Shown: positions 1-64,000 of the stretch, one piece after another | Numbering within the stretch: position 1 is the first letter of the stretch | Layout: the number at the start of each line of letters is the position of its first letter | Origin: Clavibacter nebraskensis NCPPB 2581 | Lineage (GTDB): Bacteria > Actinomycetota > Actinomycetes > Actinomycetales > Microbacteriaceae | Direction of reading: 5' to 3' | Assembly: GCF_000355695.1 (NCBI RefSeq) | Contig: NC_020891.1 | Span: forward strand, 1,364,001-1,428,000 | Length of the DNA: 64,000 nt | Notes under the pieces: generated by a model | What the model was told of the DNA's origin: nothing | Seen by the model: only the letters and a program-made list of their open reading frames with translations | The model's database searches: none | Translations under genes and position numbers: made by a program

Positions 1-33
1 CAGCAGGGCGCGGGCGGGGCGGCGGGGAGTCAT
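1..33 (-). CDS. Start of an unidentified, possibly secreted protein (partial, runs off the left edge)
   Basis: Only eleven codons are visible, reading MTPRRPARALL from an ATG at 33 on the minus strand. The Arg-rich start followed by Ala-Leu-Leu looks like the n-region of a signal peptide. A TAGCCT hexamer at 41-46 (minus strand) lies 7 bases before the ATG, the leaderless layout seen at many other genes here, which supports a real start. In related actinobacteria a DUF3515 lipoprotein gene often sits beside thiL; that identity is inference from context only. Confidence 0.4.
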   Translation of the reverse strand, partial: MTPRRPARALL

Positions 34-40
34 CGCGATC

Positions 41-50
41 AGGCTACCGT
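41..50. promoter_or_regulatory. Overlapping divergent -10 hexamers for thiL and the left-edge gene
   Basis: On the minus strand TAGCCT covers 41-46, 7 bases before the ATG at 33. On the plus strand TACCGT covers 45-50, 7 bases before a thiL GTG at 58. Both gaps fit leaderless transcription, and the hexamers share two base pairs, so one short DNA segment could open for transcription both ways. Confidence 0.4.
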
Positions 51-57
51 GGCAGTC

Positions 58-1143
58 GTGACGACTCCTGGGACGCCCTCCGACCGCGACACGGCCACCC
101 TCGGGAGCGCGGGGGAGCTCGCGACCCTGGCGCGGATCCTGCCCCATCTGCCCGCCGCGGACGACGCCGAGGTGGGCCCGGGCGACGACTGCGCGGTCGT
201 GCGGGCGCCCGACGGCCGCTTCGTCATCACGACGGACATGATGATCGAGGGCCCCGACTTCCGCCTGGCCTGGTCGACGCCCCACGACCTCGGGCGCCGG
301 GCGGCGACCTCGAACCTCGCGGACGTGGCCGCCATGGGCGCCCGGCCGACCGCGCTCCTCGTCGCCATCGCGGCCCCGGCGGGCACGCCGGTCGCCGACC
401 TCGAGGCCCTCGCCGACGGGCTCCGGGAGGGCTGCAGCCTGCAGGCACCGGGATGCGGGGTCGTCGGCGGCGACCTGTCCGTCTCGGACGCGCTGGTGAT
501 CACGGTCACGGCCACGGGCGACCTCGAGGGGCGCGACCCCGTGCTGCGCTCGGGCGCGCGCCCCGGCGACGTGATCGCGGTGGCCGGCGCGCTCGGCGTG
601 GCCGCGGCCGGCGTCCGCCTCCTCTTCGACCTCGCCAGGAGCACGGCACCGGGCGGCGACCTCGTCCCCGACGCGGTGCTCGCCCGGGCGCTGCGGGCGT
701 CCCACCCCGCCGCGGTCGAGGCGCAGCTGGCGCCGGTCGCGCCGCTCACCGCCGGGGTCGACGCGGCGCGTGCCGGCGCGACCGCGATGCTCGACGTCTC
801 CGACGGCCTCCTCCTCGACCTCGGCCGCATGGCCCGCGCGAGCGGCGTCGGCATCGACCTCGCATCCGCCGACCTCGCCGACGACGCCCGCCGGGTCGCC
901 GCCGCGCACCCGTCGCTGCCGCCCGCGGCCCTCGACCTCGTGCTCACCGGGGGAGAGGACCACGCGCTCGTCGCGGCGTTCCCGGCGGGCGCGTCGCTGC
1001 CGGAGCCGTTCCGCGCGATCGGCGTGGTCGCGGCCGCCGGGCCCGACGGTCCGGCCGTGACGGTCGACGGCGCGGCGTACGAGGGGCCGCGCACGCCGCT
1101 CGGCGGCTGGGATCCCTACGCCGACTGGGACGGGGCGCGCTAG
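58..1143 (+). CDS. thiL: Thiamine-monophosphate kinase ThiL
   Basis: ThiL phosphorylates thiamine monophosphate with ATP to thiamine diphosphate, the last step of cofactor synthesis in the cytosol. The protein (about 361 residues) has the PurM/ThiL metal- and nucleotide-binding signatures: GDDCAV near residue 43, TTDMMIEGPDF near 58, SNLADVAAMGA near 85, GGDLS near 140, DVSDGLLLDLGRM near 245 and TGGEDH near 300. The start is uncertain: GTG at 49 is in frame, but neither start has a Shine-Dalgarno site, and GTG at 58 is 7 bases after TACCGT, as at other leaderless genes. The end overlaps the convergent rsmD by 4 bases. Confidence 0.93.
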   Translation: MTTPGTPSDRDTATLGSAGELATLARILPHLPAADDAEVGPGDDCAVVRAPDGRFVITTDMMIEGPDFRLAWSTPHDLGRRAATSNLADVAAMGARPTALLVAIAAPAGTPVADLEALADGLREGCSLQAPGCGVVGGDLSVSDALVITVTATGDLEGRDPVLRSGARPGDVIAVAGALGVAAAGVRLLFDLARSTAPGGDLVPDAVLARALRASHPAAVEAQLAPVAPLTAGVDAARAGATAMLDVSDGLLLDLGRMARASGVGIDLASADLADDARRVAAAHPSLPPAALDLVLTGGEDHALVAAFPAGASLPEPFRAIGVVAAAGPDGPAVTVDGAAYEGPRTPLGGWDPYADWDGAR

Positions 1144-1754
1144 GTCGCGGGCTCCTCCGCGTCGTCCAGCTGCTCCTCGTCGTCGGGCGATCCGGCGACC
1201 GCCCACCACACGACGGTGTCGCCGTACGCCTTCCGGCGGTCGAGCGCGATCCCCGCGGGCCACGTCGGCTCGGCCGAGCGCGCGCTGCGCTCCACCATCA
1301 CCACGGCCCCGTCGACGAGCCGCGTGACGAGCGCGGCCAGCTCCTCCGCCAGCTCGGCGTCGCCCACCTCGTACGGCGGATCCAGGAACGCGACGTCGTA
1401 GGTGCCGCGGTCGCCCGCGAGGAAGGCGCGCACGCTCTGGGCGGCCACCCGGATCCGCGGCTCGCCCCCCTTCGGCGCCGCGCGCTCGACGATGCCCGCG
1501 TTCGACCGGCAGACGGCGGCGGCCGGCACCGCGCGCTCCACGAGGACGACTTCGCGCGCGCCGCGGCTGGCGGCCTCGAGGCCGAGGGCCCCGGATCCGG
1601 CGTACAGGTCGAGGACGCGCGCGCCGTCGAGCGCGTCCCGGGCCTCGAGCCCGGAGAACAGGGCCTCGCGCACGCGGTCGCTCGTCGGGCGCGTGCCCGT
1701 CCGCGGGACGCGGAGGACGAGGGAGCCGGCGAACCCGGCGACGATGCGGGTCAC
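1140..1754 (-). CDS. rsmD: 16S rRNA (guanine(966)-N2)-methyltransferase RsmD
   Basis: This SAM-dependent methyltransferase modifies G966 of 16S rRNA in the small subunit. The 204-residue product starts VTRIVAGFAG, matching the family's usual beginning; an open frame continues upstream to 1970 but its translation is low-complexity and unlike the family. SAM motif I is VLDLYAGSGALGLEA (residues 47-61) and the catalytic DPPY is at 125-128. The C-terminal DDEEQLDDAEE tail is acidic. The gene converges on thiL with a 4-base overlap and is divergent from the moxR operon. In many actinobacteria coaD follows rsmD; here coaD lies 7.9 kb away beyond recG. Confidence 0.93.
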   Translation of the reverse strand: MTRIVAGFAGSLVLRVPRTGTRPTSDRVREALFSGLEARDALDGARVLDLYAGSGALGLEAASRGAREVVLVERAVPAAAVCRSNAGIVERAAPKGGEPRIRVAAQSVRAFLAGDRGTYDVAFLDPPYEVGDAELAEELAALVTRLVDGAVVMVERSARSAEPTWPAGIALDRRKAYGDTVVWWAVAGSPDDEEQLDDAEEPAT

Positions 1755-1826
1755 GACGCGATCCCGGCGGGATGCGGGAGGGCGGCGTTCGGAGCGGGGT
1801 GCACGGGCGACCACGCTACCCGGCAT

Positions 1827-1850
1827 GTCCGCCCCGGAGGCGGGGCGGAC
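1827..1850. repeat. Perfect 9-bp inverted repeat upstream of the moxR promoter
   Basis: GTCCGCCCC (1827-1835) and GGGGCGGAC (1842-1850) are exact reverse complements separated by six bases. The repeat lies just upstream of and partly over the -35 zone of the predicted moxR promoter and between two divergent genes, so it could be an operator. It is too far from any gene end to be an obvious terminator. Confidence 0.5.
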
Positions 1851-1868
1851 GCTCCCGGATCGCTGACG

Positions 1869-1874
1869 TATGCT
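1869..1874 (+). promoter_or_regulatory. Predicted -10 box of the moxR operon
   Basis: TATGCT lies 31 bases before the moxR GTG, giving a leader of about 25 bases that contains the GGAGGA ribosome site. No good -35 hexamer is visible. Confidence 0.45.
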
Positions 1875-1905
1875 GCCAAGACGCCCACGACGCTGGAGGA
1901 ACTCC

Positions 1906-2991
1906 GTGACGAGTCCCGAGTCCGAGTCCGTCCCCCTGAACGCCGGGTCGGGACAGCCGCCCGCCCGCATCCGCGCCGCCGCGCGTCAGGCCGACCGCAG
2001 CCACGGTGCGCCCGCCATGCCGCTCGAGGAGGTGCGCCTGCTCGCCGACCTCATCCTCGGCAACATCGACTCCGTCATGTCCGGCAAGCACGATGCCACC
2101 CGCATGGCGCTCACCGTGTTCCTCTCCGGCGGCCACCTCCTCATCGAGGACGTGCCGGGCGTCGGGAAGACCATGCTCGCCAAGGCGCTCGCGCGGAGCG
2201 TCGACTGCACCATCAACCGGATCCAGTTCACGCCCGACCTCCTGCCTTCGGACGTCACGGGCGTCTCCGTCTACAGCCAGGCGGACCACCGCTTCGAGTT
2301 CCAGCCGGGCGCCGTGTTCGCGAACATCGTCATCGGCGACGAGATCAACCGCGCGAGCCCCAAGACGCAGTCGGCGCTCCTCGAGTGCATGGAGGAGGGG
2401 CAGGTCACGGTCGACGGCGTCACGCATCCGCTGCAGCAGCCCTTCACGGTGGTCGCCACCCAGAACCCGGTCGAGATGGAGGGCACGTACGCGCTCCCGG
2501 AGGCGCAGCGCGACCGCTTCATGGCCCGCATCTCGATGGGCTACCCCGACGCCTCCGCGGAGCTCGCCATGCTCCGCTCGCGCGACACCGTGAGCCCGCT
2601 CGACGAGCTGCGGCCGGTCGTCGACGCGGAGGAGCTCGACGCGATGATGCACGCGGCCCGCGGCGTGTACGTGTCCGACCCCGTGTCCCGCTACACCGTC
2701 GCGATCGTGCAGGCCACGCGCGGCCACGAGGACATCCGCCTCGGCGCGAGCCCCCGCGCCACCCTCCAGCTCATCCGCGCGGCGAAGACCCGGGCGGCGC
2801 TCGACGGGCGCGACTTCGTGCTGCCCGACGACGTCGACGCCCTCGCGGCGCCCGTGCTCGCGCACCGGCTCGTCGCGACCGGTCGCGCGCTCGGCCAGCG
2901 CGGTCGCGGCCAGGCCGCCGTGGTCGAGATCCTCGAGCGCATCGTCGCGTCGACCGCCGTGCCGCTGAGCGCCGCCGGACGGACGCGCTGA
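1906..2991 (+). CDS. MoxR-family AAA+ ATPase
   Basis: MoxR ATPases are chaperone-like AAA+ proteins, usually encoded with DUF58 and transglutaminase partners as here. The 361-residue product shows Walker A (DVPGVGKTM, 82-90), Walker B (VIGDEINR, 142-149) and sensor 1 (VVATQNP, 182-188), followed by the conserved MEGTYALPEAQRDRF segment. The GTG at 1906 is chosen because GGAGGA ends 5 bases upstream; an in-frame ATG at 1870 lies inside the predicted -10 box. It is the first gene of a tight operon (4 bases to the next gene). The substrate is unknown. Confidence 0.93.
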   Translation: MTSPESESVPLNAGSGQPPARIRAAARQADRSHGAPAMPLEEVRLLADLILGNIDSVMSGKHDATRMALTVFLSGGHLLIEDVPGVGKTMLAKALARSVDCTINRIQFTPDLLPSDVTGVSVYSQADHRFEFQPGAVFANIVIGDEINRASPKTQSALLECMEEGQVTVDGVTHPLQQPFTVVATQNPVEMEGTYALPEAQRDRFMARISMGYPDASAELAMLRSRDTVSPLDELRPVVDAEELDAMMHAARGVYVSDPVSRYTVAIVQATRGHEDIRLGASPRATLQLIRAAKTRAALDGRDFVLPDDVDALAAPVLAHRLVATGRALGQRGRGQAAVVEILERIVASTAVPLSAAGRTR

Positions 2992-2995
2992 CCCC

Positions 2996-4321
2996 GTGCC
3001 GCCCCTCGCGCGCCTGATGCGCCGGATCGGCGTCGAGGCCGTCCCGCACCCGACCCTCCGCGGGATCGCCCTGCTCGCCGCCGGGGTCGCCGCGTTCGCG
3101 GGCGCCTTCATCGCGGGGCGGCGCGAGTTCGTCTTCATCGGCGTCGCGCTCCTCGCGCTCCCGCTGCTCGCCGCCGTCTGGCTCGTGATCGCGCGGGTGC
3201 GGCTGCACGTCGAGCGCACCTTCACCTCCGAGGTCGTCGAGTCCGGCACGGCGACGACCGTCACCGTCTCCGTCGCGAACGCGGGCAGCATGCCGACGCC
3301 ACGCTCGTGGGTGCTCGACCTGGTGCCCGGATCCGACGGTGCGATGCCGCCCGCCGAGCTGCCGTCGCTCCGGGGACTCGCGCGCGGATCCCGCCGCTCC
3401 ACCGCCCGGCCCGTCCTCCGCTACGACCTCACGCCCGAGCGCCGCGGCGTCCACGAGGTGGGCCCGCTCGCGGTCGAGGAGCACGACCCCTTCCGCCTGA
3501 TGGGGCTGCGGCACGTCGCGGGCGGCACGTCGCGCCTCGTCGTGACGCCGCGCCTCGCCGACCTCGAGGCCGAGCCCGGCGGCCAGGTGTCGTCCGAGGG
3601 CGAGTCCGAGCGCGTGCAGCGCCGTGCCGACGGCGGCGAGGACGACCTCGGCACGCGCGAATACCGGGCGGGGGATCCGCTCCGCCGCGTGCACTGGCGC
3701 GCCACCGCCCGGCACGGCGAGCTCATGGTGCGGCAGGAGGAGCAGCGGTCGAGCCCGCGCTCGCTCGTGCTCCTCGACACGCGTGCTGCCGGATACCCGC
3801 CGCACGACGACGACGGGGACGGCGACCGGGCGTTCGAGCGCGCGGTGGCGTTCGCGGCGTCCGTGGCCGTGCACCTGCAGCGCGGGGGATACGCGGTGCA
3901 CCTGATCGAGACGGCCGCGGGATCCGACCGGCAGGCGCCCGTCGCCGCCCGACCCGGCGACGCCGCGGCCGAGGGGGACCTGCTCCTCCACCTCGCCGAG
4001 GTGCGCCCGGCCGCGGTCGACGCCGACCGCGACGGCGTGCAGGAGGCCCTGTCCGACCTGCGCCGCAGCCGCCGCGCGGTCCCGATCCACGCCGTCCTCG
4101 GCCACCTCGACGAGCACGAGGCGCGCCGGCTCGCCGGCTTCGGCGCCGCCTGTCGCCCCGCGGTCGCGTTCCTCGCGCACCCGGGCCGCGTCGACGGCCG
4201 CGACGACCGCGAGGCCCTCCGGATCCTCCGCGAGGCCGGCTGGCGAACGGTCGTCCTCGGCGACGGCACGCGGCCCGCCGACGCGTGGCGCGCCGCCCGC
4301 GCCGAGGAGATGGCCCGATGA
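2996..4321 (+). CDS. DUF58 domain membrane protein
   Basis: A 441-residue protein with two membrane segments near the N-terminus (about 21-40 and 46-66) and a DUF58 region whose hallmark YRAGDPLRRVHWRATARHG lies near residues 222-240. DUF58 proteins have a von Willebrand A-like fold and usually act with a MoxR ATPase. The GTG start follows moxR by 4 bases, and the stop overlaps the next gene as ATGA, so the three are translationally coupled. Molecular role is not established. Confidence 0.9.
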   Translation: MPPLARLMRRIGVEAVPHPTLRGIALLAAGVAAFAGAFIAGRREFVFIGVALLALPLLAAVWLVIARVRLHVERTFTSEVVESGTATTVTVSVANAGSMPTPRSWVLDLVPGSDGAMPPAELPSLRGLARGSRRSTARPVLRYDLTPERRGVHEVGPLAVEEHDPFRLMGLRHVAGGTSRLVVTPRLADLEAEPGGQVSSEGESERVQRRADGGEDDLGTREYRAGDPLRRVHWRATARHGELMVRQEEQRSSPRSLVLLDTRAAGYPPHDDDGDGDRAFERAVAFAASVAVHLQRGGYAVHLIETAAGSDRQAPVAARPGDAAAEGDLLLHLAEVRPAAVDADRDGVQEALSDLRRSRRAVPIHAVLGHLDEHEARRLAGFGAACRPAVAFLAHPGRVDGRDDREALRILREAGWRTVVLGDGTRPADAWRAARAEEMAR

Positions 4322-6837
4322 CCGACCTCGACGCCGTCGGCCTCGGGGGCCGCGAGCACTGGACGCTCGAGCCGCGCCCGCTGCCGGGGGAGCGTGCGGG
4401 CGGGCCCGGCGGACGCGGACGCGGAGACGGATCCGGATCCGGCCGCCGTGGCCGCGGGTCGGGTTCCGGGCGCGCCGCCGCCCGCTGGCCGCTCACCGCC
4501 GCGCTGGGCGTCGCCCTGCTGGCGGGGGCCGCCAGCCTCCACCTGCTCGTCGAGCCGGGGGCCTGGTTCCTGCTCTGCATTGTGGTCGTCGCCGCGGTGC
4601 TCGGATCCGCCGCGCTGCTGCGCTCCGTCGGCGTGCCGCGCCTGTTGGCCTCGGCGGGCGGCCTCGTCCTCCTCGTGCTCCTCGTCACCCTCGTGTTCGC
4701 GGGCCGCACCGCGGTGCTGGGCGTGATCCCCACCCCGGAGACCGTCCGCACCCTCCTCGCGGTCGGCGAGCAGGCGGGCGAGGAGATCTACCGGAGGTCG
4801 GCGCCCGTGCCCCCGCTGGCCTCCATCGTCTTCGTGATCGTTGCCGCGATCGGCGCCCTGGCCGTCGTGCTCGACGTGCTCGCCCACGCGCTCCGCCTCC
4901 CGGCCGTGACCGGGCTCCCGCTCCTCGTGCTCGTCTCCGTGCCCGGCGCCGTGCTGGTGGGCGAGTTCTCCGTCGCCTCCTTCGCCGTCACGGCGCTCGC
5001 GTGGTTCGCGGTGCTCGCCGCCGACGCGCGCGAGACCGACGGCGAGGGCGGGTGGCGCGGATCCGGCCTCCTCGGCATCGCGGCCCCGCTGCCTGGACCC
5101 GCCCGGTCCTCGCCAGGCGGACGGGCGGGATCCGCGCGCACGACGCTCGCCTCCGCGGGCGCGCTCGCGGGCGGCGCGGTCGTCCTCTCCCTCGTCGCGC
5201 CGGCGATCGTCCCGGGCCTCACGTCGGCGACGTTCCCCACCGCGTCCGGCTCCGGCCAGGGCGGCTCGCGCGTCGTCAACCCGATCCTCGACCTCGGCGA
5301 CGACCTCCGCCGACCCGTCGACGTCGAGGCGCTCCGCTACTCGACCGCGTCCCGCACGCCGCTCTACTTCAAGGTCACGACGCTCTCGCGCTTCGAGGGC
5401 GACGAGTGGGCGCCGTCGCCGCTGCGCCCGCCGGACGGGAACACCGTCGACGCGATCGGGCCGGACCTCGGCGCCGGATCCGACGTGCCGGCCGAGGAGG
5501 TCGAGGCGCGCGTGCAGGTCGAGGGCTCCTCGAGCGCGTGGCTCCCCGCGCCCTACGCGCCCCGCAGCGTCACCGGGCTCGACGGCTCGTGGCGCTGGTC
5601 GGAGCAGGGCCTCGCGATCCGCTCGTCCGACTCGGACAGCCGCGACCAGAGCTACACCGTGATGAGCGAGCTGCCGCGCCCCGAGCGCGCGCAGCTGGAG
5701 GCCGTCGCGCCCGCGACCGACGACGACCTCCAGCCGTACCTGCAGATCCCCAGCGGCACCCCCGGCATCGTCGCCTCGACGACCGCGGACGTCCTCGCCG
5801 GCATCGACTCGCCCTACGACCAGGCGCTCGCGCTCCAGGAGTTCTTCACGGGCGGGAAGTTCCGCTACTCGGAGGACGCGCCCGTCCAGCAGGGCTACGA
5901 CGGCAGCGGCGTCGACGTGGTGGGGGAGTTCCTCCGGGTGCGCTCCGGGTACTGCGTGCACTTCGCGTCGGCCATGGCGATCATGGCGCGCGAGGCGGGC
6001 ATCCCGTCGCGCGTGGCCGTGGGGTACCTCCCGGGCGATCAGGTGGGGCGCAACGGCGACCTCATCACCTACCGCGTCGGATCCCACGACCTGCACTCCT
6101 GGCCCGAGCTGTACTTCTCCGGCATCGGCTGGATCGCCTTCGAGCCCACGCCGGGCCGCGGCCAGGCCGCGCCCTACGCCCAGCCGTCCGCGGCGCCGAC
6201 CACCGCGCCCACGCCGTTCGCGACGCCGAGCGCGCCGACCGAGGCCACGCCGACCGCGACGCCCGCCCCCACCGCATCGGCCGCGCCCGGCGCGAGCGGC
6301 GGCACGGGCGTCCGGATCCCGTGGGCGGCCCTCGGCACGGCCGCCCTCGTCCTCCTCGTGCTCGTCCTCCTCGCCGCCCCCGCACTCCTGCGCCGCGCCC
6401 GCCGCTCCGGCCGGCTGCGCGCGCTCGAGGCCGGCGACGCCCCGGCGGGCACGGCCTGGCGCGAGGTGGAGGACCAGGCGGTCGACCTGGGGATCCGCGT
6501 GCCGGACACCGAGTCGCCGCGCGAGCTCGGCCGGCGCCTCCAGGGCGACGACCCGTCCCTCGCCGACCCGGTCGCCCTCCTGGTCACGGCGCGCGAGCGG
6601 GAGCGCTTCGCCCGCGCCGACGCGCCGGTGGACGCCGCGGCCGGCGCCGCGCAGTCGGCCGCGCTCGTCGCGCTCGGCGACGCGCTGCGCGCTCGGGCGG
6701 GACGCGCCGACCGGATCCTCGCGCTCGTCGCGCCGCGCTCGCTCGTCCGCCGCCGCCCGCGGTCCGACGACGGCCGGGTCGACGGGGACGCGGGCGGGCC
6801 GCCGGCGTCGGACGCCCCTCGTACACTCGGGGGATGA
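4318..6837 (+). CDS. TgpA-type transglutaminase-like membrane protein
   Basis: This 839-residue protein has an N-terminal bundle of hydrophobic helices (roughly 60-250), an extracytoplasmic transglutaminase core, a Pro/Thr/Ala-rich linker, one more membrane helix (about 670-693) and a C-terminal cytosolic DUF4129-like tail. The core carries Cys546 (in SGYCVHFASAM) and His593 (in HDLHSWPEL), with GWIAFEPTPG where the third catalytic acid falls (Glu rather than Asp). A Gly/Ser/Arg-rich stretch precedes the first helix. It overlaps the DUF58 gene and recG by ATGA. Family members are putative proteases or protein-modifying enzymes; the target is unknown. Confidence 0.9.
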   Translation: MTDLDAVGLGGREHWTLEPRPLPGERAGGPGGRGRGDGSGSGRRGRGSGSGRAAARWPLTAALGVALLAGAASLHLLVEPGAWFLLCIVVVAAVLGSAALLRSVGVPRLLASAGGLVLLVLLVTLVFAGRTAVLGVIPTPETVRTLLAVGEQAGEEIYRRSAPVPPLASIVFVIVAAIGALAVVLDVLAHALRLPAVTGLPLLVLVSVPGAVLVGEFSVASFAVTALAWFAVLAADARETDGEGGWRGSGLLGIAAPLPGPARSSPGGRAGSARTTLASAGALAGGAVVLSLVAPAIVPGLTSATFPTASGSGQGGSRVVNPILDLGDDLRRPVDVEALRYSTASRTPLYFKVTTLSRFEGDEWAPSPLRPPDGNTVDAIGPDLGAGSDVPAEEVEARVQVEGSSSAWLPAPYAPRSVTGLDGSWRWSEQGLAIRSSDSDSRDQSYTVMSELPRPERAQLEAVAPATDDDLQPYLQIPSGTPGIVASTTADVLAGIDSPYDQALALQEFFTGGKFRYSEDAPVQQGYDGSGVDVVGEFLRVRSGYCVHFASAMAIMAREAGIPSRVAVGYLPGDQVGRNGDLITYRVGSHDLHSWPELYFSGIGWIAFEPTPGRGQAAPYAQPSAAPTTAPTPFATPSAPTEATPTATPAPTASAAPGASGGTGVRIPWAALGTAALVLLVLVLLAAPALLRRARRSGRLRALEAGDAPAGTAWREVEDQAVDLGIRVPDTESPRELGRRLQGDDPSLADPVALLVTARERERFARADAPVDAAAGAAQSAALVALGDALRARAGRADRILALVAPRSLVRRRPRSDDGRVDGDAGGPPASDAPRTLGG
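6822..6827 (+). promoter_or_regulatory. Predicted leaderless -10 box of recG
   Basis: TACACT ends 6 bases before the recG ATG although recG overlaps the upstream operon, so recG may have its own leaderless transcript. Confidence 0.5.
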
Positions 6838-9017
6838 CCGGATCCGACGCCGCGCTCGCGGGCGTCGTGGGCGGCCGCACCGCGGGCGTGCTGCAGAAGG
6901 CGTTCGGCCTGCGCACGGTCGCCGACCTCCTCGAGCACCTCCCGCGCCGCTACGCCCGCCGCGGCGAGCTCACCGCCCTCGCCGAGCTGCCGGTCGACCA
7001 GCAGGCCACCATCGTCGCCGAGGTGCGCGAGGTGCGCGAGCGCCCCATGCGGGCCCGGCGCGGCAGCATCCTCGAGGTGCGGATCACCGACGGCCGCGGC
7101 TTCCTCACCCTCACCTTCTTCAACCAGGCCTGGCGCGCCAAGGACCTCGTGCCCGGCGTCCGCGGCATCTTCGCGGGCAAGGTCAGCGACTACCGCGGCG
7201 CGCTCCAGCTCGCCCACCCCGACTACGAGCTCTTCGACGCGCACGAGGGCCCGGCGCTCTCGGGCGGCGAGCCCGACGCGGCCGCGCGCCGCTGGGCCGA
7301 GATGCCCATCCCGATCTACCCGGCCACCGCCTCGATGGCGAGCTGGCAGGTCGCGAAGTCCGTGGAGCTGGCGCTCGACGCGGTCGAGGACCTCGAGGAT
7401 CCCGTCCCCGCCGACGTGCGCGCCGAGCGCGGCCTCCTCCCGTACCGGGAGGCGCTCGAGGGCGTGCACCGTCCCGAGAAGGACGTCGACTGGAAGCGGG
7501 GCCGCGACGCGCTCCGCTTCCAGGAGGCGTTCGTGCTGCAGACCGCGCTGCTGCAGCGGCGGCAGGCGGCGCGCGCGCTGCCGGCGACCCCGCGGATCCC
7601 GACCCCGGGCGGCCACCTCGACCGGCTCGACGCGCAGCTGCCCTTCGAGCTGACGGGCGACCAGCGGCTCGTCGGCGAGGAGATCGCGACCGACATGGCC
7701 CGCACCTGGCCGATGAACCGGCTCGTGCAGGGCGAGGTCGGCTCCGGCAAGACGCTCGTGGCGCTCCGGGCGATGCTCGCGGTCGCCGACTCCGGCGGCC
7801 AGTCCGCGCTCCTCGCGCCCACGGAGGTGCTCGCGAGCCAGCACCTCCGCTCGCTCACGGCGTCGCTCGGGCCCGATCTCGCGGCGGAGCTGATGCCCAC
7901 TCTGCTCACCGGCCAGCTGTCGACGGCGGAGCGCAAGCGCGCGCTGCTGCGCATCGTCAGCGGGCAGGCGCGCATCGTCGTGGGCACGCACGCGCTCCTC
8001 GGCGAGCGCGTCGAGTTCCTCGACCTCGGCCTCGTCGTGGTCGACGAGCAGCACCGGTTCGGGGTGGACCAGCGCGAGGCGCTGCGGCGGAAGGGCGGCA
8101 CCCCGCCGCACGTGCTCGTGCTCACGGCCACGCCGATCCCGCGCACGGTCGCGATGACGGTGTTCGGCGACCTCGACGTGTCGACCATCGCCGAGCTGCC
8201 GAGCGGGCGCCAGCCCATCGAGTCGTTCGTCGTCCCGCTGCACGAGCACCCGGGATGGATCGAGCGGGTGTGGGAGCGCACGGCCGAGGAGATCGACAAG
8301 GGGCGCCAGGCCTTCGTCGTGTGCCCGGCGATCGACCCGCAGGATCCGGAGGCCGAGGACGAGGACGCCGGCGAGGGAGCGGACGACGCGCCCACCCGGC
8401 CGTCGCTCGCCACCGTCACCGAGGTCGACGCGCTCCTCGCGGCGCACCCGCGCCTCGGATCTGTCCGCCGCGCCGTGCTGCACGGCCGCATGACGGGGGA
8501 GGAGAAGGACCGCGTCATGCGCGCGTTCTCCGCGGGCGACATCGACCTGATCGTGGCCACGACCGTCATCGAGGTGGGCGTCGACGTGCCGAACGCGTCG
8601 ACCATGGTGATCCTCGACGCCGACCGCTTCGGCGTCTCCCAGCTGCACCAGCTCCGCGGCCGCGTGGGTCGCGGCGGCGTGCCCGGCCTCTGCCTCATGG
8701 TCACGCTCGCCGAGCCCGAGACCGTGGCGCGCGAGCGGGTGGACGCCGTCGCCGCGACCCTCGACGGCTTCGAGCTGGCGCGCGTCGACCTCGAGCTCCG
8801 CCGCGAGGGCAACGTCCTCGGCACGAACCAGTCGGGCGGCCGCTCGTCGCTCCGGCTGCTGCGGGTCGCGCAGGACGGCGACCTCATCGAGTCCGCGCGC
8901 GAGCACGCGCACGACGTGCTCGAGGCCTCGCCCGGCCTCGAGGGCCACCCCGCGCTCGCCCGCGCGCTCGCCCGCCGGCTCGACGACGAGGAGCGCGCCT
9001 TCCTCGACAAGAACTGA
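6834..9017 (+). CDS. recG: ATP-dependent DNA helicase RecG
   Basis: RecG remodels stalled forks and Holliday junctions by branch migration. The 727-residue protein has an N-terminal OB-fold wedge domain, then the superfamily 2 helicase core: Walker A GEVGSGKT near residue 300, DEQHRFG near 403 (a DEQH box rather than DEAH), TATPIPRT, and motif VI QLRGRVGRG. An acidic insert (EDEDAGEGADD) lies between the two helicase lobes. Start ATG at 6834 overlaps the tgpA stop and is preceded at 6 bases by TACACT. Confidence 0.96.
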   Translation: MTGSDAALAGVVGGRTAGVLQKAFGLRTVADLLEHLPRRYARRGELTALAELPVDQQATIVAEVREVRERPMRARRGSILEVRITDGRGFLTLTFFNQAWRAKDLVPGVRGIFAGKVSDYRGALQLAHPDYELFDAHEGPALSGGEPDAAARRWAEMPIPIYPATASMASWQVAKSVELALDAVEDLEDPVPADVRAERGLLPYREALEGVHRPEKDVDWKRGRDALRFQEAFVLQTALLQRRQAARALPATPRIPTPGGHLDRLDAQLPFELTGDQRLVGEEIATDMARTWPMNRLVQGEVGSGKTLVALRAMLAVADSGGQSALLAPTEVLASQHLRSLTASLGPDLAAELMPTLLTGQLSTAERKRALLRIVSGQARIVVGTHALLGERVEFLDLGLVVVDEQHRFGVDQREALRRKGGTPPHVLVLTATPIPRTVAMTVFGDLDVSTIAELPSGRQPIESFVVPLHEHPGWIERVWERTAEEIDKGRQAFVVCPAIDPQDPEAEDEDAGEGADDAPTRPSLATVTEVDALLAAHPRLGSVRRAVLHGRMTGEEKDRVMRAFSAGDIDLIVATTVIEVGVDVPNASTMVILDADRFGVSQLHQLRGRVGRGGVPGLCLMVTLAEPETVARERVDAVAATLDGFELARVDLELRREGNVLGTNQSGGRSSLRLLRVAQDGDLIESAREHAHDVLEASPGLEGHPALARALARRLDDEERAFLDKN

Positions 9018-9034
9018 CCGGGCGAGAGCAGCCC

Positions 9035-9040
9035 TAGGCT
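9035..9040 (+). promoter_or_regulatory. Predicted leaderless -10 box of coaD
   Basis: TAGGCT ends 6 bases before the coaD ATG; no ribosome site fits between them. Confidence 0.55.
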
Positions 9041-9046
9041 GGCGGG

Positions 9047-9538
9047 ATGCAGCGGATCGCCGTCGTCCCCGGATCGTTCGACCCCGTCACGCTCGGGCAT
9101 CTCGACGTGATCCGCCGGGCCGCCCGCCTCTACGACGAGCTCGTCGTCCTGGTCGTGCACAACCCCGGCAAGACGCCGATGCTGCCGCTCGAGGAGCGCG
9201 TGGCCCTCATCGAGCGCGTCATCCGCGAGGCCGGCCTCCCCGCATCCGTCCGCGTCGACTCGTGGGGTGCGGGCCTCCTCGTCGACTACTGCCGGCGGAT
9301 CGGCGCGTCCGTTCTCGTGAAGGGCGTCCGCTCGCAGCTCGACGTGACATACGAGACGCCCATGGCGCTCGTCAACCGCGACCTGGCCGACGTCGAGACC
9401 GTGCTGCTGCTGCCGGATCCCGCGCATGCGCACGTGTCCAGCTCGCTCGTGCGCCAGGTCGAGGCGCTCGGCGGAGACGTCGCGCCGTACGTGCCGGCGG
9501 CCGTGGCGGAGGCGCTGGCCGTCCGGCGCGCCGGCTGA
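9047..9538 (+). CDS. coaD: Phosphopantetheine adenylyltransferase CoaD
   Basis: CoaD transfers AMP from ATP to 4'-phosphopantetheine, giving dephospho-CoA. The 163-residue protein has the family length, the nucleotidyltransferase motif [10 protein letters not shown] at 9-18 (T/HxGH ends at His18), [12 protein letters not shown] and the C-terminal [10 protein letters not shown] signature. Located 29 bases after recG, it carries its own TANNNT hexamer. Its more usual partner, rsmD, is 7.9 kb away. Confidence 0.96.
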
Positions 9539-9545
9539 CGCCCCG

Positions 9546-9551
9546 TAGGAT
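9546..9551 (+). promoter_or_regulatory. Predicted leaderless -10 box of the yceD-rpmF cluster
   Basis: TAGGAT ends 6 bases before the yceD GTG at 9558. Confidence 0.55.
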
Positions 9552-9557
9552 CTACGG

Positions 9558-10130
9558 GTGTCCAGGTTCCAGAAGACCCCATTCACGGTGCACGTCCACG
9601 ACATCGTGCACCGGCCCGGGGAGATGCGCGAGCTCGACCTGACCATCGTCACCCCCGAGCGCATGGGGGAGGGCCTCATCGCCGTCCCCGCCGGCCGGGA
9701 GGTGCGCGTCACCGTGCGCCTCGAGTCGCTGCACGACGGCATCCTGGCCACCGGCGAGGTCGACACGGTGGCCGACGGGCAGTCCGCGCGCACCCTCGCC
9801 GACATGCAGGAGCGTGTCCAGGTCGATTTCGCCGAGCTATTCGCGTACAGTGTTGATGAAGCTTTCGACTACCAGGTCCAAGACGAGCACGTGGACCTGG
9901 AGCCGGTCATCCGGGATGCGGTGGTGTTGTCACTGCCGTTCCAGCCCGAAGTGCCGGGCGAGGACCTCGATCTCGATCTGGGTCCCGGCATCAGCCTGGT
10001 CCTGGCGGACTCCGACCCGGAGCCCGTGATCGATCAGCGCTGGGCAGCCCTGTCCGGCTTCCGAGCTTCCGAAGACAGCGGTGCGGCGCGTGAAGACGCC
10101 GACACCGAAACGCAGAGAGATGAGAGTTAG
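9558..10130 (+). CDS. YceD family (DUF177) protein lacking its usual cysteines
   Basis: YceD/DUF177 proteins are encoded next to rpmF (L32) in most bacteria and are thought to help ribosome assembly or rRNA maturation. The 190-residue product keeps the family layout ([10 protein letters not shown]-like start, a middle [20 protein letters not shown] region, [16 protein letters not shown]). It has no cysteine where relatives carry CxRC and a later Cys-rich LCxPDCxGLC-like segment; here these read SARTLAD and [14 protein letters not shown]. The Asp-rich replacement is striking. It is 2 bases upstream of rpmF. Confidence 0.88.
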
Positions 10131-10132
10131 CC

Positions 10133-10336
10133 ATGGCTGTACCCAAGAGGAAGATGTCCCGATCCAACACGCGTGCGCGTCGCTCGCAGTGGAAGGCCGA
10201 GGCTCCCACGCTCATCAAGACCATCGAGAACGGCAAGGTCGTCTACTCCATGCCGCACCGCGCCCGCGTGATCGAGGACGCCGCCGGCACGCCCCTGTAC
10301 ATGGAGTACAAGGGCCGCAAGGTCGCCGACGTCTAG
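10133..10336 (+). CDS. rpmF: 50S ribosomal protein L32, zinc-free (C-minus) form
   Basis: A 67-residue L32 starting [20 protein letters not shown], typical of the family. L32 normally binds zinc through CxxC...CxxC; this copy has no cysteine, reading [23 protein letters not shown] in that zone. Such C-minus paralogs are known in actinobacteria and are linked to zinc limitation, though here it sits in the standard yceD-rpmF-rnc locus. A GAGAG ribosome site precedes the ATG. Confidence 0.95.
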
Positions 10337-10361
10337 TCGCGACCCGCGCAGCACGTCGGAC

Positions 10362-11078
10362 ATGACCGACACCCCGGGATCCCGCGTCCACGGCGACCGC
10401 GACGCGCTCCGGCGCCTTCTCGCCGTGGACGTGAGCCCCGAGCTCCTCGAGCTCGCGCTCACCCACCGCTCGTACGCGTACGAGCACGGCGGCATCCCGC
10501 ACAACGAGCGCCTCGAGTTCCTCGGCGACTCCATCCTCGGGCAGGCCGTCACGGTCATGCTCTACCTCGAGAACCCCGACCTCGACGAGGGCGAGCTCGC
10601 CAAGCGGCGCGCCAGCCTCGTCTCGAGCGTCGCCCTCGCGGAGGTCGCCACGCGCATCGGGCTCGGCGAGCACCTGCTGCTCGGCCGCGGCGAGGAGCTC
10701 ACCGGCGGCCGCGCCAAGTCGTCGATCCTCGCCGACACGGTCGAGGCCATCATCGGCGCCTGCTACCTCGACGCCGGGGGAGAGGCCGCGACCGGCCTCG
10801 TGCTGCGCCTCATCGCGCCGCTCCTCGAGGACCCCGCGCGCTTCGGCGCCGCGATGGACCCGAAGACTGCGCTCCAGGAGAGCGCCGCGCGCCAGGGTCT
10901 CCCCGCGCCGGCGTACGACGTGAGCGACAGCGGACCCGACCACAGCAAGCGCTTCCACGCCGTCGTCACCGTGGGCTCCACCGTGCGGACGACGGGCGAG
11001 GGATCCAGCAAGAAGCAGGCCGAGATGACGGCCGCGCTCGAGGCGTGGACGCGCCTCGAGGCGCGCACCACGGCCTGA
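10362..11078 (+). CDS. rnc: Ribonuclease III
   Basis: RNase III cuts double-stranded RNA in rRNA processing and mRNA turnover. The 238-residue enzyme has the signature HNERLEFLGDSIL (48-60) with the metal-binding acidic residues, the second acidic cluster in LADTVEAIIGACYLDAG (about 123-139) and a C-terminal double-stranded RNA-binding domain beginning PKTALQE with the terminal SSKKQAEMTAA helix. It starts 25 bases after rpmF and is followed at 6 bases by mutM. Confidence 0.96.
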   Translation: MTDTPGSRVHGDRDALRRLLAVDVSPELLELALTHRSYAYEHGGIPHNERLEFLGDSILGQAVTVMLYLENPDLDEGELAKRRASLVSSVALAEVATRIGLGEHLLLGRGEELTGGRAKSSILADTVEAIIGACYLDAGGEAATGLVLRLIAPLLEDPARFGAAMDPKTALQESAARQGLPAPAYDVSDSGPDHSKRFHAVVTVGSTVRTTGEGSSKKQAEMTAALEAWTRLEARTTA

Positions 11079-11084
11079 CCCGCG

Positions 11085-12020
11085 GTGCCCGAGCTCCCCG
11101 AGGTCGAGGTCGTCCGCGCCGGCCTCGAACCGGCCGTCAGCGGAGCGCGCATCACGGGGGTCGAGATCCTCGACGCGCGCTCCCTCAAGCGGCACGACCC
11201 GATCGAGGGCGCGTTCGTCGACCTGCTGGTCGGCCGCGTGATCACGTCGGCCGTCCGCCGCGGCAAGTTCATGTGGCTGCCGCTCGAGCCCGACGCCGGA
11301 CGCGACGGGACGGGACCGCGCGCGCTCGTCACCCACCTCGGCATGAGCGGGCAGGTGCTCCTCCGCGAGCCCGGCTCCGACCCGGAGGGCCTGCTGCGGA
11401 TCCGCATGGGCATCGAGCATCCCGTCCACGGCGAGCTCGTGGTCGCCTTCGTCGACCAGCGGATCTTCGGCTCGATGGCCGTCGACCGCCTCGTCGCCAC
11501 TCCAGACGGGCACGCGGGCGGACGCGGATCCGCCGCCGCCCTCGTGCCGACGCAGGTCGCCCACATCGCGCGGGACCCCCTCGACCCGGCGTTCGACGAC
11601 GAACTGCTGCTCGACCGGCTCGGGCGCCGCCGAACGGGGATCAAGCGCGCGCTGCTCGACCAGACGCTCGTGAGCGGCATCGGCAACATCTACGCGGACG
11701 AGGCGCTGTGGGCCGCGCGGATCCACTACGCGCTGTCGACGGACCAGCTCGGCCGGGGGCGCGCCCTGCGGCTGCTCGCCGAGGTGCGGACCGTGCTGGC
11801 CCGGGCATTGGCCGAGGGCGGGACGAGCTTCGACGCGCAGTACGTCAACGTCAACGGCGCGTCCGGCTACTTCTCGCACTCGCTGAACGCCTACGGGCAG
11901 CAGGGCAAGCCCTGCCCGCGCTGCGGCACGCCCATCGTGCGCGAGGCCTTCATGAACCGCGGCTCGCACCTGTGCCCGCACTGCCAAGTGCTGCCGGATC
12001 CGGACACGGCGGCCGCCTGA
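11085..12020 (+). CDS. mutM: Formamidopyrimidine-DNA glycosylase MutM (Fpg)
   Basis: Fpg removes 8-oxoguanine and opened-ring purines and cleaves the abasic site. The 311-residue product begins MPELPEVE, so after Met removal the catalytic Pro and Glu are in place. The H2TH region LLDQTLVSGIGNIYADE and the C-terminal zinc finger (CPRC...CPHC, about 277-300) are intact. The GTG start is fixed by the N-terminal catalytic proline. The gene converges on the GNAT gene with only 3 bases between stops. Confidence 0.96.
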   Translation: MPELPEVEVVRAGLEPAVSGARITGVEILDARSLKRHDPIEGAFVDLLVGRVITSAVRRGKFMWLPLEPDAGRDGTGPRALVTHLGMSGQVLLREPGSDPEGLLRIRMGIEHPVHGELVVAFVDQRIFGSMAVDRLVATPDGHAGGRGSAAALVPTQVAHIARDPLDPAFDDELLLDRLGRRRTGIKRALLDQTLVSGIGNIYADEALWAARIHYALSTDQLGRGRALRLLAEVRTVLARALAEGGTSFDAQYVNVNGASGYFSHSLNAYGQQGKPCPRCGTPIVREAFMNRGSHLCPHCQVLPDPDTAAA

Positions 12021-12023
12021 CCC

Positions 12024-13142
12024 TCAGCGACCTGCGTCGACCTCCCGCAGCCAGCTCCCGCTCGTCGCGACGTGCCGGAAGCCGAGCGCCTCGTTGACGC
12101 GGAGCATCGGCCGATTCTCGTCGGCGTTCCAGGTGACGACGCGGTCCGCCTCGGGAGCCTCGCGCGTCAGGAGCCGCAGGTTCTCGACCTTGAGGAGCAT
12201 GCCGAGCCGGTGGCCGCGGTGCTCCGCGAGCACGAGCGTGTCCTGCTGGTAGGTGTGCGCGTGGCCGTCGGAGCGGCGGCCGCTGGGGGAGACGGCGATC
12301 TCCGTGAAGCCGACGAGACGGCCCGTCGCCACGTGCAGGGCCGCCGTGATGAGGCCCGTGCGGCCCGCGGCGGCGCGGCGGGCCTCGGCCCCGCGGATCC
12401 GGGCGCCGTTCCATGCGTCCTCGACCTGCGGGAGGTCGCCGGGCGGAGCATCGGTCGACATGCGCGTGTGCAGCACGGCGAGGTCGTCGAGCAGGTGCTC
12501 CGGCGTGGCGTCCACCCACGAGACGACGCGGTAGGCGTCCCCGGCGGCGCGCCGTGCGTCGGCGAGGTGGGCGTCGAGCGTCGGGGCCGCGGCGACCGTG
12601 TCGAGGGAGCTCGTCCGCGCGGTCTGGCCGAGGCGGTAGCCGGCGTCGACGACGAAGCGGGACGACGGGTCGTCCGCCCCGACCGCGCCGATCCCCGTGG
12701 GCGAGGGGATGGGCGTGCCGTTCGCCTCGGTGCGGTGCATCGTGGCTCCCGTGAGAGTCCTGCAGCCCTCGTCGACGGCGATCCGCTCGACGCGCTCCCG
12801 CAGCGCCCGGCCGATCCCGCGGCGCCGATGCTCGGGCAGCACGGACACCGCCACGTCGGAGGTCGTCGGGTCGGCGAGCCAGGTGGTGAGGAGCCCGCGA
12901 CCGACGATCCGGCCGTCCACGCGTGCCGCGAAGAGGCGCTTCCGCACGTGCGCGACGTCGGCGTAGTCGGGGATCAGCTCCTGGGGGAGCCACACGAACG
13001 CGTCGTGGCCGAGGTCGTGCGACTGCGCGCGGTTGATCACGTCGGTCAGGGCGACGAAGTCGTCCCAGCCCTCCGCGCCCACCGCGACGGGCGGGCGGAC
13101 CTCCTCGACGGCGGGCGGGCGGGCGTCGTCGGCGTGCGGCAT
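12024..13142 (-). CDS. Tandem GNAT-family N-acetyltransferase
   Basis: A 372-residue protein with two GNAT folds. The first (about 20-170) has the acetyl-CoA motif SVLPEHRRRGIGRALRERV; the second (about 195-370) has LVLAEHRGHRLGMLLKVEN followed by VVTWNADENRPMLRVNEALGFR, a typical GNAT ending. GNAT enzymes move an acetyl group from acetyl-CoA to an amine; the substrate cannot be read from sequence. The ATG at 13142 has a GAGGGAG ribosome site. It is divergent from smc, with 155 bases between. Confidence 0.9.
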   Translation of the reverse strand: MPHADDARPPAVEEVRPPVAVGAEGWDDFVALTDVINRAQSHDLGHDAFVWLPQELIPDYADVAHVRKRLFAARVDGRIVGRGLLTTWLADPTTSDVAVSVLPEHRRRGIGRALRERVERIAVDEGCRTLTGATMHRTEANGTPIPSPTGIGAVGADDPSSRFVVDAGYRLGQTARTSSLDTVAAAPTLDAHLADARRAAGDAYRVVSWVDATPEHLLDDLAVLHTRMSTDAPPGDLPQVEDAWNGARIRGAEARRAAAGRTGLITAALHVATGRLVGFTEIAVSPSGRRSDGHAHTYQQDTLVLAEHRGHRLGMLLKVENLRLLTREAPEADRVVTWNADENRPMLRVNEALGFRHVATSGSWLREVDAGR

Positions 13143-13258
13143 GGTCGGCTCCCTCGTCGGCGCGCGCCGACGGGCTCGGGCCGCGCCCTCCCACGGTAGC
13201 GGCGACCCGTCCGCCCGGCCGTCCGCGCGCGGCTTCCGGCAACCGCCCGCGCGTCCGG

Positions 13259-13280
13259 TACCGTGATCGAGACCATCACG
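13259..13280 (+). promoter_or_regulatory. smc promoter with overlapping inverted repeat
   Basis: TACCGT at 13259-13264 is a likely -10 for smc. CGTGAT (13262-13267) and ATCACG (13275-13280) form an inverted repeat with 7 bases between, covering the -10 edge and the expected start site, a position suited to a repressor. GAGGAGGG follows just before the smc GTG. Confidence 0.4.
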
Positions 13281-13297
13281 CGAGGAGGGCGACGGGC

Positions 13298-16200
13298 GTG
13301 CACCTGAAGAGCCTGACCCTCAAGGGGTTCAAGTCGTTCGCGCAGCCGACCACGTTCCAGTTCGAGACCGGGGTCACCTGCGTCGTCGGCCCGAACGGAT
13401 CCGGCAAGTCGAACGTCGTCGACGCCCTCGCCTGGGTCATGGGCGAGCAGGGCGCCAAGACGCTCCGCGGCGGCAAGATGGAGGACGTCATCTTCGCCGG
13501 AACCTCGACGCGCGGGCCGCTCGGCCGCGCGGAGGTCACGCTGACGATCGACAACGCCGACGGCGCGCTGCCCATCGACTACACCGAGGTCGCGATCCGC
13601 CGCACGCTCTTCCGCAACGGCGGCAGCGAGTACGCCATCAACGGCACGTCCTGCCGGCTCCTCGACGTGCAGGAGCTCCTGAGCGACTCCGGCCTCGGCC
13701 GCGAGATGCACGTCATCGTCGGCCAGGGCCGGCTCGACAACGTGCTCCGCGCGACGCCCGAGGAGCGGCGCGGCTTCATCGAGGAGGCCGCGGGGATCCT
13801 CAAGCACCGCCGCCGCAAGGAGCGCACCCTCCGCAAGCTCGAGGGCATGCAGGCGAACCTGACGCGCCTCAACGACCTGGCGAGGGAGATCCGGCGCCAG
13901 CTGAAGCCCCTCGGCCGGCAGGCGGAGGTCGCTCGGCAGGCGCAGACCGTGGCCGCCGTCGTCCGGGATGCGCGCGCGCGGCTCGTGGCCGACGAGGTCG
14001 TGACCCTCCGGCGCGCGCTCGCGGAGCACACGCGCACCGAGGAGGAGCGCACGACCGAGCGCATGGTGCTGCAGGAGAAGCTCGACCGCGCGGTCATCCG
14101 CTCCGAGCGCATCGTCGAGGAGCAGGAGGGCGACGAGGTCGACGGCGCCCGGCGCACGGCCTTCGCGCTGGAGCAGGTGCAGGAGCGCCTGCGGAACCTG
14201 CTCTCCCTGGCGCAGCAGCGGATGGCGCTCCTCGGATCCGCCGACGACGCGCCCGAGACGACCGCCGGCACCACGCCGGCGCAGGTCCAGGAGTCCCGGG
14301 ACGAGGCCGAGCGGCTCGTCGCCCTCATCGCCGAGGCGGAGGCTGGCTGGGCGTCCGCGCGCCAGACGACCGCGGCGGCGCGGCAGGCGCTCGACGCGCT
14401 CGACGAGGAGATCCAGGCCCAGAGCGCGCTCGTCTCCCGGCACGACCTCGAGATCGCCGGGCTCACGGGCCGGGCGGAGACCGCGGGGTCCAAGCTCGCG
14501 GCCGTCCGCGGCGAGGTGCTCCGCCAGCAGAACGCGCTCGACGCGGCGCGCGCCCGGCTGACCGCCGCCGAGGCCGAGCGGGAGCGCGGCGAGGCGGAGG
14601 GCGAGGCCGACGAGCAGGGCGGATCCGAGCTGACACGCGCCTACGAGGACGCGCAGGCCGACGTGGCCAGCGAGGAGTCCGCGATCGAGGCCGTGCGCGA
14701 GGAGCTGCACGCGAAGGAGCGCGAGCGCGACGCCCTGGCCGCGCGCGAGCAGGCCCTGGCGAGCGCGCTCGACCAGCGCGACGGATCCAGCGACCTCGTC
14801 GCCGCGGGCCTGCCCGGCATCCGCGGCCTCCTCGCCGAGCACGTGCACGTGCAGCCGGGATACGAGGCCGCCGTCGCGGCGGCGCTCGGCTCGCTCGCCG
14901 ACGCGGTGCTCGCCGAGACGCACGACGACGCCGTGGCCGCGCTCCGCCGCGCGGTCGACGACGACCTGGGGCGCGTCGAGGTGGTCGTCGCCGGCTCCGC
15001 CGACGCGCAGGCCGCGGTCGCGTCGTCCGCCGGGCCCGTCGCCGCGGCCTCCGTGGTCGACGCGCCCGACGGCGTGCGGCGGATCCTCGCTGGCGTCGTG
15101 TTCGTCGACGACCTCGCGCAGGCCGTCGCCCTCGTGGACGGACCGGATGCGCCCGCCACGGCGATCACCAGCGCGGGCGAGGTCGTGTCGCCGCACATGC
15201 TGCGCGGCGGATCCGGCGCCACGCGCTCGAAGCTGGAGCTCGTCGCCGCGCGCGAGGCCGCCGCGACCACCCTCACCGGCGTCCGCGCCCGCATCGACGA
15301 CCTCCAGGTGGACCTCGCGGCCGGGCGGGAGCGCCTGCGCGCCGCCCGCGAGCGCGCGTCCGCCGCGCTCGGCGGCCTCCGCGAGGCCGATGCGCGCCTG
15401 GCCGCCCACGCCGAGCGCCTCAGCCGCTCGCGCGCCCAGGCGGAGTCCGCCGCGGCCGAGCTCGCCCGCGTGCAGCGCGGCCTGGATCTCGCGAGCGCCT
15501 CCGTGGACGAGGCCGTCGCCGCGAACGACGCCGCCCGTCGCGCGCTCGACGAGGCGCGGTCCCGCCCGCGTCCCGTGCTCGACGCGAGCGGCCGCGACGC
15601 GCTCGTCGCCGAGTGGGAGGCCGCGCGCGAAGCGGAGATCGAGGCCCGCCTCCAGGTCGAGACCGCGCGCGAGCGCGTCCGGGCGGAGCAGGAGCGCACG
15701 GTCGCGCTCGAGCGCCGCCTCGCCGCGGAGCGCGCCGCCGCCGAGGAGGCCGCGCGACGCCAGGTGATCCGCCGCCGTCAGATCGCCCGCGCCGCGTCCG
15801 TCGCCGACGCCCTGCCCGCCGTCGTGCGCGCCGCCGACCGCAGCACCGCCGAGGCGCGTCTCGTCCTCGCCCGCGCCGAGGAGGCGAGGGCCGGCCGCAA
15901 CGCCGAGCTGGTCGCGCTCCGCCGCGAGGAAGCCGAGCTGCGCACGCGGCTGCACGGCATCACCGAGGACGTGCACGGCCTCGAGCTGCAGATCTACGAG
16001 AAGCGCCTGCAGGTCTCCCAGCTCCTCGAGCGCGCCGCGAGCGAGCTCGGCCTGGGGGAGGAGGTGCTCGTCGCCGAGTACGGACCCGACGTGCCCGTCC
16101 CCGAGGAGGCGCCGCTGCCGCCGCCGCAGCGCCCGCGCGCCGCCGCCGAGGGCCCCGATGCGGATCCCGAGGGGGACGAGCCGCGCGACGGCGACGCCGC

Positions 16201-17026
16201 GGACTACGACGTCCCCGGCGACGCTCCCGCGGATCCGGCCGACGACGACGATGCCGACGAGGCGCCCGTCCCCACCCGCCCCTTCGACCGCGAGGAGCAG
16301 CGCGCCCGCCTCCAGCAGGCGGAGCGGAAGCTCGCCCAGCTCGGCCGCGTGAACCCGCTCGCCCTCGAGGAGTTCGCCGCGCTCGAGCAGCGCCACCTCT
16401 TCCTCACCGAGCAGCTCGCCGACCTGACCGCGACACGGAAGGACCTGCTCACGATCATCGACGACATCGACCGCACCATGCAGGGCGTCTTCGCCGCCGC
16501 GTTCGAGGACACCCGCCAGGCGTTCGACCGCGTCTTCCCGATCCTGTTCCCGGGCGGCACGGGCAGCATCCACCTCACGGATCCCGAGCAGCTGCTCACG
16601 ACGGGCATCGAGGTGAGCGTCCGCCCCGCGGGCAAGCGCATCGAGCGCCTGTCCCTGCTCTCCGGCGGGGAGCGCTCGCTCGCCGCCGTCGCCCTGCTCA
16701 TCGCGATCTTCACCGCGAGGCCGAGCCCGTTTTACATCATGGACGAGGTGGAGGCGGCCCTCGACGACGCCAACCTCGGCCGCCTGCTCACGATCCTCGA
16801 GCAGCTCCGCGACACGTCGCAGCTCATCGTGATCACGCACCAGAAGCGCACGATGGAGATCGCCGACGCGCTGTACGGCGTCTCGATGCGGCAGGACGGG
16901 GTGAGCGCGGTCGTCGGCCAGCGCGTCAGCCGTGACGCCCGCCCCGACCCGGCGACCGATCCCGGGCCGGACGCGACGGCGGGGTCCGCGCCCGAGCCCG
17001 CCCCCGAGGAGCAGGCCGCCTCCTGA
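13298..17026 (+). CDS. smc: Chromosome segregation protein SMC
   Basis: SMC dimers with ScpAB condense and segregate chromosomes. The 1242-residue protein has an N-terminal head (FKSFAQPT, Walker A GPNGSGKSN at 32-40), a long coiled coil, a hinge near 510-650, a second coil and a C-terminal head with signature LSGGERSLAAVALL and Walker B FYIMDEVEAALDD. A roughly 65-residue Pro/Asp/Glu-rich insert (about 933-998) sits between the second coil and the RVNPLALEEF segment, and the tail is Pro/Ala/Glu-rich. The GTG start follows GAGGAGGG. ftsY begins 20 bases after the stop. Confidence 0.97.
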   Translation: MHLKSLTLKGFKSFAQPTTFQFETGVTCVVGPNGSGKSNVVDALAWVMGEQGAKTLRGGKMEDVIFAGTSTRGPLGRAEVTLTIDNADGALPIDYTEVAIRRTLFRNGGSEYAINGTSCRLLDVQELLSDSGLGREMHVIVGQGRLDNVLRATPEERRGFIEEAAGILKHRRRKERTLRKLEGMQANLTRLNDLAREIRRQLKPLGRQAEVARQAQTVAAVVRDARARLVADEVVTLRRALAEHTRTEEERTTERMVLQEKLDRAVIRSERIVEEQEGDEVDGARRTAFALEQVQERLRNLLSLAQQRMALLGSADDAPETTAGTTPAQVQESRDEAERLVALIAEAEAGWASARQTTAAARQALDALDEEIQAQSALVSRHDLEIAGLTGRAETAGSKLAAVRGEVLRQQNALDAARARLTAAEAERERGEAEGEADEQGGSELTRAYEDAQADVASEESAIEAVREELHAKERERDALAAREQALASALDQRDGSSDLVAAGLPGIRGLLAEHVHVQPGYEAAVAAALGSLADAVLAETHDDAVAALRRAVDDDLGRVEVVVAGSADAQAAVASSAGPVAAASVVDAPDGVRRILAGVVFVDDLAQAVALVDGPDAPATAITSAGEVVSPHMLRGGSGATRSKLELVAAREAAATTLTGVRARIDDLQVDLAAGRERLRAARERASAALGGLREADARLAAHAERLSRSRAQAESAAAELARVQRGLDLASASVDEAVAANDAARRALDEARSRPRPVLDASGRDALVAEWEAAREAEIEARLQVETARERVRAEQERTVALERRLAAERAAAEEAARRQVIRRRQIARAASVADALPAVVRAADRSTAEARLVLARAEEARAGRNAELVALRREEAELRTRLHGITEDVHGLELQIYEKRLQVSQLLERAASELGLGEEVLVAEYGPDVPVPEEAPLPPPQRPRAAAEGPDADPEGDEPRDGDAADYDVPGDAPADPADDDDADEAPVPTRPFDREEQRARLQQAERKLAQLGRVNPLALEEFAALEQRHLFLTEQLADLTATRKDLLTIIDDIDRTMQGVFAAAFEDTRQAFDRVFPILFPGGTGSIHLTDPEQLLTTGIEVSVRPAGKRIERLSLLSGGERSLAAVALLIAIFTARPSPFYIMDEVEAALDDANLGRLLTILEQLRDTSQLIVITHQKRTMEIADALYGVSMRQDGVSAVVGQRVSRDARPDPATDPGPDATAGSAPEPAPEEQAAS

Positions 17027-17034
17027 CCCGCGGC

Positions 17035-17040
17035 TACGCT
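17035..17040 (+). promoter_or_regulatory. Predicted leaderless -10 box of ftsY
   Basis: TACGCT ends 6 bases before the ftsY ATG. Confidence 0.5.
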
Positions 17041-17046
17041 GGGCAC

Positions 17047-17922
17047 ATGGCAGCCCGCACCCCCTGGTCCCTCTCCGGCGCGCTCCGCGGGATGTTCGCG
17101 AAGCCGACGATCGACGAGACCACGTGGGACGACCTCGAGACCGCGCTCATCACCGCGGACTTCGGGCCCGACGTCACCGAGGCCACCATCGACGACCTCC
17201 GCCAGAAGGTCGAGCGCTACCGCACGACCGACCCGGGCGACCTCCAGCGCATGCTCCGCGAGAGCATCGAGGAGCGCCTGGCGAAGCACGACCCGACGCT
17301 GAAGCTCAGCGCGCGCCCCGCCGTGATCCTCGTGGTCGGGGTGAACGGCGTCGGCAAGACCACCACCATCGGCAAGTTCGCGAAGTTCCTCCGCAACTAC
17401 GGCCGCACGGTCGTCGTCGGCGCGGCGGACACCTTCCGCGCGGCCGCCGTCGACCAGCTCGCCACGTGGGCCGAGCGCGCCGGGGCCGAGATCGTGCGCC
17501 CGCAGCAGCCCGGGCAGGATCCCGCGAGCGTCGCCTTCCAGACCGTCGAGCACGCGATGCGCACGGGCACCGAGATGGTGATCATCGACACGGCCGGCCG
17601 CCTGCACACCAAGGGCGGCCTCATGGACGAGCTGTCGAAGATCCGCCGCGTCGTGGAGAAGCAGTCGCCCATCGCCGAGGTGCTGCTCGTACTCGACGCG
17701 ACGACCGGCCAGAACGGGCTCGCGCAGGCGCAGGCGTTCATCGAGCACGGCGGCGTCACGGGCCTCGTCATCACGAAGCTCGACGGATCCGCCAAGGGCG
17801 GCTTCATCCTCAACGTGCAGGAGCGCACGGGCATCCCCATCAAGCTCATCGGCCAGGGCGAGGGCATCGGCGACCTCACCGGCTTCACCCCCCACGTGTT
17901 CGCGCAGAACCTGGTCGGCTGA
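17047..17922 (+). CDS. ftsY: Signal recognition particle receptor FtsY
   Basis: FtsY is the membrane-associated GTPase that docks the SRP-ribosome complex at SecYEG. The 291-residue protein is just the NG core: a four-helix N domain then G motifs GVNGVGKTTTIGK (about 98-110), DTFRAAAVDQL, DTAGRLHT, TKLDGSAKGG. The acidic A domain found in E. coli and many others is missing, so membrane contact must rely on the N-terminal helix. It lies between smc and ffh. Confidence 0.96.
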   Translation: MAARTPWSLSGALRGMFAKPTIDETTWDDLETALITADFGPDVTEATIDDLRQKVERYRTTDPGDLQRMLRESIEERLAKHDPTLKLSARPAVILVVGVNGVGKTTTIGKFAKFLRNYGRTVVVGAADTFRAAAVDQLATWAERAGAEIVRPQQPGQDPASVAFQTVEHAMRTGTEMVIIDTAGRLHTKGGLMDELSKIRRVVEKQSPIAEVLLVLDATTGQNGLAQAQAFIEHGGVTGLVITKLDGSAKGGFILNVQERTGIPIKLIGQGEGIGDLTGFTPHVFAQNLVG

Positions 17923-17957
17923 CCCGGGCGCTGGCCCGACGCCCGTCCGGCGGCGGT

Positions 17958-17963
17958 TAAGCT
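17958..17963 (+). promoter_or_regulatory. Predicted -10 box of ffh
   Basis: TAAGCT ends 9 bases before the ffh ATG, implying a leader of only a few bases. Confidence 0.45.
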
Positions 17964-17972
17964 GGACTCACC

Positions 17973-19544
17973 ATGGCTACCTTCGGAACACTCTCGGACC
18001 GCCTCGCCGAGACCTTCAAGAACCTGCGCGGCAAGGGCAAGCTCAGCGCCGCGGACGTCGACGGCACCGTCCGCGAGATCCGCCGCGCGCTGCTCGAGGC
18101 CGACGTCGCGCTCGACGTCGTCAAGTCGTTCACCGCGTCCGTCCGCGAGCGCGCGCTCGGCGGCGAGGTCAGCCAGGCGCTGAACCCCGCCCAGCAGGTC
18201 GTGCAGATCGTCAACGAGGAGCTCATCGGGATCCTCGGCGGCCAGCAGCGCCGCATCACCTTCGCCAAGAGGCCGCCGACGGTCATCATGCTCGCCGGCC
18301 TCCAGGGAGCGGGCAAGACGACCCTCGCGGGCAAGCTCGGCAAGTGGCTCGCGAAGGACGGCCACACGCCGATGCTCGTCGCGGCCGACCTCCAGCGCCC
18401 CAACGCCGTGCAGCAGCTGCAGGTCGTCGGCGAGCAGGCCGGCGTCCCCGTGTTCGCGCCCGAGCCCGGCAACGGGAAGGGCAACCCCGTGCGCGTCGCC
18501 AAGGACGCGATGAAGCACGCGGTCGACAAGCAGTACAGCGTCGTCATCATCGACACGGCCGGCCGCCTCGGCGTCGACCAGGAGCTGATGAAGCAGGCCT
18601 CCGACATCCGCAAGGCCACCGACCCGGACGAGGTCCTCTTCGTCATCGACGCCATGATCGGCCAGGACGCGGTCGCGACCGCGAAGGCCTTCCAGGACGG
18701 CGTCGACTTCACGGGCGTCGTGCTCTCCAAGCTCGACGGCGACGCGCGCGGAGGAGCGGCCCTCTCGGTCGCCTCCGTCACCGGCCGGCCGATCATGTTC
18801 GCCTCCACGGGCGAGGGCCTCGACGACTTCGAGCCCTTCCACCCCGACCGCATGGCGAGCCGCATCCTCGACCTCGGCGACATCCTCACCCTCATCGAGC
18901 AGGCCCAGCAGGCCTTCGACGAGGAGGAGGCGATGGAGGTCGCCCAGAAGCTCGCGAGCGACACCTTCACGCTCGACGACTTCCTCAAGCAGATGCAGCA
19001 GCTCCGCGGCAAGGGCTCCCTCAAGAAGATGATGGGCATGCTCCCCGGCATGGGCGCTATGAAGGAGCAGCTGGAGAACTTCGACGAGAAGGAGATCGTC
19101 CGCACGGAGGCGATCATCCAGTCGATGACGAAGGCCGAGCGCCAGAACCCGAAGCTCCTCAACGGATCTCGCCGCCTCCGCATCGCCCGCGGATCCGGCA
19201 TGACCGTCACCGACGTCAACGGCCTCGTGCAGCGCTTCGAGCAGGCCTCGAAGATGATGCGCACGGTCGCGCGCGGCGGCATGCCGCAGATCCCCGGCAT
19301 GGGCCCGATGCCCGGCGCGCACTCCAGCCGCAAGCCCGTGCAGCAGAAGAAGAAGGGCTCGAAGTCGGGCAACCCGGCCAAGCGCGCGCAGGAGAACGCG
19401 GCGCTCGCGTCGGGCCAGCGCATCGGCGGACCCGCGGCCCCCGCCGGGTCGGGCTTCGGCCTCGCCGGGGCGGCCAAGGGCGGCGCGAACGGCGCCCCGA
19501 GCGAGGAGGAGCTCGCCTCGCTGCAGAAGTTCCTCGGCCGCTGA
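17973..19544 (+). CDS. ffh: Signal recognition particle protein Ffh
   Basis: Ffh binds signal sequences and 4.5S RNA and pairs with FtsY. The 523-residue protein has the N domain, G domain motifs (GLQGAGKTTLAGKLG about 109-123, DTAGRLGVD, SKLDGDARGGAAL) and a Met-rich M domain (MQQLRGKGSLKKMMGMLPGMG, then SGMTVTDVNGLVQRF). The C-terminus is a Lys/Gly/Ala-rich tail. The gene is followed by a strong hairpin. Together with ftsY it forms the co-translational targeting pair. Confidence 0.97.
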   Translation: MATFGTLSDRLAETFKNLRGKGKLSAADVDGTVREIRRALLEADVALDVVKSFTASVRERALGGEVSQALNPAQQVVQIVNEELIGILGGQQRRITFAKRPPTVIMLAGLQGAGKTTLAGKLGKWLAKDGHTPMLVAADLQRPNAVQQLQVVGEQAGVPVFAPEPGNGKGNPVRVAKDAMKHAVDKQYSVVIIDTAGRLGVDQELMKQASDIRKATDPDEVLFVIDAMIGQDAVATAKAFQDGVDFTGVVLSKLDGDARGGAALSVASVTGRPIMFASTGEGLDDFEPFHPDRMASRILDLGDILTLIEQAQQAFDEEEAMEVAQKLASDTFTLDDFLKQMQQLRGKGSLKKMMGMLPGMGAMKEQLENFDEKEIVRTEAIIQSMTKAERQNPKLLNGSRRLRIARGSGMTVTDVNGLVQRFEQASKMMRTVARGGMPQIPGMGPMPGAHSSRKPVQQKKKGSKSGNPAKRAQENAALASGQRIGGPAAPAGSGFGLAGAAKGGANGAPSEEELASLQKFLGR

Positions 19545-19567
19545 CCCGGTCGACCCGCACGCTCCAC

Positions 19568-19599
19568 GACGGCGCCCTCCCCACCGGGAGGGCGCCGTC
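19568..19599 (+). terminator. Intrinsic terminator after ffh
   Basis: GACGGCGCCCTCCC (19568-19581) pairs exactly with GGGAGGGCGCCGTC (19586-19599), a 14-bp stem with a CACC loop, 23 bases after the ffh stop. There is no T-run. Confidence 0.85.
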
Positions 19600-19689
19600 C
19601 GCGCATCCCTCGACGCGCGGGTCGCGACGTGCCACCGTGGGGTCGTGCATCGCGGCACCCCGTCGCGGTCCCGGCGTCAGGAGCTCCCC

Positions 19690-20067
19690 GTGTTCGCACC
19701 CGTCACCGCCTTCAGCGGGTTCAGCGTCGACGACGTCCCCGCCGCGCTCGCGTTCTACCGGGACACGCTCGGCCTCGAGGTCGAGGAGGTGCCCGAGATG
19801 GGGATGCTGCGGCTCGTGCTCCCGGGCTCCGGCGCGCGGGTGCTCGTCTACCCGAAGCCCGGGCACCAGCCAGCGACCTTCACGGTCCTCAACCTCGAGG
19901 TGGACGACGTCGAGCAGGCGGTCGCCGAGCTGAACGCGCGCGGCGTCGACACGGCCATCTTCGACGGGATGCCCACGGACGCGCGCGGCGTCATGCGCGG
20001 CGACGGCCCCGACATCGCCTGGTTCCGCGATCCGTCGGGCAACGTGCTCTCCGTCGTCGCGGCCTGA
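19690..20067 (+). CDS. Glyoxalase/VOC-superfamily protein
   Basis: A 125-residue single-module VOC protein (glyoxalase I/bleomycin-resistance fold): FSVDDVPAALAFYRDTLGLEVEE begins the first beta-alpha-beta unit, and AWFRDPSGNVLSV ends the second. VOC proteins are metal enzymes or ligand binders acting as dimers; a substrate cannot be predicted. The GTG at 19690 has CAGGAG 6 bases upstream and fits the family start better than the in-frame GTG at 19645. It converges on the MarP-like protease gene with 9 bases between. Confidence 0.85.
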   Translation: MFAPVTAFSGFSVDDVPAALAFYRDTLGLEVEEVPEMGMLRLVLPGSGARVLVYPKPGHQPATFTVLNLEVDDVEQAVAELNARGVDTAIFDGMPTDARGVMRGDGPDIAWFRDPSGNVLSVVAA

Positions 20068-20076
20068 GGCCCGGGG

Positions 20077-21276
20077 TCAGCGCGAGCAGCGCCCGGAGTC
20101 CACCGGGGTCGTCGCGCCGGCTTGCTGCAGCACGGGCGCGATCTCGTCGAGCGTCATCGCGTAGCCCGTCTGCGAGTCGATCGTCGAGGTCGCGAAGACG
20201 AGGCCGACCACGCGCCCCTGCGCGTCAAACAGCGCGCCGCCCGAGTCGCCCGGCCGGACCGTGCCGCGGACCGAGTAGACCTCGCGCGTGACGGGCTGCT
20301 CGTGCTGGATGTCGGTGCCAATCGCCTCGACCACCTCGCGTATCCTCGCGCCGGTGGCCTGGTAGGGCCCTCCGCCCGGGTAGCCGGCGACGACGGCCCC
20401 GTCGGAGCCGGCGAGCTCCGCTCCGAGCGCGAGCGGAGCGGCGGTGAGGCCGGGCACGGCGAGGATCGCGACGTCGCGCGCGGGGTCGAACACCACGAGG
20501 TCGGCCTTCAGCAGCTGGCCGGTGCCGCCCTGCTGCACGTACACCTCGTCGGACCCGGTGACCACGTGCGCGTTCGTCACGACGCGGTTGCCCTGCACGA
20601 CCCAGCCGCTCCCGGACGACGAGGTGCCGCAGGCCGGCGCCGACGAGAGGATCTTCACCACGCTCGCCGCGGAGCGGCGGACGGCGTCGGGCACGTCCGC
20701 GTCGGGCTCAGCCGTGTCGGCGATGGCCCCCTCGCCGTTCGCGAAGACGCGCGGGTAGCCGACGTCGTGGAGCGCGTCGTCGAGCGCGGAGAGCGCGGTG
20801 CCGCTCGAGATCGGGCTGACCCGGTCGAGCGCCTGGAGGACGCGCGACGACGACGCGAGCTGCACCGCGGGGATCACGCCGCTGGATCCGAGGAAGCCGC
20901 CGATGAACCAGACCGAGACGGCCCACGCCGCGAGCCCGGCGACCGCGCCGATCCCGCGGTCGAGCCCCCGCGCGGCGCCGCGCGGACGCAGGAGGCGCGT
21001 GAGGACGCTGGCGACCTGCGCGAGGATCCCGCTCACGAGCGACGTGGTGACGAGCATGAGCAGCGCGGCCGCCAGGGTGCGTGTGATCCCGGTGGCCACG
21101 CCGAACTGGTCGAGCAGCGCGAGGAAGGCCGGCGTGATCCACAGCGCGAGCAGGACGCCCAGCACGATGCCTGCGAGCCCGGCGACGGTCACGATGGCCC
21201 CGCGGCGCCAGCCGGCGAGGGCCGCGAGCACGGCGATGACGAGGATGACGATGTCGACGGCGGGGCTCACCTGCAC
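20077..21276 (-). CDS. MarP-like membrane serine protease (CvpA-type helices plus trypsin-like domain)
   Basis: The 399-residue protein has four N-terminal membrane helices (about 7-22, 29-50, 66-90, 108-130) of CvpA type and an extracytoplasmic chymotrypsin-like domain with His237 (TNAHVV), Asp268 (DPARDVAIL) and Ser345 (PGDSGGAL). Cys216 and Cys397 occupy the places of the regulatory disulfide of Mycobacterium tuberculosis MarP, a periplasmic protease needed for acid resistance. It follows the ligase gene by 13 bases and is probably cotranscribed. A GTG at 21270 is an alternative start. Confidence 0.92.
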   Translation of the reverse strand: MQVSPAVDIVILVIAVLAALAGWRRGAIVTVAGLAGIVLGVLLALWITPAFLALLDQFGVATGITRTLAAALLMLVTTSLVSGILAQVASVLTRLLRPRGAARGLDRGIGAVAGLAAWAVSVWFIGGFLGSSGVIPAVQLASSSRVLQALDRVSPISSGTALSALDDALHDVGYPRVFANGEGAIADTAEPDADVPDAVRRSAASVVKILSSAPACGTSSSGSGWVVQGNRVVTNAHVVTGSDEVYVQQGGTGQLLKADLVVFDPARDVAILAVPGLTAAPLALGAELAGSDGAVVAGYPGGGPYQATGARIREVVEAIGTDIQHEQPVTREVYSVRGTVRPGDSGGALFDAQGRVVGLVFATSTIDSQTGYAMTLDEIAPVLQQAGATTPVDSGRCSR

Positions 21277-21289
21277 AGTCTGCCCCGGG

Positions 21290-22423
21290 TCACCGGCCCA
21301 ATCCTGAGCGCAGCTCCTCGACGAGGTGCGTGACCACGGGGGCGAGCGCGCCGTCGTTGTCCTCGGCGACGCGGAGCTGCCGCTGGTAGCTCGCGCCGCG
21401 GTCGACGATGTCGAGGATCCCGCGCAGCTCCGCCTCGCAGCCGAGCTCGTCGGCGACGGGGGAGAGGTGCTCCACGAGCGCCCGGGTGTCGTCCCCGACG
21501 AGGGCCTCCTCGCCCGCGGCGTCCTGGATGATGATGGCGTCCATCCCGTAGCGGGCCGCGCGCCACTTGTTCTCGCGCACGAACCACGGCTGCATCCGGG
21601 GCAGCTCCTCGCCGCGGTCGAGCGCCGCCGACATGTCGTGCACCAGGCACTGCACGAGCGCCGCGAGCGACGCGATCTCGCCGAGCGTCGAGACGCCGTC
21701 GAACACGCGCGTCTCGAGGGTCCCCCACTTGGGCGCCGGCCGGATGTCCCAGCGCAGCTCGCTGTGGTGGTCGATGACGCCGACGTGCGTCATGTCGCCG
21801 ACGAGCCGCTCGTAGTCGGCCCACGTCGTGAGGTCGGGCGGCAGCCCCGCAGTAGGCAGCTGCTGGAACATGAGCGCCCGGTTCGACGCGTAGCCCGTCT
21901 CCTGCCCGGACCAGAACGGGCTCGACGCGCTGAGCGCCTGGAACCGGGGGAGGTGCACCAGCAGCGCGTTGAGGATCGGGAGCGCCTTCGCCCCGTCGTC
22001 GATCCCGACGTGCACGTGGACGCCCCAGATCATCATCTGCCGGCCCCACCACCTGGTGCGGTCGAGGAGGGTGGCGTAGCGCGCGTTGTCGGGCGTCACG
22101 TCCTGGTCGGGCCACGCGCTGAAGGGGTGCGTGCCCGCGCACATGAGGTCGATGCCGAGCGGATCCGCGACGTCCATGACGCGCTCGATGAGCCGCGCGA
22201 GGTCGTCCACGGCGTGCCCCACGCGGGCGTGCGGCGCGCTGACGACCTCGACCGTGTTGGTGAGGAACTCCCCGGTCACGTGCGGGTGCGCGTCGTCGTG
22301 GGGGAAGGAGCGGAGGATCTCCGGCGCGACGCCCGCGAGCTCCCCGGAGCCCCCGTCGACGCACGCGAGCTCCCACTCGATCCCGACGCGGGACGGGGGC
22401 TGCCGGGCGAAGTCGATCTGCAT
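21290..22423 (-). CDS. GCS2-family (YbdK-type) glutamate-cysteine ligase-like carboxylate-amine ligase
   Basis: The 377-residue protein starts MQIDFARQPPSRVGIEWEL; the GIEWEL motif, TGEFLTNTVEVVS, HPFSAWPDQ, WWGRQMMIWGVHVHVG and ETRVFDG match the GCS2/YbdK family, which joins glutamate (or another acid) to an amine such as cysteine with ATP. Actinobacteria use mycothiol rather than glutathione, so the real product is uncertain. The ATG at 22423 has GCAGGA upstream; an in-frame extension to 22531 looks noncoding. Confidence 0.88.
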   Translation of the reverse strand: MQIDFARQPPSRVGIEWELACVDGGSGELAGVAPEILRSFPHDDAHPHVTGEFLTNTVEVVSAPHARVGHAVDDLARLIERVMDVADPLGIDLMCAGTHPFSAWPDQDVTPDNARYATLLDRTRWWGRQMMIWGVHVHVGIDDGAKALPILNALLVHLPRFQALSASSPFWSGQETGYASNRALMFQQLPTAGLPPDLTTWADYERLVGDMTHVGVIDHHSELRWDIRPAPKWGTLETRVFDGVSTLGEIASLAALVQCLVHDMSAALDRGEELPRMQPWFVRENKWRAARYGMDAIIIQDAAGEEALVGDDTRALVEHLSPVADELGCEAELRGILDIVDRGASYQRQLRVAEDNDGALAPVVTHLVEELRSGLGR

Positions 22424-22559
22424 GCGGGTCCTGCCGTCCACGGGGTCTCGGGGCGCATGCGCCGGGTGTCGTCCGATCATGCCACGCACCCCGCGGGGCG
22501 GCCGGGCGATGACGCCGTGCGGCGCGCCCACGACGGGGGTCCCGGCCCGGCCCGGCGTC

Positions 22560-22568
22560 TGCCATAAT
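22560..22568 (+). promoter_or_regulatory. Predicted extended -10 promoter of the rpsP operon
   Basis: TGCCATAAT is an extended -10 (TGN plus CATAAT), unusually AT-rich for this genome, about 129 bases upstream of rpsP. The leader between is comparatively AT-rich near the start codon. Confidence 0.5.
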
Positions 22569-22696
22569 GATCTGTCGAGTCCGCGATCGTCCGACCCTCT
22601 AATCAGGCGCCGCGAGACCCCATCGAACCAATGCCGAGTGTGCCCCCACGCTCACGGCCGTCAGTTCACCCCACACAAAAGAAATTCAGGAGAATT

Positions 22697-23110
22697 GTGG
22701 CTGTCAAGATCCGTCTGAAGCGCCTGGGCAAGATCCGCGCGCCGTACTACCGCATCGTCGTCGCCGACTCGCGCACCAAGCGCGACGGCCGCGTCATCGA
22801 GGAGATCGGCAAGTACCACCCCACCGAGGAGCCCTCGTTCATCGAGGTCCAGTCGGAGCGGGCGCAGTACTGGCTCTCCGTGGGCGCCCAGCCCACCGAG
22901 CAGGTCGAGGCGCTCCTCAAGCTCACGGGCGACTGGGGTCGCTTCAAGGGCGACAAGGACGCCGTCTCCACCGTCCGCACCCGCGAGGCGAAGCCCGCCT
23001 ACGTCGCGGACGAGAAGAAGAAGCCGGTCCTCAAGCCGAAGACCGAGAAGGCCGCACCCGCGCCCGAGGCCGCCGCGCCCGAGGCCGAGTCGACCGAGGA
23101 GCAGGCCTAG
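22697..23110 (+). CDS. rpsP: 30S ribosomal protein S16
   Basis: S16 is a primary assembly protein of the 30S body. The 137-residue product starts [26 protein letters not shown]-like, the family hallmark, from a GTG with AGGAGA 3 bases upstream. Residues past about 85 form an actinobacterial Lys/Ala/Glu/Pro-rich extension ([21 protein letters not shown]). It leads an operon with khpA, rimM and trmD. Confidence 0.96.
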
Positions 23111-23113
23111 CCC

Positions 23114-23350
23114 ATGCTCGCTCCCGCGCTCGCTCATCTGGTCAAGGGCATCGTCGAGCACCCGGACGACGTCTCCGTGACGAGCAAGGGATCCCCCCGC
23201 GGCGAGGTCCTCGAGGTGCGCGTGCACCCCGAGGACCTCGGCCGGGTCATCGGCCGAGCGGGCCGCACCGCGAAGGCCCTCCGGACGCTCGTCTCGGCTC
23301 TCGCCGACGGCCAGCGCGTCCGCGTCGATGTGGTGGACACCGATTCCTGA
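23114..23350 (+). CDS. khpA: KH-domain RNA-binding protein (KhpA/YlqC type)
   Basis: A 78-residue single KH domain with the RNA-contact loop as VIGRAGRTAKALR (usual KhpA form is VIGKQGRTAKA). It sits between rpsP and rimM, its normal place in Gram-positives. KhpA binds RNA, often with KhpB, and affects cell division and envelope growth in some firmicutes. It begins 3 bases after rpsP and overlaps the predicted rimM start. Confidence 0.92.
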   Translation: MLAPALAHLVKGIVEHPDDVSVTSKGSPRGEVLEVRVHPEDLGRVIGRAGRTAKALRTLVSALADGQRVRVDVVDTDS

Positions 23351-23969
23351 GGACATCGTCCGTGACCCCGCGGCGTTCCGCGTGGGCCGGCTGACCAAGG
23401 CGCACGGGCTCAAGGGCGCCGTGAAGCTCGAGCTGTTCACGGACGACCCCGACAAGCGGTTCGTCCCGGGCGCCGAGTTCTCGCTCCAGGTCCCGGACAC
23501 GTCCCCGTGGCACGGACGCTCCCTCACGCTCACCGAGCTCCGCTGGTACAACAGCCACCCCGTCGGCTTCTTCGAGGGCGTCGCCGATCGCACGGCCGCC
23601 GAGTCGCTCGCCAAGGCCATCCTTTGGATGACGCCGCCGGCCGACGAGCCCGCCGAGCCCGACGCCTGGTACGACCACCAGCTCGTCGGCCTGAAGGTCC
23701 TCCGCGACGGCGTCGAGGTCGGCACCGTCTCGCTCGTGGACCACTTCCCGGCGCAGGACCTGCTCCACGTCGACACGCCCACAGGCACCGTGCTCGTCCC
23801 GTTCGTGCAGGCCATCGTCCCGTCCGTGGACGTGGAGGCCGGCACCCTCGTCGTCACGCCGCCGCTCGGCCTCTTCGAGGACATCCCCGAGGAGCAGCCG
23901 GCACCCGCCGCGGCCGCGACGTCCGACGCCGAGGCCGATCCCGCCCCCGAGGGCGATGACGGCCGCTGA
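23328..23969 (+). CDS. rimM: Ribosome maturation factor RimM
   Basis: RimM helps mature the 30S head and binds S19. The 213-residue protein has the RimM N-domain ([23 protein letters not shown]) and the PRC barrel ([37 protein letters not shown]), with a C-terminal Ala/Glu/Asp tail. The ATG at 23328 overlaps khpA by 23 bases; the conserved domain starts at residue 16, so a GTG at 23382 would cut into it. The true start may be a nearby rare codon. Confidence 0.93.
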
Positions 23970-23970
23970 C

Positions 23971-24657
23971 ATGCGGATCGACATCGTCTCGATCTTCCCC
24001 GAGTTCTTCGGGGTGCTCGATATCTCCCTCCTGGGACGCGCGCGCCAGTCGGGCCTCATCGACCTCCGCGTCCACGACCTGCGCGCGTTCACGCACGACC
24101 GCCACCGCACGGTCGACGACACCCCCTACGGTGGCGGCGCCGGCATGGTCATGCGCCCGGAGCCCTGGGGCGAGGCCATGGACGAGGTGCTCGCCGACGG
24201 CACGGATCCGGTCGTCATCTTCCCCTCGCCCGCGGGCGAGGTCTTCACGCAGGCCATGGCGCAGGAGCTCTCCGTCGAGCCCCACCTGGTTTTCGGCTGC
24301 GGCCGCTATGAGGGCATCGACCAGCGCGTCGTCGACCACACGGCCGCGCGTGCGCGGGTCCGCCTGGTGAGCCTCGGCGACTACGTGCTGAACGGCGGCG
24401 AGGTCGCCGTGATGGCGATGATCGAGGCCGTCGGCCGGCTCGTGCCCGGCGTCGTCGGCAACCCCGCGAGCCTCGTCGAGGAGAGCCACTCCGACGGCCT
24501 GCTCGAGCACCCCAGCTACACGAAGCCGCCCGAGTGGCGGGGCCTGGCCGTCCCCGACGTGCTGCGCAGCGGCGACCACGGGGCGATCGCCGCGTGGCGG
24601 CGCGAGCAGCAGCTCGAGCGCACGCGCCGGGTCCGTCCGGACCTGCTGCCCGAGTAG
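23971..24657 (+). CDS. trmD: tRNA (guanine(37)-N1)-methyltransferase TrmD
   Basis: TrmD methylates G37 of tRNAs that read CNN codons, preventing +1 frameshifts. The 228-residue SPOUT enzyme has [30 protein letters not shown], the trefoil-knot SAM loop [11 protein letters not shown] and the C-terminal [12 protein letters not shown] at 23971 follows the rimM stop by one base; an in-frame ATG at 23956 would add five residues. Convergent with map. Confidence 0.95.
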
Positions 24658-24685
24658 GTCGGCTGCGCGCCGGTCCGTCCGGGCG

Positions 24686-25450
24686 TCAGGAGCGCGCGGT
24701 GAGGATGAGCGGGCCGGACTCCGTGATGGCGACCGTGTGCTCCATGTGCGCGCCGCGCGAGCCGTCGGCGCTCCGGAGGGTCCAGCCGTCCTTGTCCGTG
24801 TAGATCTCGTCGGTGCTCTGCAGGAACCACGGCTCGATCGCGATGACCAGCCCGGGCCGCAGCGGCACGCCGCGGTTCGGCCGGCCCTGGTTCGCGATGT
24901 GCGGGTCGCCGTGCATGGTGCGCCCGACGCCGTGACCGCCGAAGTCGGTGTTGACCGAGTAGCCGGCCTCGATCGCGACGGCGCCGATCGCCGCCGAGAT
25001 GTCGCCCGTGCGCCCGCCCGGCTGCGCCGCCCGGATGCCCGCCTCGAGGGCCGCGGTCGTCACCTCGATGAGGCGCACGTCCTCCTCGCGGGGTGTGCCG
25101 ACGATCACGCTGACGGCCGAGTCGCTGACCCAGCCGTCGACGGACGCCGCGAAGTCGAGGCTCAGGAGGTCGCCGTCCTGCAGCCGGTAGTCGTGGGGGA
25201 GACCGTGCAGCACGCCGTCGTTGACGGACGTGCAGAGCACCTTGCCGAAGGGCATGGCGCCGAAGGACGGGTGGTAGTCGATGTAGCAGGACTCGGCACC
25301 TCGCGCGCGGATCATGCGGTGCGCCTCGCGGTCGAGGTCGAGCAGGTTGACGCCTACCGCGGCCTTGGCGGCCAGGGCGGTGAGCACGGAGGCCACGAAC
25401 TCCCCGGCGGGTCGCATCTGGTCCATCTCGGCGGGGGTTCGCAGTTCCAT
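24686..25450 (-). CDS. map: Methionine aminopeptidase, type I
   Basis: The enzyme removes N-terminal Met from new proteins. The 254-residue protein shows the five metal ligands: two Asp in LDFAASVDGWVSDSA, His in GGHGVGRTMH, Glu in AIEPW and Glu in HMEHTVAI. The start MELRTPAEMDQM (ATG at 25450) suits the family; a longer in-frame version reads through the neighbouring intergenic DNA. TAGGAT on the minus strand (25461-25466) lies 10 bases upstream. Confidence 0.95.
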   Translation of the reverse strand: MELRTPAEMDQMRPAGEFVASVLTALAAKAAVGVNLLDLDREAHRMIRARGAESCYIDYHPSFGAMPFGKVLCTSVNDGVLHGLPHDYRLQDGDLLSLDFAASVDGWVSDSAVSVIVGTPREEDVRLIEVTTAALEAGIRAAQPGGRTGDISAAIGAVAIEAGYSVNTDFGGHGVGRTMHGDPHIANQGRPNRGVPLRPGLVIAIEPWFLQSTDEIYTDKDGWTLRSADGSRGAHMEHTVAITESGPLILTARS

Positions 25451-25460
25451 CACGCGAAGG

Positions 25461-25466
25461 ATCCTA
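25461..25466 (-). promoter_or_regulatory. Predicted -10 box of map
   Basis: TAGGAT on the minus strand ends 10 bases before the map ATG; it overlaps a GGATCC palindrome at 25459-25464. Confidence 0.45.
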
Positions 25467-25511
25467 CGGGAGCCGGGCCCCGGCCTTCCCGAGGCGCCCA
25501 GGGTCCGCTCG

Positions 25512-25517
25512 TACCAT
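25512..25517 (+). promoter_or_regulatory. Predicted leaderless -10 box of the 25524 gene
   Basis: TACCAT ends 6 bases before the ATG at 25524. Confidence 0.5.
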
Positions 25518-25523
25518 GAGCCC

Positions 25524-26015
25524 ATGCAGCAGTCCCCGCTCCTCGGCCTCCGCCGTGCGCTCTACCGCTGGCAGTTCGCCGCGGTCGTCGTGCTCCCCGC
25601 GTGGCTCCTCGTCGGCTGGGCAGCGTTCGGCTCCAGCGGCTGGGAGCTCCTCCTCGTGATGCTCGCGGCCGGTGCCCTGGGGATCGCGCTGCTCGCCGCC
25701 CTCGGCCTCGTGCTCGCCCGGCGGTCCGTCCGCACGGCCCGGGCCGTCTCGCCGACGGACGCGGCGGCGATGGGCGTGCTCACCCTCGCGGTCATCGGAG
25801 CGGGCACCTACTCCGTCGTCAGCACGTGGTGCGCCGTCGTGGCGGTCCTCGCGGCCGTCGCCCTCGTGGCGCTGGGCGTCAGGCAGCTGGTGGCGGAGAC
25901 GCGACAGCGCATGCAGGAGGTCATCGCCGTCATCGAGCGGGACGCGCAGCCGCGGCCGCCCGAGTGGAAGGCCGCCGAGGGCCCCGACGCCGGGCGCATT
26001 ATCCGGCTCGACTGA
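25524..26015 (+). CDS. Unknown membrane protein with four predicted helices
   Basis: I do not recognise this 163-residue protein. It has four hydrophobic helices (about 17-35, 40-63, 78-95, 100-116) with short loops, then a cytosolic-looking helix VAETRQRMQEVIAVIERDAQPRPPEW rich in charge. No catalytic motif is visible. The ATG at 25524 fits the leaderless pattern and stands divergent from map. The gene is followed by the rplS promoter region. The codon pattern is like its neighbours. Confidence 0.75.
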   Translation: MQQSPLLGLRRALYRWQFAAVVVLPAWLLVGWAAFGSSGWELLLVMLAAGALGIALLAALGLVLARRSVRTARAVSPTDAAAMGVLTLAVIGAGTYSVVSTWCAVVAVLAAVALVALGVRQLVAETRQRMQEVIAVIERDAQPRPPEWKAAEGPDAGRIIRLD

Positions 26016-26038
26016 TCCGGGCGCCCGCGCCCCGCGCT

Positions 26039-26068
26039 TTGCGCTCGACGCGCCCGAGGTGACAGAAT
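26039..26068 (+). promoter_or_regulatory. Predicted promoter of rplS
   Basis: TTGCGC (26039-26044) and CAGAAT (26063-26068) are 18 bases apart, about 118 bases before the rplS ATG. Confidence 0.4.
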
Positions 26069-26185
26069 GGGCGATCGTGCCTGCCGTCGACCCTGCCACG
26101 GGGGAGTCGGCCACTCATGCGGGCCGTTCCCCTTCCAGACATTGATGCGCAGTCGACCCGTGGCGGTTGCAGAGAGCGGTACACC

Positions 26186-26530
26186 ATGCACATCCTCGAT
26201 TCCGTCGACAAGGCGTCGCTGCGGTCGGACATCCCCGACTTCCGCGCCGGCGACACGGTCAAGGTCCACGTCAACATCGTCGAGGGCAGCCGCTCGCGCA
26301 TCCAGGTGTTCCAGGGCATCGTCATCGGCCGTCAGGGCGAGGGCGTCCGCGAGACGTTCTGCGTCCGGAAGGTCAGCTTCCAGGTCGGCGTCGAGCGCAC
26401 CTTCCCGGTCCACTCCCCGGTCATCGACCACATCGAGGTCGTGACGCGCGGCGACGTGCGCCGCGCGAAGCTCTACTTCCTCCGCGACCTGCGCGGCAAG
26501 AAGGCGAAGATCAAGGAGAAGCGCTCCTAG
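26186..26530 (+). CDS. rplS: 50S ribosomal protein L19
   Basis: L19 sits at the 30S-50S interface. The 114-residue protein has the family motifs [48 protein letters not shown] and the basic C-terminus [15 protein letters not shown]. The ATG at 26186 gives the standard [12 protein letters not shown] start; the open frame back to 26117 is leader. A hairpin separates it from lepB. Confidence 0.96.
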
Positions 26531-26556
26531 CGCATCCCCACCTGTCATCCCACTGG

Positions 26557-26584
26557 GCTCCCGGCGCATATGCTTGCCGGGAGC
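26557..26584 (+). terminator. Hairpin between rplS and lepB
   Basis: GCTCCCGGC (26557-26565) pairs exactly with GCCGGGAGC (26576-26584), 9 bp with a 10-base loop that itself contains GCATATGC. It lies 27 bases after the rplS stop and 13 before lepB, with no T-run, so it may be a partial terminator or attenuator. Confidence 0.55.
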
Positions 26585-26596
26585 TCAGGCGGTTAA

Positions 26597-27349
26597 ATGA
26601 CAGAAGGCACGACGCCCACGGACACGAGGTCCTCGGGTAGGCACAGCGGCAGCACGTCCCGCGGATGGAAGACCTTCCTCCGGGACGTCCTCGTCATATT
26701 CGTGGTGGCGCTCCTCGTATCGGTCCTCATCAAGGCCTTCCTCATCCGGTCGTTCTACATCCCGTCGTCCTCCATGGAGGACACGTTGCAGATCGACGAC
26801 CGAATCGTGGTCAACCAGCTCACGCCCCGCTTCGTGCCGCTGGAGCGCGGGGACGTCGTCGTGTTCCGCGATCCGGGCGGGTGGCTCCTCCCGTCGCCCG
26901 AGGCCGACAAGCCGCCGCTCGCGGCCGCGGTCGATTGGGCGCTCACCACCGTCGGGCTCTCCGCGTCGGACAGCAACGACCACCTCATCAAGCGCCTCAT
27001 CGGGCTGCCGGGCGACCACGTCGTCTGCTGCAACTCCCTCGGCCAGATGAGCGTGAACGACGTGCCCCTGGACGAGCCGTACCTGAAGCTCGTGCCCGGC
27101 GACACGCAGGCCTCCGACGACGGGTTCGACGTCACCGTCCCCGCCGGCTCGCTCTGGGTCATGGGGGACAACCGCGGCAACTCCGCGGACTCGCGCTACA
27201 ACGTCAACGGCCCCACCAAGGGCTTCGTGCCGATCGACCACGTGGTCGGCCGCGCCTTCGTCATCACCTGGCCCATCGACCGCTGGTCGATCCTCAGCGA
27301 CCACCCCGAGACGTTCGGCGACGTGCCCGACCCGGTCCCCGCCGGCTGA
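26597..27349 (+). CDS. lepB: Signal peptidase I
   Basis: LepB cleaves signal peptides of exported proteins at the outer face of the membrane. The 250-residue protein has a Ser/Thr-rich cytosolic start, one membrane helix (about 29-49), catalytic Ser59 in PSSSMEDTL and general-base Lys132 in HLIKRLIGLPGD, plus box E VMGDNRGNSADSR. Its stop overlaps the rnhB start as TGATG. The rplS-lepB-rnhB order is common in actinobacteria. Confidence 0.95.
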   Translation: MTEGTTPTDTRSSGRHSGSTSRGWKTFLRDVLVIFVVALLVSVLIKAFLIRSFYIPSSSMEDTLQIDDRIVVNQLTPRFVPLERGDVVVFRDPGGWLLPSPEADKPPLAAAVDWALTTVGLSASDSNDHLIKRLIGLPGDHVVCCNSLGQMSVNDVPLDEPYLKLVPGDTQASDDGFDVTVPAGSLWVMGDNRGNSADSRYNVNGPTKGFVPIDHVVGRAFVITWPIDRWSILSDHPETFGDVPDPVPAG

Positions 27350-28008
27350 TGCCGGTCGCGGATCCGACGCTCGAGGTCGAGCGGGAGCTCCTCGACGCGG
27401 GTGCTGCCCTCGTCATCGGCTGCGACGAGGTCGGGCGCGGCGCCCTCGCCGGACCGGTCGCGGTCGGCATGGCCGCCCTCGGCCGCGATGCCGGTGCGTT
27501 CCCGCCGGGACTGCGCGATTCGAAGATGCTCAGCGAGAAGCGGCGCGAGGCGCTGCATCCCGACGTGTCGGCGTGGGTCCGGCACTCCGCGATCGGCATG
27601 GCGTCCGCCGAGGAGGTGGACGCGCTCGGGATCACGGCCTGCCTCGGCCTCGCCGGGCGGCGCGCGCTCGTCGAGCTGCACCACCTCGGCGTGCCGCTCC
27701 TCGACAGCGTCGTGCTCCTCGACGGATCCCACGACTGGCTCACGCCCGCACTCGCTCACCCGGTGCCGGTGCGGGTGCGCGTCAAGGCCGACCGCGACTG
27801 CGCCTCGGTGGCGGCGGCGTCCGTGCTCGCCAAGGTGCACCGGGATCGCCTCATGGCCGCGTGGCACGAGGAGTCGCCGGAGTACGGCTGGGCGGGCAAC
27901 AAGGGCTACGGCAGCGCGACGCACCTCGACGCGATCCGGGCACGCGGGGCGTCCCGCATCCATCGACGGACCTGGCTCACCGGCGTGCTGGCGACCCCCG
28001 GCGCCTGA
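27349..28008 (+). CDS. rnhB: Ribonuclease HII
   Basis: RNase HII removes ribonucleotides embedded in DNA and RNA of RNA-DNA hybrids. The 219-residue enzyme has Asp26-Glu27 in GCDEVGRGALAGP, DSKMLSEKRRE, the third acid in LLDGSHDW and VKADRDCASVAAASVLAKVHRD. ATG at 27349 overlaps the lepB stop by one base, indicating coupled translation. Confidence 0.95.
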   Translation: MPVADPTLEVERELLDAGAALVIGCDEVGRGALAGPVAVGMAALGRDAGAFPPGLRDSKMLSEKRREALHPDVSAWVRHSAIGMASAEEVDALGITACLGLAGRRALVELHHLGVPLLDSVVLLDGSHDWLTPALAHPVPVRVRVKADRDCASVAAASVLAKVHRDRLMAAWHEESPEYGWAGNKGYGSATHLDAIRARGASRIHRRTWLTGVLATPGA

Positions 28009-28026
28009 AGGGGGCGCGGCGGCGGT

Positions 28027-28032
28027 TAGGAT
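28027..28032 (+). promoter_or_regulatory. Predicted -10 box of the DUF2469 gene
   Basis: TAGGAT ends 9 bases before the ATG at 28042, giving an almost leaderless transcript. Confidence 0.45.
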
Positions 28033-28041
28033 CGACGGACC

Positions 28042-28365
28042 ATGGATGACGACGAGTTCGAGGACTACGACCGCGAGGTGGAGCTCGCGCTCTACCGGGA
28101 GTACCGGGACATCGTGTCCCAGTTCAAGTACGTGGTCGAGACCGAGCGGCGCTTCTACCTCGCCAACGAGGTCGATCTGGTGCGGCGCGACACGGAGCAC
28201 GACTTCTACTTCGAGCTGACCATGACCGATGTCTGGGTCTGGGACGTCTACCGCTCCGACCGGTTCGTGAAGTCCGTCCGGGTGCTCACCTTCAAGGACG
28301 TCAACGTCGAGGAGCTGTCGGCGAAGGAGTTCGAGCTCCCCAAGGAGCTCGCCATCGACGAGTAG
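28042..28365 (+). CDS. DUF2469 family protein
   Basis: A 107-residue acidic protein found at this place (rnhB-DUF2469-yraN) in most actinobacteria. It opens MDDDEFEDYDREVELALYRE and contains FKYVVETERRFYLANEV and FELTMTDVWVWDVYR, all conserved in the family. No membrane segment, metal site or known fold motif is visible. The function is not known; strict conservation beside rnhB and yraN suggests a nucleic-acid or translation role (inference). Confidence 0.9.
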   Translation: MDDDEFEDYDREVELALYREYRDIVSQFKYVVETERRFYLANEVDLVRRDTEHDFYFELTMTDVWVWDVYRSDRFVKSVRVLTFKDVNVEELSAKEFELPKELAIDE

Positions 28366-28475
28366 GGCCCCGACGGGATCCCTCCCCAGGCGTCCGGGCG
28401 GGGTCGATCGCACGGCCGGAAGACGGTCGGCAGGCCGCGCCGTCGTGATCGCGCATCCTCCTCGCGGAGGTGCGC

Positions 28476-28832
28476 ATGACACGCGAGCAGGACCTGGGAC
28501 GACGCGGCGAGGATCTCGCCGCGCAGCATCTGATGGAGCGCGGCTACGCACTCGTCGAGCGCAACTGGCGCTGCCGCGAGGGCGAGATCGACCTCGTGAT
28601 GACGCACGCGGGCACCACCGTGCTCGTGGAGGTCAAGACGCGCGCGGGGCTCGGCTACGGGCATCCCCTCGAGGCGGTCACGCGAGCCAAGGCCGCGCGG
28701 CTGCGGGTGCTCGCGGGTCTCTGGTGCCAGGCGCATCCGGAGCGGCGGGGCCCCGTGCGGATCGACGTGGTGGGAGTCGTCTGGCCCCGGGGTGGGCGAC
28801 CGTCCGTCGACGTCGTCCGGAGCGCCTGCTGA
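28476..28832 (+). CDS. YraN/UPF0102 family nuclease-like protein
   Basis: A 118-residue protein of the UPF0102 family, related to archaeal Holliday-junction resolvases and restriction-enzyme folds. The core is [17 protein letters not shown], then REGEIDLVM and [10 protein letters not shown], giving the E...D...ExK pattern of that nuclease fold. The ATG at 28476 has CGGAGG 5 bases upstream; GTG at 28470 is inside that site. It overlaps comM by one base (TGATG) and shares an operon with comM and dprA, which fits a link to DNA processing. Confidence 0.9.
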
Positions 28833-30388
28833 TGGCCGTCGGACGCACGCTCGCCGTCGCGCTCTCCGGCCTCGACGGAGCCCTCGTCGACGTCGAGGCC
28901 GACATCACGAGCCAGCTCCCCGGCTTTGTGCTCATCGGCCTGCCGGACGCCGCGCTCAGCCAGGCCCGCGAGCGGGTCCGCGCCGCGACCGGCAACGCGG
29001 GATGCGAGTTCCCGATGCGCCGGGTCACCGTCAACCTCTCGCCGGCCGTCCTGCCGAAGCACGGCTCCGGCTTCGACCTCGCGATCGCCCTGGCGGTCCT
29101 CGCGGCGGGCGGGTCGGTCTCGGCGGAGTCCGTCGCCGGCACGGTGCATCTCGGCGAGCTCGGCCTCGACGGGAGGCTGCGACCGACGCACGGCATCCTG
29201 CCCGCGGTGCTGGCCGCGCGGCGTGCGGGCATCCGCCGGGTCATGGTGCCGCGCTGCCACGCGGACGAGGCGTCCCTCGTGCCCGACATCCGCGTCATCC
29301 CGGTGGCGGGCCTGCGGGATGCCGCGATCCACCACGGCGCCGAGCTCGAGCCGGAGCCGGAGGAGGACGACGCCCGGCCTGTCGTCCCGGCGGATGCGAC
29401 CTCGACGCAGGTCCTCGGCGGCCGGGAGGCCGCGGAGCCCTGCCTCGGCGACGTCGTCGGCAACGAGGAAGCCGTGGAGGCGCTCGTGGTCGCCGCCGCC
29501 GGCGGGCACCACATGTTCCTCCTCGGGCCGCCGGGCGCGGGGAAGACGATGCTCGCGCAGCGGCTGCCCGGGCTCCTGCCGGATCTCGACGAGGAGGCCG
29601 CGCTGGAGGTCGGCTGCATCCGGTCGCTGTGCGGGGAGCGGCTGGGTCCCGAGCTGCCCGTGCGGCCGCCCCTGGAGGCGCCGCACCACACGGCGAGCGC
29701 CGCGGGCATCGTCGGCGGCGGCAGCGGGCGCCTCCGTCCTGGCGCGGCGGTGCGCGCCAGCGGGGGAGTGCTCTTCCTCGACGAGGCGCCGGAGTTCGCG
29801 GGCGCGGTGCTCGACTGCCTGCGACAGCCGCTCGAGTCCGGGGTCATCAGCATCCATCGGGCGAACGGCGTCGCGCACTTCCCGGGGCGCTTCCAGCTCG
29901 TGATGGCGGCCAACCCCTGCCCGTGCGGGTCGTACGGCGTCGCGGGGTCCGACTGCTCGTGCCCGCCCCAGGCACGCCGGCGCTACCTGGCCCGCCTCTC
30001 CGGACCCCTGATGGACCGCATGGACATCCGGCTCGGCGTCCGCCGGGTGACGACCGCGGTGCACCTGGCCGCCGGTGACGCGCCGCGCGTCACCACGAAG
30101 ACGGCCCGGGCGCGCGTCGCCGCGGCGCGGATGGCCGCGGCGGAGCGATGGGCGGCGACGCCGTGGCGCACCAACGCCCACGTCTCCGGCACCTGGCTCC
30201 GGCGCGAGGCGCGCATCGCCCGCGGCGCGACCGCGTCCCTCGACCGCGCGCTGGACCGGGGGCTCCTCACCATGCGCGGCTACGACCGGGTCCTCCGCGT
30301 CGGGTGGACGCTCGCGGACCTGGAGGGCGCGTCGAGCCCCGACGCGGACCACCTGGGCCGGGCCCTCCTCCTGCGAGGTGCCTCGTGA
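28832..30388 (+). CDS. comM: ComM/YifB family Mg-chelatase-like AAA+ ATPase
   Basis: ComM is a hexameric helicase that promotes branch migration when taken-up DNA recombines; YifB relatives occur widely in non-competent bacteria. The 518-residue protein has the N-terminal ChlI-like/Lon-type domain (GLPDAALSQARERVRAA, VNLSPAVLPKHGSGFDLAIAL), Walker A GPPGAGKT (232-239), Walker B VLFLDEAPEF, and a Cys-rich NPCPCGSYG...CSCPP segment. Its stop overlaps the dprA GTG. Confidence 0.93.
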   Translation: MAVGRTLAVALSGLDGALVDVEADITSQLPGFVLIGLPDAALSQARERVRAATGNAGCEFPMRRVTVNLSPAVLPKHGSGFDLAIALAVLAAGGSVSAESVAGTVHLGELGLDGRLRPTHGILPAVLAARRAGIRRVMVPRCHADEASLVPDIRVIPVAGLRDAAIHHGAELEPEPEEDDARPVVPADATSTQVLGGREAAEPCLGDVVGNEEAVEALVVAAAGGHHMFLLGPPGAGKTMLAQRLPGLLPDLDEEAALEVGCIRSLCGERLGPELPVRPPLEAPHHTASAAGIVGGGSGRLRPGAAVRASGGVLFLDEAPEFAGAVLDCLRQPLESGVISIHRANGVAHFPGRFQLVMAANPCPCGSYGVAGSDCSCPPQARRRYLARLSGPLMDRMDIRLGVRRVTTAVHLAAGDAPRVTTKTARARVAAARMAAAERWAATPWRTNAHVSGTWLRREARIARGATASLDRALDRGLLTMRGYDRVLRVGWTLADLEGASSPDADHLGRALLLRGAS

Positions 30389-31899
30389 CCGTTCGGGACG
30401 GAGACGGCGTCGCGGACGCTCCGCCCGGACCCGATCGTGCCGACCATGCGGCGCCATGCCCCTCCGGAGGTCGTGCGCGACCCGCGGAGGCACCCCGGAG
30501 CCGCGTCGGAGGACCGGACTCGGCGCACGCGCGCTCCGTCGCCCGCCTCGGCCTGCCCGCGCGTGATCTCGCCGAGCTGATGGCCGCGCTCCGCCCCGAC
30601 CCCGGATGGCCGGGAGAGGAGGCGTGCGACGTCGATGTGGAGGAGGCGGCGGCGCGGTGCACGTGGTCCGGGATCGCCGAGCCCGGCGACCGCGTCGCCG
30701 GGGCGGTCATCGGCGTCCTCGGTGCCTGCGCGGCTCTGGCCTCGGTCGTCGACGGCTGCTCGGCCGACGCCCTCGTCGGCGCGATGACCGAGGCCGGGCT
30801 CGACCTGGAGGCGGACGGGCGCGCTGCGCTCGTCGGCGAGGTCGACGGGGCGCTGGAGCGCTGGCGCCCCCGCGTCGTGCGGACCGAGGCGTTGGCGCGG
30901 CTCCACGCCGCGCGCGCGGTGGGCGCGCTCGTCCTGGTGCCCGGGGATGCGCTGTGGCCGGCGGGCGCGGACGACCTGGGGCCGCACGCGCCGCTCGTGC
31001 TCTGGTGCACCGGAGCGCCGGACGCGATGGCCGCGCTCTCGAGGTCCGCGTCGATCGTGGGAGCGCGCGCGGCCACCGGCTACGGCGAGCACGTCACCGC
31101 GGAGCTGGCCGCCGGTCTCGTCGATCGAGGGGTGGCCGTGGTCTCGGGCGGTGCGTACGGCATCGACGGGGCTGCGCACCGCGCGGCCGTCGGTTCGGGC
31201 GGCCGCACGGTGGCGTTCCTCGCGGGCGGCGTCGACCGTCTCTACCCGTCCGGCCATGCGGAGCTCTTCGCGCGGATGCGACACGACGGGGCGGTGGTGT
31301 CCGAGCTGCCGTGCGGGGCGTCGCCGACACGTTGGAGATTCCTCCTGCGCAACCGCCTCATCGCGGCGGTCAGCGCGGCCACCGTGGTCGTTGAGGCGGG
31401 TGCGCGCAGCGGGTCGCTGAACACGGCCAACCACGCTGTCGCGCTGGAGCGTCCGCTGGGCGCCGTCCCGGGACCGGTGACCAGCGTGTCGTCCTCGGGG
31501 TGCCATCGCCTGCTCCGCGAGTCCCAGGCCGTCTGCATCACGTCCGCCGACGACGTCATGGACCTCCTGCCGGGCTGGAGCGGACCGGGCAAGCGGGCCC
31601 ACGAGCCGGACCCCGGGGGTGCGTCCCGTCCTGCCCCGCAGGTCGCAGCCGGAGCCAGCCGCGTGGACGCAGCCGACCCCTCCCGCCCGGGCGCGCGCAC
31701 CGCGGAGGTCCGGGGTGATCCGCGCGTCGTGCGCGTGCTCGACGCGCTCGCCGTCCGGCGCGGACGCGAGACCGCGGACGTCGCAGCACGCGCGGGTCTC
31801 GGCGTGGCGGAGACGTCATCCGTGCTGGGCACGCTTGAGCTGGAGGGGGCGGTGGCGCGACCGGACGGCGGCTGGGTGCGCCGACCCGGTTCCCGGTGA
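30385..31899 (+). CDS. dprA: DNA-processing protein DprA (Smf)
   Basis: DprA binds incoming single-stranded DNA and loads RecA. The Rossmann core is clear: SIVGARAATGYGEH, VVSGGAYGIDGAAHRAA, FLAGGVDRLYPSGH, FLLRNRLIAA, VVEAGARSGSLNTANHA and AVPGPVTS. A Pro/Ala linker and a winged-helix-like tail (DVAARAGLGVAETSSVLGTLELEG) follow. The GTG at 30385 overlaps the comM stop (GTGA) but adds about 65 low-complexity residues; ATG at 30580 is an alternative. Length 504 residues from 30385. Confidence 0.92.
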   Translation: MTVRDGDGVADAPPGPDRADHAAPCPSGGRARPAEAPRSRVGGPDSAHARSVARLGLPARDLAELMAALRPDPGWPGEEACDVDVEEAAARCTWSGIAEPGDRVAGAVIGVLGACAALASVVDGCSADALVGAMTEAGLDLEADGRAALVGEVDGALERWRPRVVRTEALARLHAARAVGALVLVPGDALWPAGADDLGPHAPLVLWCTGAPDAMAALSRSASIVGARAATGYGEHVTAELAAGLVDRGVAVVSGGAYGIDGAAHRAAVGSGGRTVAFLAGGVDRLYPSGHAELFARMRHDGAVVSELPCGASPTRWRFLLRNRLIAAVSAATVVVEAGARSGSLNTANHAVALERPLGAVPGPVTSVSSSGCHRLLRESQAVCITSADDVMDLLPGWSGPGKRAHEPDPGGASRPAPQVAAGASRVDAADPSRPGARTAEVRGDPRVVRVLDALAVRRGRETADVAARAGLGVAETSSVLGTLELEGAVARPDGGWVRRPGSR

Positions 31900-31970
31900 C
31901 GGGGCCCGGTCCGCGGACCCATCGCGTCGTCGGCACGGCGACGGTCCGGCTCGCGGGGTGCGGACCCACG

Positions 31971-31976
31971 TAGCCT
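31971..31976 (+). promoter_or_regulatory. Predicted leaderless -10 box of xerC
   Basis: TAGCCT ends 6 bases before the ATG at 31983. Confidence 0.55.
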
Positions 31977-31982
31977 TCAGGG

Positions 31983-32969
31983 ATGGACACGGTGCGGGTC
32001 GACGGCGGTCCCGCCGAGCGCGGGGCGGATCGGCCGCAGCCCTCACGCGATGCGGGCGGCGCCGGTCCGCTATCGGACGACATCGCCGCCTTCGCGACCG
32101 CCATGGAGCGGGAGCGGGGGAGCGCGGTGCACACCGTGCGGGCGTACTCCTCCGATCTGCGCGACCTCGCCGCGCACGCCGTCCGGCAGGGCGTCACGAC
32201 GTCCGCGGGCCTCGATCTGGAGGTGCTGCGAGACTGGTTGTGGCGGGGATCCCAGGCTCGGCTGGCTCCCGCGACGCTGGCGCGACGGTCGGCCGCGGTG
32301 CGGGGCTTCGGCGCCTGGCTCCTCCGCACGGGCCGCGTCGACGCCGACCCGGCCGTGCGTCTGAAGGCGCCGCGGGCGGGATCGCATCTCCCGCGTGTGC
32401 TGGCGCGCGAGCAGATGTCGGCCATCCTCGCCGGCCTCGCCACGCGGGCGGCGGAGGACGACCCGGCCGCGCTCCGCGATCTCGCCGTCATCGAGCTGCT
32501 CTACGCGTCCGCCCTCCGGGTGTCGGAGCTCACGGGCCTGGACCTCGGCGACGTCGACGCCTCCCGCCTCACCGTGCGCGTGGTCGGCAAGGGCGATCGC
32601 GAGCGGGTCGTGCCGTTCGGGGTCCCCGCCGCCGATGCGCTCGACGCCTACGTCGTGCGCGGTCGTCCGGGGCTCGTCTCGTCGCGGACCGGGACGGCGC
32701 TGTTCCTCGGGGCGCGCGGAGGGCGGCTGGGATCGCGCGCGGTCTACGGCCTCGTGGCATCCGTGCTCGCGGACATCCCCGGATCCGGCCCGCAGGGACC
32801 GCACGCCCTCCGGCACACGGCGGCGACGCACCTGCTCGACGGGGGAGCGGACCTCCGCACCGTGCAGGAGATGCTCGGCCACGCGAGCCTCGGCACGACG
32901 CAGATCTACACGCACGTCTCGATCGACCGGTTGCGGCGCAGCTACGAGGGGGCCCACCCGCGCGCCTGA
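31983..32969 (+). CDS. xerC: Tyrosine recombinase XerC
   Basis: Xer recombinases resolve chromosome dimers at dif. The 328-residue protein has a SAM-like core-binding domain (about 30-130) and the catalytic residues Arg179 (SALRVSEL), Lys203 ([10 protein letters not shown]), His274 and Arg277 ([12 protein letters not shown]), His300 (LGHASL) and Tyr309 (IYTHVS). The position after dprA and before rpsB is the usual place for xerC in actinobacteria, so I call XerC rather than XerD. The first 30 residues are low-complexity. Confidence 0.92.
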
Positions 32970-33037
32970 CCCGCATCGGCGGCGGCGCGGGGCACCGGAT
33001 CAGGCTGCCTGCGGAACCGCCGCGGCCGCGTCGGGCG

Positions 33038-33589
33038 TCAGGGATCCAGGGGCAGCAGCACCGCGTGCCGCAGGGCGGCGAGCAGCAGGGCCGGATCCAC
33101 GTAGTCGCCGTGCAGGCGCGCCCCGAGGTGCAGCCCGCCGTCGGGCTCGTGACGGGGCGACGCGGCGAGCGTGCCGATGACCTGCCCGGCGACGACGGGG
33201 TCACCCGCGGCGACCGACGGCACGACGGGCTCGACGGAGGACACGAGCCCGTCCGCGTGCCGGATGCTCACGACCGGGCGGTCGACGACCACCCCGGCGA
33301 AGGAGACCACCCCGTCCGCGGGAGCGCGGACCTCGGCGCCGGGTGCGACCGCGATGTCGATGCCCCGATGACCGGGTCCGTACGCCGTGGTCGGCGCCTG
33401 GAACGGACGCGTGATCGTGTGCGGCGGATCGACCGGCCACGCCCACCGCGGCGTCGCGGGGACAGCCGTCGAGGCGTGCGACGCATCCGCCGATGCCCGT
33501 CCCGCGAGGTCCGGCGTCGTCCCGCCCACGAGCAGCCCGACGACGAGCGCCGCCGCGCACGCCCTCCTCCGTGCAGCCACCCCGTGCAT
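33038..33589 (-). CDS. Secreted M23 (LytM-type) peptidase
   Basis: A 183-residue protein with an Arg-rich signal peptide (about 1-34) and one M23 domain, which normally cuts peptidoglycan cross-bridges using zinc. Zinc ligands His74 and Asp78 (HRGIDI) and His154 (GLHLGARL) are present. The usual HxH motif is reduced: the first His is Gly152, as in the HxG actinobacterial subgroup I know, so catalysis is uncertain. YVDPALLL ends the domain. The ATG has GGGAG upstream. It converges on xerC. Confidence 0.87.
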   Translation of the reverse strand: MHGVAARRRACAAALVVGLLVGGTTPDLAGRASADASHASTAVPATPRWAWPVDPPHTITRPFQAPTTAYGPGHRGIDIAVAPGAEVRAPADGVVSFAGVVVDRPVVSIRHADGLVSSVEPVVPSVAAGDPVVAGQVIGTLAASPRHEPDGGLHLGARLHGDYVDPALLLAALRHAVLLPLDP

Positions 33590-33707
33590 GCGCCGCTCCC
33601 TCCCCGGCGGACGCGTGCCGCCCTCCGGTCGCGCGCATCATGCCCTGCACGCCGCCAGATCCCCGCCCGGCGCCCGCCCCCTCGGAGAAGTGGCAGAGTG
33701 GTCCGTT

Positions 33708-35165
33708 GTGAACGAGACGACGACCCCCCGGGATGACAAGAAGCTCCAGCGACGCGCGATAGGCCTGGCCGTCTCGGCCGCGGTGGGGGGCTTCCTCTTC
33801 GGGTTCGACTCCTCGGTCATCAACGGCGCGGTCTCCGCGATCCAGGGCCGGTTCGAGCTCAGCGAGACGCTCATCGGCTTCGCGGTGGCCAGCGCGCTAC
33901 TCGGCTGCGCGCTCGGCGCCTACCTGGCGGGTCGCATCGCGGACCGCATCGGCCGCCGCTGGACGATGATCATCGGCGCCGGCTTCTTCTTCATCAGCGC
34001 ATTCGGCTCGGGCTACGCCTTCAGCGTCTGGGACCTCACCATCTGGCGCGTGGTCGGCGGCCTCGGCATCGGCATCGCCTCGGTCGTGGCCCCCGCCTAC
34101 ATCGCGGAGATCTCGCCGAAGCTCCTCCGCGGCCGCCTCGCGTCGCTGCAGCAGCTCGCGATCACGCTCGGCATCTTCACCGCCCTGCTCTCCGACGCCG
34201 TCTTCGCGGGAGCGGCGGGCGGAGCGTCGGAGGACTTCTGGCTCGGGCTCGAGGCGTGGCGCTGGATGCTCCTCGTGTGCGCGATCCCGGCCGTCATCTA
34301 CGGCTTCCTCGCCTACCGCCTGCCCGAGTCCCCGCGCTTCCTGGTCGAGAAGGGCCGCAAGGACGAGGCGCAGGAGATCCTCGCGAGCGTCTGGAAGCAG
34401 GAGGACATCGACCGCGCGAGCCGCGACCTCGAGCGCCAGATCGAGGAGGACCGCGTCGCCAAGCGCACCGGCACCCTGCGCGGGCGGAAGTTCGGCCTGC
34501 AGGGCATCGTGTGGATCGGCATCATCCTGTCCGTCTTCCAGCAGTTCGTCGGGATCAACGTGATCTTCTACTACTCCACGACGCTCTGGCAGGCCGTCGG
34601 CTTCGACGAGTCGCAGTCGCTCACCACGTCGGTCATCACAGCCGTCACCAACGTGGCCGTGACGTTCATCGCCATCGCGCTCGTCGACCGCATCGGCCGG
34701 CGCCCCATCCTCCTGTCGGGCTCGCTCGCCATGGCCGTGTCCCTGGCCGTGATGGCGATCTGCTTCAGCCAGTCCTCGACCGTCAACGGCGAGGTCGCCC
34801 TGCCGCAGCCCTTCGGCGTGATCGCGATCATCGCGGCCAACGTCTTCGTCATCGGCTTCGGGGCCTCGTGGGGCCCGCTCGTCTGGGTGCTGCTCGGGGA
34901 GATCTTCCCCAACCGGATCCGGGCGAAGGCCCTCGGCGTGGCCGCGATGGCCCAGTGGATCGCGAACTTCGCCATCACCGTGTCCTTCCCGGCGCTGTCC
35001 GCCTTCTCGCTGCCCTTCACCTACGGCATGTACGCCGCGTTCGCCGCGCTGTCCTTCGTCTTCGTGCTCATGAAGATCCCGGAGACCAACGGCATGTCGC
35101 TCGAGGAGGCCGAGACGCTCTTCGTCGACAAGCCCAAGAAGCGCACCAAGGCCGCCCGCGCCTGA
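33708..35165 (+). CDS. Sugar porter family MFS transporter
   Basis: A 485-residue transporter of the major facilitator superfamily, sugar porter type, importing a sugar with H+. Twelve hydrophobic helices are visible with the signatures GGFLFGFDSSVINGA, GRIADRIGRRW, LPESPRFLVEKG, QQFVGINVIFYYS, DRIGRRP and IPETNGMSLEEAE. The start is uncertain: GTG at 33708 or 33690, both without a good ribosome site. A tRNA-Ser-like stretch lies at 33684-33703. The gene ends at a hairpin before rpsB. Confidence 0.9.
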   Translation: MNETTTPRDDKKLQRRAIGLAVSAAVGGFLFGFDSSVINGAVSAIQGRFELSETLIGFAVASALLGCALGAYLAGRIADRIGRRWTMIIGAGFFFISAFGSGYAFSVWDLTIWRVVGGLGIGIASVVAPAYIAEISPKLLRGRLASLQQLAITLGIFTALLSDAVFAGAAGGASEDFWLGLEAWRWMLLVCAIPAVIYGFLAYRLPESPRFLVEKGRKDEAQEILASVWKQEDIDRASRDLERQIEEDRVAKRTGTLRGRKFGLQGIVWIGIILSVFQQFVGINVIFYYSTTLWQAVGFDESQSLTTSVITAVTNVAVTFIAIALVDRIGRRPILLSGSLAMAVSLAVMAICFSQSSTVNGEVALPQPFGVIAIIAANVFVIGFGASWGPLVWVLLGEIFPNRIRAKALGVAAMAQWIANFAITVSFPALSAFSLPFTYGMYAAFAALSFVFVLMKIPETNGMSLEEAETLFVDKPKKRTKAARA

Positions 35166-35178
35166 TCCGCCGCGCCGC

Positions 35179-35198
35179 CCCGCCGGTCGTCCGGCGGG
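35179..35198 (+). terminator. Terminator after the sugar transporter gene
   Basis: CCCGCCGG (35179-35186) pairs with CCGGCGGG (35191-35198), 8 bp with TCGT loop, 13 bases after the stop and just before the rpsB -10. Confidence 0.6.
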
Positions 35199-35201
35199 TG
35201 G

Positions 35202-35207
35202 TAGCAT
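35202..35207 (+). promoter_or_regulatory. Predicted -10 box of rpsB
   Basis: TAGCAT lies 203 bases before rpsB, so the rpsB transcript would carry a leader of about 190 bases. Confidence 0.5.
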
Positions 35208-35214
35208 CGACCAG

Positions 35215-35404
35215 CACCCGATCCAGGTCGGGTGACTACGCGTGCCCATCAGGCCGCCGCATCCACTCGGTCTCCTCCTGGCGATGATCCCTGTCGCCTC
35301 GGGGAGCGGATGCGCGCCGGGCACCAGGATCAGCGGTCGTCCCGACCGCCGAGCGAACCGACGAGGCGCGCCGCGACAGCGCGCGCCGGAACAGGAGTAC
35401 GGCC
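35215..35404 (+). promoter_or_regulatory. Structured 5' leader of rpsB
   Basis: The leader starts with a hairpin CACCCGA/TCGGGTG (35215-35234, loop six bases) at the expected 5' end, and has a second perfect hairpin GCGGTCG/CGACCGC (35333-35349, loop three). CGCATCC and GGATGCG farther apart could close a larger domain. Ribosomal protein S2 represses its own mRNA in other bacteria through such leaders; that this one does so is inference. Confidence 0.4.
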
Positions 35405-36352
35405 ATGGCCGTCGTCACCATCCGCCAGCTGCTCGACTGCGGCGTCCACTTCGGTCACCCGAAGACGCGCTGGAACCCGAAGATGAAGCGCTTCATCTTC
35501 ACCGAGCGCTCCGGCATCTACATCATCGACCTGCAGCAGTCGCTGGCCCTCATCGACAAGGCCTACGACTTCGTCAAGGAGACCGTCGCCCACGGCGGCA
35601 CCATCCTCTTCGTCGGCACCAAGAAGCAGGCGCAGGAGTCCATCGCCGAGCAGGCGCAGCGCGTCGGCCAGCCCTACGTGAACCAGCGCTGGCTGGGTGG
35701 TCTGCTGACCAACTTCCAGACCGTGCACAAGCGCCTCAACCGCCTCAAGGAGCTCGACCTCGTCGACTTCGACGACACGACGCGCGGCTTCACCAAGAAG
35801 GAGCTCCTCATCCAGCGTCGCGAGCGCGACAAGCTGGAGAAGAGCCTCGGCGGCATCCGGAACCTCACCAAGACGCCGTCGGCGATGTGGGTCGTGGACA
35901 CCAAGAAGGAGCACCTCGCCATCGACGAGGCGCGCAAGCTCGGCATCCCCGTCATCGGCATCCTCGACACCAACTGCGACCCCGACGAGGTCCAGTACCC
36001 GATCCCGGGCAACGACGACGCGATCCGCTCCGTCGCGCTGCTGACGCGCATCATCGCCGACGCCGCGGCCGAGGGCCTCATCCAGCGCCACCAGAAGCCC
36101 GACGCCGAGGGTTCCGCGCCCGCCGAGCCGCTGGCCGACTGGGAGCGCGAGCTGCTCGAGCAGGGCGACGCCGCGAAGGCCGCGCTCCCCGTCGAGGAGA
36201 ACGACGTCGACGCCGAGGTCTCCGCCAAGAACGAGGCGAAGTCCGAGGACGAGGTCCCCGCGCCCGTGCACGCCCCCGAGTCCGACGACGCCACCGAGGC
36301 GAAGATCGAGGCCGAGGCGACCGACGCCGAGAAGGCGCCTGTCTCCGAGTAG
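35405..36352 (+). CDS. rpsB: 30S ribosomal protein S2
   Basis: S2 binds the 30S head-body junction near S1. The 315-residue protein starts [20 protein letters not shown] and has [42 protein letters not shown], all family hallmarks. Residues past about 245 form an acidic Ala/Glu extension. An AGGAG ribosome site precedes the ATG. It heads the rpsB-tsf-pyrH-frr block. Confidence 0.97.
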
Positions 36353-36370
36353 TCCGACCACACGCACCAT

Positions 36371-36409
36371 CCCGACGGGCGGGCGCGGGTTCCGCGCCCG
36401 CCCGTCGGG
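36371..36409 (+). terminator. Strong hairpin between rpsB and tsf
   Basis: An 18-bp perfect stem (36371-36388 with 36392-36409, loop GTT) 19 bases after the rpsB stop. The arms start CCCGACGGGC and end GCCCGTCGGG. With no T-run and tsf 53 bases on, it may terminate partly, or guard the rpsB 3' end. Confidence 0.8.
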
Positions 36410-36462
36410 CACTCACCACCGGGAGACCCCCGGATCATCACCTACAGAAGGAGTCCATGAGC

Positions 36463-37290
36463 ATGGCGAACTTCACTGCCGCTGACGTCAAGGAGCTGCG
36501 CGACCGCCTCGGCGCCGGCATGATGGACAGCAAGAACGCGCTGGTCGAGGCCGACGGCGACATCGAGAAGGCCATCGAGATCCTGCGCCTCAAGGGCCAG
36601 AAGGGCAACGCCAAGCGCGGCGACCGCTCCACCGCCGAGGGCCTCGTCGCCGCCAGCGAGAAGGATGGTGCTGCCACCCTCATCGAGCTCGCGTGCGAGA
36701 CCGACTTCGTCGCGAAGAACGACAAGTTCATCGCGCTGTCCGAGTCCGTCCTCGCCGCCGTCGTCGCGGCCGGCGCGTCCACCGTCGAGGAGGCCCTGCA
36801 GGCCCCCGCCGGCGAGCAGACCGTCGACCAGCTCATCAGCGACCAGGCCGCGATCCTCGGCGAGAAGATCGCGCTGCGCCGCGTCGCCCGCCTCACCGGC
36901 GAGCACCAGGAGATCTACCTCCACCGCACGTCGAAGGACCTCCCGCCCCAGGTCGGCGTCGTCGTCGACTACTCGGGCTCGGACGCGGAGACCGCGCGCA
37001 GCATCGCCCAGCACATCGCGTTCGCCAACCCGGAGTACCTCGCCCGCGAGGACGTCCCGGCGGACAAGGTCGAGGCCGAGCGCGCGATCGTCACCGAGAT
37101 CTCGCGCAACGAGGGCAAGCCCGAGGCTGCCCTGCCGAAGATCATCGAGGGTCGCCTCACCGGCTACTTCAAGCAGGTCGCGCTCCTCGAGCAGGACTAC
37201 GCGAAGGACAACAAGCAGTCCGTGAAGAAGGTCGTCGAGGCCGCGGGCCTCACGGTCACCGGCTTCGCCCGCTTCAAGGTCGGCGCCTAG
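36463..37290 (+). CDS. tsf: Elongation factor Ts
   Basis: EF-Ts exchanges GDP for GTP on EF-Tu. The 275-residue protein has MANFTAADVKELRDRLGAGMMD, the TDFVAKN motif (80-86) that contacts EF-Tu, and a full dimerisation/core domain. Two ATGs compete; the one at 36463 is chosen because AAGGAG ends 9 bases upstream, against 3 bases for ATG 36457. It ends at a hairpin before pyrH. Confidence 0.96.
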   Translation: MANFTAADVKELRDRLGAGMMDSKNALVEADGDIEKAIEILRLKGQKGNAKRGDRSTAEGLVAASEKDGAATLIELACETDFVAKNDKFIALSESVLAAVVAAGASTVEEALQAPAGEQTVDQLISDQAAILGEKIALRRVARLTGEHQEIYLHRTSKDLPPQVGVVVDYSGSDAETARSIAQHIAFANPEYLAREDVPADKVEAERAIVTEISRNEGKPEAALPKIIEGRLTGYFKQVALLEQDYAKDNKQSVKKVVEAAGLTVTGFARFKVGA

Positions 37291-37300
37291 CACCACCACG

Positions 37301-37332
37301 GGGAGTCCGGGTCGCCTGCGACCCGGGCTCCC
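37301..37332 (+). terminator. Terminator after tsf
   Basis: GGGAGTCCGGGTCG (37301-37314) pairs with CGACCCGGGCTCCC (37319-37332) with one T-G pair and a CCTG loop, followed by TTCTCC. It starts 10 bases after the tsf stop. Confidence 0.8.
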
Positions 37333-37393
37333 TTCTCCATGTCCGGACCCGGGCGGCGTCGCGAGGCGAGGCCTCCTGCGGCGGGCGTCACAG

Positions 37394-37399
37394 TACATT
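37394..37399 (+). promoter_or_regulatory. Predicted -10 box of pyrH
   Basis: TACATT is the most AT-rich hexamer between tsf and pyrH and lies 50 bases before the pyrH ATG. Confidence 0.4.
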
Positions 37400-37449
37400 G
37401 GACCGGGGCCGGATCCGGCGACCGGAACGCGAGGACGGGAACAGCACCT

Positions 37450-38166
37450 ATGACCGATCAGACCACCACCCGCCGCGTCCTCCTCAAGCTCTCCGGGGAG
37501 TCGTTCGGCGGCGGCCAGATGGGCGTCGACCCGGACGTCGTCAGCGCGCTGGCCCGAGAGATCGCCGAAGCCGCGAAGACCGTCGAGGTCGCGATCGTGG
37601 TCGGCGGCGGCAACTTCTTCCGCGGCGCCCAGCTGTCGCAGCGCGGCATGGACCGCGGCCGCGCCGACTACATGGGCATGCTCGGGACGGTGATGAACGC
37701 CCTCGCCCTGCAGGACTTCCTCGAGCAGGCCGGCGCCGCCACGCGCGTCCAGTCCGCCATCTCCATGACCCAGGTCGCCGAGCCCTACATCCCGCGTCGC
37801 GCCGTGCGCCACCTCGAGAAGGGCCGCATCGTGATCTTCGGCGCCGGCGCCGGCCTGCCCTACTTCTCGACCGACACGGTCGCCGCCCAGCGCGCGCTCG
37901 AGATCTCGGCCACCGAGGTGCTCGTCGCCAAGAACGGCGTCGACGGCGTCTACACGGGCGATCCCCGCACGGACGCGTCCGCGACGCTCCTCGACACCGT
38001 CACCTACCAGGACGCCCTGCAGCGCGGCCTCAAGGTCGTCGACTCGACCGCCTTCAGCCTCTGCATGGACAACGACATGAAGATGGTCGTCTTCGGCATG
38101 GAGCCCGGCGGCAACGTCACCCGGGCCATCCGGGGCGAGCGCATCGGCACCATCGTCTCCAACTGA
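37450..38166 (+). CDS. pyrH: Uridylate kinase
   Basis: PyrH phosphorylates UMP to UDP in pyrimidine nucleotide synthesis. The 238-residue amino-acid-kinase-fold protein has [22 protein letters not shown], the [16 protein letters not shown] segment, [11 protein letters not shown] and [13 protein letters not shown]. It stands alone between hairpins, with its own predicted promoter. Confidence 0.96.
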
Positions 38167-38171
38167 CGAGC

Positions 38172-38219
38172 GGCGCTCCGCCGGCGGCCCCGGAGGGCCG
38201 CGTCGCGGCCGGGAGCGCC
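38172..38219 (+). terminator. Two-part hairpin between pyrH and frr
   Basis: GGCGCTCC (38172-38179) can pair with GGAGCGCC (38212-38219), enclosing a second hairpin CGGCCC/GGGCCG-like near 38185-38200. It starts 6 bases after the pyrH stop. Confidence 0.5.
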
Positions 38220-38232
38220 TCCCCATCCGCGT

Positions 38233-38238
38233 TAAGAT
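38233..38238 (+). promoter_or_regulatory. Predicted -10 box of frr
   Basis: TAAGAT follows the hairpin and lies 42 bases before the frr GTG; the leader contains GAAGGAGAA. Confidence 0.5.
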
Positions 38239-38280
38239 CGACCGGGCGCCCATCGCGCCCGCGCTACCGAAGGAGAACCC

Positions 38281-38838
38281 GTGACCGTCGCCGAAGTCCT
38301 CGCAGATGCCCGAGACCGGATGGGCAAGGCCGTCGAGGCTGTGAAGGAGGACTTCGGGAGCGTGCGCACGGGTCGCGCCAACCCCGCCCTCTTCCAGAAG
38401 GTCATGGTCGAGTACTACGGCAGCCCCACGCCGCTCGGCCAGCTCGCGAGCATGAACAACCCCGAGGCGCGCACCCTCATCGTCACGCCCTACGACAAGA
38501 CGGCCCTCAAGGAGATCGAGAAGGCCCTCGTCAACGTCCCGAACCTCAGCGCCACCGTCGGCAACGACGGCGAGATGGTGCGCCTCACGCTCCCCGAGCT
38601 CACGGAGGACCGCCGCAAGGAGTTCGTCAAGATCGTCCGCGGCAAGGCCGAGGAGGGGCGCGTCAGCGTCCGCAACATCCGCCGCCGCTCCAAGGACGAG
38701 CTCGACGCCCTCAAGGGCGAGGTCGGCGACGACGAGGTCGCGCGCGGCGAGAAGGAGCTCGAGGCCCTCACCAAGACGCACACCGACCAGGTCGACGACG
38801 CGCTGAAGCGCAAAGAGACCGAACTCCTCGAGGTCTAG
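38281..38838 (+). CDS. frr: Ribosome recycling factor
   Basis: RRF with EF-G splits the post-termination ribosome. The 185-residue protein has the [19 protein letters not shown] motif, [15 protein letters not shown]-like segment, and the C-terminal [17 protein letters not shown] helix. GTG at 38281 follows AAGGAGAA. cdsA follows with no gap. Confidence 0.96.
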
Positions 38839-39879
38839 GTGGCCAGTCCCGAGGAGCCCGTCGAGCGGGCGCCCGTCGTGCCGCCCGCCTCGGGCACCGA
38901 CGGCGCTCCGCGGATCCGGCGGCACCGCGGCCGTGTGACGCGCGCCGAGTTCGAGGCGCAGGTCCAGGCGACGCGCGCCGACCTGACGGCGCAGGTGCGC
39001 GCGACGCGCAGGTCGCTCGAGGCGACGAACGACCGCATCAACGCCCGCACGGGCCGCAACCTGCTCTTCGCCGTGACCGTGGGGCTCCTCCTCGGCGGGG
39101 TCGTCCTCGTCAGCCTCGTCGTCGTCAAGCAGCTGTTCGTGCTGATCGCCGTCGCGCTCGTCGCGTTCACCGCGTACGAGCTCGCCACGGCGCTGCGCCA
39201 GGCGGGCCGTCGCGTGCCGCGCGTCGGTTCGGTGATCGCGGTGGTCGCGCTCATACCCATCACCTACTACGGCCGGCCGGACGGCCAGTGGCTCGGGCTC
39301 CTCGGGGCCATGGTCTTCGTCGCGCTCTGGCGGCTGGTGGAGCAGGTCGTGCCCGCCCGGCGGACTCCTGCACGGGCGGTCGTCGGCGACATCGGCTCGA
39401 GCGTCTTCCTGCTCGCCTACGTGGGGCTCCTCGGGTCGTTCGCCGTGCTGCTCACGGCGGGCGACGGAGGGGAGTGGTGGACGCTCGCGTTCCTCATCCT
39501 CGTGGTCTGCTCCGACACGGGCGCCTACGTGGCCGGGCTCAACTTCGGCAAGCACCCGATGGCGCCGACGATCAGCCCGAAGAAGACGTGGGAGGGCTTC
39601 GCCGGCGCGGTCGTCGCCGCGGTGCTCGCCGGGATCCTGCTCTCGCTGTTCATGATCCAGCAGGCGTGGTGGTTCGGCGTGCTCCTCGGCCTCGTCATCG
39701 TGATCACCGCGACCCTGGGCGACCTGGCCGAGTCGCTCATCAAGCGCGACCTCGGCGTCAAGGACATCAGCTCCTGGCTGCCGGGCCACGGCGGATTCCT
39801 CGACCGCCTCGACTCCGTGTTGCCGTCGGCCGCCGTGGCCTATGCGCTGTTCCTCATCGTCACGGGCGCTTCCTCGTAG
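38839..39879 (+). CDS. cdsA: Phosphatidate cytidylyltransferase CdsA
   Basis: CdsA makes CDP-diacylglycerol from phosphatidic acid and CTP in the membrane. The 346-residue protein has eight or so membrane helices and the family signature near the end (SLIKRDLGVKD...SWLPGHGGFLDRLDS). The first 75 residues are an unusual cytosolic extension containing Arg/Ala-rich helix repeats (AQVQATRADLTAQVRATRR). GTG start directly abuts the frr stop. Confidence 0.94.
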   Translation: MASPEEPVERAPVVPPASGTDGAPRIRRHRGRVTRAEFEAQVQATRADLTAQVRATRRSLEATNDRINARTGRNLLFAVTVGLLLGGVVLVSLVVVKQLFVLIAVALVAFTAYELATALRQAGRRVPRVGSVIAVVALIPITYYGRPDGQWLGLLGAMVFVALWRLVEQVVPARRTPARAVVGDIGSSVFLLAYVGLLGSFAVLLTAGDGGEWWTLAFLILVVCSDTGAYVAGLNFGKHPMAPTISPKKTWEGFAGAVVAAVLAGILLSLFMIQQAWWFGVLLGLVIVITATLGDLAESLIKRDLGVKDISSWLPGHGGFLDRLDSVLPSAAVAYALFLIVTGASS

Positions 39880-39882
39880 GAT
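39877..39882 (+). promoter_or_regulatory. Predicted leaderless -10 box of the DivIVA-repeat gene
   Basis: TAGGAT, which includes the cdsA stop TAG, ends 7 bases before the ATG at 39890. Confidence 0.5.
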
Positions 39883-39889
39883 GTCCCGG

Positions 39890-40435
39890 ATGACCACCAC
39901 CTTCCCGAGCGCCGGGCGCCGCGAGCGCGGCTACGACCCGGACCAGGTCGACGCCTTCCTGCGCGATGCGCGGCGCTGCTACGACGACGAGGCCGATCGA
40001 TCGCTGACCTCCGAGACCATCCGCCGGGTGTCCTTCGACATGCGCCGCGGGGGCTACTCGGCCGCGGCGGTGGACCGCGTCCTCGAGCGCCTCGAGGATG
40101 CCTTCGCCGTCCGCGAGCGCGACCGCACGGTCGCCCGCGTCGGAGACGAGGCATGGAACGCCGAGGCCATGCGCGCGGCGCAGGAGATCCTCGACCGCGT
40201 CAGCCGGCCGACCGGGGAGCGCTTCGACCGCGCCGGGTTCCTCACCACCGGGTACGACCGGCGCGAGGTGGACCGCTTCGCGGACCGCATCGCCAAGTAC
40301 TTCCGCGGCACCAAGCCGATGAGCGTCGACGACGTCCGCACGGCGGCCTTCCACCCCCGGCGCGGCGGCTACCGCGAGGCGCAGGTCGACCTGCTGCTGG
40401 ACGCCGTCGTCGACGTCATGAACGCCGTCCGCTAG
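39890..40435 (+). CDS. Small protein with four DivIVA-type repeats
   Basis: A 181-residue protein made of four copies of a short unit like the DivIVA N-terminal motif: RERGYDPDQVDAFLRDAR (about 10-27), MRRGGYSAAAVDRVLERL (46-64), LTTGYDRREVDRFADRI (108-124) and PRRGGYREAQVDLLLDAV (151-168). It belongs to the DivIVA-domain-repeat proteins of actinobacteria; DivIVA itself marks poles and septa. No long coiled coil follows, so it may bind DivIVA or membranes without polymerising. ATG 39890 is chosen over 39881 from the leaderless spacing. It overlaps nothing and follows cdsA by 10 bases. Confidence 0.85.
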   Translation: MTTTFPSAGRRERGYDPDQVDAFLRDARRCYDDEADRSLTSETIRRVSFDMRRGGYSAAAVDRVLERLEDAFAVRERDRTVARVGDEAWNAEAMRAAQEILDRVSRPTGERFDRAGFLTTGYDRREVDRFADRIAKYFRGTKPMSVDDVRTAAFHPRRGGYREAQVDLLLDAVVDVMNAVR

Positions 40436-40520
40436 TCGCCCGGCCGTTCCTCCCCATCCCGTCCGCCTGGCAGGACGCCCCCGATCCGGCGCAGGAGTCG
40501 CCATCCGGGTAACGGTTGGG

Positions 40521-40526
40521 TAAAGT
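40521..40526 (+). promoter_or_regulatory. Predicted -10 box of the 40538 gene
   Basis: TAAAGT ends 11 bases before the ATG. GGGTAAC and GGGTAAAG nearby (40508-40525) form a short direct repeat. Confidence 0.4.
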
Positions 40527-40537
40527 CGTGCGGAGCC

Positions 40538-41242
40538 ATGGGTAGACACACGAACGCAATCGCTCCTCGCCAGCCGCTCACCACCGCTCCGAGGGCCGTC
40601 CCCCGACGGCGCTCCGCCTTCTCCCGGGTGGCCGCTCCGACGATCGCGTTCGGTGCCGCCGCCGCGTTCATGCTCGTCAACGTCGTGGATCCCACGTCCG
40701 GCGCGGTCGCGAACCCGCAGTACCAGGAGTACCAGGCCACGGTCGCCCAGCTGGCCCGCGCCGACGCGCAGTCCATCACGGTGACCACGGCCGACACGGC
40801 CGTGGAGATCGAGCCCGGCTTCGAGTCCGTCGCGGCCCCGACGCCCCCGCCTCCCGTCGTGACCCCGTCGCCGTCGAGCGGGTCGGGGTCCGGCGGGAAG
40901 TCGTCCGGCTCCGGCGGCAGCGGTGCCATCGCCATCCCGGATCCGGGCAGCGCAAAGGGCATCGCCCGGAGCATCCTCGCCTCGCAGGGCATGGGCGACG
41001 ACCAGTACGCGTGCCTCGACTACCTCTGGACGAAGGAGTCCGGCTGGCGGGTGAACGCCTACAACCCCAGCGGTGCGTACGGCATCCCGCAGGCCCTGCC
41101 CGGCAGCAAGATGGCGTCCGTCGGCCCGGACTGGCAGACGAACCCCGCCACGCAGATCACGTGGGGCCTCGGCTACATCGACTCGCGCTACGGCTCGCCG
41201 TGCGGCGCGAAGGCGCACAGCGTCCTCAAAAACTGGTACTGA
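40538..41242 (+). CDS. Secreted lytic-transglycosylase-like protein
   Basis: A 234-residue exported protein: Arg-rich start, a membrane/signal helix (about 31-50), a Pro/Ser/Gly-rich linker (about 100-130) and a C-terminal lysozyme-like domain. The domain has CLDYLWTKESGWRVNAYNPSGAYGIPQALPG, where the Glu of KESGW is the expected catalytic acid, and GYIDSRYGSPCGA with two cysteines likely to pair. Such actinobacterial enzymes cut peptidoglycan glycan strands or act like resuscitation factors. Confidence 0.88.
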   Translation: MGRHTNAIAPRQPLTTAPRAVPRRRSAFSRVAAPTIAFGAAAAFMLVNVVDPTSGAVANPQYQEYQATVAQLARADAQSITVTTADTAVEIEPGFESVAAPTPPPPVVTPSPSSGSGSGGKSSGSGGSGAIAIPDPGSAKGIARSILASQGMGDDQYACLDYLWTKESGWRVNAYNPSGAYGIPQALPGSKMASVGPDWQTNPATQITWGLGYIDSRYGSPCGAKAHSVLKNWY

Positions 41243-41300
41243 TCCCCGGAGCGCGACCCGCATGCGCCCCATGCCGTGCGGGCCGACCGCTCCACCCGGC

Positions 41301-41306
41301 TAGCCT
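41301..41306 (+). promoter_or_regulatory. Predicted leaderless -10 box of the antiporter gene
   Basis: TAGCCT ends 6 bases before the ATG at 41313. Confidence 0.55.
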
Positions 41307-41312
41307 CGGGTC

Positions 41313-43043
41313 ATGGACTACGCGGCTCTCGGCGTCGCCGGGATCGCGACCCTGGTGGCCGTCACGCTCCTCGCGCGGCGGATCGGAGTGGCGACGCCCC
41401 TCGTGCTGGTGCTCGTCGGCGTCGGCATCTCCTACCTGCCGGGCGTGCCGCCGGTCGAGGTGCCGCCCGAGCTGATTCTCGCGGGCGTCCTGCCGCCGCT
41501 GCTCTACGGCGCCGCCGTGACCGTGCCGCTCGTCGACCTCCGGCGCAACCTCCGGACGATCGTCAGCCTCTCGGTGGTCCTGGTGCTCGTGTCCGCGTTC
41601 GGGATCGGCCTGCTCCTCTACTCCCTCTTCCCGCACCTGTCCTTCGCCAGCGCGCTGGCCCTCGGCGCGGTGGTCAGCCCGCCCGACGCCGTCGCGGCAA
41701 CGAGCATCGCCCGTCGGCTCGGCCTCCCGCCGCGCCTCGTGACCGTCCTCGAGGGGGAGGGCCTCGTCAACGACGCGACGGCGCTCGTGCTGCTGCGCAC
41801 CTCGATCGCCGCCGTCGGCGCGTCCGTCGACGTCTGGCAGGCCGCCGGGGGATTCGTGCTCTCCGCGGTGGGCGCCCTCGCCATCGGGGTCGTCGTCGGT
41901 GTCATCACCACGGAGGTGCGGCGACGGCTCGACGACCCCGTCCTCGACACCGCGATCTCATTCGCCGTGCCGTTCGTGGCCTTCATCCCCGCGGAGGAGG
42001 TCGGCGCGTCCGGCGTGCTCGCGGTGGTGGCGGCCGGCATCTGGTCGGGCCACCGGAGCGCGTCGACCCTGTCGGCGCAGTCGCGCATCAACGAGCGGCT
42101 GAACTGGCGGACCGTGCTCTTCCTGCTGGAGAACGGCGTCTTCCTCGTGATGGGGCTGGAGCTCCGGGACATCATCGACGAGGTGCAGGAGGCCGACCTC
42201 GGCGTGGGCAGGGCGGTGGCCTACGGGATCCTCACGCTCGTCGTCCTAACCGTCATCCGCTTCGGGTTCCTGGTGCCGCTGCTGCTCGGACTGCGGCGCC
42301 ACGAGGAGCACGTCGCGGCGCGCACGCGCCGGGTGCGCCGTGGGCTCGAGCGGCTCCGCCGGGAGCGCGGCGACGACCGGCCGTCGCGGCGGGAGCGGGC
42401 AGCCGCGCGGATCCTGCGCCGACGACGCGCCGACCTGCAGGCCCTCCGCTCACAGGGCCTCGGGTGGCGCGGCGGCCTGGTGCTCGGCTGGGCAGGCATG
42501 CGGGGGGTGGTGACGCTCGCGGCCGCGCAGTCGCTGCCGTCCGGCACCCCGTACCGCGCGCAGCTCGTGCTCATCGCCTTCACCGTCGCGATCGTCTCGC
42601 TGCTGGTGAACGGCGGCACGCTCCCCGCCGTCATCCGGTTGAGCGGGATCCGCGGGAGCGACGCCGTCGAGGACCAGCGGCAGCTCGCGGCGCTCGTCTC
42701 CGAGCTGGCCGACGCGGGGATCCGCGCCGTCGACGAGGGCGTGCGGCAGCTGCCCGAGGGGACGGTGGTGGACGACGAGGTCGTCGAGCGCGTGCGGCGC
42801 GACACGGCGATGAAGGCCGAGTGGGTTACCGAGCGCGCCGACGCGATGGCGGCCGACGACGACGCGCCCCTGAGCCCGCGCGCCGCGTACCTGCTGCTCC
42901 GGCGGCACGTCCTCGACGCCGAGCGCGCAGCCCTGCTCGAGGCCCGCGGCACGGGGGAGCACCCGTCGCGCGTGCTCGCCCGCGCGCAGCGCATGCTCGA
43001 CCAGGAGGAGGCGCGCCTCGGGCGCCAGGCAGACGCCGGCTGA
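41313..43043 (+). CDS. CPA1-family Na+/H+ antiporter
   Basis: A 576-residue monovalent cation:proton antiporter. About twelve membrane helices cover residues 1-435, with the ion-binding stretch VVSPPDAVAATSIARRLGLP and EGEGLVNDATALVL typical of CPA1 exchangers, then GWAGMRGVVTLAAAQSLP. A highly charged insert (RRHEEHVAARTRRVRRGLERLRRERGDD-like, about 330-385) sits before the last helices, and a 110-residue helical cytosolic tail follows. It keeps pH and Na+ balance. Confidence 0.92.
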   Translation: MDYAALGVAGIATLVAVTLLARRIGVATPLVLVLVGVGISYLPGVPPVEVPPELILAGVLPPLLYGAAVTVPLVDLRRNLRTIVSLSVVLVLVSAFGIGLLLYSLFPHLSFASALALGAVVSPPDAVAATSIARRLGLPPRLVTVLEGEGLVNDATALVLLRTSIAAVGASVDVWQAAGGFVLSAVGALAIGVVVGVITTEVRRRLDDPVLDTAISFAVPFVAFIPAEEVGASGVLAVVAAGIWSGHRSASTLSAQSRINERLNWRTVLFLLENGVFLVMGLELRDIIDEVQEADLGVGRAVAYGILTLVVLTVIRFGFLVPLLLGLRRHEEHVAARTRRVRRGLERLRRERGDDRPSRRERAAARILRRRRADLQALRSQGLGWRGGLVLGWAGMRGVVTLAAAQSLPSGTPYRAQLVLIAFTVAIVSLLVNGGTLPAVIRLSGIRGSDAVEDQRQLAALVSELADAGIRAVDEGVRQLPEGTVVDDEVVERVRRDTAMKAEWVTERADAMAADDDAPLSPRAAYLLLRRHVLDAERAALLEARGTGEHPSRVLARAQRMLDQEEARLGRQADAG

Positions 43044-43066
43044 CCGGACGCGTGCGCGACGCCGCC

Positions 43067-43072
43067 TAGGAT
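43067..43072 (+). promoter_or_regulatory. Predicted leaderless -10 box of the 43079 gene
   Basis: TAGGAT ends 6 bases before the ATG at 43079. Confidence 0.55.
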
Positions 43073-43078
43073 CGGATC

Positions 43079-43375
43079 ATGCCGCGCAGCAATCGACCCC
43101 GGGGGAGACGCGCGCGCCAGGAGGACGACGAGGACGTGCTGACGCGCCTCCTCAACGGCTCGCAGCACACCGAGACGAGGCGCGGCCGCGTCTGGAACGT
43201 GCAGCCCGTGTCGGCGGCGCGCGCCCTCAAGGTGTACCGCTGCCCTGGCTGCACCCTCGACATCGAGCCCGGCCACGCGCACGTCGTGGCCTGGCGCGAC
43301 GACGGCATGATGGGCGAGCAGAGCGACCTCGCCGCCCGCCGCCACTGGCACACCCACTGCTGGAAGGTCTCATGA
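43079..43375 (+). CDS. Small conserved protein with a possible zinc site
   Basis: A 98-residue protein I do not recognise by function; relatives in actinobacteria are sometimes labelled ATP/GTP-binding, with no motif here to support that. It has a basic/acidic start, then YRCPGCTLDIEPGHAHVVAW and RRHWHTHCWKVS. The CxxC with HxH and HxHC could hold zinc. Its stop overlaps the next gene as ATGA, so it is coupled to the hydrolase. Confidence 0.8.
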   Translation: MPRSNRPRGRRARQEDDEDVLTRLLNGSQHTETRRGRVWNVQPVSAARALKVYRCPGCTLDIEPGHAHVVAWRDDGMMGEQSDLAARRHWHTHCWKVS

Positions 43376-44106
43376 CGGATACCGCACCCCGCCCCATCAC
43401 GAGCTCCACCGAGCTGCCCGCGCGTCGCGAGGACGTCGAGCTCACGACCGCCGACGGCCTCCGCCTCGTGGGGGAGCTCGCGCTGCCCGCGGACCGGGAT
43501 CCGGTGGCCACGCTCGTGACGCTGCACCCGCTCCCCACGGCGGGCGGCTTCATGGACTCGCACGTGCTCCGCAAGGCCGCGCTCCGGCTGCCGGCGATGG
43601 CCGACCTCGCGGTGCTGCGGTTCAACACGCGCGGCACCGCCTCCGCCCGCGGCACGAGCGAGGGCGCCTTCGACGGCGGGGACGCGGAGCGGTTCGACCT
43701 CGCCGCCGCCATGGACCTCGTCGCGGAGCGCGGCCTGCCCGCCCCGTGGATCGTCGGCTGGTCCTTCGGCACGGAGATCGCGCTGAAGCACGGCCGCGCC
43801 CACCCCGTCGAGGGCGCGATCCTGCTGTCGCCGCCGCTGCACCGCGCCAGCGCCGACGAGGTCGCGGCATGGCATGGGGATCCGCGACGGCTCGTGATCC
43901 TCGTGCCCGAGCACGACGACTTCCTGCAGCCGGCCGAGGCGCGCGAGCGCTTCGCGTCCGTGCCGGAGGCGGAGGTCATCGCCGTGGACGGCGCCAAGCA
44001 CCTGTGGGTGGGGGAGGCGCAGGTCTCGCGCGTGCTCACCGAGATCGTGCGCGCGGTGGACCCGCAGGCGCTGCCGCTGCCGACCGAGTGGCCGACCCCG
44101 CGCTGA
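43372..44106 (+). CDS. Alpha/beta hydrolase
   Basis: A 244-residue alpha/beta-hydrolase-fold protein. The nucleophile elbow is GWSFGTE (Ser near residue 127), the oxyanion zone HPLPTAGGFMDS, the acid probably in VPEHDDFLQP and the base His in DGAKHLWVGE. The substrate is unknown. It overlaps the upstream small protein gene by 4 bases and converges on the AI-2E-family gene with 15 bases between. Confidence 0.87.
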   Translation: MTDTAPRPITSSTELPARREDVELTTADGLRLVGELALPADRDPVATLVTLHPLPTAGGFMDSHVLRKAALRLPAMADLAVLRFNTRGTASARGTSEGAFDGGDAERFDLAAAMDLVAERGLPAPWIVGWSFGTEIALKHGRAHPVEGAILLSPPLHRASADEVAAWHGDPRRLVILVPEHDDFLQPAEARERFASVPEAEVIAVDGAKHLWVGEAQVSRVLTEIVRAVDPQALPLPTEWPTPR

Positions 44107-44121
44107 CGGAGCGCGGCGCGG

Positions 44122-45180
44122 TCAGCGCTCGTTCTGCAGCGGGACCGCGACCTGGCGGATGATGAGCAGCACCGCCGCGGCGACCGGCACCGCGATGAGC
44201 GCGCCGAGCACGCCGAGCAGGGTGCCGCCCGTGAGCGCCGCGATGACGACGATGAGGCCGGGCACCTTGACCGCGCGGTTCATGATGTTCGGGCTGAGCA
44301 CGTACGCCTCGATCTGCATGTACACGAGGTAGTACACGGCCACCGCGATCCACGTGTTCATGGACTCCGGCAGCAGCACGATCTGGCCGAGCACGATGAG
44401 CGCGGAGCCGGTGATCGTGCCCACGAGCGGCAGCAGCGAGAACAGGAACGCGATGAACGCCCAGACCGCCGGCAGTGCCGCGCCGACGATGCTGAGGTAG
44501 ACGAAGCTCAGCACACCGTTGCAGAGCGCGAGGCCCACTTGGCCCATGACGTAGCGGCCGACCGACTGCGTGATCTGCTCCGCGATGTCGGCGAAGCGCG
44601 CGCGGCGCGTGGCCGGCACGAGCTTGTAGAGGCCGCTCTTGAAGGAGCTGAGCGAGGCCGTGAAGTACATCGTGAGGATCACGACGATCACCAGGCCGAA
44701 GAGGAAGTTGCCGATCGTGAAGGCGACGGTGAGGACGTTCCCCGTGATGGCGGCGACGTTTGACGCGTTGGAGAGGTACTCGATGAGCTGGTCCGCGCCG
44801 CTCTGCACGTCGAAGACCTCGCGCGGCACGAACGACTGCAGGTTCTCGATGAACTGGTCGCCGCTCACGCTCTGCGCGTACTGCACGATCTGCGTGACGA
44901 GGGCGCTCGCCTGGTTGACGACGACGGGGATGACCGCCAGCAGCACACCGGCGAGGGAGCCGAGCAGCACCAGGAAGATCACGAGGATGGCGACGGGGCG
45001 CGGCACGCCCTTGCGCTCGAGGAACGTGACGAGCGGGTCGATGCCGAGGGCCAGGAAGATGGCCGTGCCCACGTAGGTGAGGACGGTCCCGAGCGACACG
45101 AGCGCGCCGCCGATGACGAGCGCGGTGAGCACGCCGAGCCCGGCCAGCAGGCCGAGGCGGTAGGGGTTCTGGATCTTCAC
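44122..45180 (-). CDS. AI-2E family (PerM-type) transporter
   Basis: A 352-residue membrane protein with about eight helices and the family core (GIDPLVTFLERKGVPRPVAILVIF, VGRYVMGQVGLALCNGVLSF, LPLVGTITGSALIVL, IMNRAVKVPGLIVVIAALTGGTLLGVLGALIAVP). The family includes permeases for autoinducer-2 and Na+/H+ exchange; the substrate is not predictable. GTG at 45180 has CGGAGG 8 bases upstream. It follows the coiled-coil gene by 27 bases, probably cotranscribed. Confidence 0.9.
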   Translation of the reverse strand: MKIQNPYRLGLLAGLGVLTALVIGGALVSLGTVLTYVGTAIFLALGIDPLVTFLERKGVPRPVAILVIFLVLLGSLAGVLLAVIPVVVNQASALVTQIVQYAQSVSGDQFIENLQSFVPREVFDVQSGADQLIEYLSNASNVAAITGNVLTVAFTIGNFLFGLVIVVILTMYFTASLSSFKSGLYKLVPATRRARFADIAEQITQSVGRYVMGQVGLALCNGVLSFVYLSIVGAALPAVWAFIAFLFSLLPLVGTITGSALIVLGQIVLLPESMNTWIAVAVYYLVYMQIEAYVLSPNIMNRAVKVPGLIVVIAALTGGTLLGVLGALIAVPVAAAVLLIIRQVAVPLQNER

Positions 45181-45207
45181 GTCGTGGGCCTCCGAATGGG
45201 CACGCGC

Positions 45208-46992
45208 TCAGCGCGCGGTGCGGGGTTCGTCGTCGTCGTCGTCGGAGGAGGCGGAGTCGTCCGCCTGGGTCAGCACGCCGCGCACGTTCTCGAGGTACGC
45301 GGCCACCGCCTCGCGCTCGATCCTAATCCGGTCGAGGCGCTCCTCCGCGTCGGCGACGGCCTCGCGCGCACGGCGCTCCGCGTCGGCGACGGTCTCGCGG
45401 GCGCGGCGCTCGGCGTCGGCGATGGCTGCGCGCGCGTCGTGGACGGCGTCCTCCCGCACCTTCCGCGCGGAGTCGCGGCTCTCGACCGCGAGCGCCTCCG
45501 CCTCCGCGCGCGTGGAGGCGAGCAGCGCCGTGACCTCCTGCAGCCGAACCTCCGCCTCGCCGAGGTAGGCGGCCGTGCGGTCGGCGGCCTCACGCTGGCG
45601 CTCGGCGGCGTCGCGGGCGTCGTGGTCGCGGCGGGCGGTGATCTCGGCGTCGAGGTCGAGGTGGCCCTGCTCGATCTCGCGGCTGAGCAGGAGGCGCGCC
45701 TCGTCGGCCTCGGCCGCGATCTCGCGCCGGGTCTCGGCGACCTCGCGCTCGAGGCGGAGGCGCTCGGCCTCCCGGCGGTCGGCCTCCAGGGCCTCGGCCT
45801 CGGCGATCTCCCGCTCGAGGGCCGCTCGCGCGGTGACGGCCTCGAGCTCGAGCTGCGCGCGCGTCGCCCGGGTCTCGCGCTCCAGGCGCTCGGTGCCCTG
45901 GGCGATGTCGCGGGCGAGGTCGGTGCGGGCCTCATCCTCGTCGCGCGCGAGGTCGCCCCGGGCGGTCGCCAGCTCGAGCTCGAGCGCCTCGCGCGTCTCG
46001 GCGATCTCCCGCTCGAGGGCGGCGCGGGTCTCCTCCACGTCGCGGTCGAACGCGGTGCGCTCCGCGAGGATCCGGCGGTCGAAGTCGTCGCGCGACGCCT
46101 GCAGGTCGCGGTCCCAGTCGGTGCGCGCCTGCTCGATCTCGCGGTCGAGGTCGGCGCGGGTCTGCTCGTCGAGCTGGGCCAGGGCGATGCGGCGGGTCTC
46201 CTCGTCGAGCCGCAGCCGCTCCTCCGTCTCGCGCACGTCACGGTCGAGCTCGGCGCGCTCCTCCGCGACGATCTCGTCGTGCCGGGCGCGCGCGTCGGCG
46301 AGCTCGCGCTCGAGCGCGCCGCGGGCGAGGACGGTGTCGCGGGCGAGGTCGGCGGCGTCGCGGCGGGCCTCGTCGGTCTCGCGGTCCACCCGGGCGCGGA
46401 GCTCCGCGACCTCGCGGGCGGCCTCTGCGCGCTGGGCGTCGGTGTCGCGCTCCGCGGTGGCTCGGAGGTCGGCCACCTCGGTGCGGGTGCGGAGGAGGAG
46501 GGCGGCGGCCTCGCGCTCGGCGTCGCTGCGGAGGCCCTCGGCGCGGTCGTCGGCCCGCTCGTGCAGGTCGTCCGCCTCGCGGCGCGCGGCGTCGAGGATC
46601 TGCGCGGCCTGCGCCCGCGCCGAGTCCACGAGGTGGCGGGCGGTCGCCTCGGCCTCGGCGCGCTGTGCGTCCGTCTCCTCCTGGGTGGCGCGGCGGAGCC
46701 GGCCGGCATCCGCGTCCGCCTGGGCGACCAGTCGCGTCGACTGCTCCTCGGCGACGCGGAGGGTGGCCTCGAGCCGGCTGCCGAGGCCGGCGAACGTGGG
46801 GCTGCCGACCTCGTCCAGCTCGTCGCGCAGCTCCTGCTCGCTGCGGCGGAGGCGCTCGGCCTCGGCCCGGAGCTCGGCGCCCTGCTGATTCGAGCGGATG
46901 AGCTCACGGCGGAGGTCGGCGACGGCCCGGTCGACCTCGTCGCGGTTGTAGCCGCGCATGGCGGGGCTGAACGGCGTGTCGTCGTGGGGCAC
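45208..46992 (-). CDS. Long coiled-coil protein with a DivIVA-like N-terminus
   Basis: A 594-residue protein, nearly all charged alpha-helix rich in Glu, Arg and Ala. It starts VPHDDTPFSPAMRGYNRDEVDRAV; the GYNRDEVD unit matches the DivIVA membrane-binding motif. Coiled-coil heptads run from about residue 20 to 575, with repeated units such as ADAERRARETVADAERRAREAV, and it ends in an acidic tail (SSDDDDDE). It is likely to form a filament or scaffold at the membrane or pole (inference). GTG at 46992 has AAGGAG 7 bases upstream; a TAGGAT -10 lies at 47048-47053. There is no enzymatic motif. Confidence 0.85.
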   Translation of the reverse strand: MPHDDTPFSPAMRGYNRDEVDRAVADLRRELIRSNQQGAELRAEAERLRRSEQELRDELDEVGSPTFAGLGSRLEATLRVAEEQSTRLVAQADADAGRLRRATQEETDAQRAEAEATARHLVDSARAQAAQILDAARREADDLHERADDRAEGLRSDAEREAAALLLRTRTEVADLRATAERDTDAQRAEAAREVAELRARVDRETDEARRDAADLARDTVLARGALERELADARARHDEIVAEERAELDRDVRETEERLRLDEETRRIALAQLDEQTRADLDREIEQARTDWDRDLQASRDDFDRRILAERTAFDRDVEETRAALEREIAETREALELELATARGDLARDEDEARTDLARDIAQGTERLERETRATRAQLELEAVTARAALEREIAEAEALEADRREAERLRLEREVAETRREIAAEADEARLLLSREIEQGHLDLDAEITARRDHDARDAAERQREAADRTAAYLGEAEVRLQEVTALLASTRAEAEALAVESRDSARKVREDAVHDARAAIADAERRARETVADAERRAREAVADAEERLDRIRIEREAVAAYLENVRGVLTQADDSASSDDDDDEPRTAR

Positions 46993-47047
46993 GGGATACT
47001 CCTTCGCGGGCGGCTCGCGGACGCCGGGCGGGGCGCAGCAGGTGCCG

Positions 47048-47053
47048 ATCCTA
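47048..47053 (-). promoter_or_regulatory. Predicted -10 box of the coiled-coil gene
   Basis: TAGGAT on the minus strand lies 55 bases before the GTG at 46992, leaving a leader with a good ribosome site. Confidence 0.45.
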
Positions 47054-47275
47054 CCGAGTCGACGGCGCGCAGCCCGGTGCGTCTCCCGACGCCGGCGGGC
47101 CCGCGGCGAGGCGCTCCCAGGGTCGTCCGGTATCCTTCGTTGTCGTCGTCCGCCGCCGGTCCGCCTGCAGCACGGCGGAGCGTCGCGAGAGCACCCGTGC
47201 TCGGCGGCTGCCGCGGTCGTCATCCGATCGCTGCTCATGCGGCCGCCGCCCGCGACGACACGAGAGGAGACACCC

Positions 47276-49129
47276 GTGCGATTCGTCCTGGCGATCGCGA
47301 CCTTCGTGGTCGCGGCCCTCATGATCGGGCTGGGGATCGCCCAGCACACGTTCCTGGCGGGACCCGACCGCATCACCGCGGCCACGTCCTCCGCCGGCGG
47401 TGCCGCGTACACGATCGTCGACGGGAAGACGCTCAACGCGCACCCGGGTCTGCAGGACACGGTCGTCCGCGGCGACGGCGAGGTCTTCGCGGCCTACGGC
47501 CCCGCGTCCGACGTGGCGGCATGGGTCGGCAGCAGCCCGTACACGCGCATCGCGATGGACGAGCAGGGCGCGCTGACCAGCCAGGTCGTCCAGCCCGATG
47601 CGACCACGCCGACGCCGAGCCCCACCGCAGGGGCCCCGGGCGCCGACGCGTCCGGCACCGCCGCCGAGGCGACGCCCACGGTCACCGATCCCCGCGGATC
47701 CGACCTCTGGCTCTCCGAGCAGACCGGCGAGGGCGAGGTGTCGCTCAGCACCCGGCTCCCGGATGACGTGAGCCTCATCCTCGCCACCGACGGCCAGGCG
47801 GCGGCCCCCGCCGACGTCGAGCTCTCGTGGCCGTCCGAGGGCGAGTCGCCCTGGGTCGTCCCACTCGTGGTCGGCGGCATCGTGCTGCTCGTCGTGGGGC
47901 TCGTCCTCTACCTGCTGGCGCTCCGCCACCTGCGTCGCAGCCGCGGTCCCCGCCGCAACCTGCCTCCGCGCGGCGGCCCGCGGATCCCGCGCATCGGGCC
48001 GGCCGCCCGTCGAGCGGCACTGACGGCCGGCACCGGGGCAGCACCCGTGACGCCCAAGGGCCGCGGTCGTCGCGGTCTCATCGCGCTGCCCGTCCTCGTC
48101 GTCACCGGCCTCGCGCTCAGCGGCTGCACCGCGCAGGGCGCGCCGGCCGACCTCGCCGCGGGTGCGGGATCCCGCGCGACGCCCACCCCGACCTCGTCGC
48201 TCGACGCCGCCCGCGAGGCCGAGGACGCCGATCCGCCCGTCGTCACCCAGGACCAGGCCGACCGCATCGTCTCCCGCGTGTCCGAGGTCTCCACCGCGGC
48301 GGACCAATCCCTCGACGCCGCGGCCCTGGCGCCCCGGTTCGCCGGACCGGCGCTGCAGGAGCGCACCGCGGACTACCAGGTGCGGAAGGCCAAGCCCGAC
48401 ATCGCCGCCGTCCCCGCCATCCCGGCCGGCGACCTCCAGCTGACGCTGCCGCAGGCGACGCTCACCTGGCCGCGCACGGTCGCGGCCGTGGTCAAGGACC
48501 CCGACACGGAGGACGCACCGACGCTGTCGCTGACGCTCGTGCAGGACAGCCCGCGCGACAACTACCGCGTCCTCTACGCCATGCCCATCTCCACCACGGC
48601 GGCGCTCCCTGACGTGGCCCCGGCCGCCATCGGCGCGGCGCGGCTCGCGGCGGACGTGAAGCTCCTGGCCGTGCAGCCGGATCAGCTCTCCGCGGCCTAC
48701 GCGGACGTGCTCAACAAGGGCGACGCCAGCCAGTACGCCGGCCTCTTCGACCCGACCGACGACGGCGTGCGGGCGCAGGACGCGAAGCGCAAGACCGACT
48801 TCCCCGCGTCCATCGGCGAGACGGGCACGGTCGAGTTCGCCGCCACGGCGGACACGGCGACGCCCGTGGCGATGTCGACGGTCGAGTCCGGGGCGCTCGT
48901 CAGCGTGACCGTGCAGCTGGGCATCGTCGCGAAGCCGACCGCCGAGGGCGCGAAGGTCAACGCGAACCCGGAGGTCCAGGCGATCACCGGGCTCACCGAC
49001 TCGGCGAAGGGCTTCGACACCGTCCGCACGGCGCAGATGCTCATGTACGTGCCTCCCGTGAACTCGGGCGAGAAGATCCGCCTGTACGCCTCCAGCACCC
49101 ACATCACCTCGGCCAAGGAGCTCCCATGA
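47276..49129 (+). CDS. Unknown two-part membrane protein with an internal lipobox
   Basis: I do not recognise this 617-residue protein. Part one has a signal-like helix (2-27), a Ser/Thr/Pro-rich extracytoplasmic region and a membrane helix (about 193-216) followed by a very basic stretch. Part two starts VTPKGRGRRGLIALPVL near residue 258, with LALSGC (Cys284), a lipoprotein lipobox, then an exported-looking beta-rich domain to the end. GTG at 48047 could start part two separately. GAGGAGA precedes the GTG at 47276. It overlaps the next gene as ATGA and is divergent from the coiled-coil gene. Confidence 0.8.
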   Translation: MRFVLAIATFVVAALMIGLGIAQHTFLAGPDRITAATSSAGGAAYTIVDGKTLNAHPGLQDTVVRGDGEVFAAYGPASDVAAWVGSSPYTRIAMDEQGALTSQVVQPDATTPTPSPTAGAPGADASGTAAEATPTVTDPRGSDLWLSEQTGEGEVSLSTRLPDDVSLILATDGQAAAPADVELSWPSEGESPWVVPLVVGGIVLLVVGLVLYLLALRHLRRSRGPRRNLPPRGGPRIPRIGPAARRAALTAGTGAAPVTPKGRGRRGLIALPVLVVTGLALSGCTAQGAPADLAAGAGSRATPTPTSSLDAAREAEDADPPVVTQDQADRIVSRVSEVSTAADQSLDAAALAPRFAGPALQERTADYQVRKAKPDIAAVPAIPAGDLQLTLPQATLTWPRTVAAVVKDPDTEDAPTLSLTLVQDSPRDNYRVLYAMPISTTAALPDVAPAAIGAARLAADVKLLAVQPDQLSAAYADVLNKGDASQYAGLFDPTDDGVRAQDAKRKTDFPASIGETGTVEFAATADTATPVAMSTVESGALVSVTVQLGIVAKPTAEGAKVNANPEVQAITGLTDSAKGFDTVRTAQMLMYVPPVNSGEKIRLYASSTHITSAKELP

Positions 49130-50121
49130 CGCACGTGCCCCCCTCCGCCGCCAGCCTCCGCGGCGCGGTCGACCTGTCCTCGCTCGTGAACCGGGCGCAG
49201 GCTCCTGCCGCGCCCGCGGGCGGATCGCCCGCCGCGGGTGCGACGGGCGCCCCCGGTGCCCCCGTCGACGGGACGGGCGCTCCGCAGACGGTCGACGTCC
49301 CCGGCCTCGTGCTCGCGGCGGACGACGCCTCGTTCACGCAGTTCCTCGACATCTCGTCCGTGGTCCCCGTCATCGTGGAGCTCGTCTCGACGGGGCTCGC
49401 CTCGAGCCGCGAGCTGTCGCCCGTGCTCGAGCGCGTGGTCACCGAGAAGGCCGGCCGCGTGCTGCTCGTGCGCATCGACGTGGACCAGAGCCCGCAGCTC
49501 GGGCAGGCCTTCCAGGCGCAGACCGTCCCCACGGTCGCCGCGCTCATCGGCGGCCGTCCCGTGGGGCTCTTCGCGGGTGTGATCCCCGAGGACCAGGTCC
49601 GCGACGTCATCCAGCAGGTGCTGGAGCTGGCGCAGCAGAACGGCGTGACCGGCCGGGCCGTCGCTCCCGACGCCTCCGCGGAGCCCGCCGCCCCGGTCGA
49701 GGAGCCGCTGCCGCCGCACCACGCGGAGGCGTACGCGTTCATCGAGCAGGGGGACTACGCGTCCGCCGCCGCCGAGTACCGCACGGCGATCGCGCAGAAC
49801 CCGCGCGATGCCCTCGCGGTCGCCGGCCTCGCGCAGGTCAGCCTCCTGCACCGGCTCGACGGGAAGGCGGCGGACGAGATCCGCGGCGCCGCCGCGGCCG
49901 CGCCCCAGGACGTCGACGCCCAGCTGCTGGTCGCCGACCTCGACCTCTCCGGCGGGCACGTCGAGGACGCGTTCACGCGCCTGCTCGAGCTGTTCCCGTC
50001 GGCGGACGCCGAGGGGCGCGAGGCCGTGCGCCAGCGCCTGCTCGAGCACTTCGAGGTCGTCGGCCTGGAGGACCCGCGGGTCGCCGTGGCACGCCGCCAG
50101 CTCACGCGCCTCCTCTACTGA
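49126..50121 (+). CDS. Thioredoxin-fold protein with TPR-like tail (CnoX/YbbN type)
   Basis: A 331-residue protein: Pro/Gly/Ala-rich start, a thioredoxin-like domain (about 55-180, VPVIVELVSTGLASSREL, RIDVDQSPQLGQAFQAQTVPTVAALIGGRPV) and C-terminal tetratricopeptide helices (HAEAYAFIEQGDYASAAAEYRTAI). The WCxxC active site is absent, so it is not a reductase and fits the holdase co-chaperone group of CnoX. It is coupled to the upstream gene by ATGA and ends at a strong terminator. Confidence 0.88.
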   Translation: MTHVPPSAASLRGAVDLSSLVNRAQAPAAPAGGSPAAGATGAPGAPVDGTGAPQTVDVPGLVLAADDASFTQFLDISSVVPVIVELVSTGLASSRELSPVLERVVTEKAGRVLLVRIDVDQSPQLGQAFQAQTVPTVAALIGGRPVGLFAGVIPEDQVRDVIQQVLELAQQNGVTGRAVAPDASAEPAAPVEEPLPPHHAEAYAFIEQGDYASAAAEYRTAIAQNPRDALAVAGLAQVSLLHRLDGKAADEIRGAAAAAPQDVDAQLLVADLDLSGGHVEDAFTRLLELFPSADAEGREAVRQRLLEHFEVVGLEDPRVAVARRQLTRLLY

Positions 50122-50136
50122 CGCGCGTCCCGCCAC

Positions 50137-50178
50137 GACGACGGCGCCGCATCCCCTCGGGGATGCGGCGCCGTCGTC
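50137..50178. terminator. Bidirectional terminator between the thioredoxin-TPR gene and glgB
   Basis: A 20-bp perfect stem (50137-50156 with 50159-50178) with arms GACGACGGCGCCGCATCCCC and its complement, 15 bases after one stop and 15 before the other. It can act on both strands. No T-run is present. Confidence 0.88.
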
Positions 50179-50193
50179 ATGTGCGCGGTCCGG

Positions 50194-52764
50194 TCAGACC
50201 GTCGGCACCCGCGGGGTGCCGTCGTCGGCTCCCGGGGCGTCGCCCGTCGCGGACAGGCCCTCGACGGGCGGCTGTACGTCGGGCGACTGCGGGAGCACGG
50301 GCGCGGCGGTGGCCTCGGCGAACGGCGTGCCGTCGGCACGCGACTCGTCCGCGTCGGGGGCGGCGTGCGCGGGCGCCTCGACGGGCGTGAGGTCCGCCGG
50401 ATCCTGCTTCAGCCGGAGCCACAGGCCCGCGAGCGGCGGCAGCGTCAGCTCCGCCGAGGCGGGACGGCCGTGCCAGCCCTCGTCGCCCGCGTGGACGGCG
50501 CCGAGGTTGCCGACGCCGGATCCGCCGAACTGCTCGGCGTCCGTGTTGAGGATCTCCTCCCACACGCCCGCCTGCGGCAGCCCCAGCCGATAGCCCGAGA
50601 TGGGCGCGCCGGAGAAGTTGTGCACGACGGCGACCTGGTTGCCCGCGCGGTCGCGGCGGAGGAACGCGAGCACGTTCCGCCCGGCGTCGCCCGCGTCGAT
50701 CCACTCGAAGCCGGCCGGGTCGTTGTCGAGCGCCCACAGCGCGGGCGTGTCGATGTACGTTCGGTTGAGCGACCCGACGAGGTCGAACAGGGCGCGGTGG
50801 ACGGGCTGGTCGAGGATCCACCAGTCGAGCCCGCGCTCCTCGCTCCACTCGGACACCTGCCCGAACTCCTGGCCCATGAACAGCAGCTGCTTGCCGGGGT
50901 GCGACCACATGAAGCTGAGGTAGGCGCGCACGTTGGCGAGCTTCTGCCAGTGGTCGCCCGGCATCTTGCCGACGAGCGAGCCCTTCCCGTGCACGACCTC
51001 GTCGTGGCTGATGGGGAGGAGGAAGTTCTCCGTGTACGCGTAGACCATCGAGAAAGTGATCTGGCCGTGGTGGTACGACCGGTACATCGGGTCCTCGGCC
51101 GCGTAGTCGAGCGTGTCGTGCATCCAGCCCATGTTCCACTTGAGCCCGAAGCCGAGGCCGCCGTCGCTCGTGGGGCGGGTGACGCCGGGGAAGCTCGTGG
51201 ACTCCTCTGCGATCACCACGATGCCGGGGTGGGTGCGGTACGCGGTGGCGTTGACCTCCTGCAGGAACGAGATCGCCTCGAGGTTCTCGCGGCCCCCGTG
51301 CACGTTCGGCAGCCACTGGCCCTCCTCGCGCGAGTAGTCGAGGTAGAGCATCGAGGCCACGGCGTCCACGCGCAGGCCGTCGACGTGGAACTCCTCGAAC
51401 CAGTACAGCGCGTTCGCGACGAGGAAGTTGCGCACCTGCGAGTGGCCGAAGTCGAAGACGAGGGTGCCCCAGTCCTGCTGCTCGCCGCGGCGCGGGTCGG
51501 TGTGCTCGTAGAGCGGCTGGCCGTCGAACCGCGCGAGCGCAAAGGCGTCCCTCGGGAAGTGGGCGGGCACCCAGTCCACGATGACGCCGATGCCCGCCTG
51601 GTGCAGCGAGTCGATGAGGAACTTGAGGTCGTCGGGGGAGCCGAACCGCGAGGTGGGCGCGTAGTAGCCGGAGACCTGGTAGCCCCAGGATCCGCCGAAG
51701 GGATGCTCCGCCAGCGGCAGGAACTCGACGTGCGTGTAGCGCAGCTCCTGCAGGTACGCGACGAGCTCGCCGGCCACCTCGCGGTAGCCGAGGCCAGGGC
51801 GCCAGGATCCGAGGTGCATCTCGTACACGCTCATGGGGGAGTCGTGCGGGTCGCGCGCGGCGCGCTCCTCGAGCCAGGCGGCGTCGTCCCACTGGTAGTG
51901 GCTCGTCTCGACGCGCGAGGCGGTGGCGGGCGGGACCTCGGTCATGCGGGCCATGGGGTCGGCCTTCTCGATCCAATGACCCGCCTGCGTGAGGATCTCG
52001 AACTTGTACGAGACGCCGGGCTCGACGCCCGGGACGAAGAGCTCCCACACGCCGTTGCCGTCGAGGCGGCGCATCGCGTGCTGCACGCCGTCCCAGCCGT
52101 TGAAGCCGCCGATGACGCGGACGGCCCGGGCGTGCGGCGCCCACACCGAGAACGAGACGCCCCAGTACGTCTGCGCGACGCCCCAGTGCTCGCGGTGGTG
52201 GGCGCCGAGGACGTCCCAGAGGCGCTCGTGGCGGCCCTCGCCGAAGAGGTAAAGGTCGAGGTCGCCGACGGTGGGGAGGAAGCGGTACGGATCGTCCGAG
52301 GTCCAGGTACCGCCGTCGGAGTAGCGGGCCTCGACCCGGTAGTCTTGCAGGCCGAGCACGTGCGCGCCCTGCCAGACGCCGTGGCCCACGTGGGCAAGGG
52401 CGACGCGGGCGCCGGTGGAGAGGATCACCGAGACGGCGTCCGCGAGGGGGCGCAGCGCGCGGACGACGACGAGGTCGTCGCCGACGCCGTCGATGGATAC
52501 GGGGTGCTGGCCGAGGACCGAGTGCGGTCCGGAGTGGACGCCCTCGGCGATGGCGCGCAGGTCGTGGTCGGCGAGCTCGGGGAGGCGGATGGGGCCGGAG
52601 GCGGAGGCGTGGGGCTCCTCGGCGGAGCTGTCGTCGGCCACGGGCACGGCGACGTCGGCGCCCTGCTCGGGGTCGGCCTCGGCGGCCGGCGGCACGACGA
52701 CGTCGGCGCCGGGCAGCTCGTCGCGGGGGTCCTGCTGGGGGGTGGTGTCGGTCATGTCCGTCAT
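50194..52764 (-). CDS. glgB: 1,4-alpha-glucan branching enzyme GlgB
   Basis: GlgB adds alpha-1,6 branches to alpha-glucan. The 856-residue GH13 protein has the CBM48 domain ([21 protein letters not shown]), nucleophile Asp467 ([14 protein letters not shown]), acid Glu near 520 (VVIAEES) and [12 protein letters not shown]. The N-terminus has a Pro/Ala/Asp-rich leader, and about 65 Pro/Ala-rich residues extend the C-terminus. ATG at 52764 overlaps the glgE stop as ATGA; an ATG at 52755 is possible. It is coupled to glgE. Confidence 0.95.
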
Positions 52765-55190
52765 CCCTTCGATGCGGTCGGGTGGACCCGGAACACGTGC
52801 ACGGGGTGCGTGAAGGCGTCGAGCCGGACGAAGTTGGAGGTGGACCACGTGTAGACGTCGCCCGTGAGGAGGTCCTCGACGTCGAACACGGCGTCCTCGG
52901 CGAGGCCGAAGCGGGTCGGGTCGAGGTGGACCTGGGTCTCGCGCGCGGAGTGCGGGTCGACGTTCGCGACCACGAGGATCGTGTCGGCCTCGCCCGTGCC
53001 GGTGTGCTCGGCCGCGAGGTGCTTGGAGTAGACGAGGATCGAGTCGTCGTCGCTCCAGTGCACGTCGAGGTTCCGCAGCTGGCGGAGCGCGGGGTGCTCG
53101 CGGCGGATCTCGTTGAGGCGCGTGATCTCCGGCGCGATGGATCCGCCGAGCTCCTCCTGGCGCTGCCAGTCGCGCGGCTTGTACTCGTACTTCTCGTTGT
53201 CGATGTTCTCCTCGGCGCCGGGGCGCGCGACGTTCTCGATCAGCTCGTAGCCCGAGTAGATGCCCCACGACGGCGACGCGGTCGCCGCGATGGCGGCGCG
53301 GATCCGGTACGCGGCCCGCCCGCCGAACTGCAGGTAGGGCGTGAGGATGTCGTGCGTGTTCGCGAAGAAGTTCGGGCGCAGGTAGTCGCTCGTCTCGTGG
53401 CTGACCTCGGTGAGGTACTCCTCGAGCTCCTTCTTCGTGTTGCGCCACGTGAAGTACGTGTACGACTGCTGGAACCCGATCTTGGCGAGCGTGCGCATCA
53501 TCGCGGGGCGCGTGAAGGCCTCGCTGAGGAAGATCGCATCGGGCTCGTCGCGCATCACCTGGTGGATGAGGCGCTCCCAGAACACGAGCGGCTTGGTGTG
53601 CGGGTTGTCGACGCGGAAGATCTTGACGCCGAGGCCGAGCCACACGCGCATGACCCGGAGCATCTCGCGGTACGACCCTTCCGGGTCGTTGTCGAAGTTC
53701 AGCGGGTAGATGTCCTGGTACTTCTTCGGCGGGTTCTCCGCGTACGCGATCGAGCCGTCGGGGAGCGTCGTGAAGAGCTCCGGGTGCGTGGTGACCCAGG
53801 GGTGGTCGGGCGACGCCTGGAGCGCGATGTCGATCGCGAGCTCCATGCCATGGTCGGCGACCGCCTGGACGAACGCGCGGAAGTCCTCGACCGTGCCGAG
53901 CTCGGGGTGGATGGAGTCGTGCCCGCCGTCCTCGGAGCCGATGCCGTAGGGCGATCCCGGGTCGTGCGGCCCGGCCGTGAGCGTGTTGTTCGGGCCCTTG
54001 CGGTTGGTGCGCCCGATGGGGTGCACCGGCGGGATGTAGACGACGTCGAAGCCCATGTCGCGGATGGCGGGGAGGCGCTCGGCCGCGGTCGCGAACGTGC
54101 CGCTCGTCCAGGAGCCGTCCTCGTGCTGGACGGCGCCCTCGGAGCGGGGGAAGAACTCGTACCAGGACCCGACGGCGGCGCGCTCGCGCTCCACGACGAT
54201 CGTGCGCTCGGGCGAGAGCGTGACGAGGCTGCGGAGCGGGACGCGGTCGATCGCGGCGAGGACCTCGGGGGTCGTGGCGGCGGCGAGGCGCGCGGTCGGC
54301 GTGGCGTCGGCCTCGGCGATCGCGGAGAGCGCGGCGCGGAGCACCTCGCGGTCGGCGGCGTCGCGGGCGTCGTCCGCCGCCGCGCGCTCGAGCGCCTCCG
54401 CGCCGAGGGCGAGCATCACGTCGACGTCGAGGCCCGCGGGGACCTTGATCTCCGCGTTGTGCAGCCACGTGCCGAAGTCGTCCGACCACGCGCTCACACG
54501 CCAGGTCCAGACGCCCTGCGTCTCGAGCTGGGCGGTCGTGATCCAGCGGTCGAGCCCGGGCTTCGTGGCGTCGAGCGACATGCGGTGCTCGGTCACGGAG
54601 CCCGACGGATCGGTGAGGAGGACGTCCGCGCCGATGAGGTCGTGGCCCTCACGGAAGATCGTCGCGCCGAAGGGCACCACGTCGTGGACGAAGCTCTTGG
54701 CGGGCCAGAGGTCGTCCTCGATCTGCGGGGTGAGCGACAGGATCGGGATGCGGCCGATGACGGGGACGTGGTCGTCGGTCGCGGACTCGGCGGCGGGGGA
54801 CGGCTGCGACGAGTCGACGGCCGGCGTCGGCTCGGCGACCGGAGCCGCGTGGCGGGGCGTCGAGGGCATGGGTGCGGCCGGCTCCGGCGCGGAGGCGACC
54901 TCCGGGGCGCGCTCGGCGGGGGTGGCGGGCGCCTGCTCGGGGGCCGCGACGCGCGCGGGCTCCGTCGCCGCGGGCGCCGGGGGCACGGGCGTCGACGGGA
55001 TCACCGGCGACTGCGGCTCCGGAGCCGCGGGGGCGGGTGCCGCCTGCGCGGGCACCTGGGGGGTCAGGGGGAGTCGGGGCTCGGGCGGCTTCTGGGCGTC
55101 CTGGAGCTTCTGGGCCTTGGCGGCCTTGCGGGCTGCACGGCCGCGCACCGGGCGGGGGAGGGGATCGGGTCCGTCCTGGGGTGTGGTCAC
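52761..55190 (-). CDS. glgE: Alpha-1,4-glucan:maltose-1-phosphate maltosyltransferase GlgE
   Basis: GlgE transfers maltosyl units from maltose-1-phosphate onto linear alpha-1,4-glucan, which GlgB then branches. The 809-residue protein has [10 protein letters not shown], the nucleophile zone [12 protein letters not shown], acid in FLSEAFTRP and [11 protein letters not shown], all GlgE hallmarks. A Pro/Ala-rich N-terminal extension of about 140 residues makes it longer than the usual 660-700. GTG at 55190 is 6 bases after a minus-strand TACGGT (55197-55202). No treS or mak gene lies in this window. Confidence 0.95.
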
Positions 55191-55196
55191 TGTTCG

Positions 55197-55202
55197 ACCG
55201 TA
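55197..55202 (-). promoter_or_regulatory. Predicted leaderless -10 box of glgE-glgB
   Basis: TACGGT on the minus strand ends 6 bases before the glgE GTG. Confidence 0.5.
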
Positions 55203-55349
55203 GCCCGTGCGCCGTCCGGCTGTCGCTCGCCGCGGCGGTGGCCGGCGCCGTGCGGATGCCCGACGGCCGCGCGTCATCGCCCGTGCGCCCCGCGGCCACG
55301 GACCCTCCACGCGCGGGCCGGACCCTGGTGCCCTGCCACCCCGCGCCCC

Positions 55350-55355
55350 TAGGCT
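55350..55355 (+). promoter_or_regulatory. Predicted -10 box of glgP
   Basis: TAGGCT lies 53 bases before the glgP GTG; the leader has a TAGGGAG ribosome site. Confidence 0.45.
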
Positions 55356-55407
55356 CGGGAGCCATCCGCGCGGGCCAGCCCGCCGCCGTCCGGTCCTAGG
55401 GAGTCCC

Positions 55408-57963
55408 GTGAAGGCCATCCGCAGATTCACCGTCCGTGCCGTCCTCCCGGAGGAGCTGTCCGCGCTGGACGAGCTGGCCGGCAACCTCCGATGGTCGTGG
55501 TACGAGCCCACCCGCCGCGTGTTCGCGCACGTGAGCCCCGAGCTGTGGGAGGGGACGGGTCACGATCCGGTCGCGCTGCTCGGCGTGGTCGACCAGGAGC
55601 GCCTGCGCGAGCTCGCGGACGACGAGGGCTTCGTGGCGTGGGCGGAGGAGCAGCGCGCCGACCTCCGGGCGTACGTGCGCGAGCCGCGCTGGTACCAGCA
55701 GCTCGAGGGCGACGTGCCCGAGGCGATCGGCTACTTCTCGCCCGAGTTCGGGATCGCCGCCGCGCTGCCGCAGTACTCGGGCGGCCTCGGGATCCTCGCG
55801 GGCGACCACCTCAAGAGCGCCTCCGACCTCGGCGTCCCGCTTGTCGGCGTCGGCCTCTTCTACCGCTCCGGCTACTTCCGCCAGGGGATCTCCTCCGACG
55901 GCTGGCAGCAGGAGAGCTACCCCGTCTTCGACCCGGACGGCCTGCCGCTCCAGGTGCTGCGCGACGCCGACGGCGCGCCCGTCCACGTCGCGCTCGAGCT
56001 GCCGGGCGACCGCACGCTGCACGCGCGGATCTGGGGGGCCCGGGTGGGACGGATCCCGCTGCTCCTCCTCGACACCGACGTGCCCGAGAACGACGACGAG
56101 CTCCGGCGGGTGACCGACCGGCTCTACGGCGGCGGCGGCGAGCACCGGCTGCACCAGGAGCTGCTGCTCGGCGTCGGCGGGGTGCGCGCCATCGCGGCGC
56201 ACGCGCGCGTCACCGGCGCGCCCGTTCCGCGCGTCTTCCACACCAACGAGGGCCACGCGGGCTTCCTCGGCGTCGAGCGCATCTCGACGCTCATGGCCGA
56301 CGGCCTCGACTTCGACGAGGCGCTGCAGGTGGTGCGCGCGGGCACGGTGTTCACGACGCACACGCCCGTGCCCGCGGGGATCGACCGGTTCGACGTCGAA
56401 CTCGTGCGGCAGCACGTGACCGAGCGCTTGCTGCCGGGCGTGCCGACGGAGCGCGTGCTCGGGCTCGGGGCGGAGCTGCACGAGGGCGGATCGCCCGACG
56501 TGTTCAACATGGCGCTCATGGGCCTGCGTCTCGCACAGCGCGCGAACGGCGTCTCCCAGCTGCACGGCGAGGTCAGCCGAGGCATGTTCGCGGGGCTCTG
56601 GCCGGGGTTCGACACCGAGGAGGTGCCGATCACGAGCGTGACGAACGGCGTGCACGCACCGACGTGGACGGATCCGATGCTCATGTCGCTCGCGCGCGAG
56701 CGCCTCGGCACGTGGGACACGACGGCGGCGGACTGGTCGTCGTCGGCCGTGACCGACGGCGACCTGTGGGACGTGCGCGGCCGGATGCGCCGGCAGCTCG
56801 TCGAGGACGCGCGACGCCGCGTCGTGCGCGCCTGGCGCGAGCAGAACCCGGGCGCGGTCGAGCCGGCGTGGCTCGAGGACGTGCTCGACCCCGAGGTCCT
56901 CACGATCGGCTTCGCGCGGCGCGTCCCGACCTACAAGCGGCTGACGCTCATGCTCCACGACCGGGAGCGCCTCCGCCGGATCCTCACCGACCCGGAGCGG
57001 CCCGTGCAGATCGTGGTCGCGGGCAAGTCGCACCCGGCAGACGACGAGGGCAAGCGCCTCATCCAGGAGCTCGTGCGGTTCGCCGCGGAGCCGGGGATCC
57101 GCGGGCGGCTCGTGTTCCTGCCCGACTACGACATCGGCATGGCGCAGCTGCTCTACCCGGGCACCGACGTGTGGCTCAACAACCCGCTGCGCCCGCTCGA
57201 GGCGTGCGGCACGTCCGGCATGAAGGCGGCGCTCAACGGCGCGCTGAACCTGTCGATCCTCGACGGCTGGTGGAACGAGTACTTCGACGGCGGCAACGGC
57301 TGGGCGATCCCGTCGGCTGACCGCGCGCACGACGGCGCCGAGCGCGACGCGATGGAGGCGACCGCGCTGTACGACCTCATCGAGAACCGCATCGCGCCGC
57401 GCTTCTACGAGCGCGACGGCGACGGCGTGCCCACGGGCTGGGTGCACGACATCCGGCACACCCTGCGGACGCTGTCGCCCGAGCTCAGCGCCGACCGCAT
57501 GGTGCGCCAGTACGTCGAGCGGCTGTACGTGCCGGCCGGGCGGGCGCAGGCGGTCGTCGCGGCCGACGGATCCGCCCGGGCCCGCGAGCTGGCGGCCTGG
57601 CGCGGCCGGGTCGTCGCCGCGTGGCCGTCGGTGCAGGTCGCGCACGTCGAGTCGGAGGGCGTCGAGCACCAGGCGCAGGTCGGCGACGAGCTGCGGGTGC
57701 GCGCGTGGGTGGCGCTCGGGGGCCTCGGCTCCGAGGACGTGACGGTCGAGGTCGTGCACGGGCGCACGGGCGAGGGCGACGTGCTGACCGACGTGGTGCG
57801 GCAGGCGCTCGCGCCGGTCGGCGGATCCGGCGGCCAGCAGGAGTACGCGGGCACCGTGCGGCTCGCGAGCGCGGGGCCGTTCGGCTACACCGTGCGCGTC
57901 GTGCCACGGCACGAGCTGCTCGCATCGAGCGCGGAGCCGGGGCTGGTCGCGGTCGCGGGCTGA
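55408..57963 (+). CDS. glgP: Alpha-glucan phosphorylase GlgP
   Basis: GlgP releases glucose-1-phosphate from alpha-glucan with phosphate, using pyridoxal phosphate. The 851-residue protein is the actinobacterial type with an N-terminal DUF3417 domain (ELAGNLRWSWYEPTRRVF), YFSPEFGIAAALPQYSGGLGILAGDHLKSASDLG and the PLP region EACGTSGMKAALNGALNLSILDGWWNE. GTG at 55408 follows TAGGGAG. It is divergent from glgE-glgB, with 217 bases between, so synthesis and breakdown genes share one control region. Confidence 0.95.
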   Translation: MKAIRRFTVRAVLPEELSALDELAGNLRWSWYEPTRRVFAHVSPELWEGTGHDPVALLGVVDQERLRELADDEGFVAWAEEQRADLRAYVREPRWYQQLEGDVPEAIGYFSPEFGIAAALPQYSGGLGILAGDHLKSASDLGVPLVGVGLFYRSGYFRQGISSDGWQQESYPVFDPDGLPLQVLRDADGAPVHVALELPGDRTLHARIWGARVGRIPLLLLDTDVPENDDELRRVTDRLYGGGGEHRLHQELLLGVGGVRAIAAHARVTGAPVPRVFHTNEGHAGFLGVERISTLMADGLDFDEALQVVRAGTVFTTHTPVPAGIDRFDVELVRQHVTERLLPGVPTERVLGLGAELHEGGSPDVFNMALMGLRLAQRANGVSQLHGEVSRGMFAGLWPGFDTEEVPITSVTNGVHAPTWTDPMLMSLARERLGTWDTTAADWSSSAVTDGDLWDVRGRMRRQLVEDARRRVVRAWREQNPGAVEPAWLEDVLDPEVLTIGFARRVPTYKRLTLMLHDRERLRRILTDPERPVQIVVAGKSHPADDEGKRLIQELVRFAAEPGIRGRLVFLPDYDIGMAQLLYPGTDVWLNNPLRPLEACGTSGMKAALNGALNLSILDGWWNEYFDGGNGWAIPSADRAHDGAERDAMEATALYDLIENRIAPRFYERDGDGVPTGWVHDIRHTLRTLSPELSADRMVRQYVERLYVPAGRAQAVVAADGSARARELAAWRGRVVAAWPSVQVAHVESEGVEHQAQVGDELRVRAWVALGGLGSEDVTVEVVHGRTGEGDVLTDVVRQALAPVGGSGGQQEYAGTVRLASAGPFGYTVRVVPRHELLASSAEPGLVAVAG

Positions 57964-57967
57964 CGGG

Positions 57968-57999
57968 GGCGGGCGGCGACCATCGGGGCGCCGCCCGCC
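57968..57999. terminator. Terminator between glgP and the GDSL gene
   Basis: GGCGGGCGGCG (57968-57978) pairs exactly with CGCCGCCCGCC (57989-57999), 11 bp with a 10-base loop, 4 bases after the glgP stop and 3 before the convergent stop. Confidence 0.8.
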
Positions 58000-58002
58000 G
58001 TC

Positions 58003-59310
58003 TCAGGCCGGGGTGGCGGAGAGCTTCGCGGCGAGCACCTCGGCGAAGCGCGCGTAGCCGAGGTCGTTCGGGTGGTTGTCCGGGCCCATCCAGCCGTACG
58101 GGTCGGAGGCGCCCTCGCCCACCATGCGGGGGATGTACGCGCCGATCTCGAAGACATCGGCGCGCGGATCCGCCGACGCCGCGTCGCGCAGCGCGCCGAT
58201 GTAGTCGGCCCACGTCGTGCCGCGGATCGGCAGCGTCGTCCGCTCGTAGGGCGGCGTGAAGAGGATGGGCGCCTCGCTCGTGGTGCGGATCAGCTCGATG
58301 AGGACGGCCGCGTCCGAGCGCACCTCCTCGGGCGTGCGCACGACGACGTCGTTGATGAGGTGCTCGGGCATCCAGAGGTCGAGCTCGAAGCGCGGGGCCG
58401 AGCGGATCCACGTGCTCACGCCGTCCGGCCGCGCCTCCTCCGAGAGCTGCCAGAGCTGCGAGCCGGAGTTGCCGCCCTCGATGACGTGGACGCCGCGGTC
58501 CTCGTCGCCGTCGAAGAGCCACGCGCCCTCGAGCTCGGGCTTCCCGCCGGCCCACGCCACGGTGATCGCGTGGTCGGCGGAGTCCATCTGCGGGCTCGTC
58601 CAGGTGAGGGACCCGCCGACGTCGGCGCGGACCGTCTCGGGCGCGCCGTCGTCGACCTGCACGGTGATCGCCGCGTCGAGGCCGGGCGCCCACCAGCAGA
58701 CGCGCGCCGAGGTCATGCGCGCGGTGTACGTGCCGGGACCGCCGGCCTCCGTGAGCATCACGACGCGCCGCCCCCAGCCGTGCCGGCCGCCCGCGGTGGG
58801 CGTGCCGGCGAACGCGAAGCCCTGGTCGGCGGGCACGGTGATCTGGTGCCGGGACGCGATGTAGTCGAGGCCGCCGCGCGCGCCCGACGGGTACGCGCCG
58901 CGCAGCCGGTCGCGGAGCTGGGCGGGGTACGCGTGCTGCAGGGTGGTGGCGCCCTGGCCCTCCGTGATGCTGTCGCCGAGCACGCCGATCATGAGGCGCC
59001 GCTCCCGGACCCCGTCGCGCAGCGCGTAGAAGCCGGCGAGCGCGTCGTCGGGGCCGTAGGTCATGGGCTCGATCGGCGGGCCGCCGGACGCGGTGACGGC
59101 GGGCGTGGGCGGATCCCCGGCGTCCGCGGTCGGGGTGGCCGTGCCCCCCGCGGTGGGCGGTGCCGGGCGTGGCGTCGTGGTGCAGCCGGCTACGGCGGCG
59201 ACGGCCGACAGCGCCGCGAGGCCGCCGCCCGCGACGAGCGCGCGGCGGGTAAGCGTGCGGCGCCGGTCCGCGGGGAGGTCGGCGGGCGGGCCGGGGGACT
59301 CGTCGGTCAT
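58003..59310 (-). CDS. SGNH/GDSL hydrolase, predicted Tat-type lipoprotein
   Basis: A 435-residue exported protein: RRRTLTRRALVAGGGL gives a twin-arginine-like n-region and AAVAGC (Cys43) a lipobox, so it is probably a lipid-anchored surface protein. A Pro/Thr linker leads to an SGNH hydrolase domain with nucleophile Ser114 (GDSITEGQG) and the catalytic Asp/His pair in DNHPNDLGY. Substrates of such proteins include acetyl esters on polysaccharides. It follows glgX by 143 bases on the same strand. Confidence 0.88.
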   Translation of the reverse strand: MTDESPGPPADLPADRRRTLTRRALVAGGGLAALSAVAAVAGCTTTPRPAPPTAGGTATPTADAGDPPTPAVTASGGPPIEPMTYGPDDALAGFYALRDGVRERRLMIGVLGDSITEGQGATTLQHAYPAQLRDRLRGAYPSGARGGLDYIASRHQITVPADQGFAFAGTPTAGGRHGWGRRVVMLTEAGGPGTYTARMTSARVCWWAPGLDAAITVQVDDGAPETVRADVGGSLTWTSPQMDSADHAITVAWAGGKPELEGAWLFDGDEDRGVHVIEGGNSGSQLWQLSEEARPDGVSTWIRSAPRFELDLWMPEHLINDVVVRTPEEVRSDAAVLIELIRTTSEAPILFTPPYERTTLPIRGTTWADYIGALRDAASADPRADVFEIGAYIPRMVGEGASDPYGWMGPDNHPNDLGYARFAEVLAAKLSATPA

Positions 59311-59453
59311 GTGCGGCGTCCTCGTGCTCGGGCGCGGCGGTGCGCGGCGGATCGTGCGGGCGCCTCCAGGAGAGCACACGGGCGCCGCGCGACGCGAACC
59401 CGGCGCGGCCTCCGTCCGGGTCGGCCGCGCGCCTCGGCGGACGGGTGGCCGGG

Positions 59454-61511
59454 TCAGCGGGCCTGGTAGATCCCCAGCGCCGGCCCGTCGACCTCGACCC
59501 GGTCGCCGGGCGCGTCGTCCGTCGCCACCACCTCGGGCCGCTCCCACTCGCTCGACCACAGCAGGCGCCAGCACGCCACGCCGTCGTGCTCCGGCAGCGT
59601 CACCGTCGCGCGGGACTCCTGGCCGTGGATGACGACGAGCACGCGGCTCGGCTCCTCGGTCTCGGGGGTCGACGTGGTGATCCACTGCAGGGTGCGCGTG
59701 CCCGTCGACTCCCAGGCCGCCTCGGTCATGGGCGTGCCGTCGGCGTCGCGCCAGGCGAGCACCGACGCGCTCGGCACGTGCGCGTCGGGCTCCGCGTAGC
59801 GCACGGGCCGGAGCGCCGGGTTCTCCCGCCGGATGCGGAGCAGGTGGCGCGTGGTCGCCTCCAGGTCCATCCGCCACGCGTCCTCGTCCCAGCGCATCCA
59901 CGTCGCCGCGTTGTCGAGGCAGTAGCCGTTGTTGTTGCCGCGCTGCGTGCGGCCGCGCTCGTCGCCCATCGTGATCATGGGGATGCCCGCGGAGACGAGC
60001 AGCGTCCCGAGCAGGTTGCGCGAGGTGCGCCTGCGGGCCGCGAGGATCGCGGCGTCGCGCGTCGGCCCCTCCACGCCGTGGTTCCACGAGCGGTTCGCGT
60101 CGGTTCCGTCGCGGTTCGACTCGCCGTTGCCGCTGTTGTGCTTGCGGTCGTAGCTCGTGAGGTCGGCGAGCGTGAAGCCGTCGTGCGCGGTGACGAAGGA
60201 GACGGAGGCGAGCGGGCCGCGGTCGGCGGCGAAGGTTCCGGAGGATCCCGCGAGGCAGGACGCGAGCGCCCCCACGCCGTTCGGGGCGCGGCCGGTGCGC
60301 CGGGACTCGGCGACGTCGGTGAGCCAGAAGTCGCGCACGACGTCGCGGTAGCCGTCGTTCCACTCGCTCCAGCCGGATCCGAACCCGCCCGTGCGCCAGC
60401 CGCCCATGCCCACGTCCCACGGCTCGGCGATCATGAGCAGCCCCTGGAGCGCCTCGTCCTCGACGATGGCGCGCAGCAGCGGGTGCGCCGGGTCGAAGTC
60501 CACGCGCTCGTCGCGCCCGAGGGTCACGGCGAGGTCGAAGCGGAAGCCGTCGACGCCCATCACGTCGGACCAGTGCTCGAGCGAGTCGAGCACGAGGCGC
60601 TGCGCGTCGGGCCGGGACAGGTCGACCGTGTTGCCGCAGCCCGTCACGTCGATGGGCGTGCCGTCGGGCGTGTGCCGGTAGTACCGCGAGCCGTCGATGC
60701 CGCGGAGGCTCGTGACGGGCCCGTCGGCGCCCTCCTCGGCCGTGTGGTTGTAGACGACGTCGAGCACGACCTGGATCCCCGCGGCGTGAAGCGCGTCGAC
60801 CATGCCCCGGAACTCCGCCGCGACCTCGTCGGCGCCGGCATCCCGGGCCCGTCGCGTCGCGTAGGGCGCGTGCGGCGCGAGGTAGGCGAGCGTGTTGTAG
60901 CCCCAGTGGTTGATGCGGCCCTGCGCGCGCAGCCGCTCCTCGCTCGTGGACGCGTGCACGGGCAGGAGCTCGACCGTCGTGATCCCGAGGTCGACCAGGC
61001 GCTCCACCGTGGTCGGGTGCCCGAGGCCCGCGTACGTGCCGCGCAGCTCCTCCGGCAGCCGCTCGTCGGTCTTCGTGAAGCCGCGCACGTGCAGCTCGTA
61101 GACGACCTGCCGGTCGCGCGGCACGACGGGGCGCGCGGCGCGGCGGGCGGCGCGCTCCTCGGCGGGCACCTCGCGCGTGGCGACTGACCGCCACGCGGCG
61201 GGGCCCACCTGCACGAGGCCGCGGGCGTACGGGTCGAGCAGGTGGCGCGTCGGGTCGAAGGAGTCGCCGGGCGCGGGGTCGCCGTCGACGCGCACGGAGT
61301 ACGCGGTGCCGGGGACGAGCCGGGCGCTGGATCCCGTCCACACGCCCGCGTCGCCGCGCTCCATCGCGACGACCTCGACCACGCGGCGGGGGTCGTCGAC
61401 GTCCGAGACGGTGAGCTCGACGGCGGACGCGCCGTGGCTCACGACGCGCAGCGTGCCGCCCTGGTCGTGGAGCGTCAGCCCCAGGGGCACGGGCGGTCCG
61501 GGGCGGGGCAT
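59454..61511 (-). CDS. glgX: Glycogen debranching enzyme GlgX (isoamylase type)
   Basis: GlgX hydrolyses alpha-1,6 branches left after phosphorylase action. The 685-residue GH13 protein has an N-terminal CBM48 (PVPLGLTLHDQGG), HWGYNTLAYLAP, nucleophile Asp in GVDGFRFDLAVTLGRD, acid Glu in IAEPWD, SFVTAHDGFTLADL and GDERGRTQRGNNNGYC. ATG at 61511 fits; minus-strand TACCCT is 7 bases upstream. With glgP it forms the breakdown branch. It is divergent from csd with only 18 bases between start codons. Confidence 0.94.
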   Translation of the reverse strand: MPRPGPPVPLGLTLHDQGGTLRVVSHGASAVELTVSDVDDPRRVVEVVAMERGDAGVWTGSSARLVPGTAYSVRVDGDPAPGDSFDPTRHLLDPYARGLVQVGPAAWRSVATREVPAEERAARRAARPVVPRDRQVVYELHVRGFTKTDERLPEELRGTYAGLGHPTTVERLVDLGITTVELLPVHASTSEERLRAQGRINHWGYNTLAYLAPHAPYATRRARDAGADEVAAEFRGMVDALHAAGIQVVLDVVYNHTAEEGADGPVTSLRGIDGSRYYRHTPDGTPIDVTGCGNTVDLSRPDAQRLVLDSLEHWSDVMGVDGFRFDLAVTLGRDERVDFDPAHPLLRAIVEDEALQGLLMIAEPWDVGMGGWRTGGFGSGWSEWNDGYRDVVRDFWLTDVAESRRTGRAPNGVGALASCLAGSSGTFAADRGPLASVSFVTAHDGFTLADLTSYDRKHNSGNGESNRDGTDANRSWNHGVEGPTRDAAILAARRRTSRNLLGTLLVSAGIPMITMGDERGRTQRGNNNGYCLDNAATWMRWDEDAWRMDLEATTRHLLRIRRENPALRPVRYAEPDAHVPSASVLAWRDADGTPMTEAAWESTGTRTLQWITTSTPETEEPSRVLVVIHGQESRATVTLPEHDGVACWRLLWSSEWERPEVVATDDAPGDRVEVDGPALGIYQAR

Positions 61512-61517
61512 GCGACC

Positions 61518-61524
61518 TAGGGTA
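61518..61524. promoter_or_regulatory. Overlapping bidirectional -10 of glgX and the cysteine desulfurase gene
   Basis: TAGGGTA gives TAGGGT (61518-61523) on the plus strand, 6 bases before csd ATG 61530, and TACCCT (61519-61524) on the minus strand, 7 bases before the glgX ATG 61511. Five of the six base pairs are shared, so both genes would be leaderless and driven from one opened segment. Confidence 0.6.
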
Positions 61525-61529
61525 GGGGC

Positions 61530-62735
61530 ATGACGGTCTACCTCGACCACGCGGCCACGACCCCCATGCGGCCGGAGGCGATCGCGGCGCTCGCCGGGGC
61601 GCTGACCCTGGTGGGGAACCCGTCCTCCATCCACTCGCACGGGCAGGAGGCGCGGCGCGTGCTCGAGGAGGCGCGCGAGGCCATCGCGCGGGCGCTCGAC
61701 GCGGACCCGGTCGAGGTCGTGCTCACCTCCGGCGGCACCGAGTCGGTGAACCTGGGGATCAAGGGGCTGCACGGCGCGCGCGTGACGGCCGACCCGCGGC
61801 GCACGCGCATCCTCGTGCCCGACGGCGAGCACCACGCCACAGCCGACACGGTCGAGTGGCTCGAGCGCCGCGGCGCCGCCGTGGAGCGGCTCCCCATCGA
61901 CGCGCTCGGGCGCATCCGGGTCGACCAGGTCGCCGCCGCGCTCGCCGCGGACCCCGGATCCGTCTCCCTCCTCACGTTCCTCGCCGCGAGCAACGAGGTG
62001 GGCACGATCCAGCCGGTCGAGGAGCTCGCCGCCCTCGCCCGGGCGCACGGCGTGCCCGTGCACGTCGACGCGGTCGCCGCGTTCGGGCACATGCCGGTGC
62101 CGTTCCGGCGCTGGCGCGAGGCGGGCGTCTCGGCCGTGAGCGTCTCGGCGCACAAGGTCGGCGGGCCCGTCGGCAGCGGGGCGCTCGTGCTCGCGCGGCA
62201 GGCGACGGTGGATCCGCAGATCCACGGCGGCGGCCAGCAGCGGCAGGTGCGCTCAGGCACGCAGGACGCGGCCTCCGCGGTGGCGTTCGCGGCGGCCGTG
62301 TCGCTCGCCGTCGCCGAGCTCGACGCCGAGGCCGTGCGCCTGGCGCGCCTCCGCGACCGCCTGGTGGAGACGGTCCTCCGCGACGTCCCCGGCGCGGTCC
62401 TCCGCGGCGACCCGGATCCCGCGGGCCGCCTGCCCGGCAACGCGCACCTCACCTTCGCGGGCTGCCAGGGCGACTCGCTCCTGCTCCTGCTCGACATGGC
62501 CGGCGTCTCTGTCTCGACGGGATCCGCGTGCCAGGCCGGTGTGCCCGAGGTCTCGCACGTGCTCCTCGGCATGGGCATCCCCGAGGACGAGGCGCGCGGC
62601 GCCCTCCGCTTCACGCTCGGCCGCACCACCACCGACGCCGACGTGGACGCGCTCCTCGCGGCGCTGCCCGACGCCGTCGCGCGGGCCTCCCGGGCGGGCC
62701 TCGCGGGACGCGCGGCGCGTAGGCTCACGGGGTGA
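61530..62735 (+). CDS. Cysteine desulfurase (IscS/NifS family)
   Basis: This PLP enzyme takes sulfur from cysteine onto its own cysteine and passes it on, here probably to MnmA. The 401-residue protein has [46 protein letters not shown] Lys209 ([10 protein letters not shown]) and the active Cys334 ([17 protein letters not shown]). It overlaps mnmA as GTGA, so the donor and the thiolase are coupled. Confidence 0.95.
62720..62725 (+). promoter_or_regulatory. Predicted leaderless -10 box of mnmA
   Basis: TAGGCT ends 6 bases before the mnmA GTG, inside the end of the desulfurase gene. Confidence 0.5.
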
Positions 62736-63895
62736 AGATCCTCGCAGCGATGAGTGGCGGAGTCGACTCCGCCGTGGCCGCCGCCCGCGCCGTGGAGGCC
62801 GGGCACGACGTGACGGGCGTGCACCTCGCGCTCAGCCGCATGCCGGGGACGCTCCGCACCGGGTACCGCGGCTGCTGCACCATCGAGGACTCCATGGACG
62901 CGCGCCGCACGGCCGACCTCCTCGGCATCCCGTTCTACGTATGGGACTTCTCCGAGCGCTTCGCCGCCGACGTCGTCGACGACTTCGTCGCCGAGTACCA
63001 GGCCGGCCGCACCCCCAACCCCTGCATGCGCTGCAACGAGCGGATCAAGTTCGCGGCCCTCCTCGAGAAGGCGCTCGACCTCGGCTTCGACGCCGTGTGC
63101 ACGGGCCACTACGCCGACGTCATCCCGGGGCCCGACGGACAGCCGGAGCTTCACCGCGCCGCGGCGTGGGCCAAGGACCAGTCGTACGTGCTGGGCGTGC
63201 TCACGGCCGAGCAGATCGCGCACTCGTACTTCCCGCTCGGGTCCACGCCGTCCAAGGCCGAGGTGCGCGCGGAGGCCCAGGCGCGCGGGATCCAGGTCGC
63301 GCAGAAGCCGGACAGCCACGACATCTGCTTCATCCCCGACGGCGACACCCGCGGCTGGCTCGCCGACCGCGTGGGCGCCGAGCCGGGCGACATCCTCGAC
63401 GGCGAGGGGAACGCGATCGGCACGCACCAGGGCGCCGCCGCCTTCACGGTCGGGCAGCGCAAGGGCCTCGCGATCGGCACGCCGGCGCCCGACGGCCGCC
63501 CGCGGTTCGTGCTGGAGATCCGGCCCAAGGACAACACGGTCGTCGTCGGACCGCAGGAGGCGCTCGCGATCCGCGAGATCGCCGGGTACTCGTACACGTG
63601 GGCCGGCACCCCGCCCACGCGGCCCGACCAGCCGTTCGACTGCGACGTGCAGATCCGCGCCCACGCCGACCCCGTTCCCGCACGGGCGGCGGTGTCGGAG
63701 GTCCATGGCAGCATGCAGCTCGTGATCACCCCGCGAGACCCCCTCGTCGGCGTCGCCCCCGGGCAGACCGCCGTCGTCTACGCCGGCACGCGCGTGCTCG
63801 GCCAGGTCACCATCGACCGCACCGTGAGCGCCGTTGCCGACGCCCGACCGCCGATGCGCGATGCCGCCCTCGTCGGCGCGGCCACGGGGGAGTGA
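62732..63895 (+). CDS. mnmA: tRNA-specific 2-thiouridylase MnmA
   Basis: MnmA puts sulfur on U34 of tRNA for Lys, Glu and Gln. The 387-residue protein has the ATP PP-loop SGGVDS (8-13), catalytic Cys98 ([14 protein letters not shown]), sulfur-carrying Cys199 ([11 protein letters not shown]), and the C-terminal beta-barrel. It follows the desulfurase with GTGA overlap; ligA starts 7 bases after its stop. Sulfur passes from the desulfurase to Cys199 (known for the family). Confidence 0.95.
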
Positions 63896-63902
63896 CGCGC
63901 GC

Positions 63903-64000
63903 ATGAGCGACACCGCCACCGCATCGCCCGCCGCGGACGACGCGGTCCCCGCCACCACCCCCGCCGACCTCGAGGCCGCCTCCGCCCGGGTCGATGCCCT
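63903..64000 (+). CDS. ligA: NAD-dependent DNA ligase LigA (partial, runs off the right edge)
   Basis: Only 32 codons are visible ([15 protein letters not shown], then [15 protein letters not shown]). The [12 protein letters not shown] end matches the start of the LigA adenylation domain in actinobacteria, and ligA follows mnmA in relatives. The NAD-binding and ligase motifs lie outside the window, so the call rests on this short match and context. Confidence 0.7.

What the first reader, a model, noticed from the sequence alone, without database searches (positions are those of the whole stretch)
1..64000. GGATCC is a highly iterated palindrome across the window
By eye I find about 103 GGATCC in 64 kb (may be off by several). 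At about 73% GC the mononucleotide expectation is near 20, and I noticed only about five GGTACC, which has the same composition. The word occurs in every codon phase: CGG ATC C (thiL 134-139), GGA TCC (smc 13397-13402) and GCG GAT CCC (smc 16162-16167). Two of these use Gly GGA and Asp GAT, codons I otherwise see as uncommon here. It also occurs between genes (25459, 28376, 37411). A preference that ignores reading frame points to selection or bias at DNA level, like HIP1 in cyanobacteria: a methylation site, a repair-biased word, an uptake word (comM and dprA are in the window) or a protein-binding site.
Basis: partly seen in the sequence, partly recalled or inferred. Interest (0 to 1): 0.75.

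Follow-up and report, generated by a model that had tools for sequence, protein, structure and literature searches.

The report
GGATCC: a genus-wide iterated DNA word
One six-letter DNA palindrome, GGATCC, is written several times more often than its genes require in a group of related soil-type bacteria, in every reading frame and between genes, and its copies avoid sitting close together, which points to an unknown cellular factor that reads this word on the chromosome.

Summary
The window holds exactly 103 GGATCC; the genome holds 5,698 in 3.06 Mb. Synonymous-codon shuffles of the window's 53 called genes give 23.3 ± 4.1 against 99 observed. In 390 genes, 712 are observed against 156 expected, in excess in all three frames. 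Asp is GAT in 73% of G_CC contexts against 3.6% in unrelated contexts. A codon-pair null leaves z 11.8 and 10.8 in the two phases it can test. The excess is present in all three sampled genus members (4 to 5 times expectation), weaker and patchy elsewhere in the family, and absent in several genera.

New here: copies repel each other. Pairs less than 50 bp apart occur at 0.43 of the expected density, recovering by about 125 bp, with milder repulsion from other GATC words. Neither codon bias nor a simple per-site mutation bias predicts this.

No methyltransferase that tracks the word was found in the families searched. The best reading is a recognition word for an unidentified factor that reads a GATC core, kept by weak selection with local redundancy. 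It works like a HIP; the methyltransferase criterion of HIPs is unresolved.

The parts
1..64000 (.). The iterated word: 103 copies of GGATCC (palindrome, so strandless) over the whole window
   Evidence: Starts listed; codon phases: 39 as GGA TCC, 34 as xGG ATC C, 26 as G GAT CC, 4 in no called gene.
134..139 (.). GGATCC in thiL, phase xGG ATC C
   Evidence: (thiL)
13397..13402 (.).
16162..16167 (.). GGATCC in the same gene, as G GAT CC
23189..23194 (.). GGATCC outside called genes
25459..25464 (.). GGATCC outside called genes
28376..28381 (.). GGATCC outside called genes
37411..37416 (.). GGATCC outside called genes
4429..4440 (.). Two abutting GGATCC copies (4429 and 4435), an exception to the neighbour repulsion
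   Evidence: repulsion

Best explanation
GGATCC is a chromosome-wide recognition word in this genus. SHOWN: an exact-hexamer, frame-independent excess; its presence in all three sampled congeners; turnover mostly by single-base differences, with better conservation of the codon inside a site; and mutual exclusion over about 50-100 bp, extending weakly to other GATC words. INFERRED: an unidentified sequence-specific factor reads a GATC core flanked by G and C. A full site is favoured by weak selection (log odds about 3.6 to 4.3 at the central A and T), and the benefit of a site drops when another recognised site already lies within reach, because the bound complex occludes or serves about 50-100 bp. 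The likeliest class is a dispersed chromosome-binding or chromosome-marking protein; its identity and job are unknown.
For: Codon shuffles 712 against 156.4 +/- 10.2 in 390 genes, all phases in excess, and first by z and by ratio among hexamers with shuffled expectation over 10. GAT in G_CC 222 of 305 against 281 of 7775 in the 'other' class; GGA before TCC 267 of 434 against 420 of 10296. Odds ratio 76 for the exact hexamer. Uncalled DNA 122 copies in 64 kb; intergenic stretches up to 400 bp 60 GGATCC against 5 GGTACC. Three congeners at 4.56, 5.08 and 4.01 times expectation. Codon comparisons between congeners: GAT inside a site kept in 37 of 44 against 42 of 98 elsewhere, GGA 43 of 56 against 45 of 126. 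Repulsion: 94 pairs at 6-50 bp where 216 are predicted, in 1.37 Mb of three congeners; permutation within stretches 60 against 98.5 +/- 6.4 (G000), 15 against 30.7 +/- 4.2 (G034), 19 against 27.0 +/- 3.2 (G109). Fill 126 of 290 under 50 bp against 1109 of 1536 at 150-600 bp. Other GATC words 0.75, against 0.98 to 1.02 for GTAC, TCGA, CATG, AGCT and TGCA words.
Against: No factor was found. The positions are not equal: odds for G over C at position 2 rise only about 3.6 to 6 fold, against 38 to 76 at the centre, which a plain binding-site model does not predict. Of seven measured contexts one base off, five give odds 3.4 to 6.2 but GGATAC and GGATTC give 0.92 and 0.26. A pattern of three A/T bases in a row also scored low near GGATCC (0.65, 104 pairs), so part of the repulsion from other words may be local composition. 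Opportunities more than 600 bp from any site are filled less (209 of 398), so filling also varies regionally. Repulsion is weakest in G109 and not seen in G126, G004 and G087, which have only 7, 3 and 1 close pairs. A plasmid-like contig of G034 is not enriched (28 in 58 kb, about 23 expected).
Confidence: 0.45

Rival explanations
1. HIP-type, methylation-linked: a resident orphan methyltransferase modifies GGATCC or GATC, and methylation-directed repair or a function of the mark accumulates the word, as Elhai proposed for cyanobacteria. The candidate would be the family-wide enzyme at G000:C1:438289-439281.
For: In cyanobacteria every genome with a highly over-represented HIP had a putative matching methyltransferase (PMC4390886, section 2.5.3). 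A GGATCC m6A motif exists in Arthrobacter sp. U41 (PMC5356067, passage). The family-wide enzyme is in all three genus members, and its motif has not been measured here.
Against: That enzyme is in 140 of 150 family genomes, including unenriched G043, G001, G057 and G007. A conserved orphan of Arthrobacter methylates TTAA (PMC4752239, passages), which is more probably its ortholog's motif. The other PF01555 enzyme is not found in the congeners; PF02086 and PF00145 none in G000; PF02384 one match in G000 (34.6 bits, over the cut-off) and none in G034. Other methyltransferase families were not searched. The U41 motif's locus tag lies beside a plasmid DNA adenine methylase, a class not found here. 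Elhai's model predicts saturation near 1 kb, not 50-100 bp.
Confidence: 0.2
2. DNA-uptake word: natural transformation prefers fragments with GGATCC, so the word spreads by molecular drive, as uptake sequences do in Pasteurellaceae and Neisseriaceae; a second copy nearby adds little.
For: Density and dispersal resemble uptake words. In H. influenzae pairs of uptake words within 100 bp are taken up like single ones (PMC7811141, passages). Flanks are slightly less conserved than remote positions (0.789 within 15 bp against 0.834), as reported for uptake words (PMC2397512, passages). The plasmid-like contig is not enriched. comM-like and dprA genes are in the window.
Against: The exclusion reaches only about 125 bp, whereas uptake-word spacing in Neisseria matches conversion fragments of about 1-1.7 kb. 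A 6-bp palindrome is short for an uptake word (from recall). Of 36 positions with the word in two of three congeners, 26 differ by one base, so most turnover looks like point mutation.
Confidence: 0.15
3. Context-specific mutation or repair bias (Vsr-like or mismatch-endonuclease-like) converts near-misses to GGATCC with no benefit to the cell.
For: The word is favoured in all frames and in noncoding DNA; near-miss words are shifted too; positions differ in strength.
Against: A per-site bias does not predict exclusion between neighbouring sites. A is favoured over C, G and T alike at position 3 (odds about 47, 25 and 18, computed from the counts), not one mismatch type. Vsr not found in G000 or G034. 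NucS was not searched.
Confidence: 0.12
4. Codon usage, codon-pair preference or G+C content produce the word.
For: ATC is 99% of Ile codons, which supplies part of phase 1: 107 of 156 expected copies.
Against: Codon shuffles, codon-pair null in phases 1 and 2, excess in uncalled DNA.
Confidence: 0.02

Closest known systems
HIP1 and alternate HIPs of cyanobacteria (Elhai 2015, PMC4390886: abstract, sections 2.5.3 and 3.4 part 1, passages)
   Same: A short G+C-rich palindrome with a GATC core, several-fold over-represented, about one or two per kb (here 1.86), restricted to certain lineages.
   Different: Here a hexamer in an actinobacterial family; no matching methyltransferase identified; neighbour exclusion over 50-100 bp, a matter on which that paper has no passage under 'spacing', 'evenly' or 'distance between'.
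DNA uptake sequences of Pasteurellaceae and Neisseriaceae (PMC7811141, PMC2397512: passages)
   Same: Dispersed short word at about one per kb with near-miss words, slightly less conserved flanks and local redundancy.
   Different: Those are longer and non-palindromic (recalled); spacing there matches kb-long conversion fragments; no uptake data exist here.
Conserved orphan TTAA methyltransferase of Arthrobacter (Blow 2016, PMC4752239: passages)
   Same: Probably related to the family-wide methyltransferase of this genome (inference).
   Different: Its word is TTAA, so it would not explain GGATCC.
GGATCC m6A motif of Arthrobacter sp. U41 (PMC5356067, passage)
   Same: Same recognised word.
   Different: The assigned locus tag lies beside a DNA adenine methylase on a conjugative plasmid; PF02086 has no match in G000. 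That the two are the same class is my inference.

Membership tests
Highly iterated palindromes (HIP) | palindrome strongly over-represented beyond composition and codon use | tested here: met
Highly iterated palindromes (HIP) | occurs in all frames and between genes | tested here: met
Highly iterated palindromes (HIP) | a resident methyltransferase able to modify the word | tested here: inconclusive
   None that tracks the word in PF01555, PF02086, PF00145, PF02384; other families not searched; motif of the family-wide enzyme not measured
Highly iterated palindromes (HIP) | near-misses concentrated at the outer positions | tested here: inconclusive
   Under codon shuffles the six outer near-misses are 1.02 to 1.57 times expectation, the twelve inner ones 0.31 to 1.25
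DNA uptake sequence | preferential uptake of DNA that carries the word | not testable with these tools
   needs transformation assays
DNA uptake sequence | spacing on the scale of transformed or converted fragments | tested here: not met
   Exclusion ends near 125 bp; pair density is flat from there to 1 kb. Conversion tracts of this genus are unknown.
BamHI-type restriction-modification | modification enzyme of Dam, C5 or N6/N4 class shared by the enriched genomes | tested here: inconclusive
   BamHI endonuclease family not searched
Vsr-type very-short-patch repair | a Vsr gene wherever the word is enriched | tested here: not met
   PF03852 in 35 of 150 genomes; G000 and G034 have no match, G109 does

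The most novel reading that the evidence does not exclude
GGATCC marks the binding sites of an undescribed chromosome-wide protein of Microbacteriaceae that reads GATC flanked by G and C, covers about 50-100 bp per site, and is strong enough to set codon choice at most available positions in a genus: a HIP-like system whose cause is protein occupancy rather than methylation.
Probability: 0.35. Interest if true: 0.85.

Novelty: new variant of a known kind. Interest (0 to 1): 0.68.

Why it matters
Why some genomes fill with one palindrome has been open since HIP1. This actinobacterial case is strong enough (odds ratio 76 at a single synonymous site) to measure selection codon by codon. Its neighbour repulsion helps to separate occupancy or redundancy models from plain mutation-bias models. 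Congeners that differ in the word (G126 against G057) give a natural experiment for finding the factor. If GGATCC is a signal, it also bears on transformation and cloning in these bacteria.

Tried and rejected
Codon usage, codon-pair and composition nulls: rejected. Methyltransferase as driver: PF01555, PF02086 and PF00145 searched in G000 only, PF02384 in 17 genomes, both PF01555 proteins across 150 family genomes; none tracks the enrichment. I first suspected that the U41 GGATCC m6A motif belonged to the conserved orphan; the annotation instead shows a DNA adenine methylase on a conjugative plasmid, next to the named locus tag, and PMC4752239 points the conserved orphan to TTAA. Vsr: rejected. 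Helical phasing of site pairs: none at 9.5 to 11.5 bp. Flank consensus: none clear. Hairpin avoidance as the cause of repulsion: 22 other palindromes do not show it, those below 0.9 resting on 9 pairs or fewer; inverted pairs of 30 sampled words have ratios 0.66 to 1.26, median 0.95; 40 sampled non-palindromic words 0.62 to 1.92. Amino-acid shift towards Gly-Ser or Asp-Pro: not clearly different from relatives. Gradient along the chromosome: no clean trend seen by eye in 41 stretches. The HIP1 selection paper of 2018 is recalled only and not held. Literature searches for an actinobacterial GGATCC excess listed no paper whose title or abstract reports one; I opened only PMC5356067 of those, and the library is open-access only.

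Limits: genes were called with my own simple codon-model caller; ratios for genomes with one 20-kb stretch (G001, G003, G026, G045, G098, G058) are noisy, and those of G068 and G047 fell from 2.35 and 2.47 to 1.56 and 1.71 with more sequence. On the 17-genome Ffh/FtsY tree the well-supported branches force at least three changes of a high/low label, but shuffled labels do as well in 209 of 500, and the label used the first ratios, so only patchiness is claimed. One pattern ('.ATC..', 0.77) overlaps GGATCC itself and is not used.
Full report
What was checked. The genome it lies in has 5,698 copies in 3,063,596 bases, against 136 of the same letters read backwards.

More than chance. Shuffling synonymous codons within each of the 53 called genes of the window keeps every protein and every codon count and gives 23.3 ± 4.1 copies (maximum 36 of 1000) where 99 are observed. 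On 464 kb (window plus 20 stretches of 20 kb; 390 genes) the figures are 712 against 156.4 ± 10.2, with all three codon phases in excess: 267 against 24 (GGA TCC), 223 against 107 (xGG ATC C), 222 against 25 (G GAT CC). The 17 other palindromes in that table lie between 0.71 and 1.73 times expectation. Among hexamers whose shuffled expectation exceeds 10, GGATCC is first by z and by ratio. Asp is written GAT in 222 of 305 G_CC contexts but in 281 of 7,775 in the 'other' class; half-matching contexts are intermediate (47 of 384 and 72 of 387). Gly is written GGA in 267 of 434 cases before TCC, against 420 of 10,296 in the 'others' class. The odds ratio for GAT is 76 in the exact hexamer; of seven measured contexts one base off, five give 3.4 to 6.2, while GGATAC gives 0.92 and GGATTC 0.26. 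Uncalled DNA has 122 copies in 64 kb, and intergenic stretches of up to 400 bp have 60 GGATCC but 5 GGTACC. There is no clear preference beyond the hexamer.

Position effects. The central A and T are favoured most (odds 38 and 76), positions 1 and 6 less (about 16 and 9, from the counts), position 2 least (about 3.6 to 6). A plain binding-site model with equal penalties would not give this order; I keep it as a point against a simple reading.

Where it occurs. Counts in 150 family genomes give 1.7 to 1.9 per kb in the three members of this genus, 0.93 and 0.86 in G004 and G126, and at most about 0.7 in the other 145 (sizes are rounded). The codon null on sampled stretches gives 4.56, 5.08 and 4.01 for the genus; 2.99 and 2.14 for G004 and G087 (one genus); 2.39 for G126 but 0.86 for its congener G057; 0.46 for G043, 0.6 for G001 and 0 of 1.9 expected for G003; 2.51 for G098, 2.01 for G045 and 1.63 for G026 on single 20-kb stretches. 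With more sequence G068 is 1.56, G047 1.71, G014 1.46, G007 0.90 and G119 0.99. So the word is extreme in one genus and moderate and patchy elsewhere.

Turnover. In 44 gene alignments of the three congeners, 119 positions carry GGATCC in at least one genome: 40 in all three, 36 in two and 43 in one. Of the 36, 26 differ by one base in the third genome. In pairwise codon comparisons a codon inside a site is kept much better than the same codon elsewhere: GAT 37 of 44 against 42 of 98; GGA 43 of 56 against 45 of 126. Third positions within 15 bp of a site are slightly less conserved (0.789) than remote ones (0.834).

Neighbour repulsion. In 1.37 Mb from three congeners, pairs of sites 6 to 50 bp apart number 94, where the density at 200-1000 bp predicts 216; the deficit fades by about 125 bp. 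When filled and unfilled synonymous opportunities are permuted within each stretch, pairs under 50 bp are 60 against 98.5 ± 6.4 (G000), 15 against 30.7 ± 4.2 (G034) and, more weakly, 19 against 27.0 ± 3.2 with a minimum of 16 in 200 (G109). Filling falls from 1109 of 1536 (150-600 bp from the nearest site) to 126 of 290 (under 50 bp), Fisher p 1.5e-20; beyond 600 bp it is 209 of 398, which I take as regional variation. Near five other palindromes the fill within 50 bp is 0.647 to 0.699 for four and 0.56 for CGATCG. In the 464-kb sample GGATCC has ratio 0.35; the 22 other palindromes with at least 150 copies range from 0.69 to 2.13, and those below 0.9 rest on 9 pairs or fewer. GGATCC also avoids other GATC words (0.75, z -8.8) but not GTAC, TCGA, CATG, AGCT or TGCA words (0.98 to 1.02); an A/T-rich control pattern also scored low, 0.65 on 104 pairs, so local composition may add to this. 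G126, G004 and G087 have too few close pairs to judge (7, 3, 1). There is no helical phasing.

Search for the cause. The genome has two PF01555 methyltransferase genes and no match to PF02086 or PF00145. One, beside a gene I read as RecQ-like, is in 140 of 150 family genomes, whether or not the word is enriched. In Arthrobacter a conserved orphan enzyme methylates TTAA, with TTAA clusters at the dnaA end (PMC4752239, passages). Here the only two TTAA words of the first 20 kb lie between dnaA and dnaN, though another stretch has three within 600 bp; I take the family-wide enzyme as the probable ortholog, by inference. The other enzyme sits in a G+C-poor island and is not found in either congener. 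PF02384 gives one match in G000 (34.6 bits, over the cut-off) and none in G034. So, among these four families, only the family-wide enzyme is common to the three genus members; other families were not searched. Vsr is in 35 of 150 genomes but not G000 or G034. A GGATCC m6A motif is known from Arthrobacter sp. U41 (PMC5356067, passage); its assigned locus tag lies beside a DNA adenine methylase on a conjugative plasmid. G119, which lacks the family-wide enzyme, is at 0.99 times expectation, but so, roughly, are some genomes that have it.

Reading. The excess acts on DNA, needs the whole hexamer for its full effect, works against 97% third-position G+C, favours A over C, G and T alike at position 3, and shows diminishing return over 50-100 bp. 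A per-site mutation or repair bias does not predict the last point. Elhai's repair model for HIP1 (PMC4390886, sections 2.5.3 and 3.4 part 1) predicts saturation near 1 kb and a matching methyltransferase. Uptake drive would give redundancy, but on the scale of transformed fragments (PMC2397512 and PMC7811141, passages). A recognition word for a chromosome-binding factor fits best, the factor being unidentified; I give this 0.45, the methylation-linked reading 0.2, uptake 0.15 and repair bias 0.12. It works like a HIP; membership is left open because the methyltransferase criterion is unresolved.

Further points. Filling is lower in a stretch with ribosomal-protein genes (11 of 28) and in one with TIM, PGK, SOD and uvrABC (6 of 23), which suggests that other constraints can outweigh the word. 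The plasmid-like contig (28 in 58 kb, about 23 expected) against a G+C-poor chromosomal island (23 in 20 kb, 8 expected) suggests accumulation over time rather than an instant requirement.

Noticed in passing
L021:1432-2427 (G000:C1:438289-439281): Family-wide orphan-like N6/N4 methyltransferase beside a RecQ-like gene; the two TTAA words of the first 20 kb of the chromosome lie between dnaA and dnaN (L001:1835, 1851), as for the Arthrobacter TTAA orphan.
   Followed up: partly
L022 (G000:C1:about 2313-2316.5 kb): G+C-poor island with a second methyltransferase (SPPY motif by eye) beside a McrC-like gene; not found in the two sampled congeners, 70% identical copy in G149.
   Followed up: partly
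L223 (G034:C2, 78 kb): Second contig of a congener with TraG-like and MobF-relaxase-like ORFs by eye, so probably a conjugative plasmid; not enriched in GGATCC.
   Followed up: partly
window and L001-L020: CTGCAG (1.73), GTGCAC (1.48) and GTCGAC (1.33) are also above their codon null, and recur among the top palindromes of several relatives.
   Followed up: no
window: AGCGCT is strongly short against its sub-words (16 copies where about 42 are expected), perhaps an avoided site.
   Followed up: no
window and L001-L020: The 8-mer palindrome ATCGCGAT is 3.9 times a third-order expectation (58 against 14.8, both strands).
   Followed up: no
L012, L018: Low GGATCC filling in stretches with TIM, PGK, SOD, uvrABC and ribosomal-protein genes.
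   Followed up: partly
window:4429-4440: Two abutting GGATCC copies, against the general repulsion.
   Followed up: no
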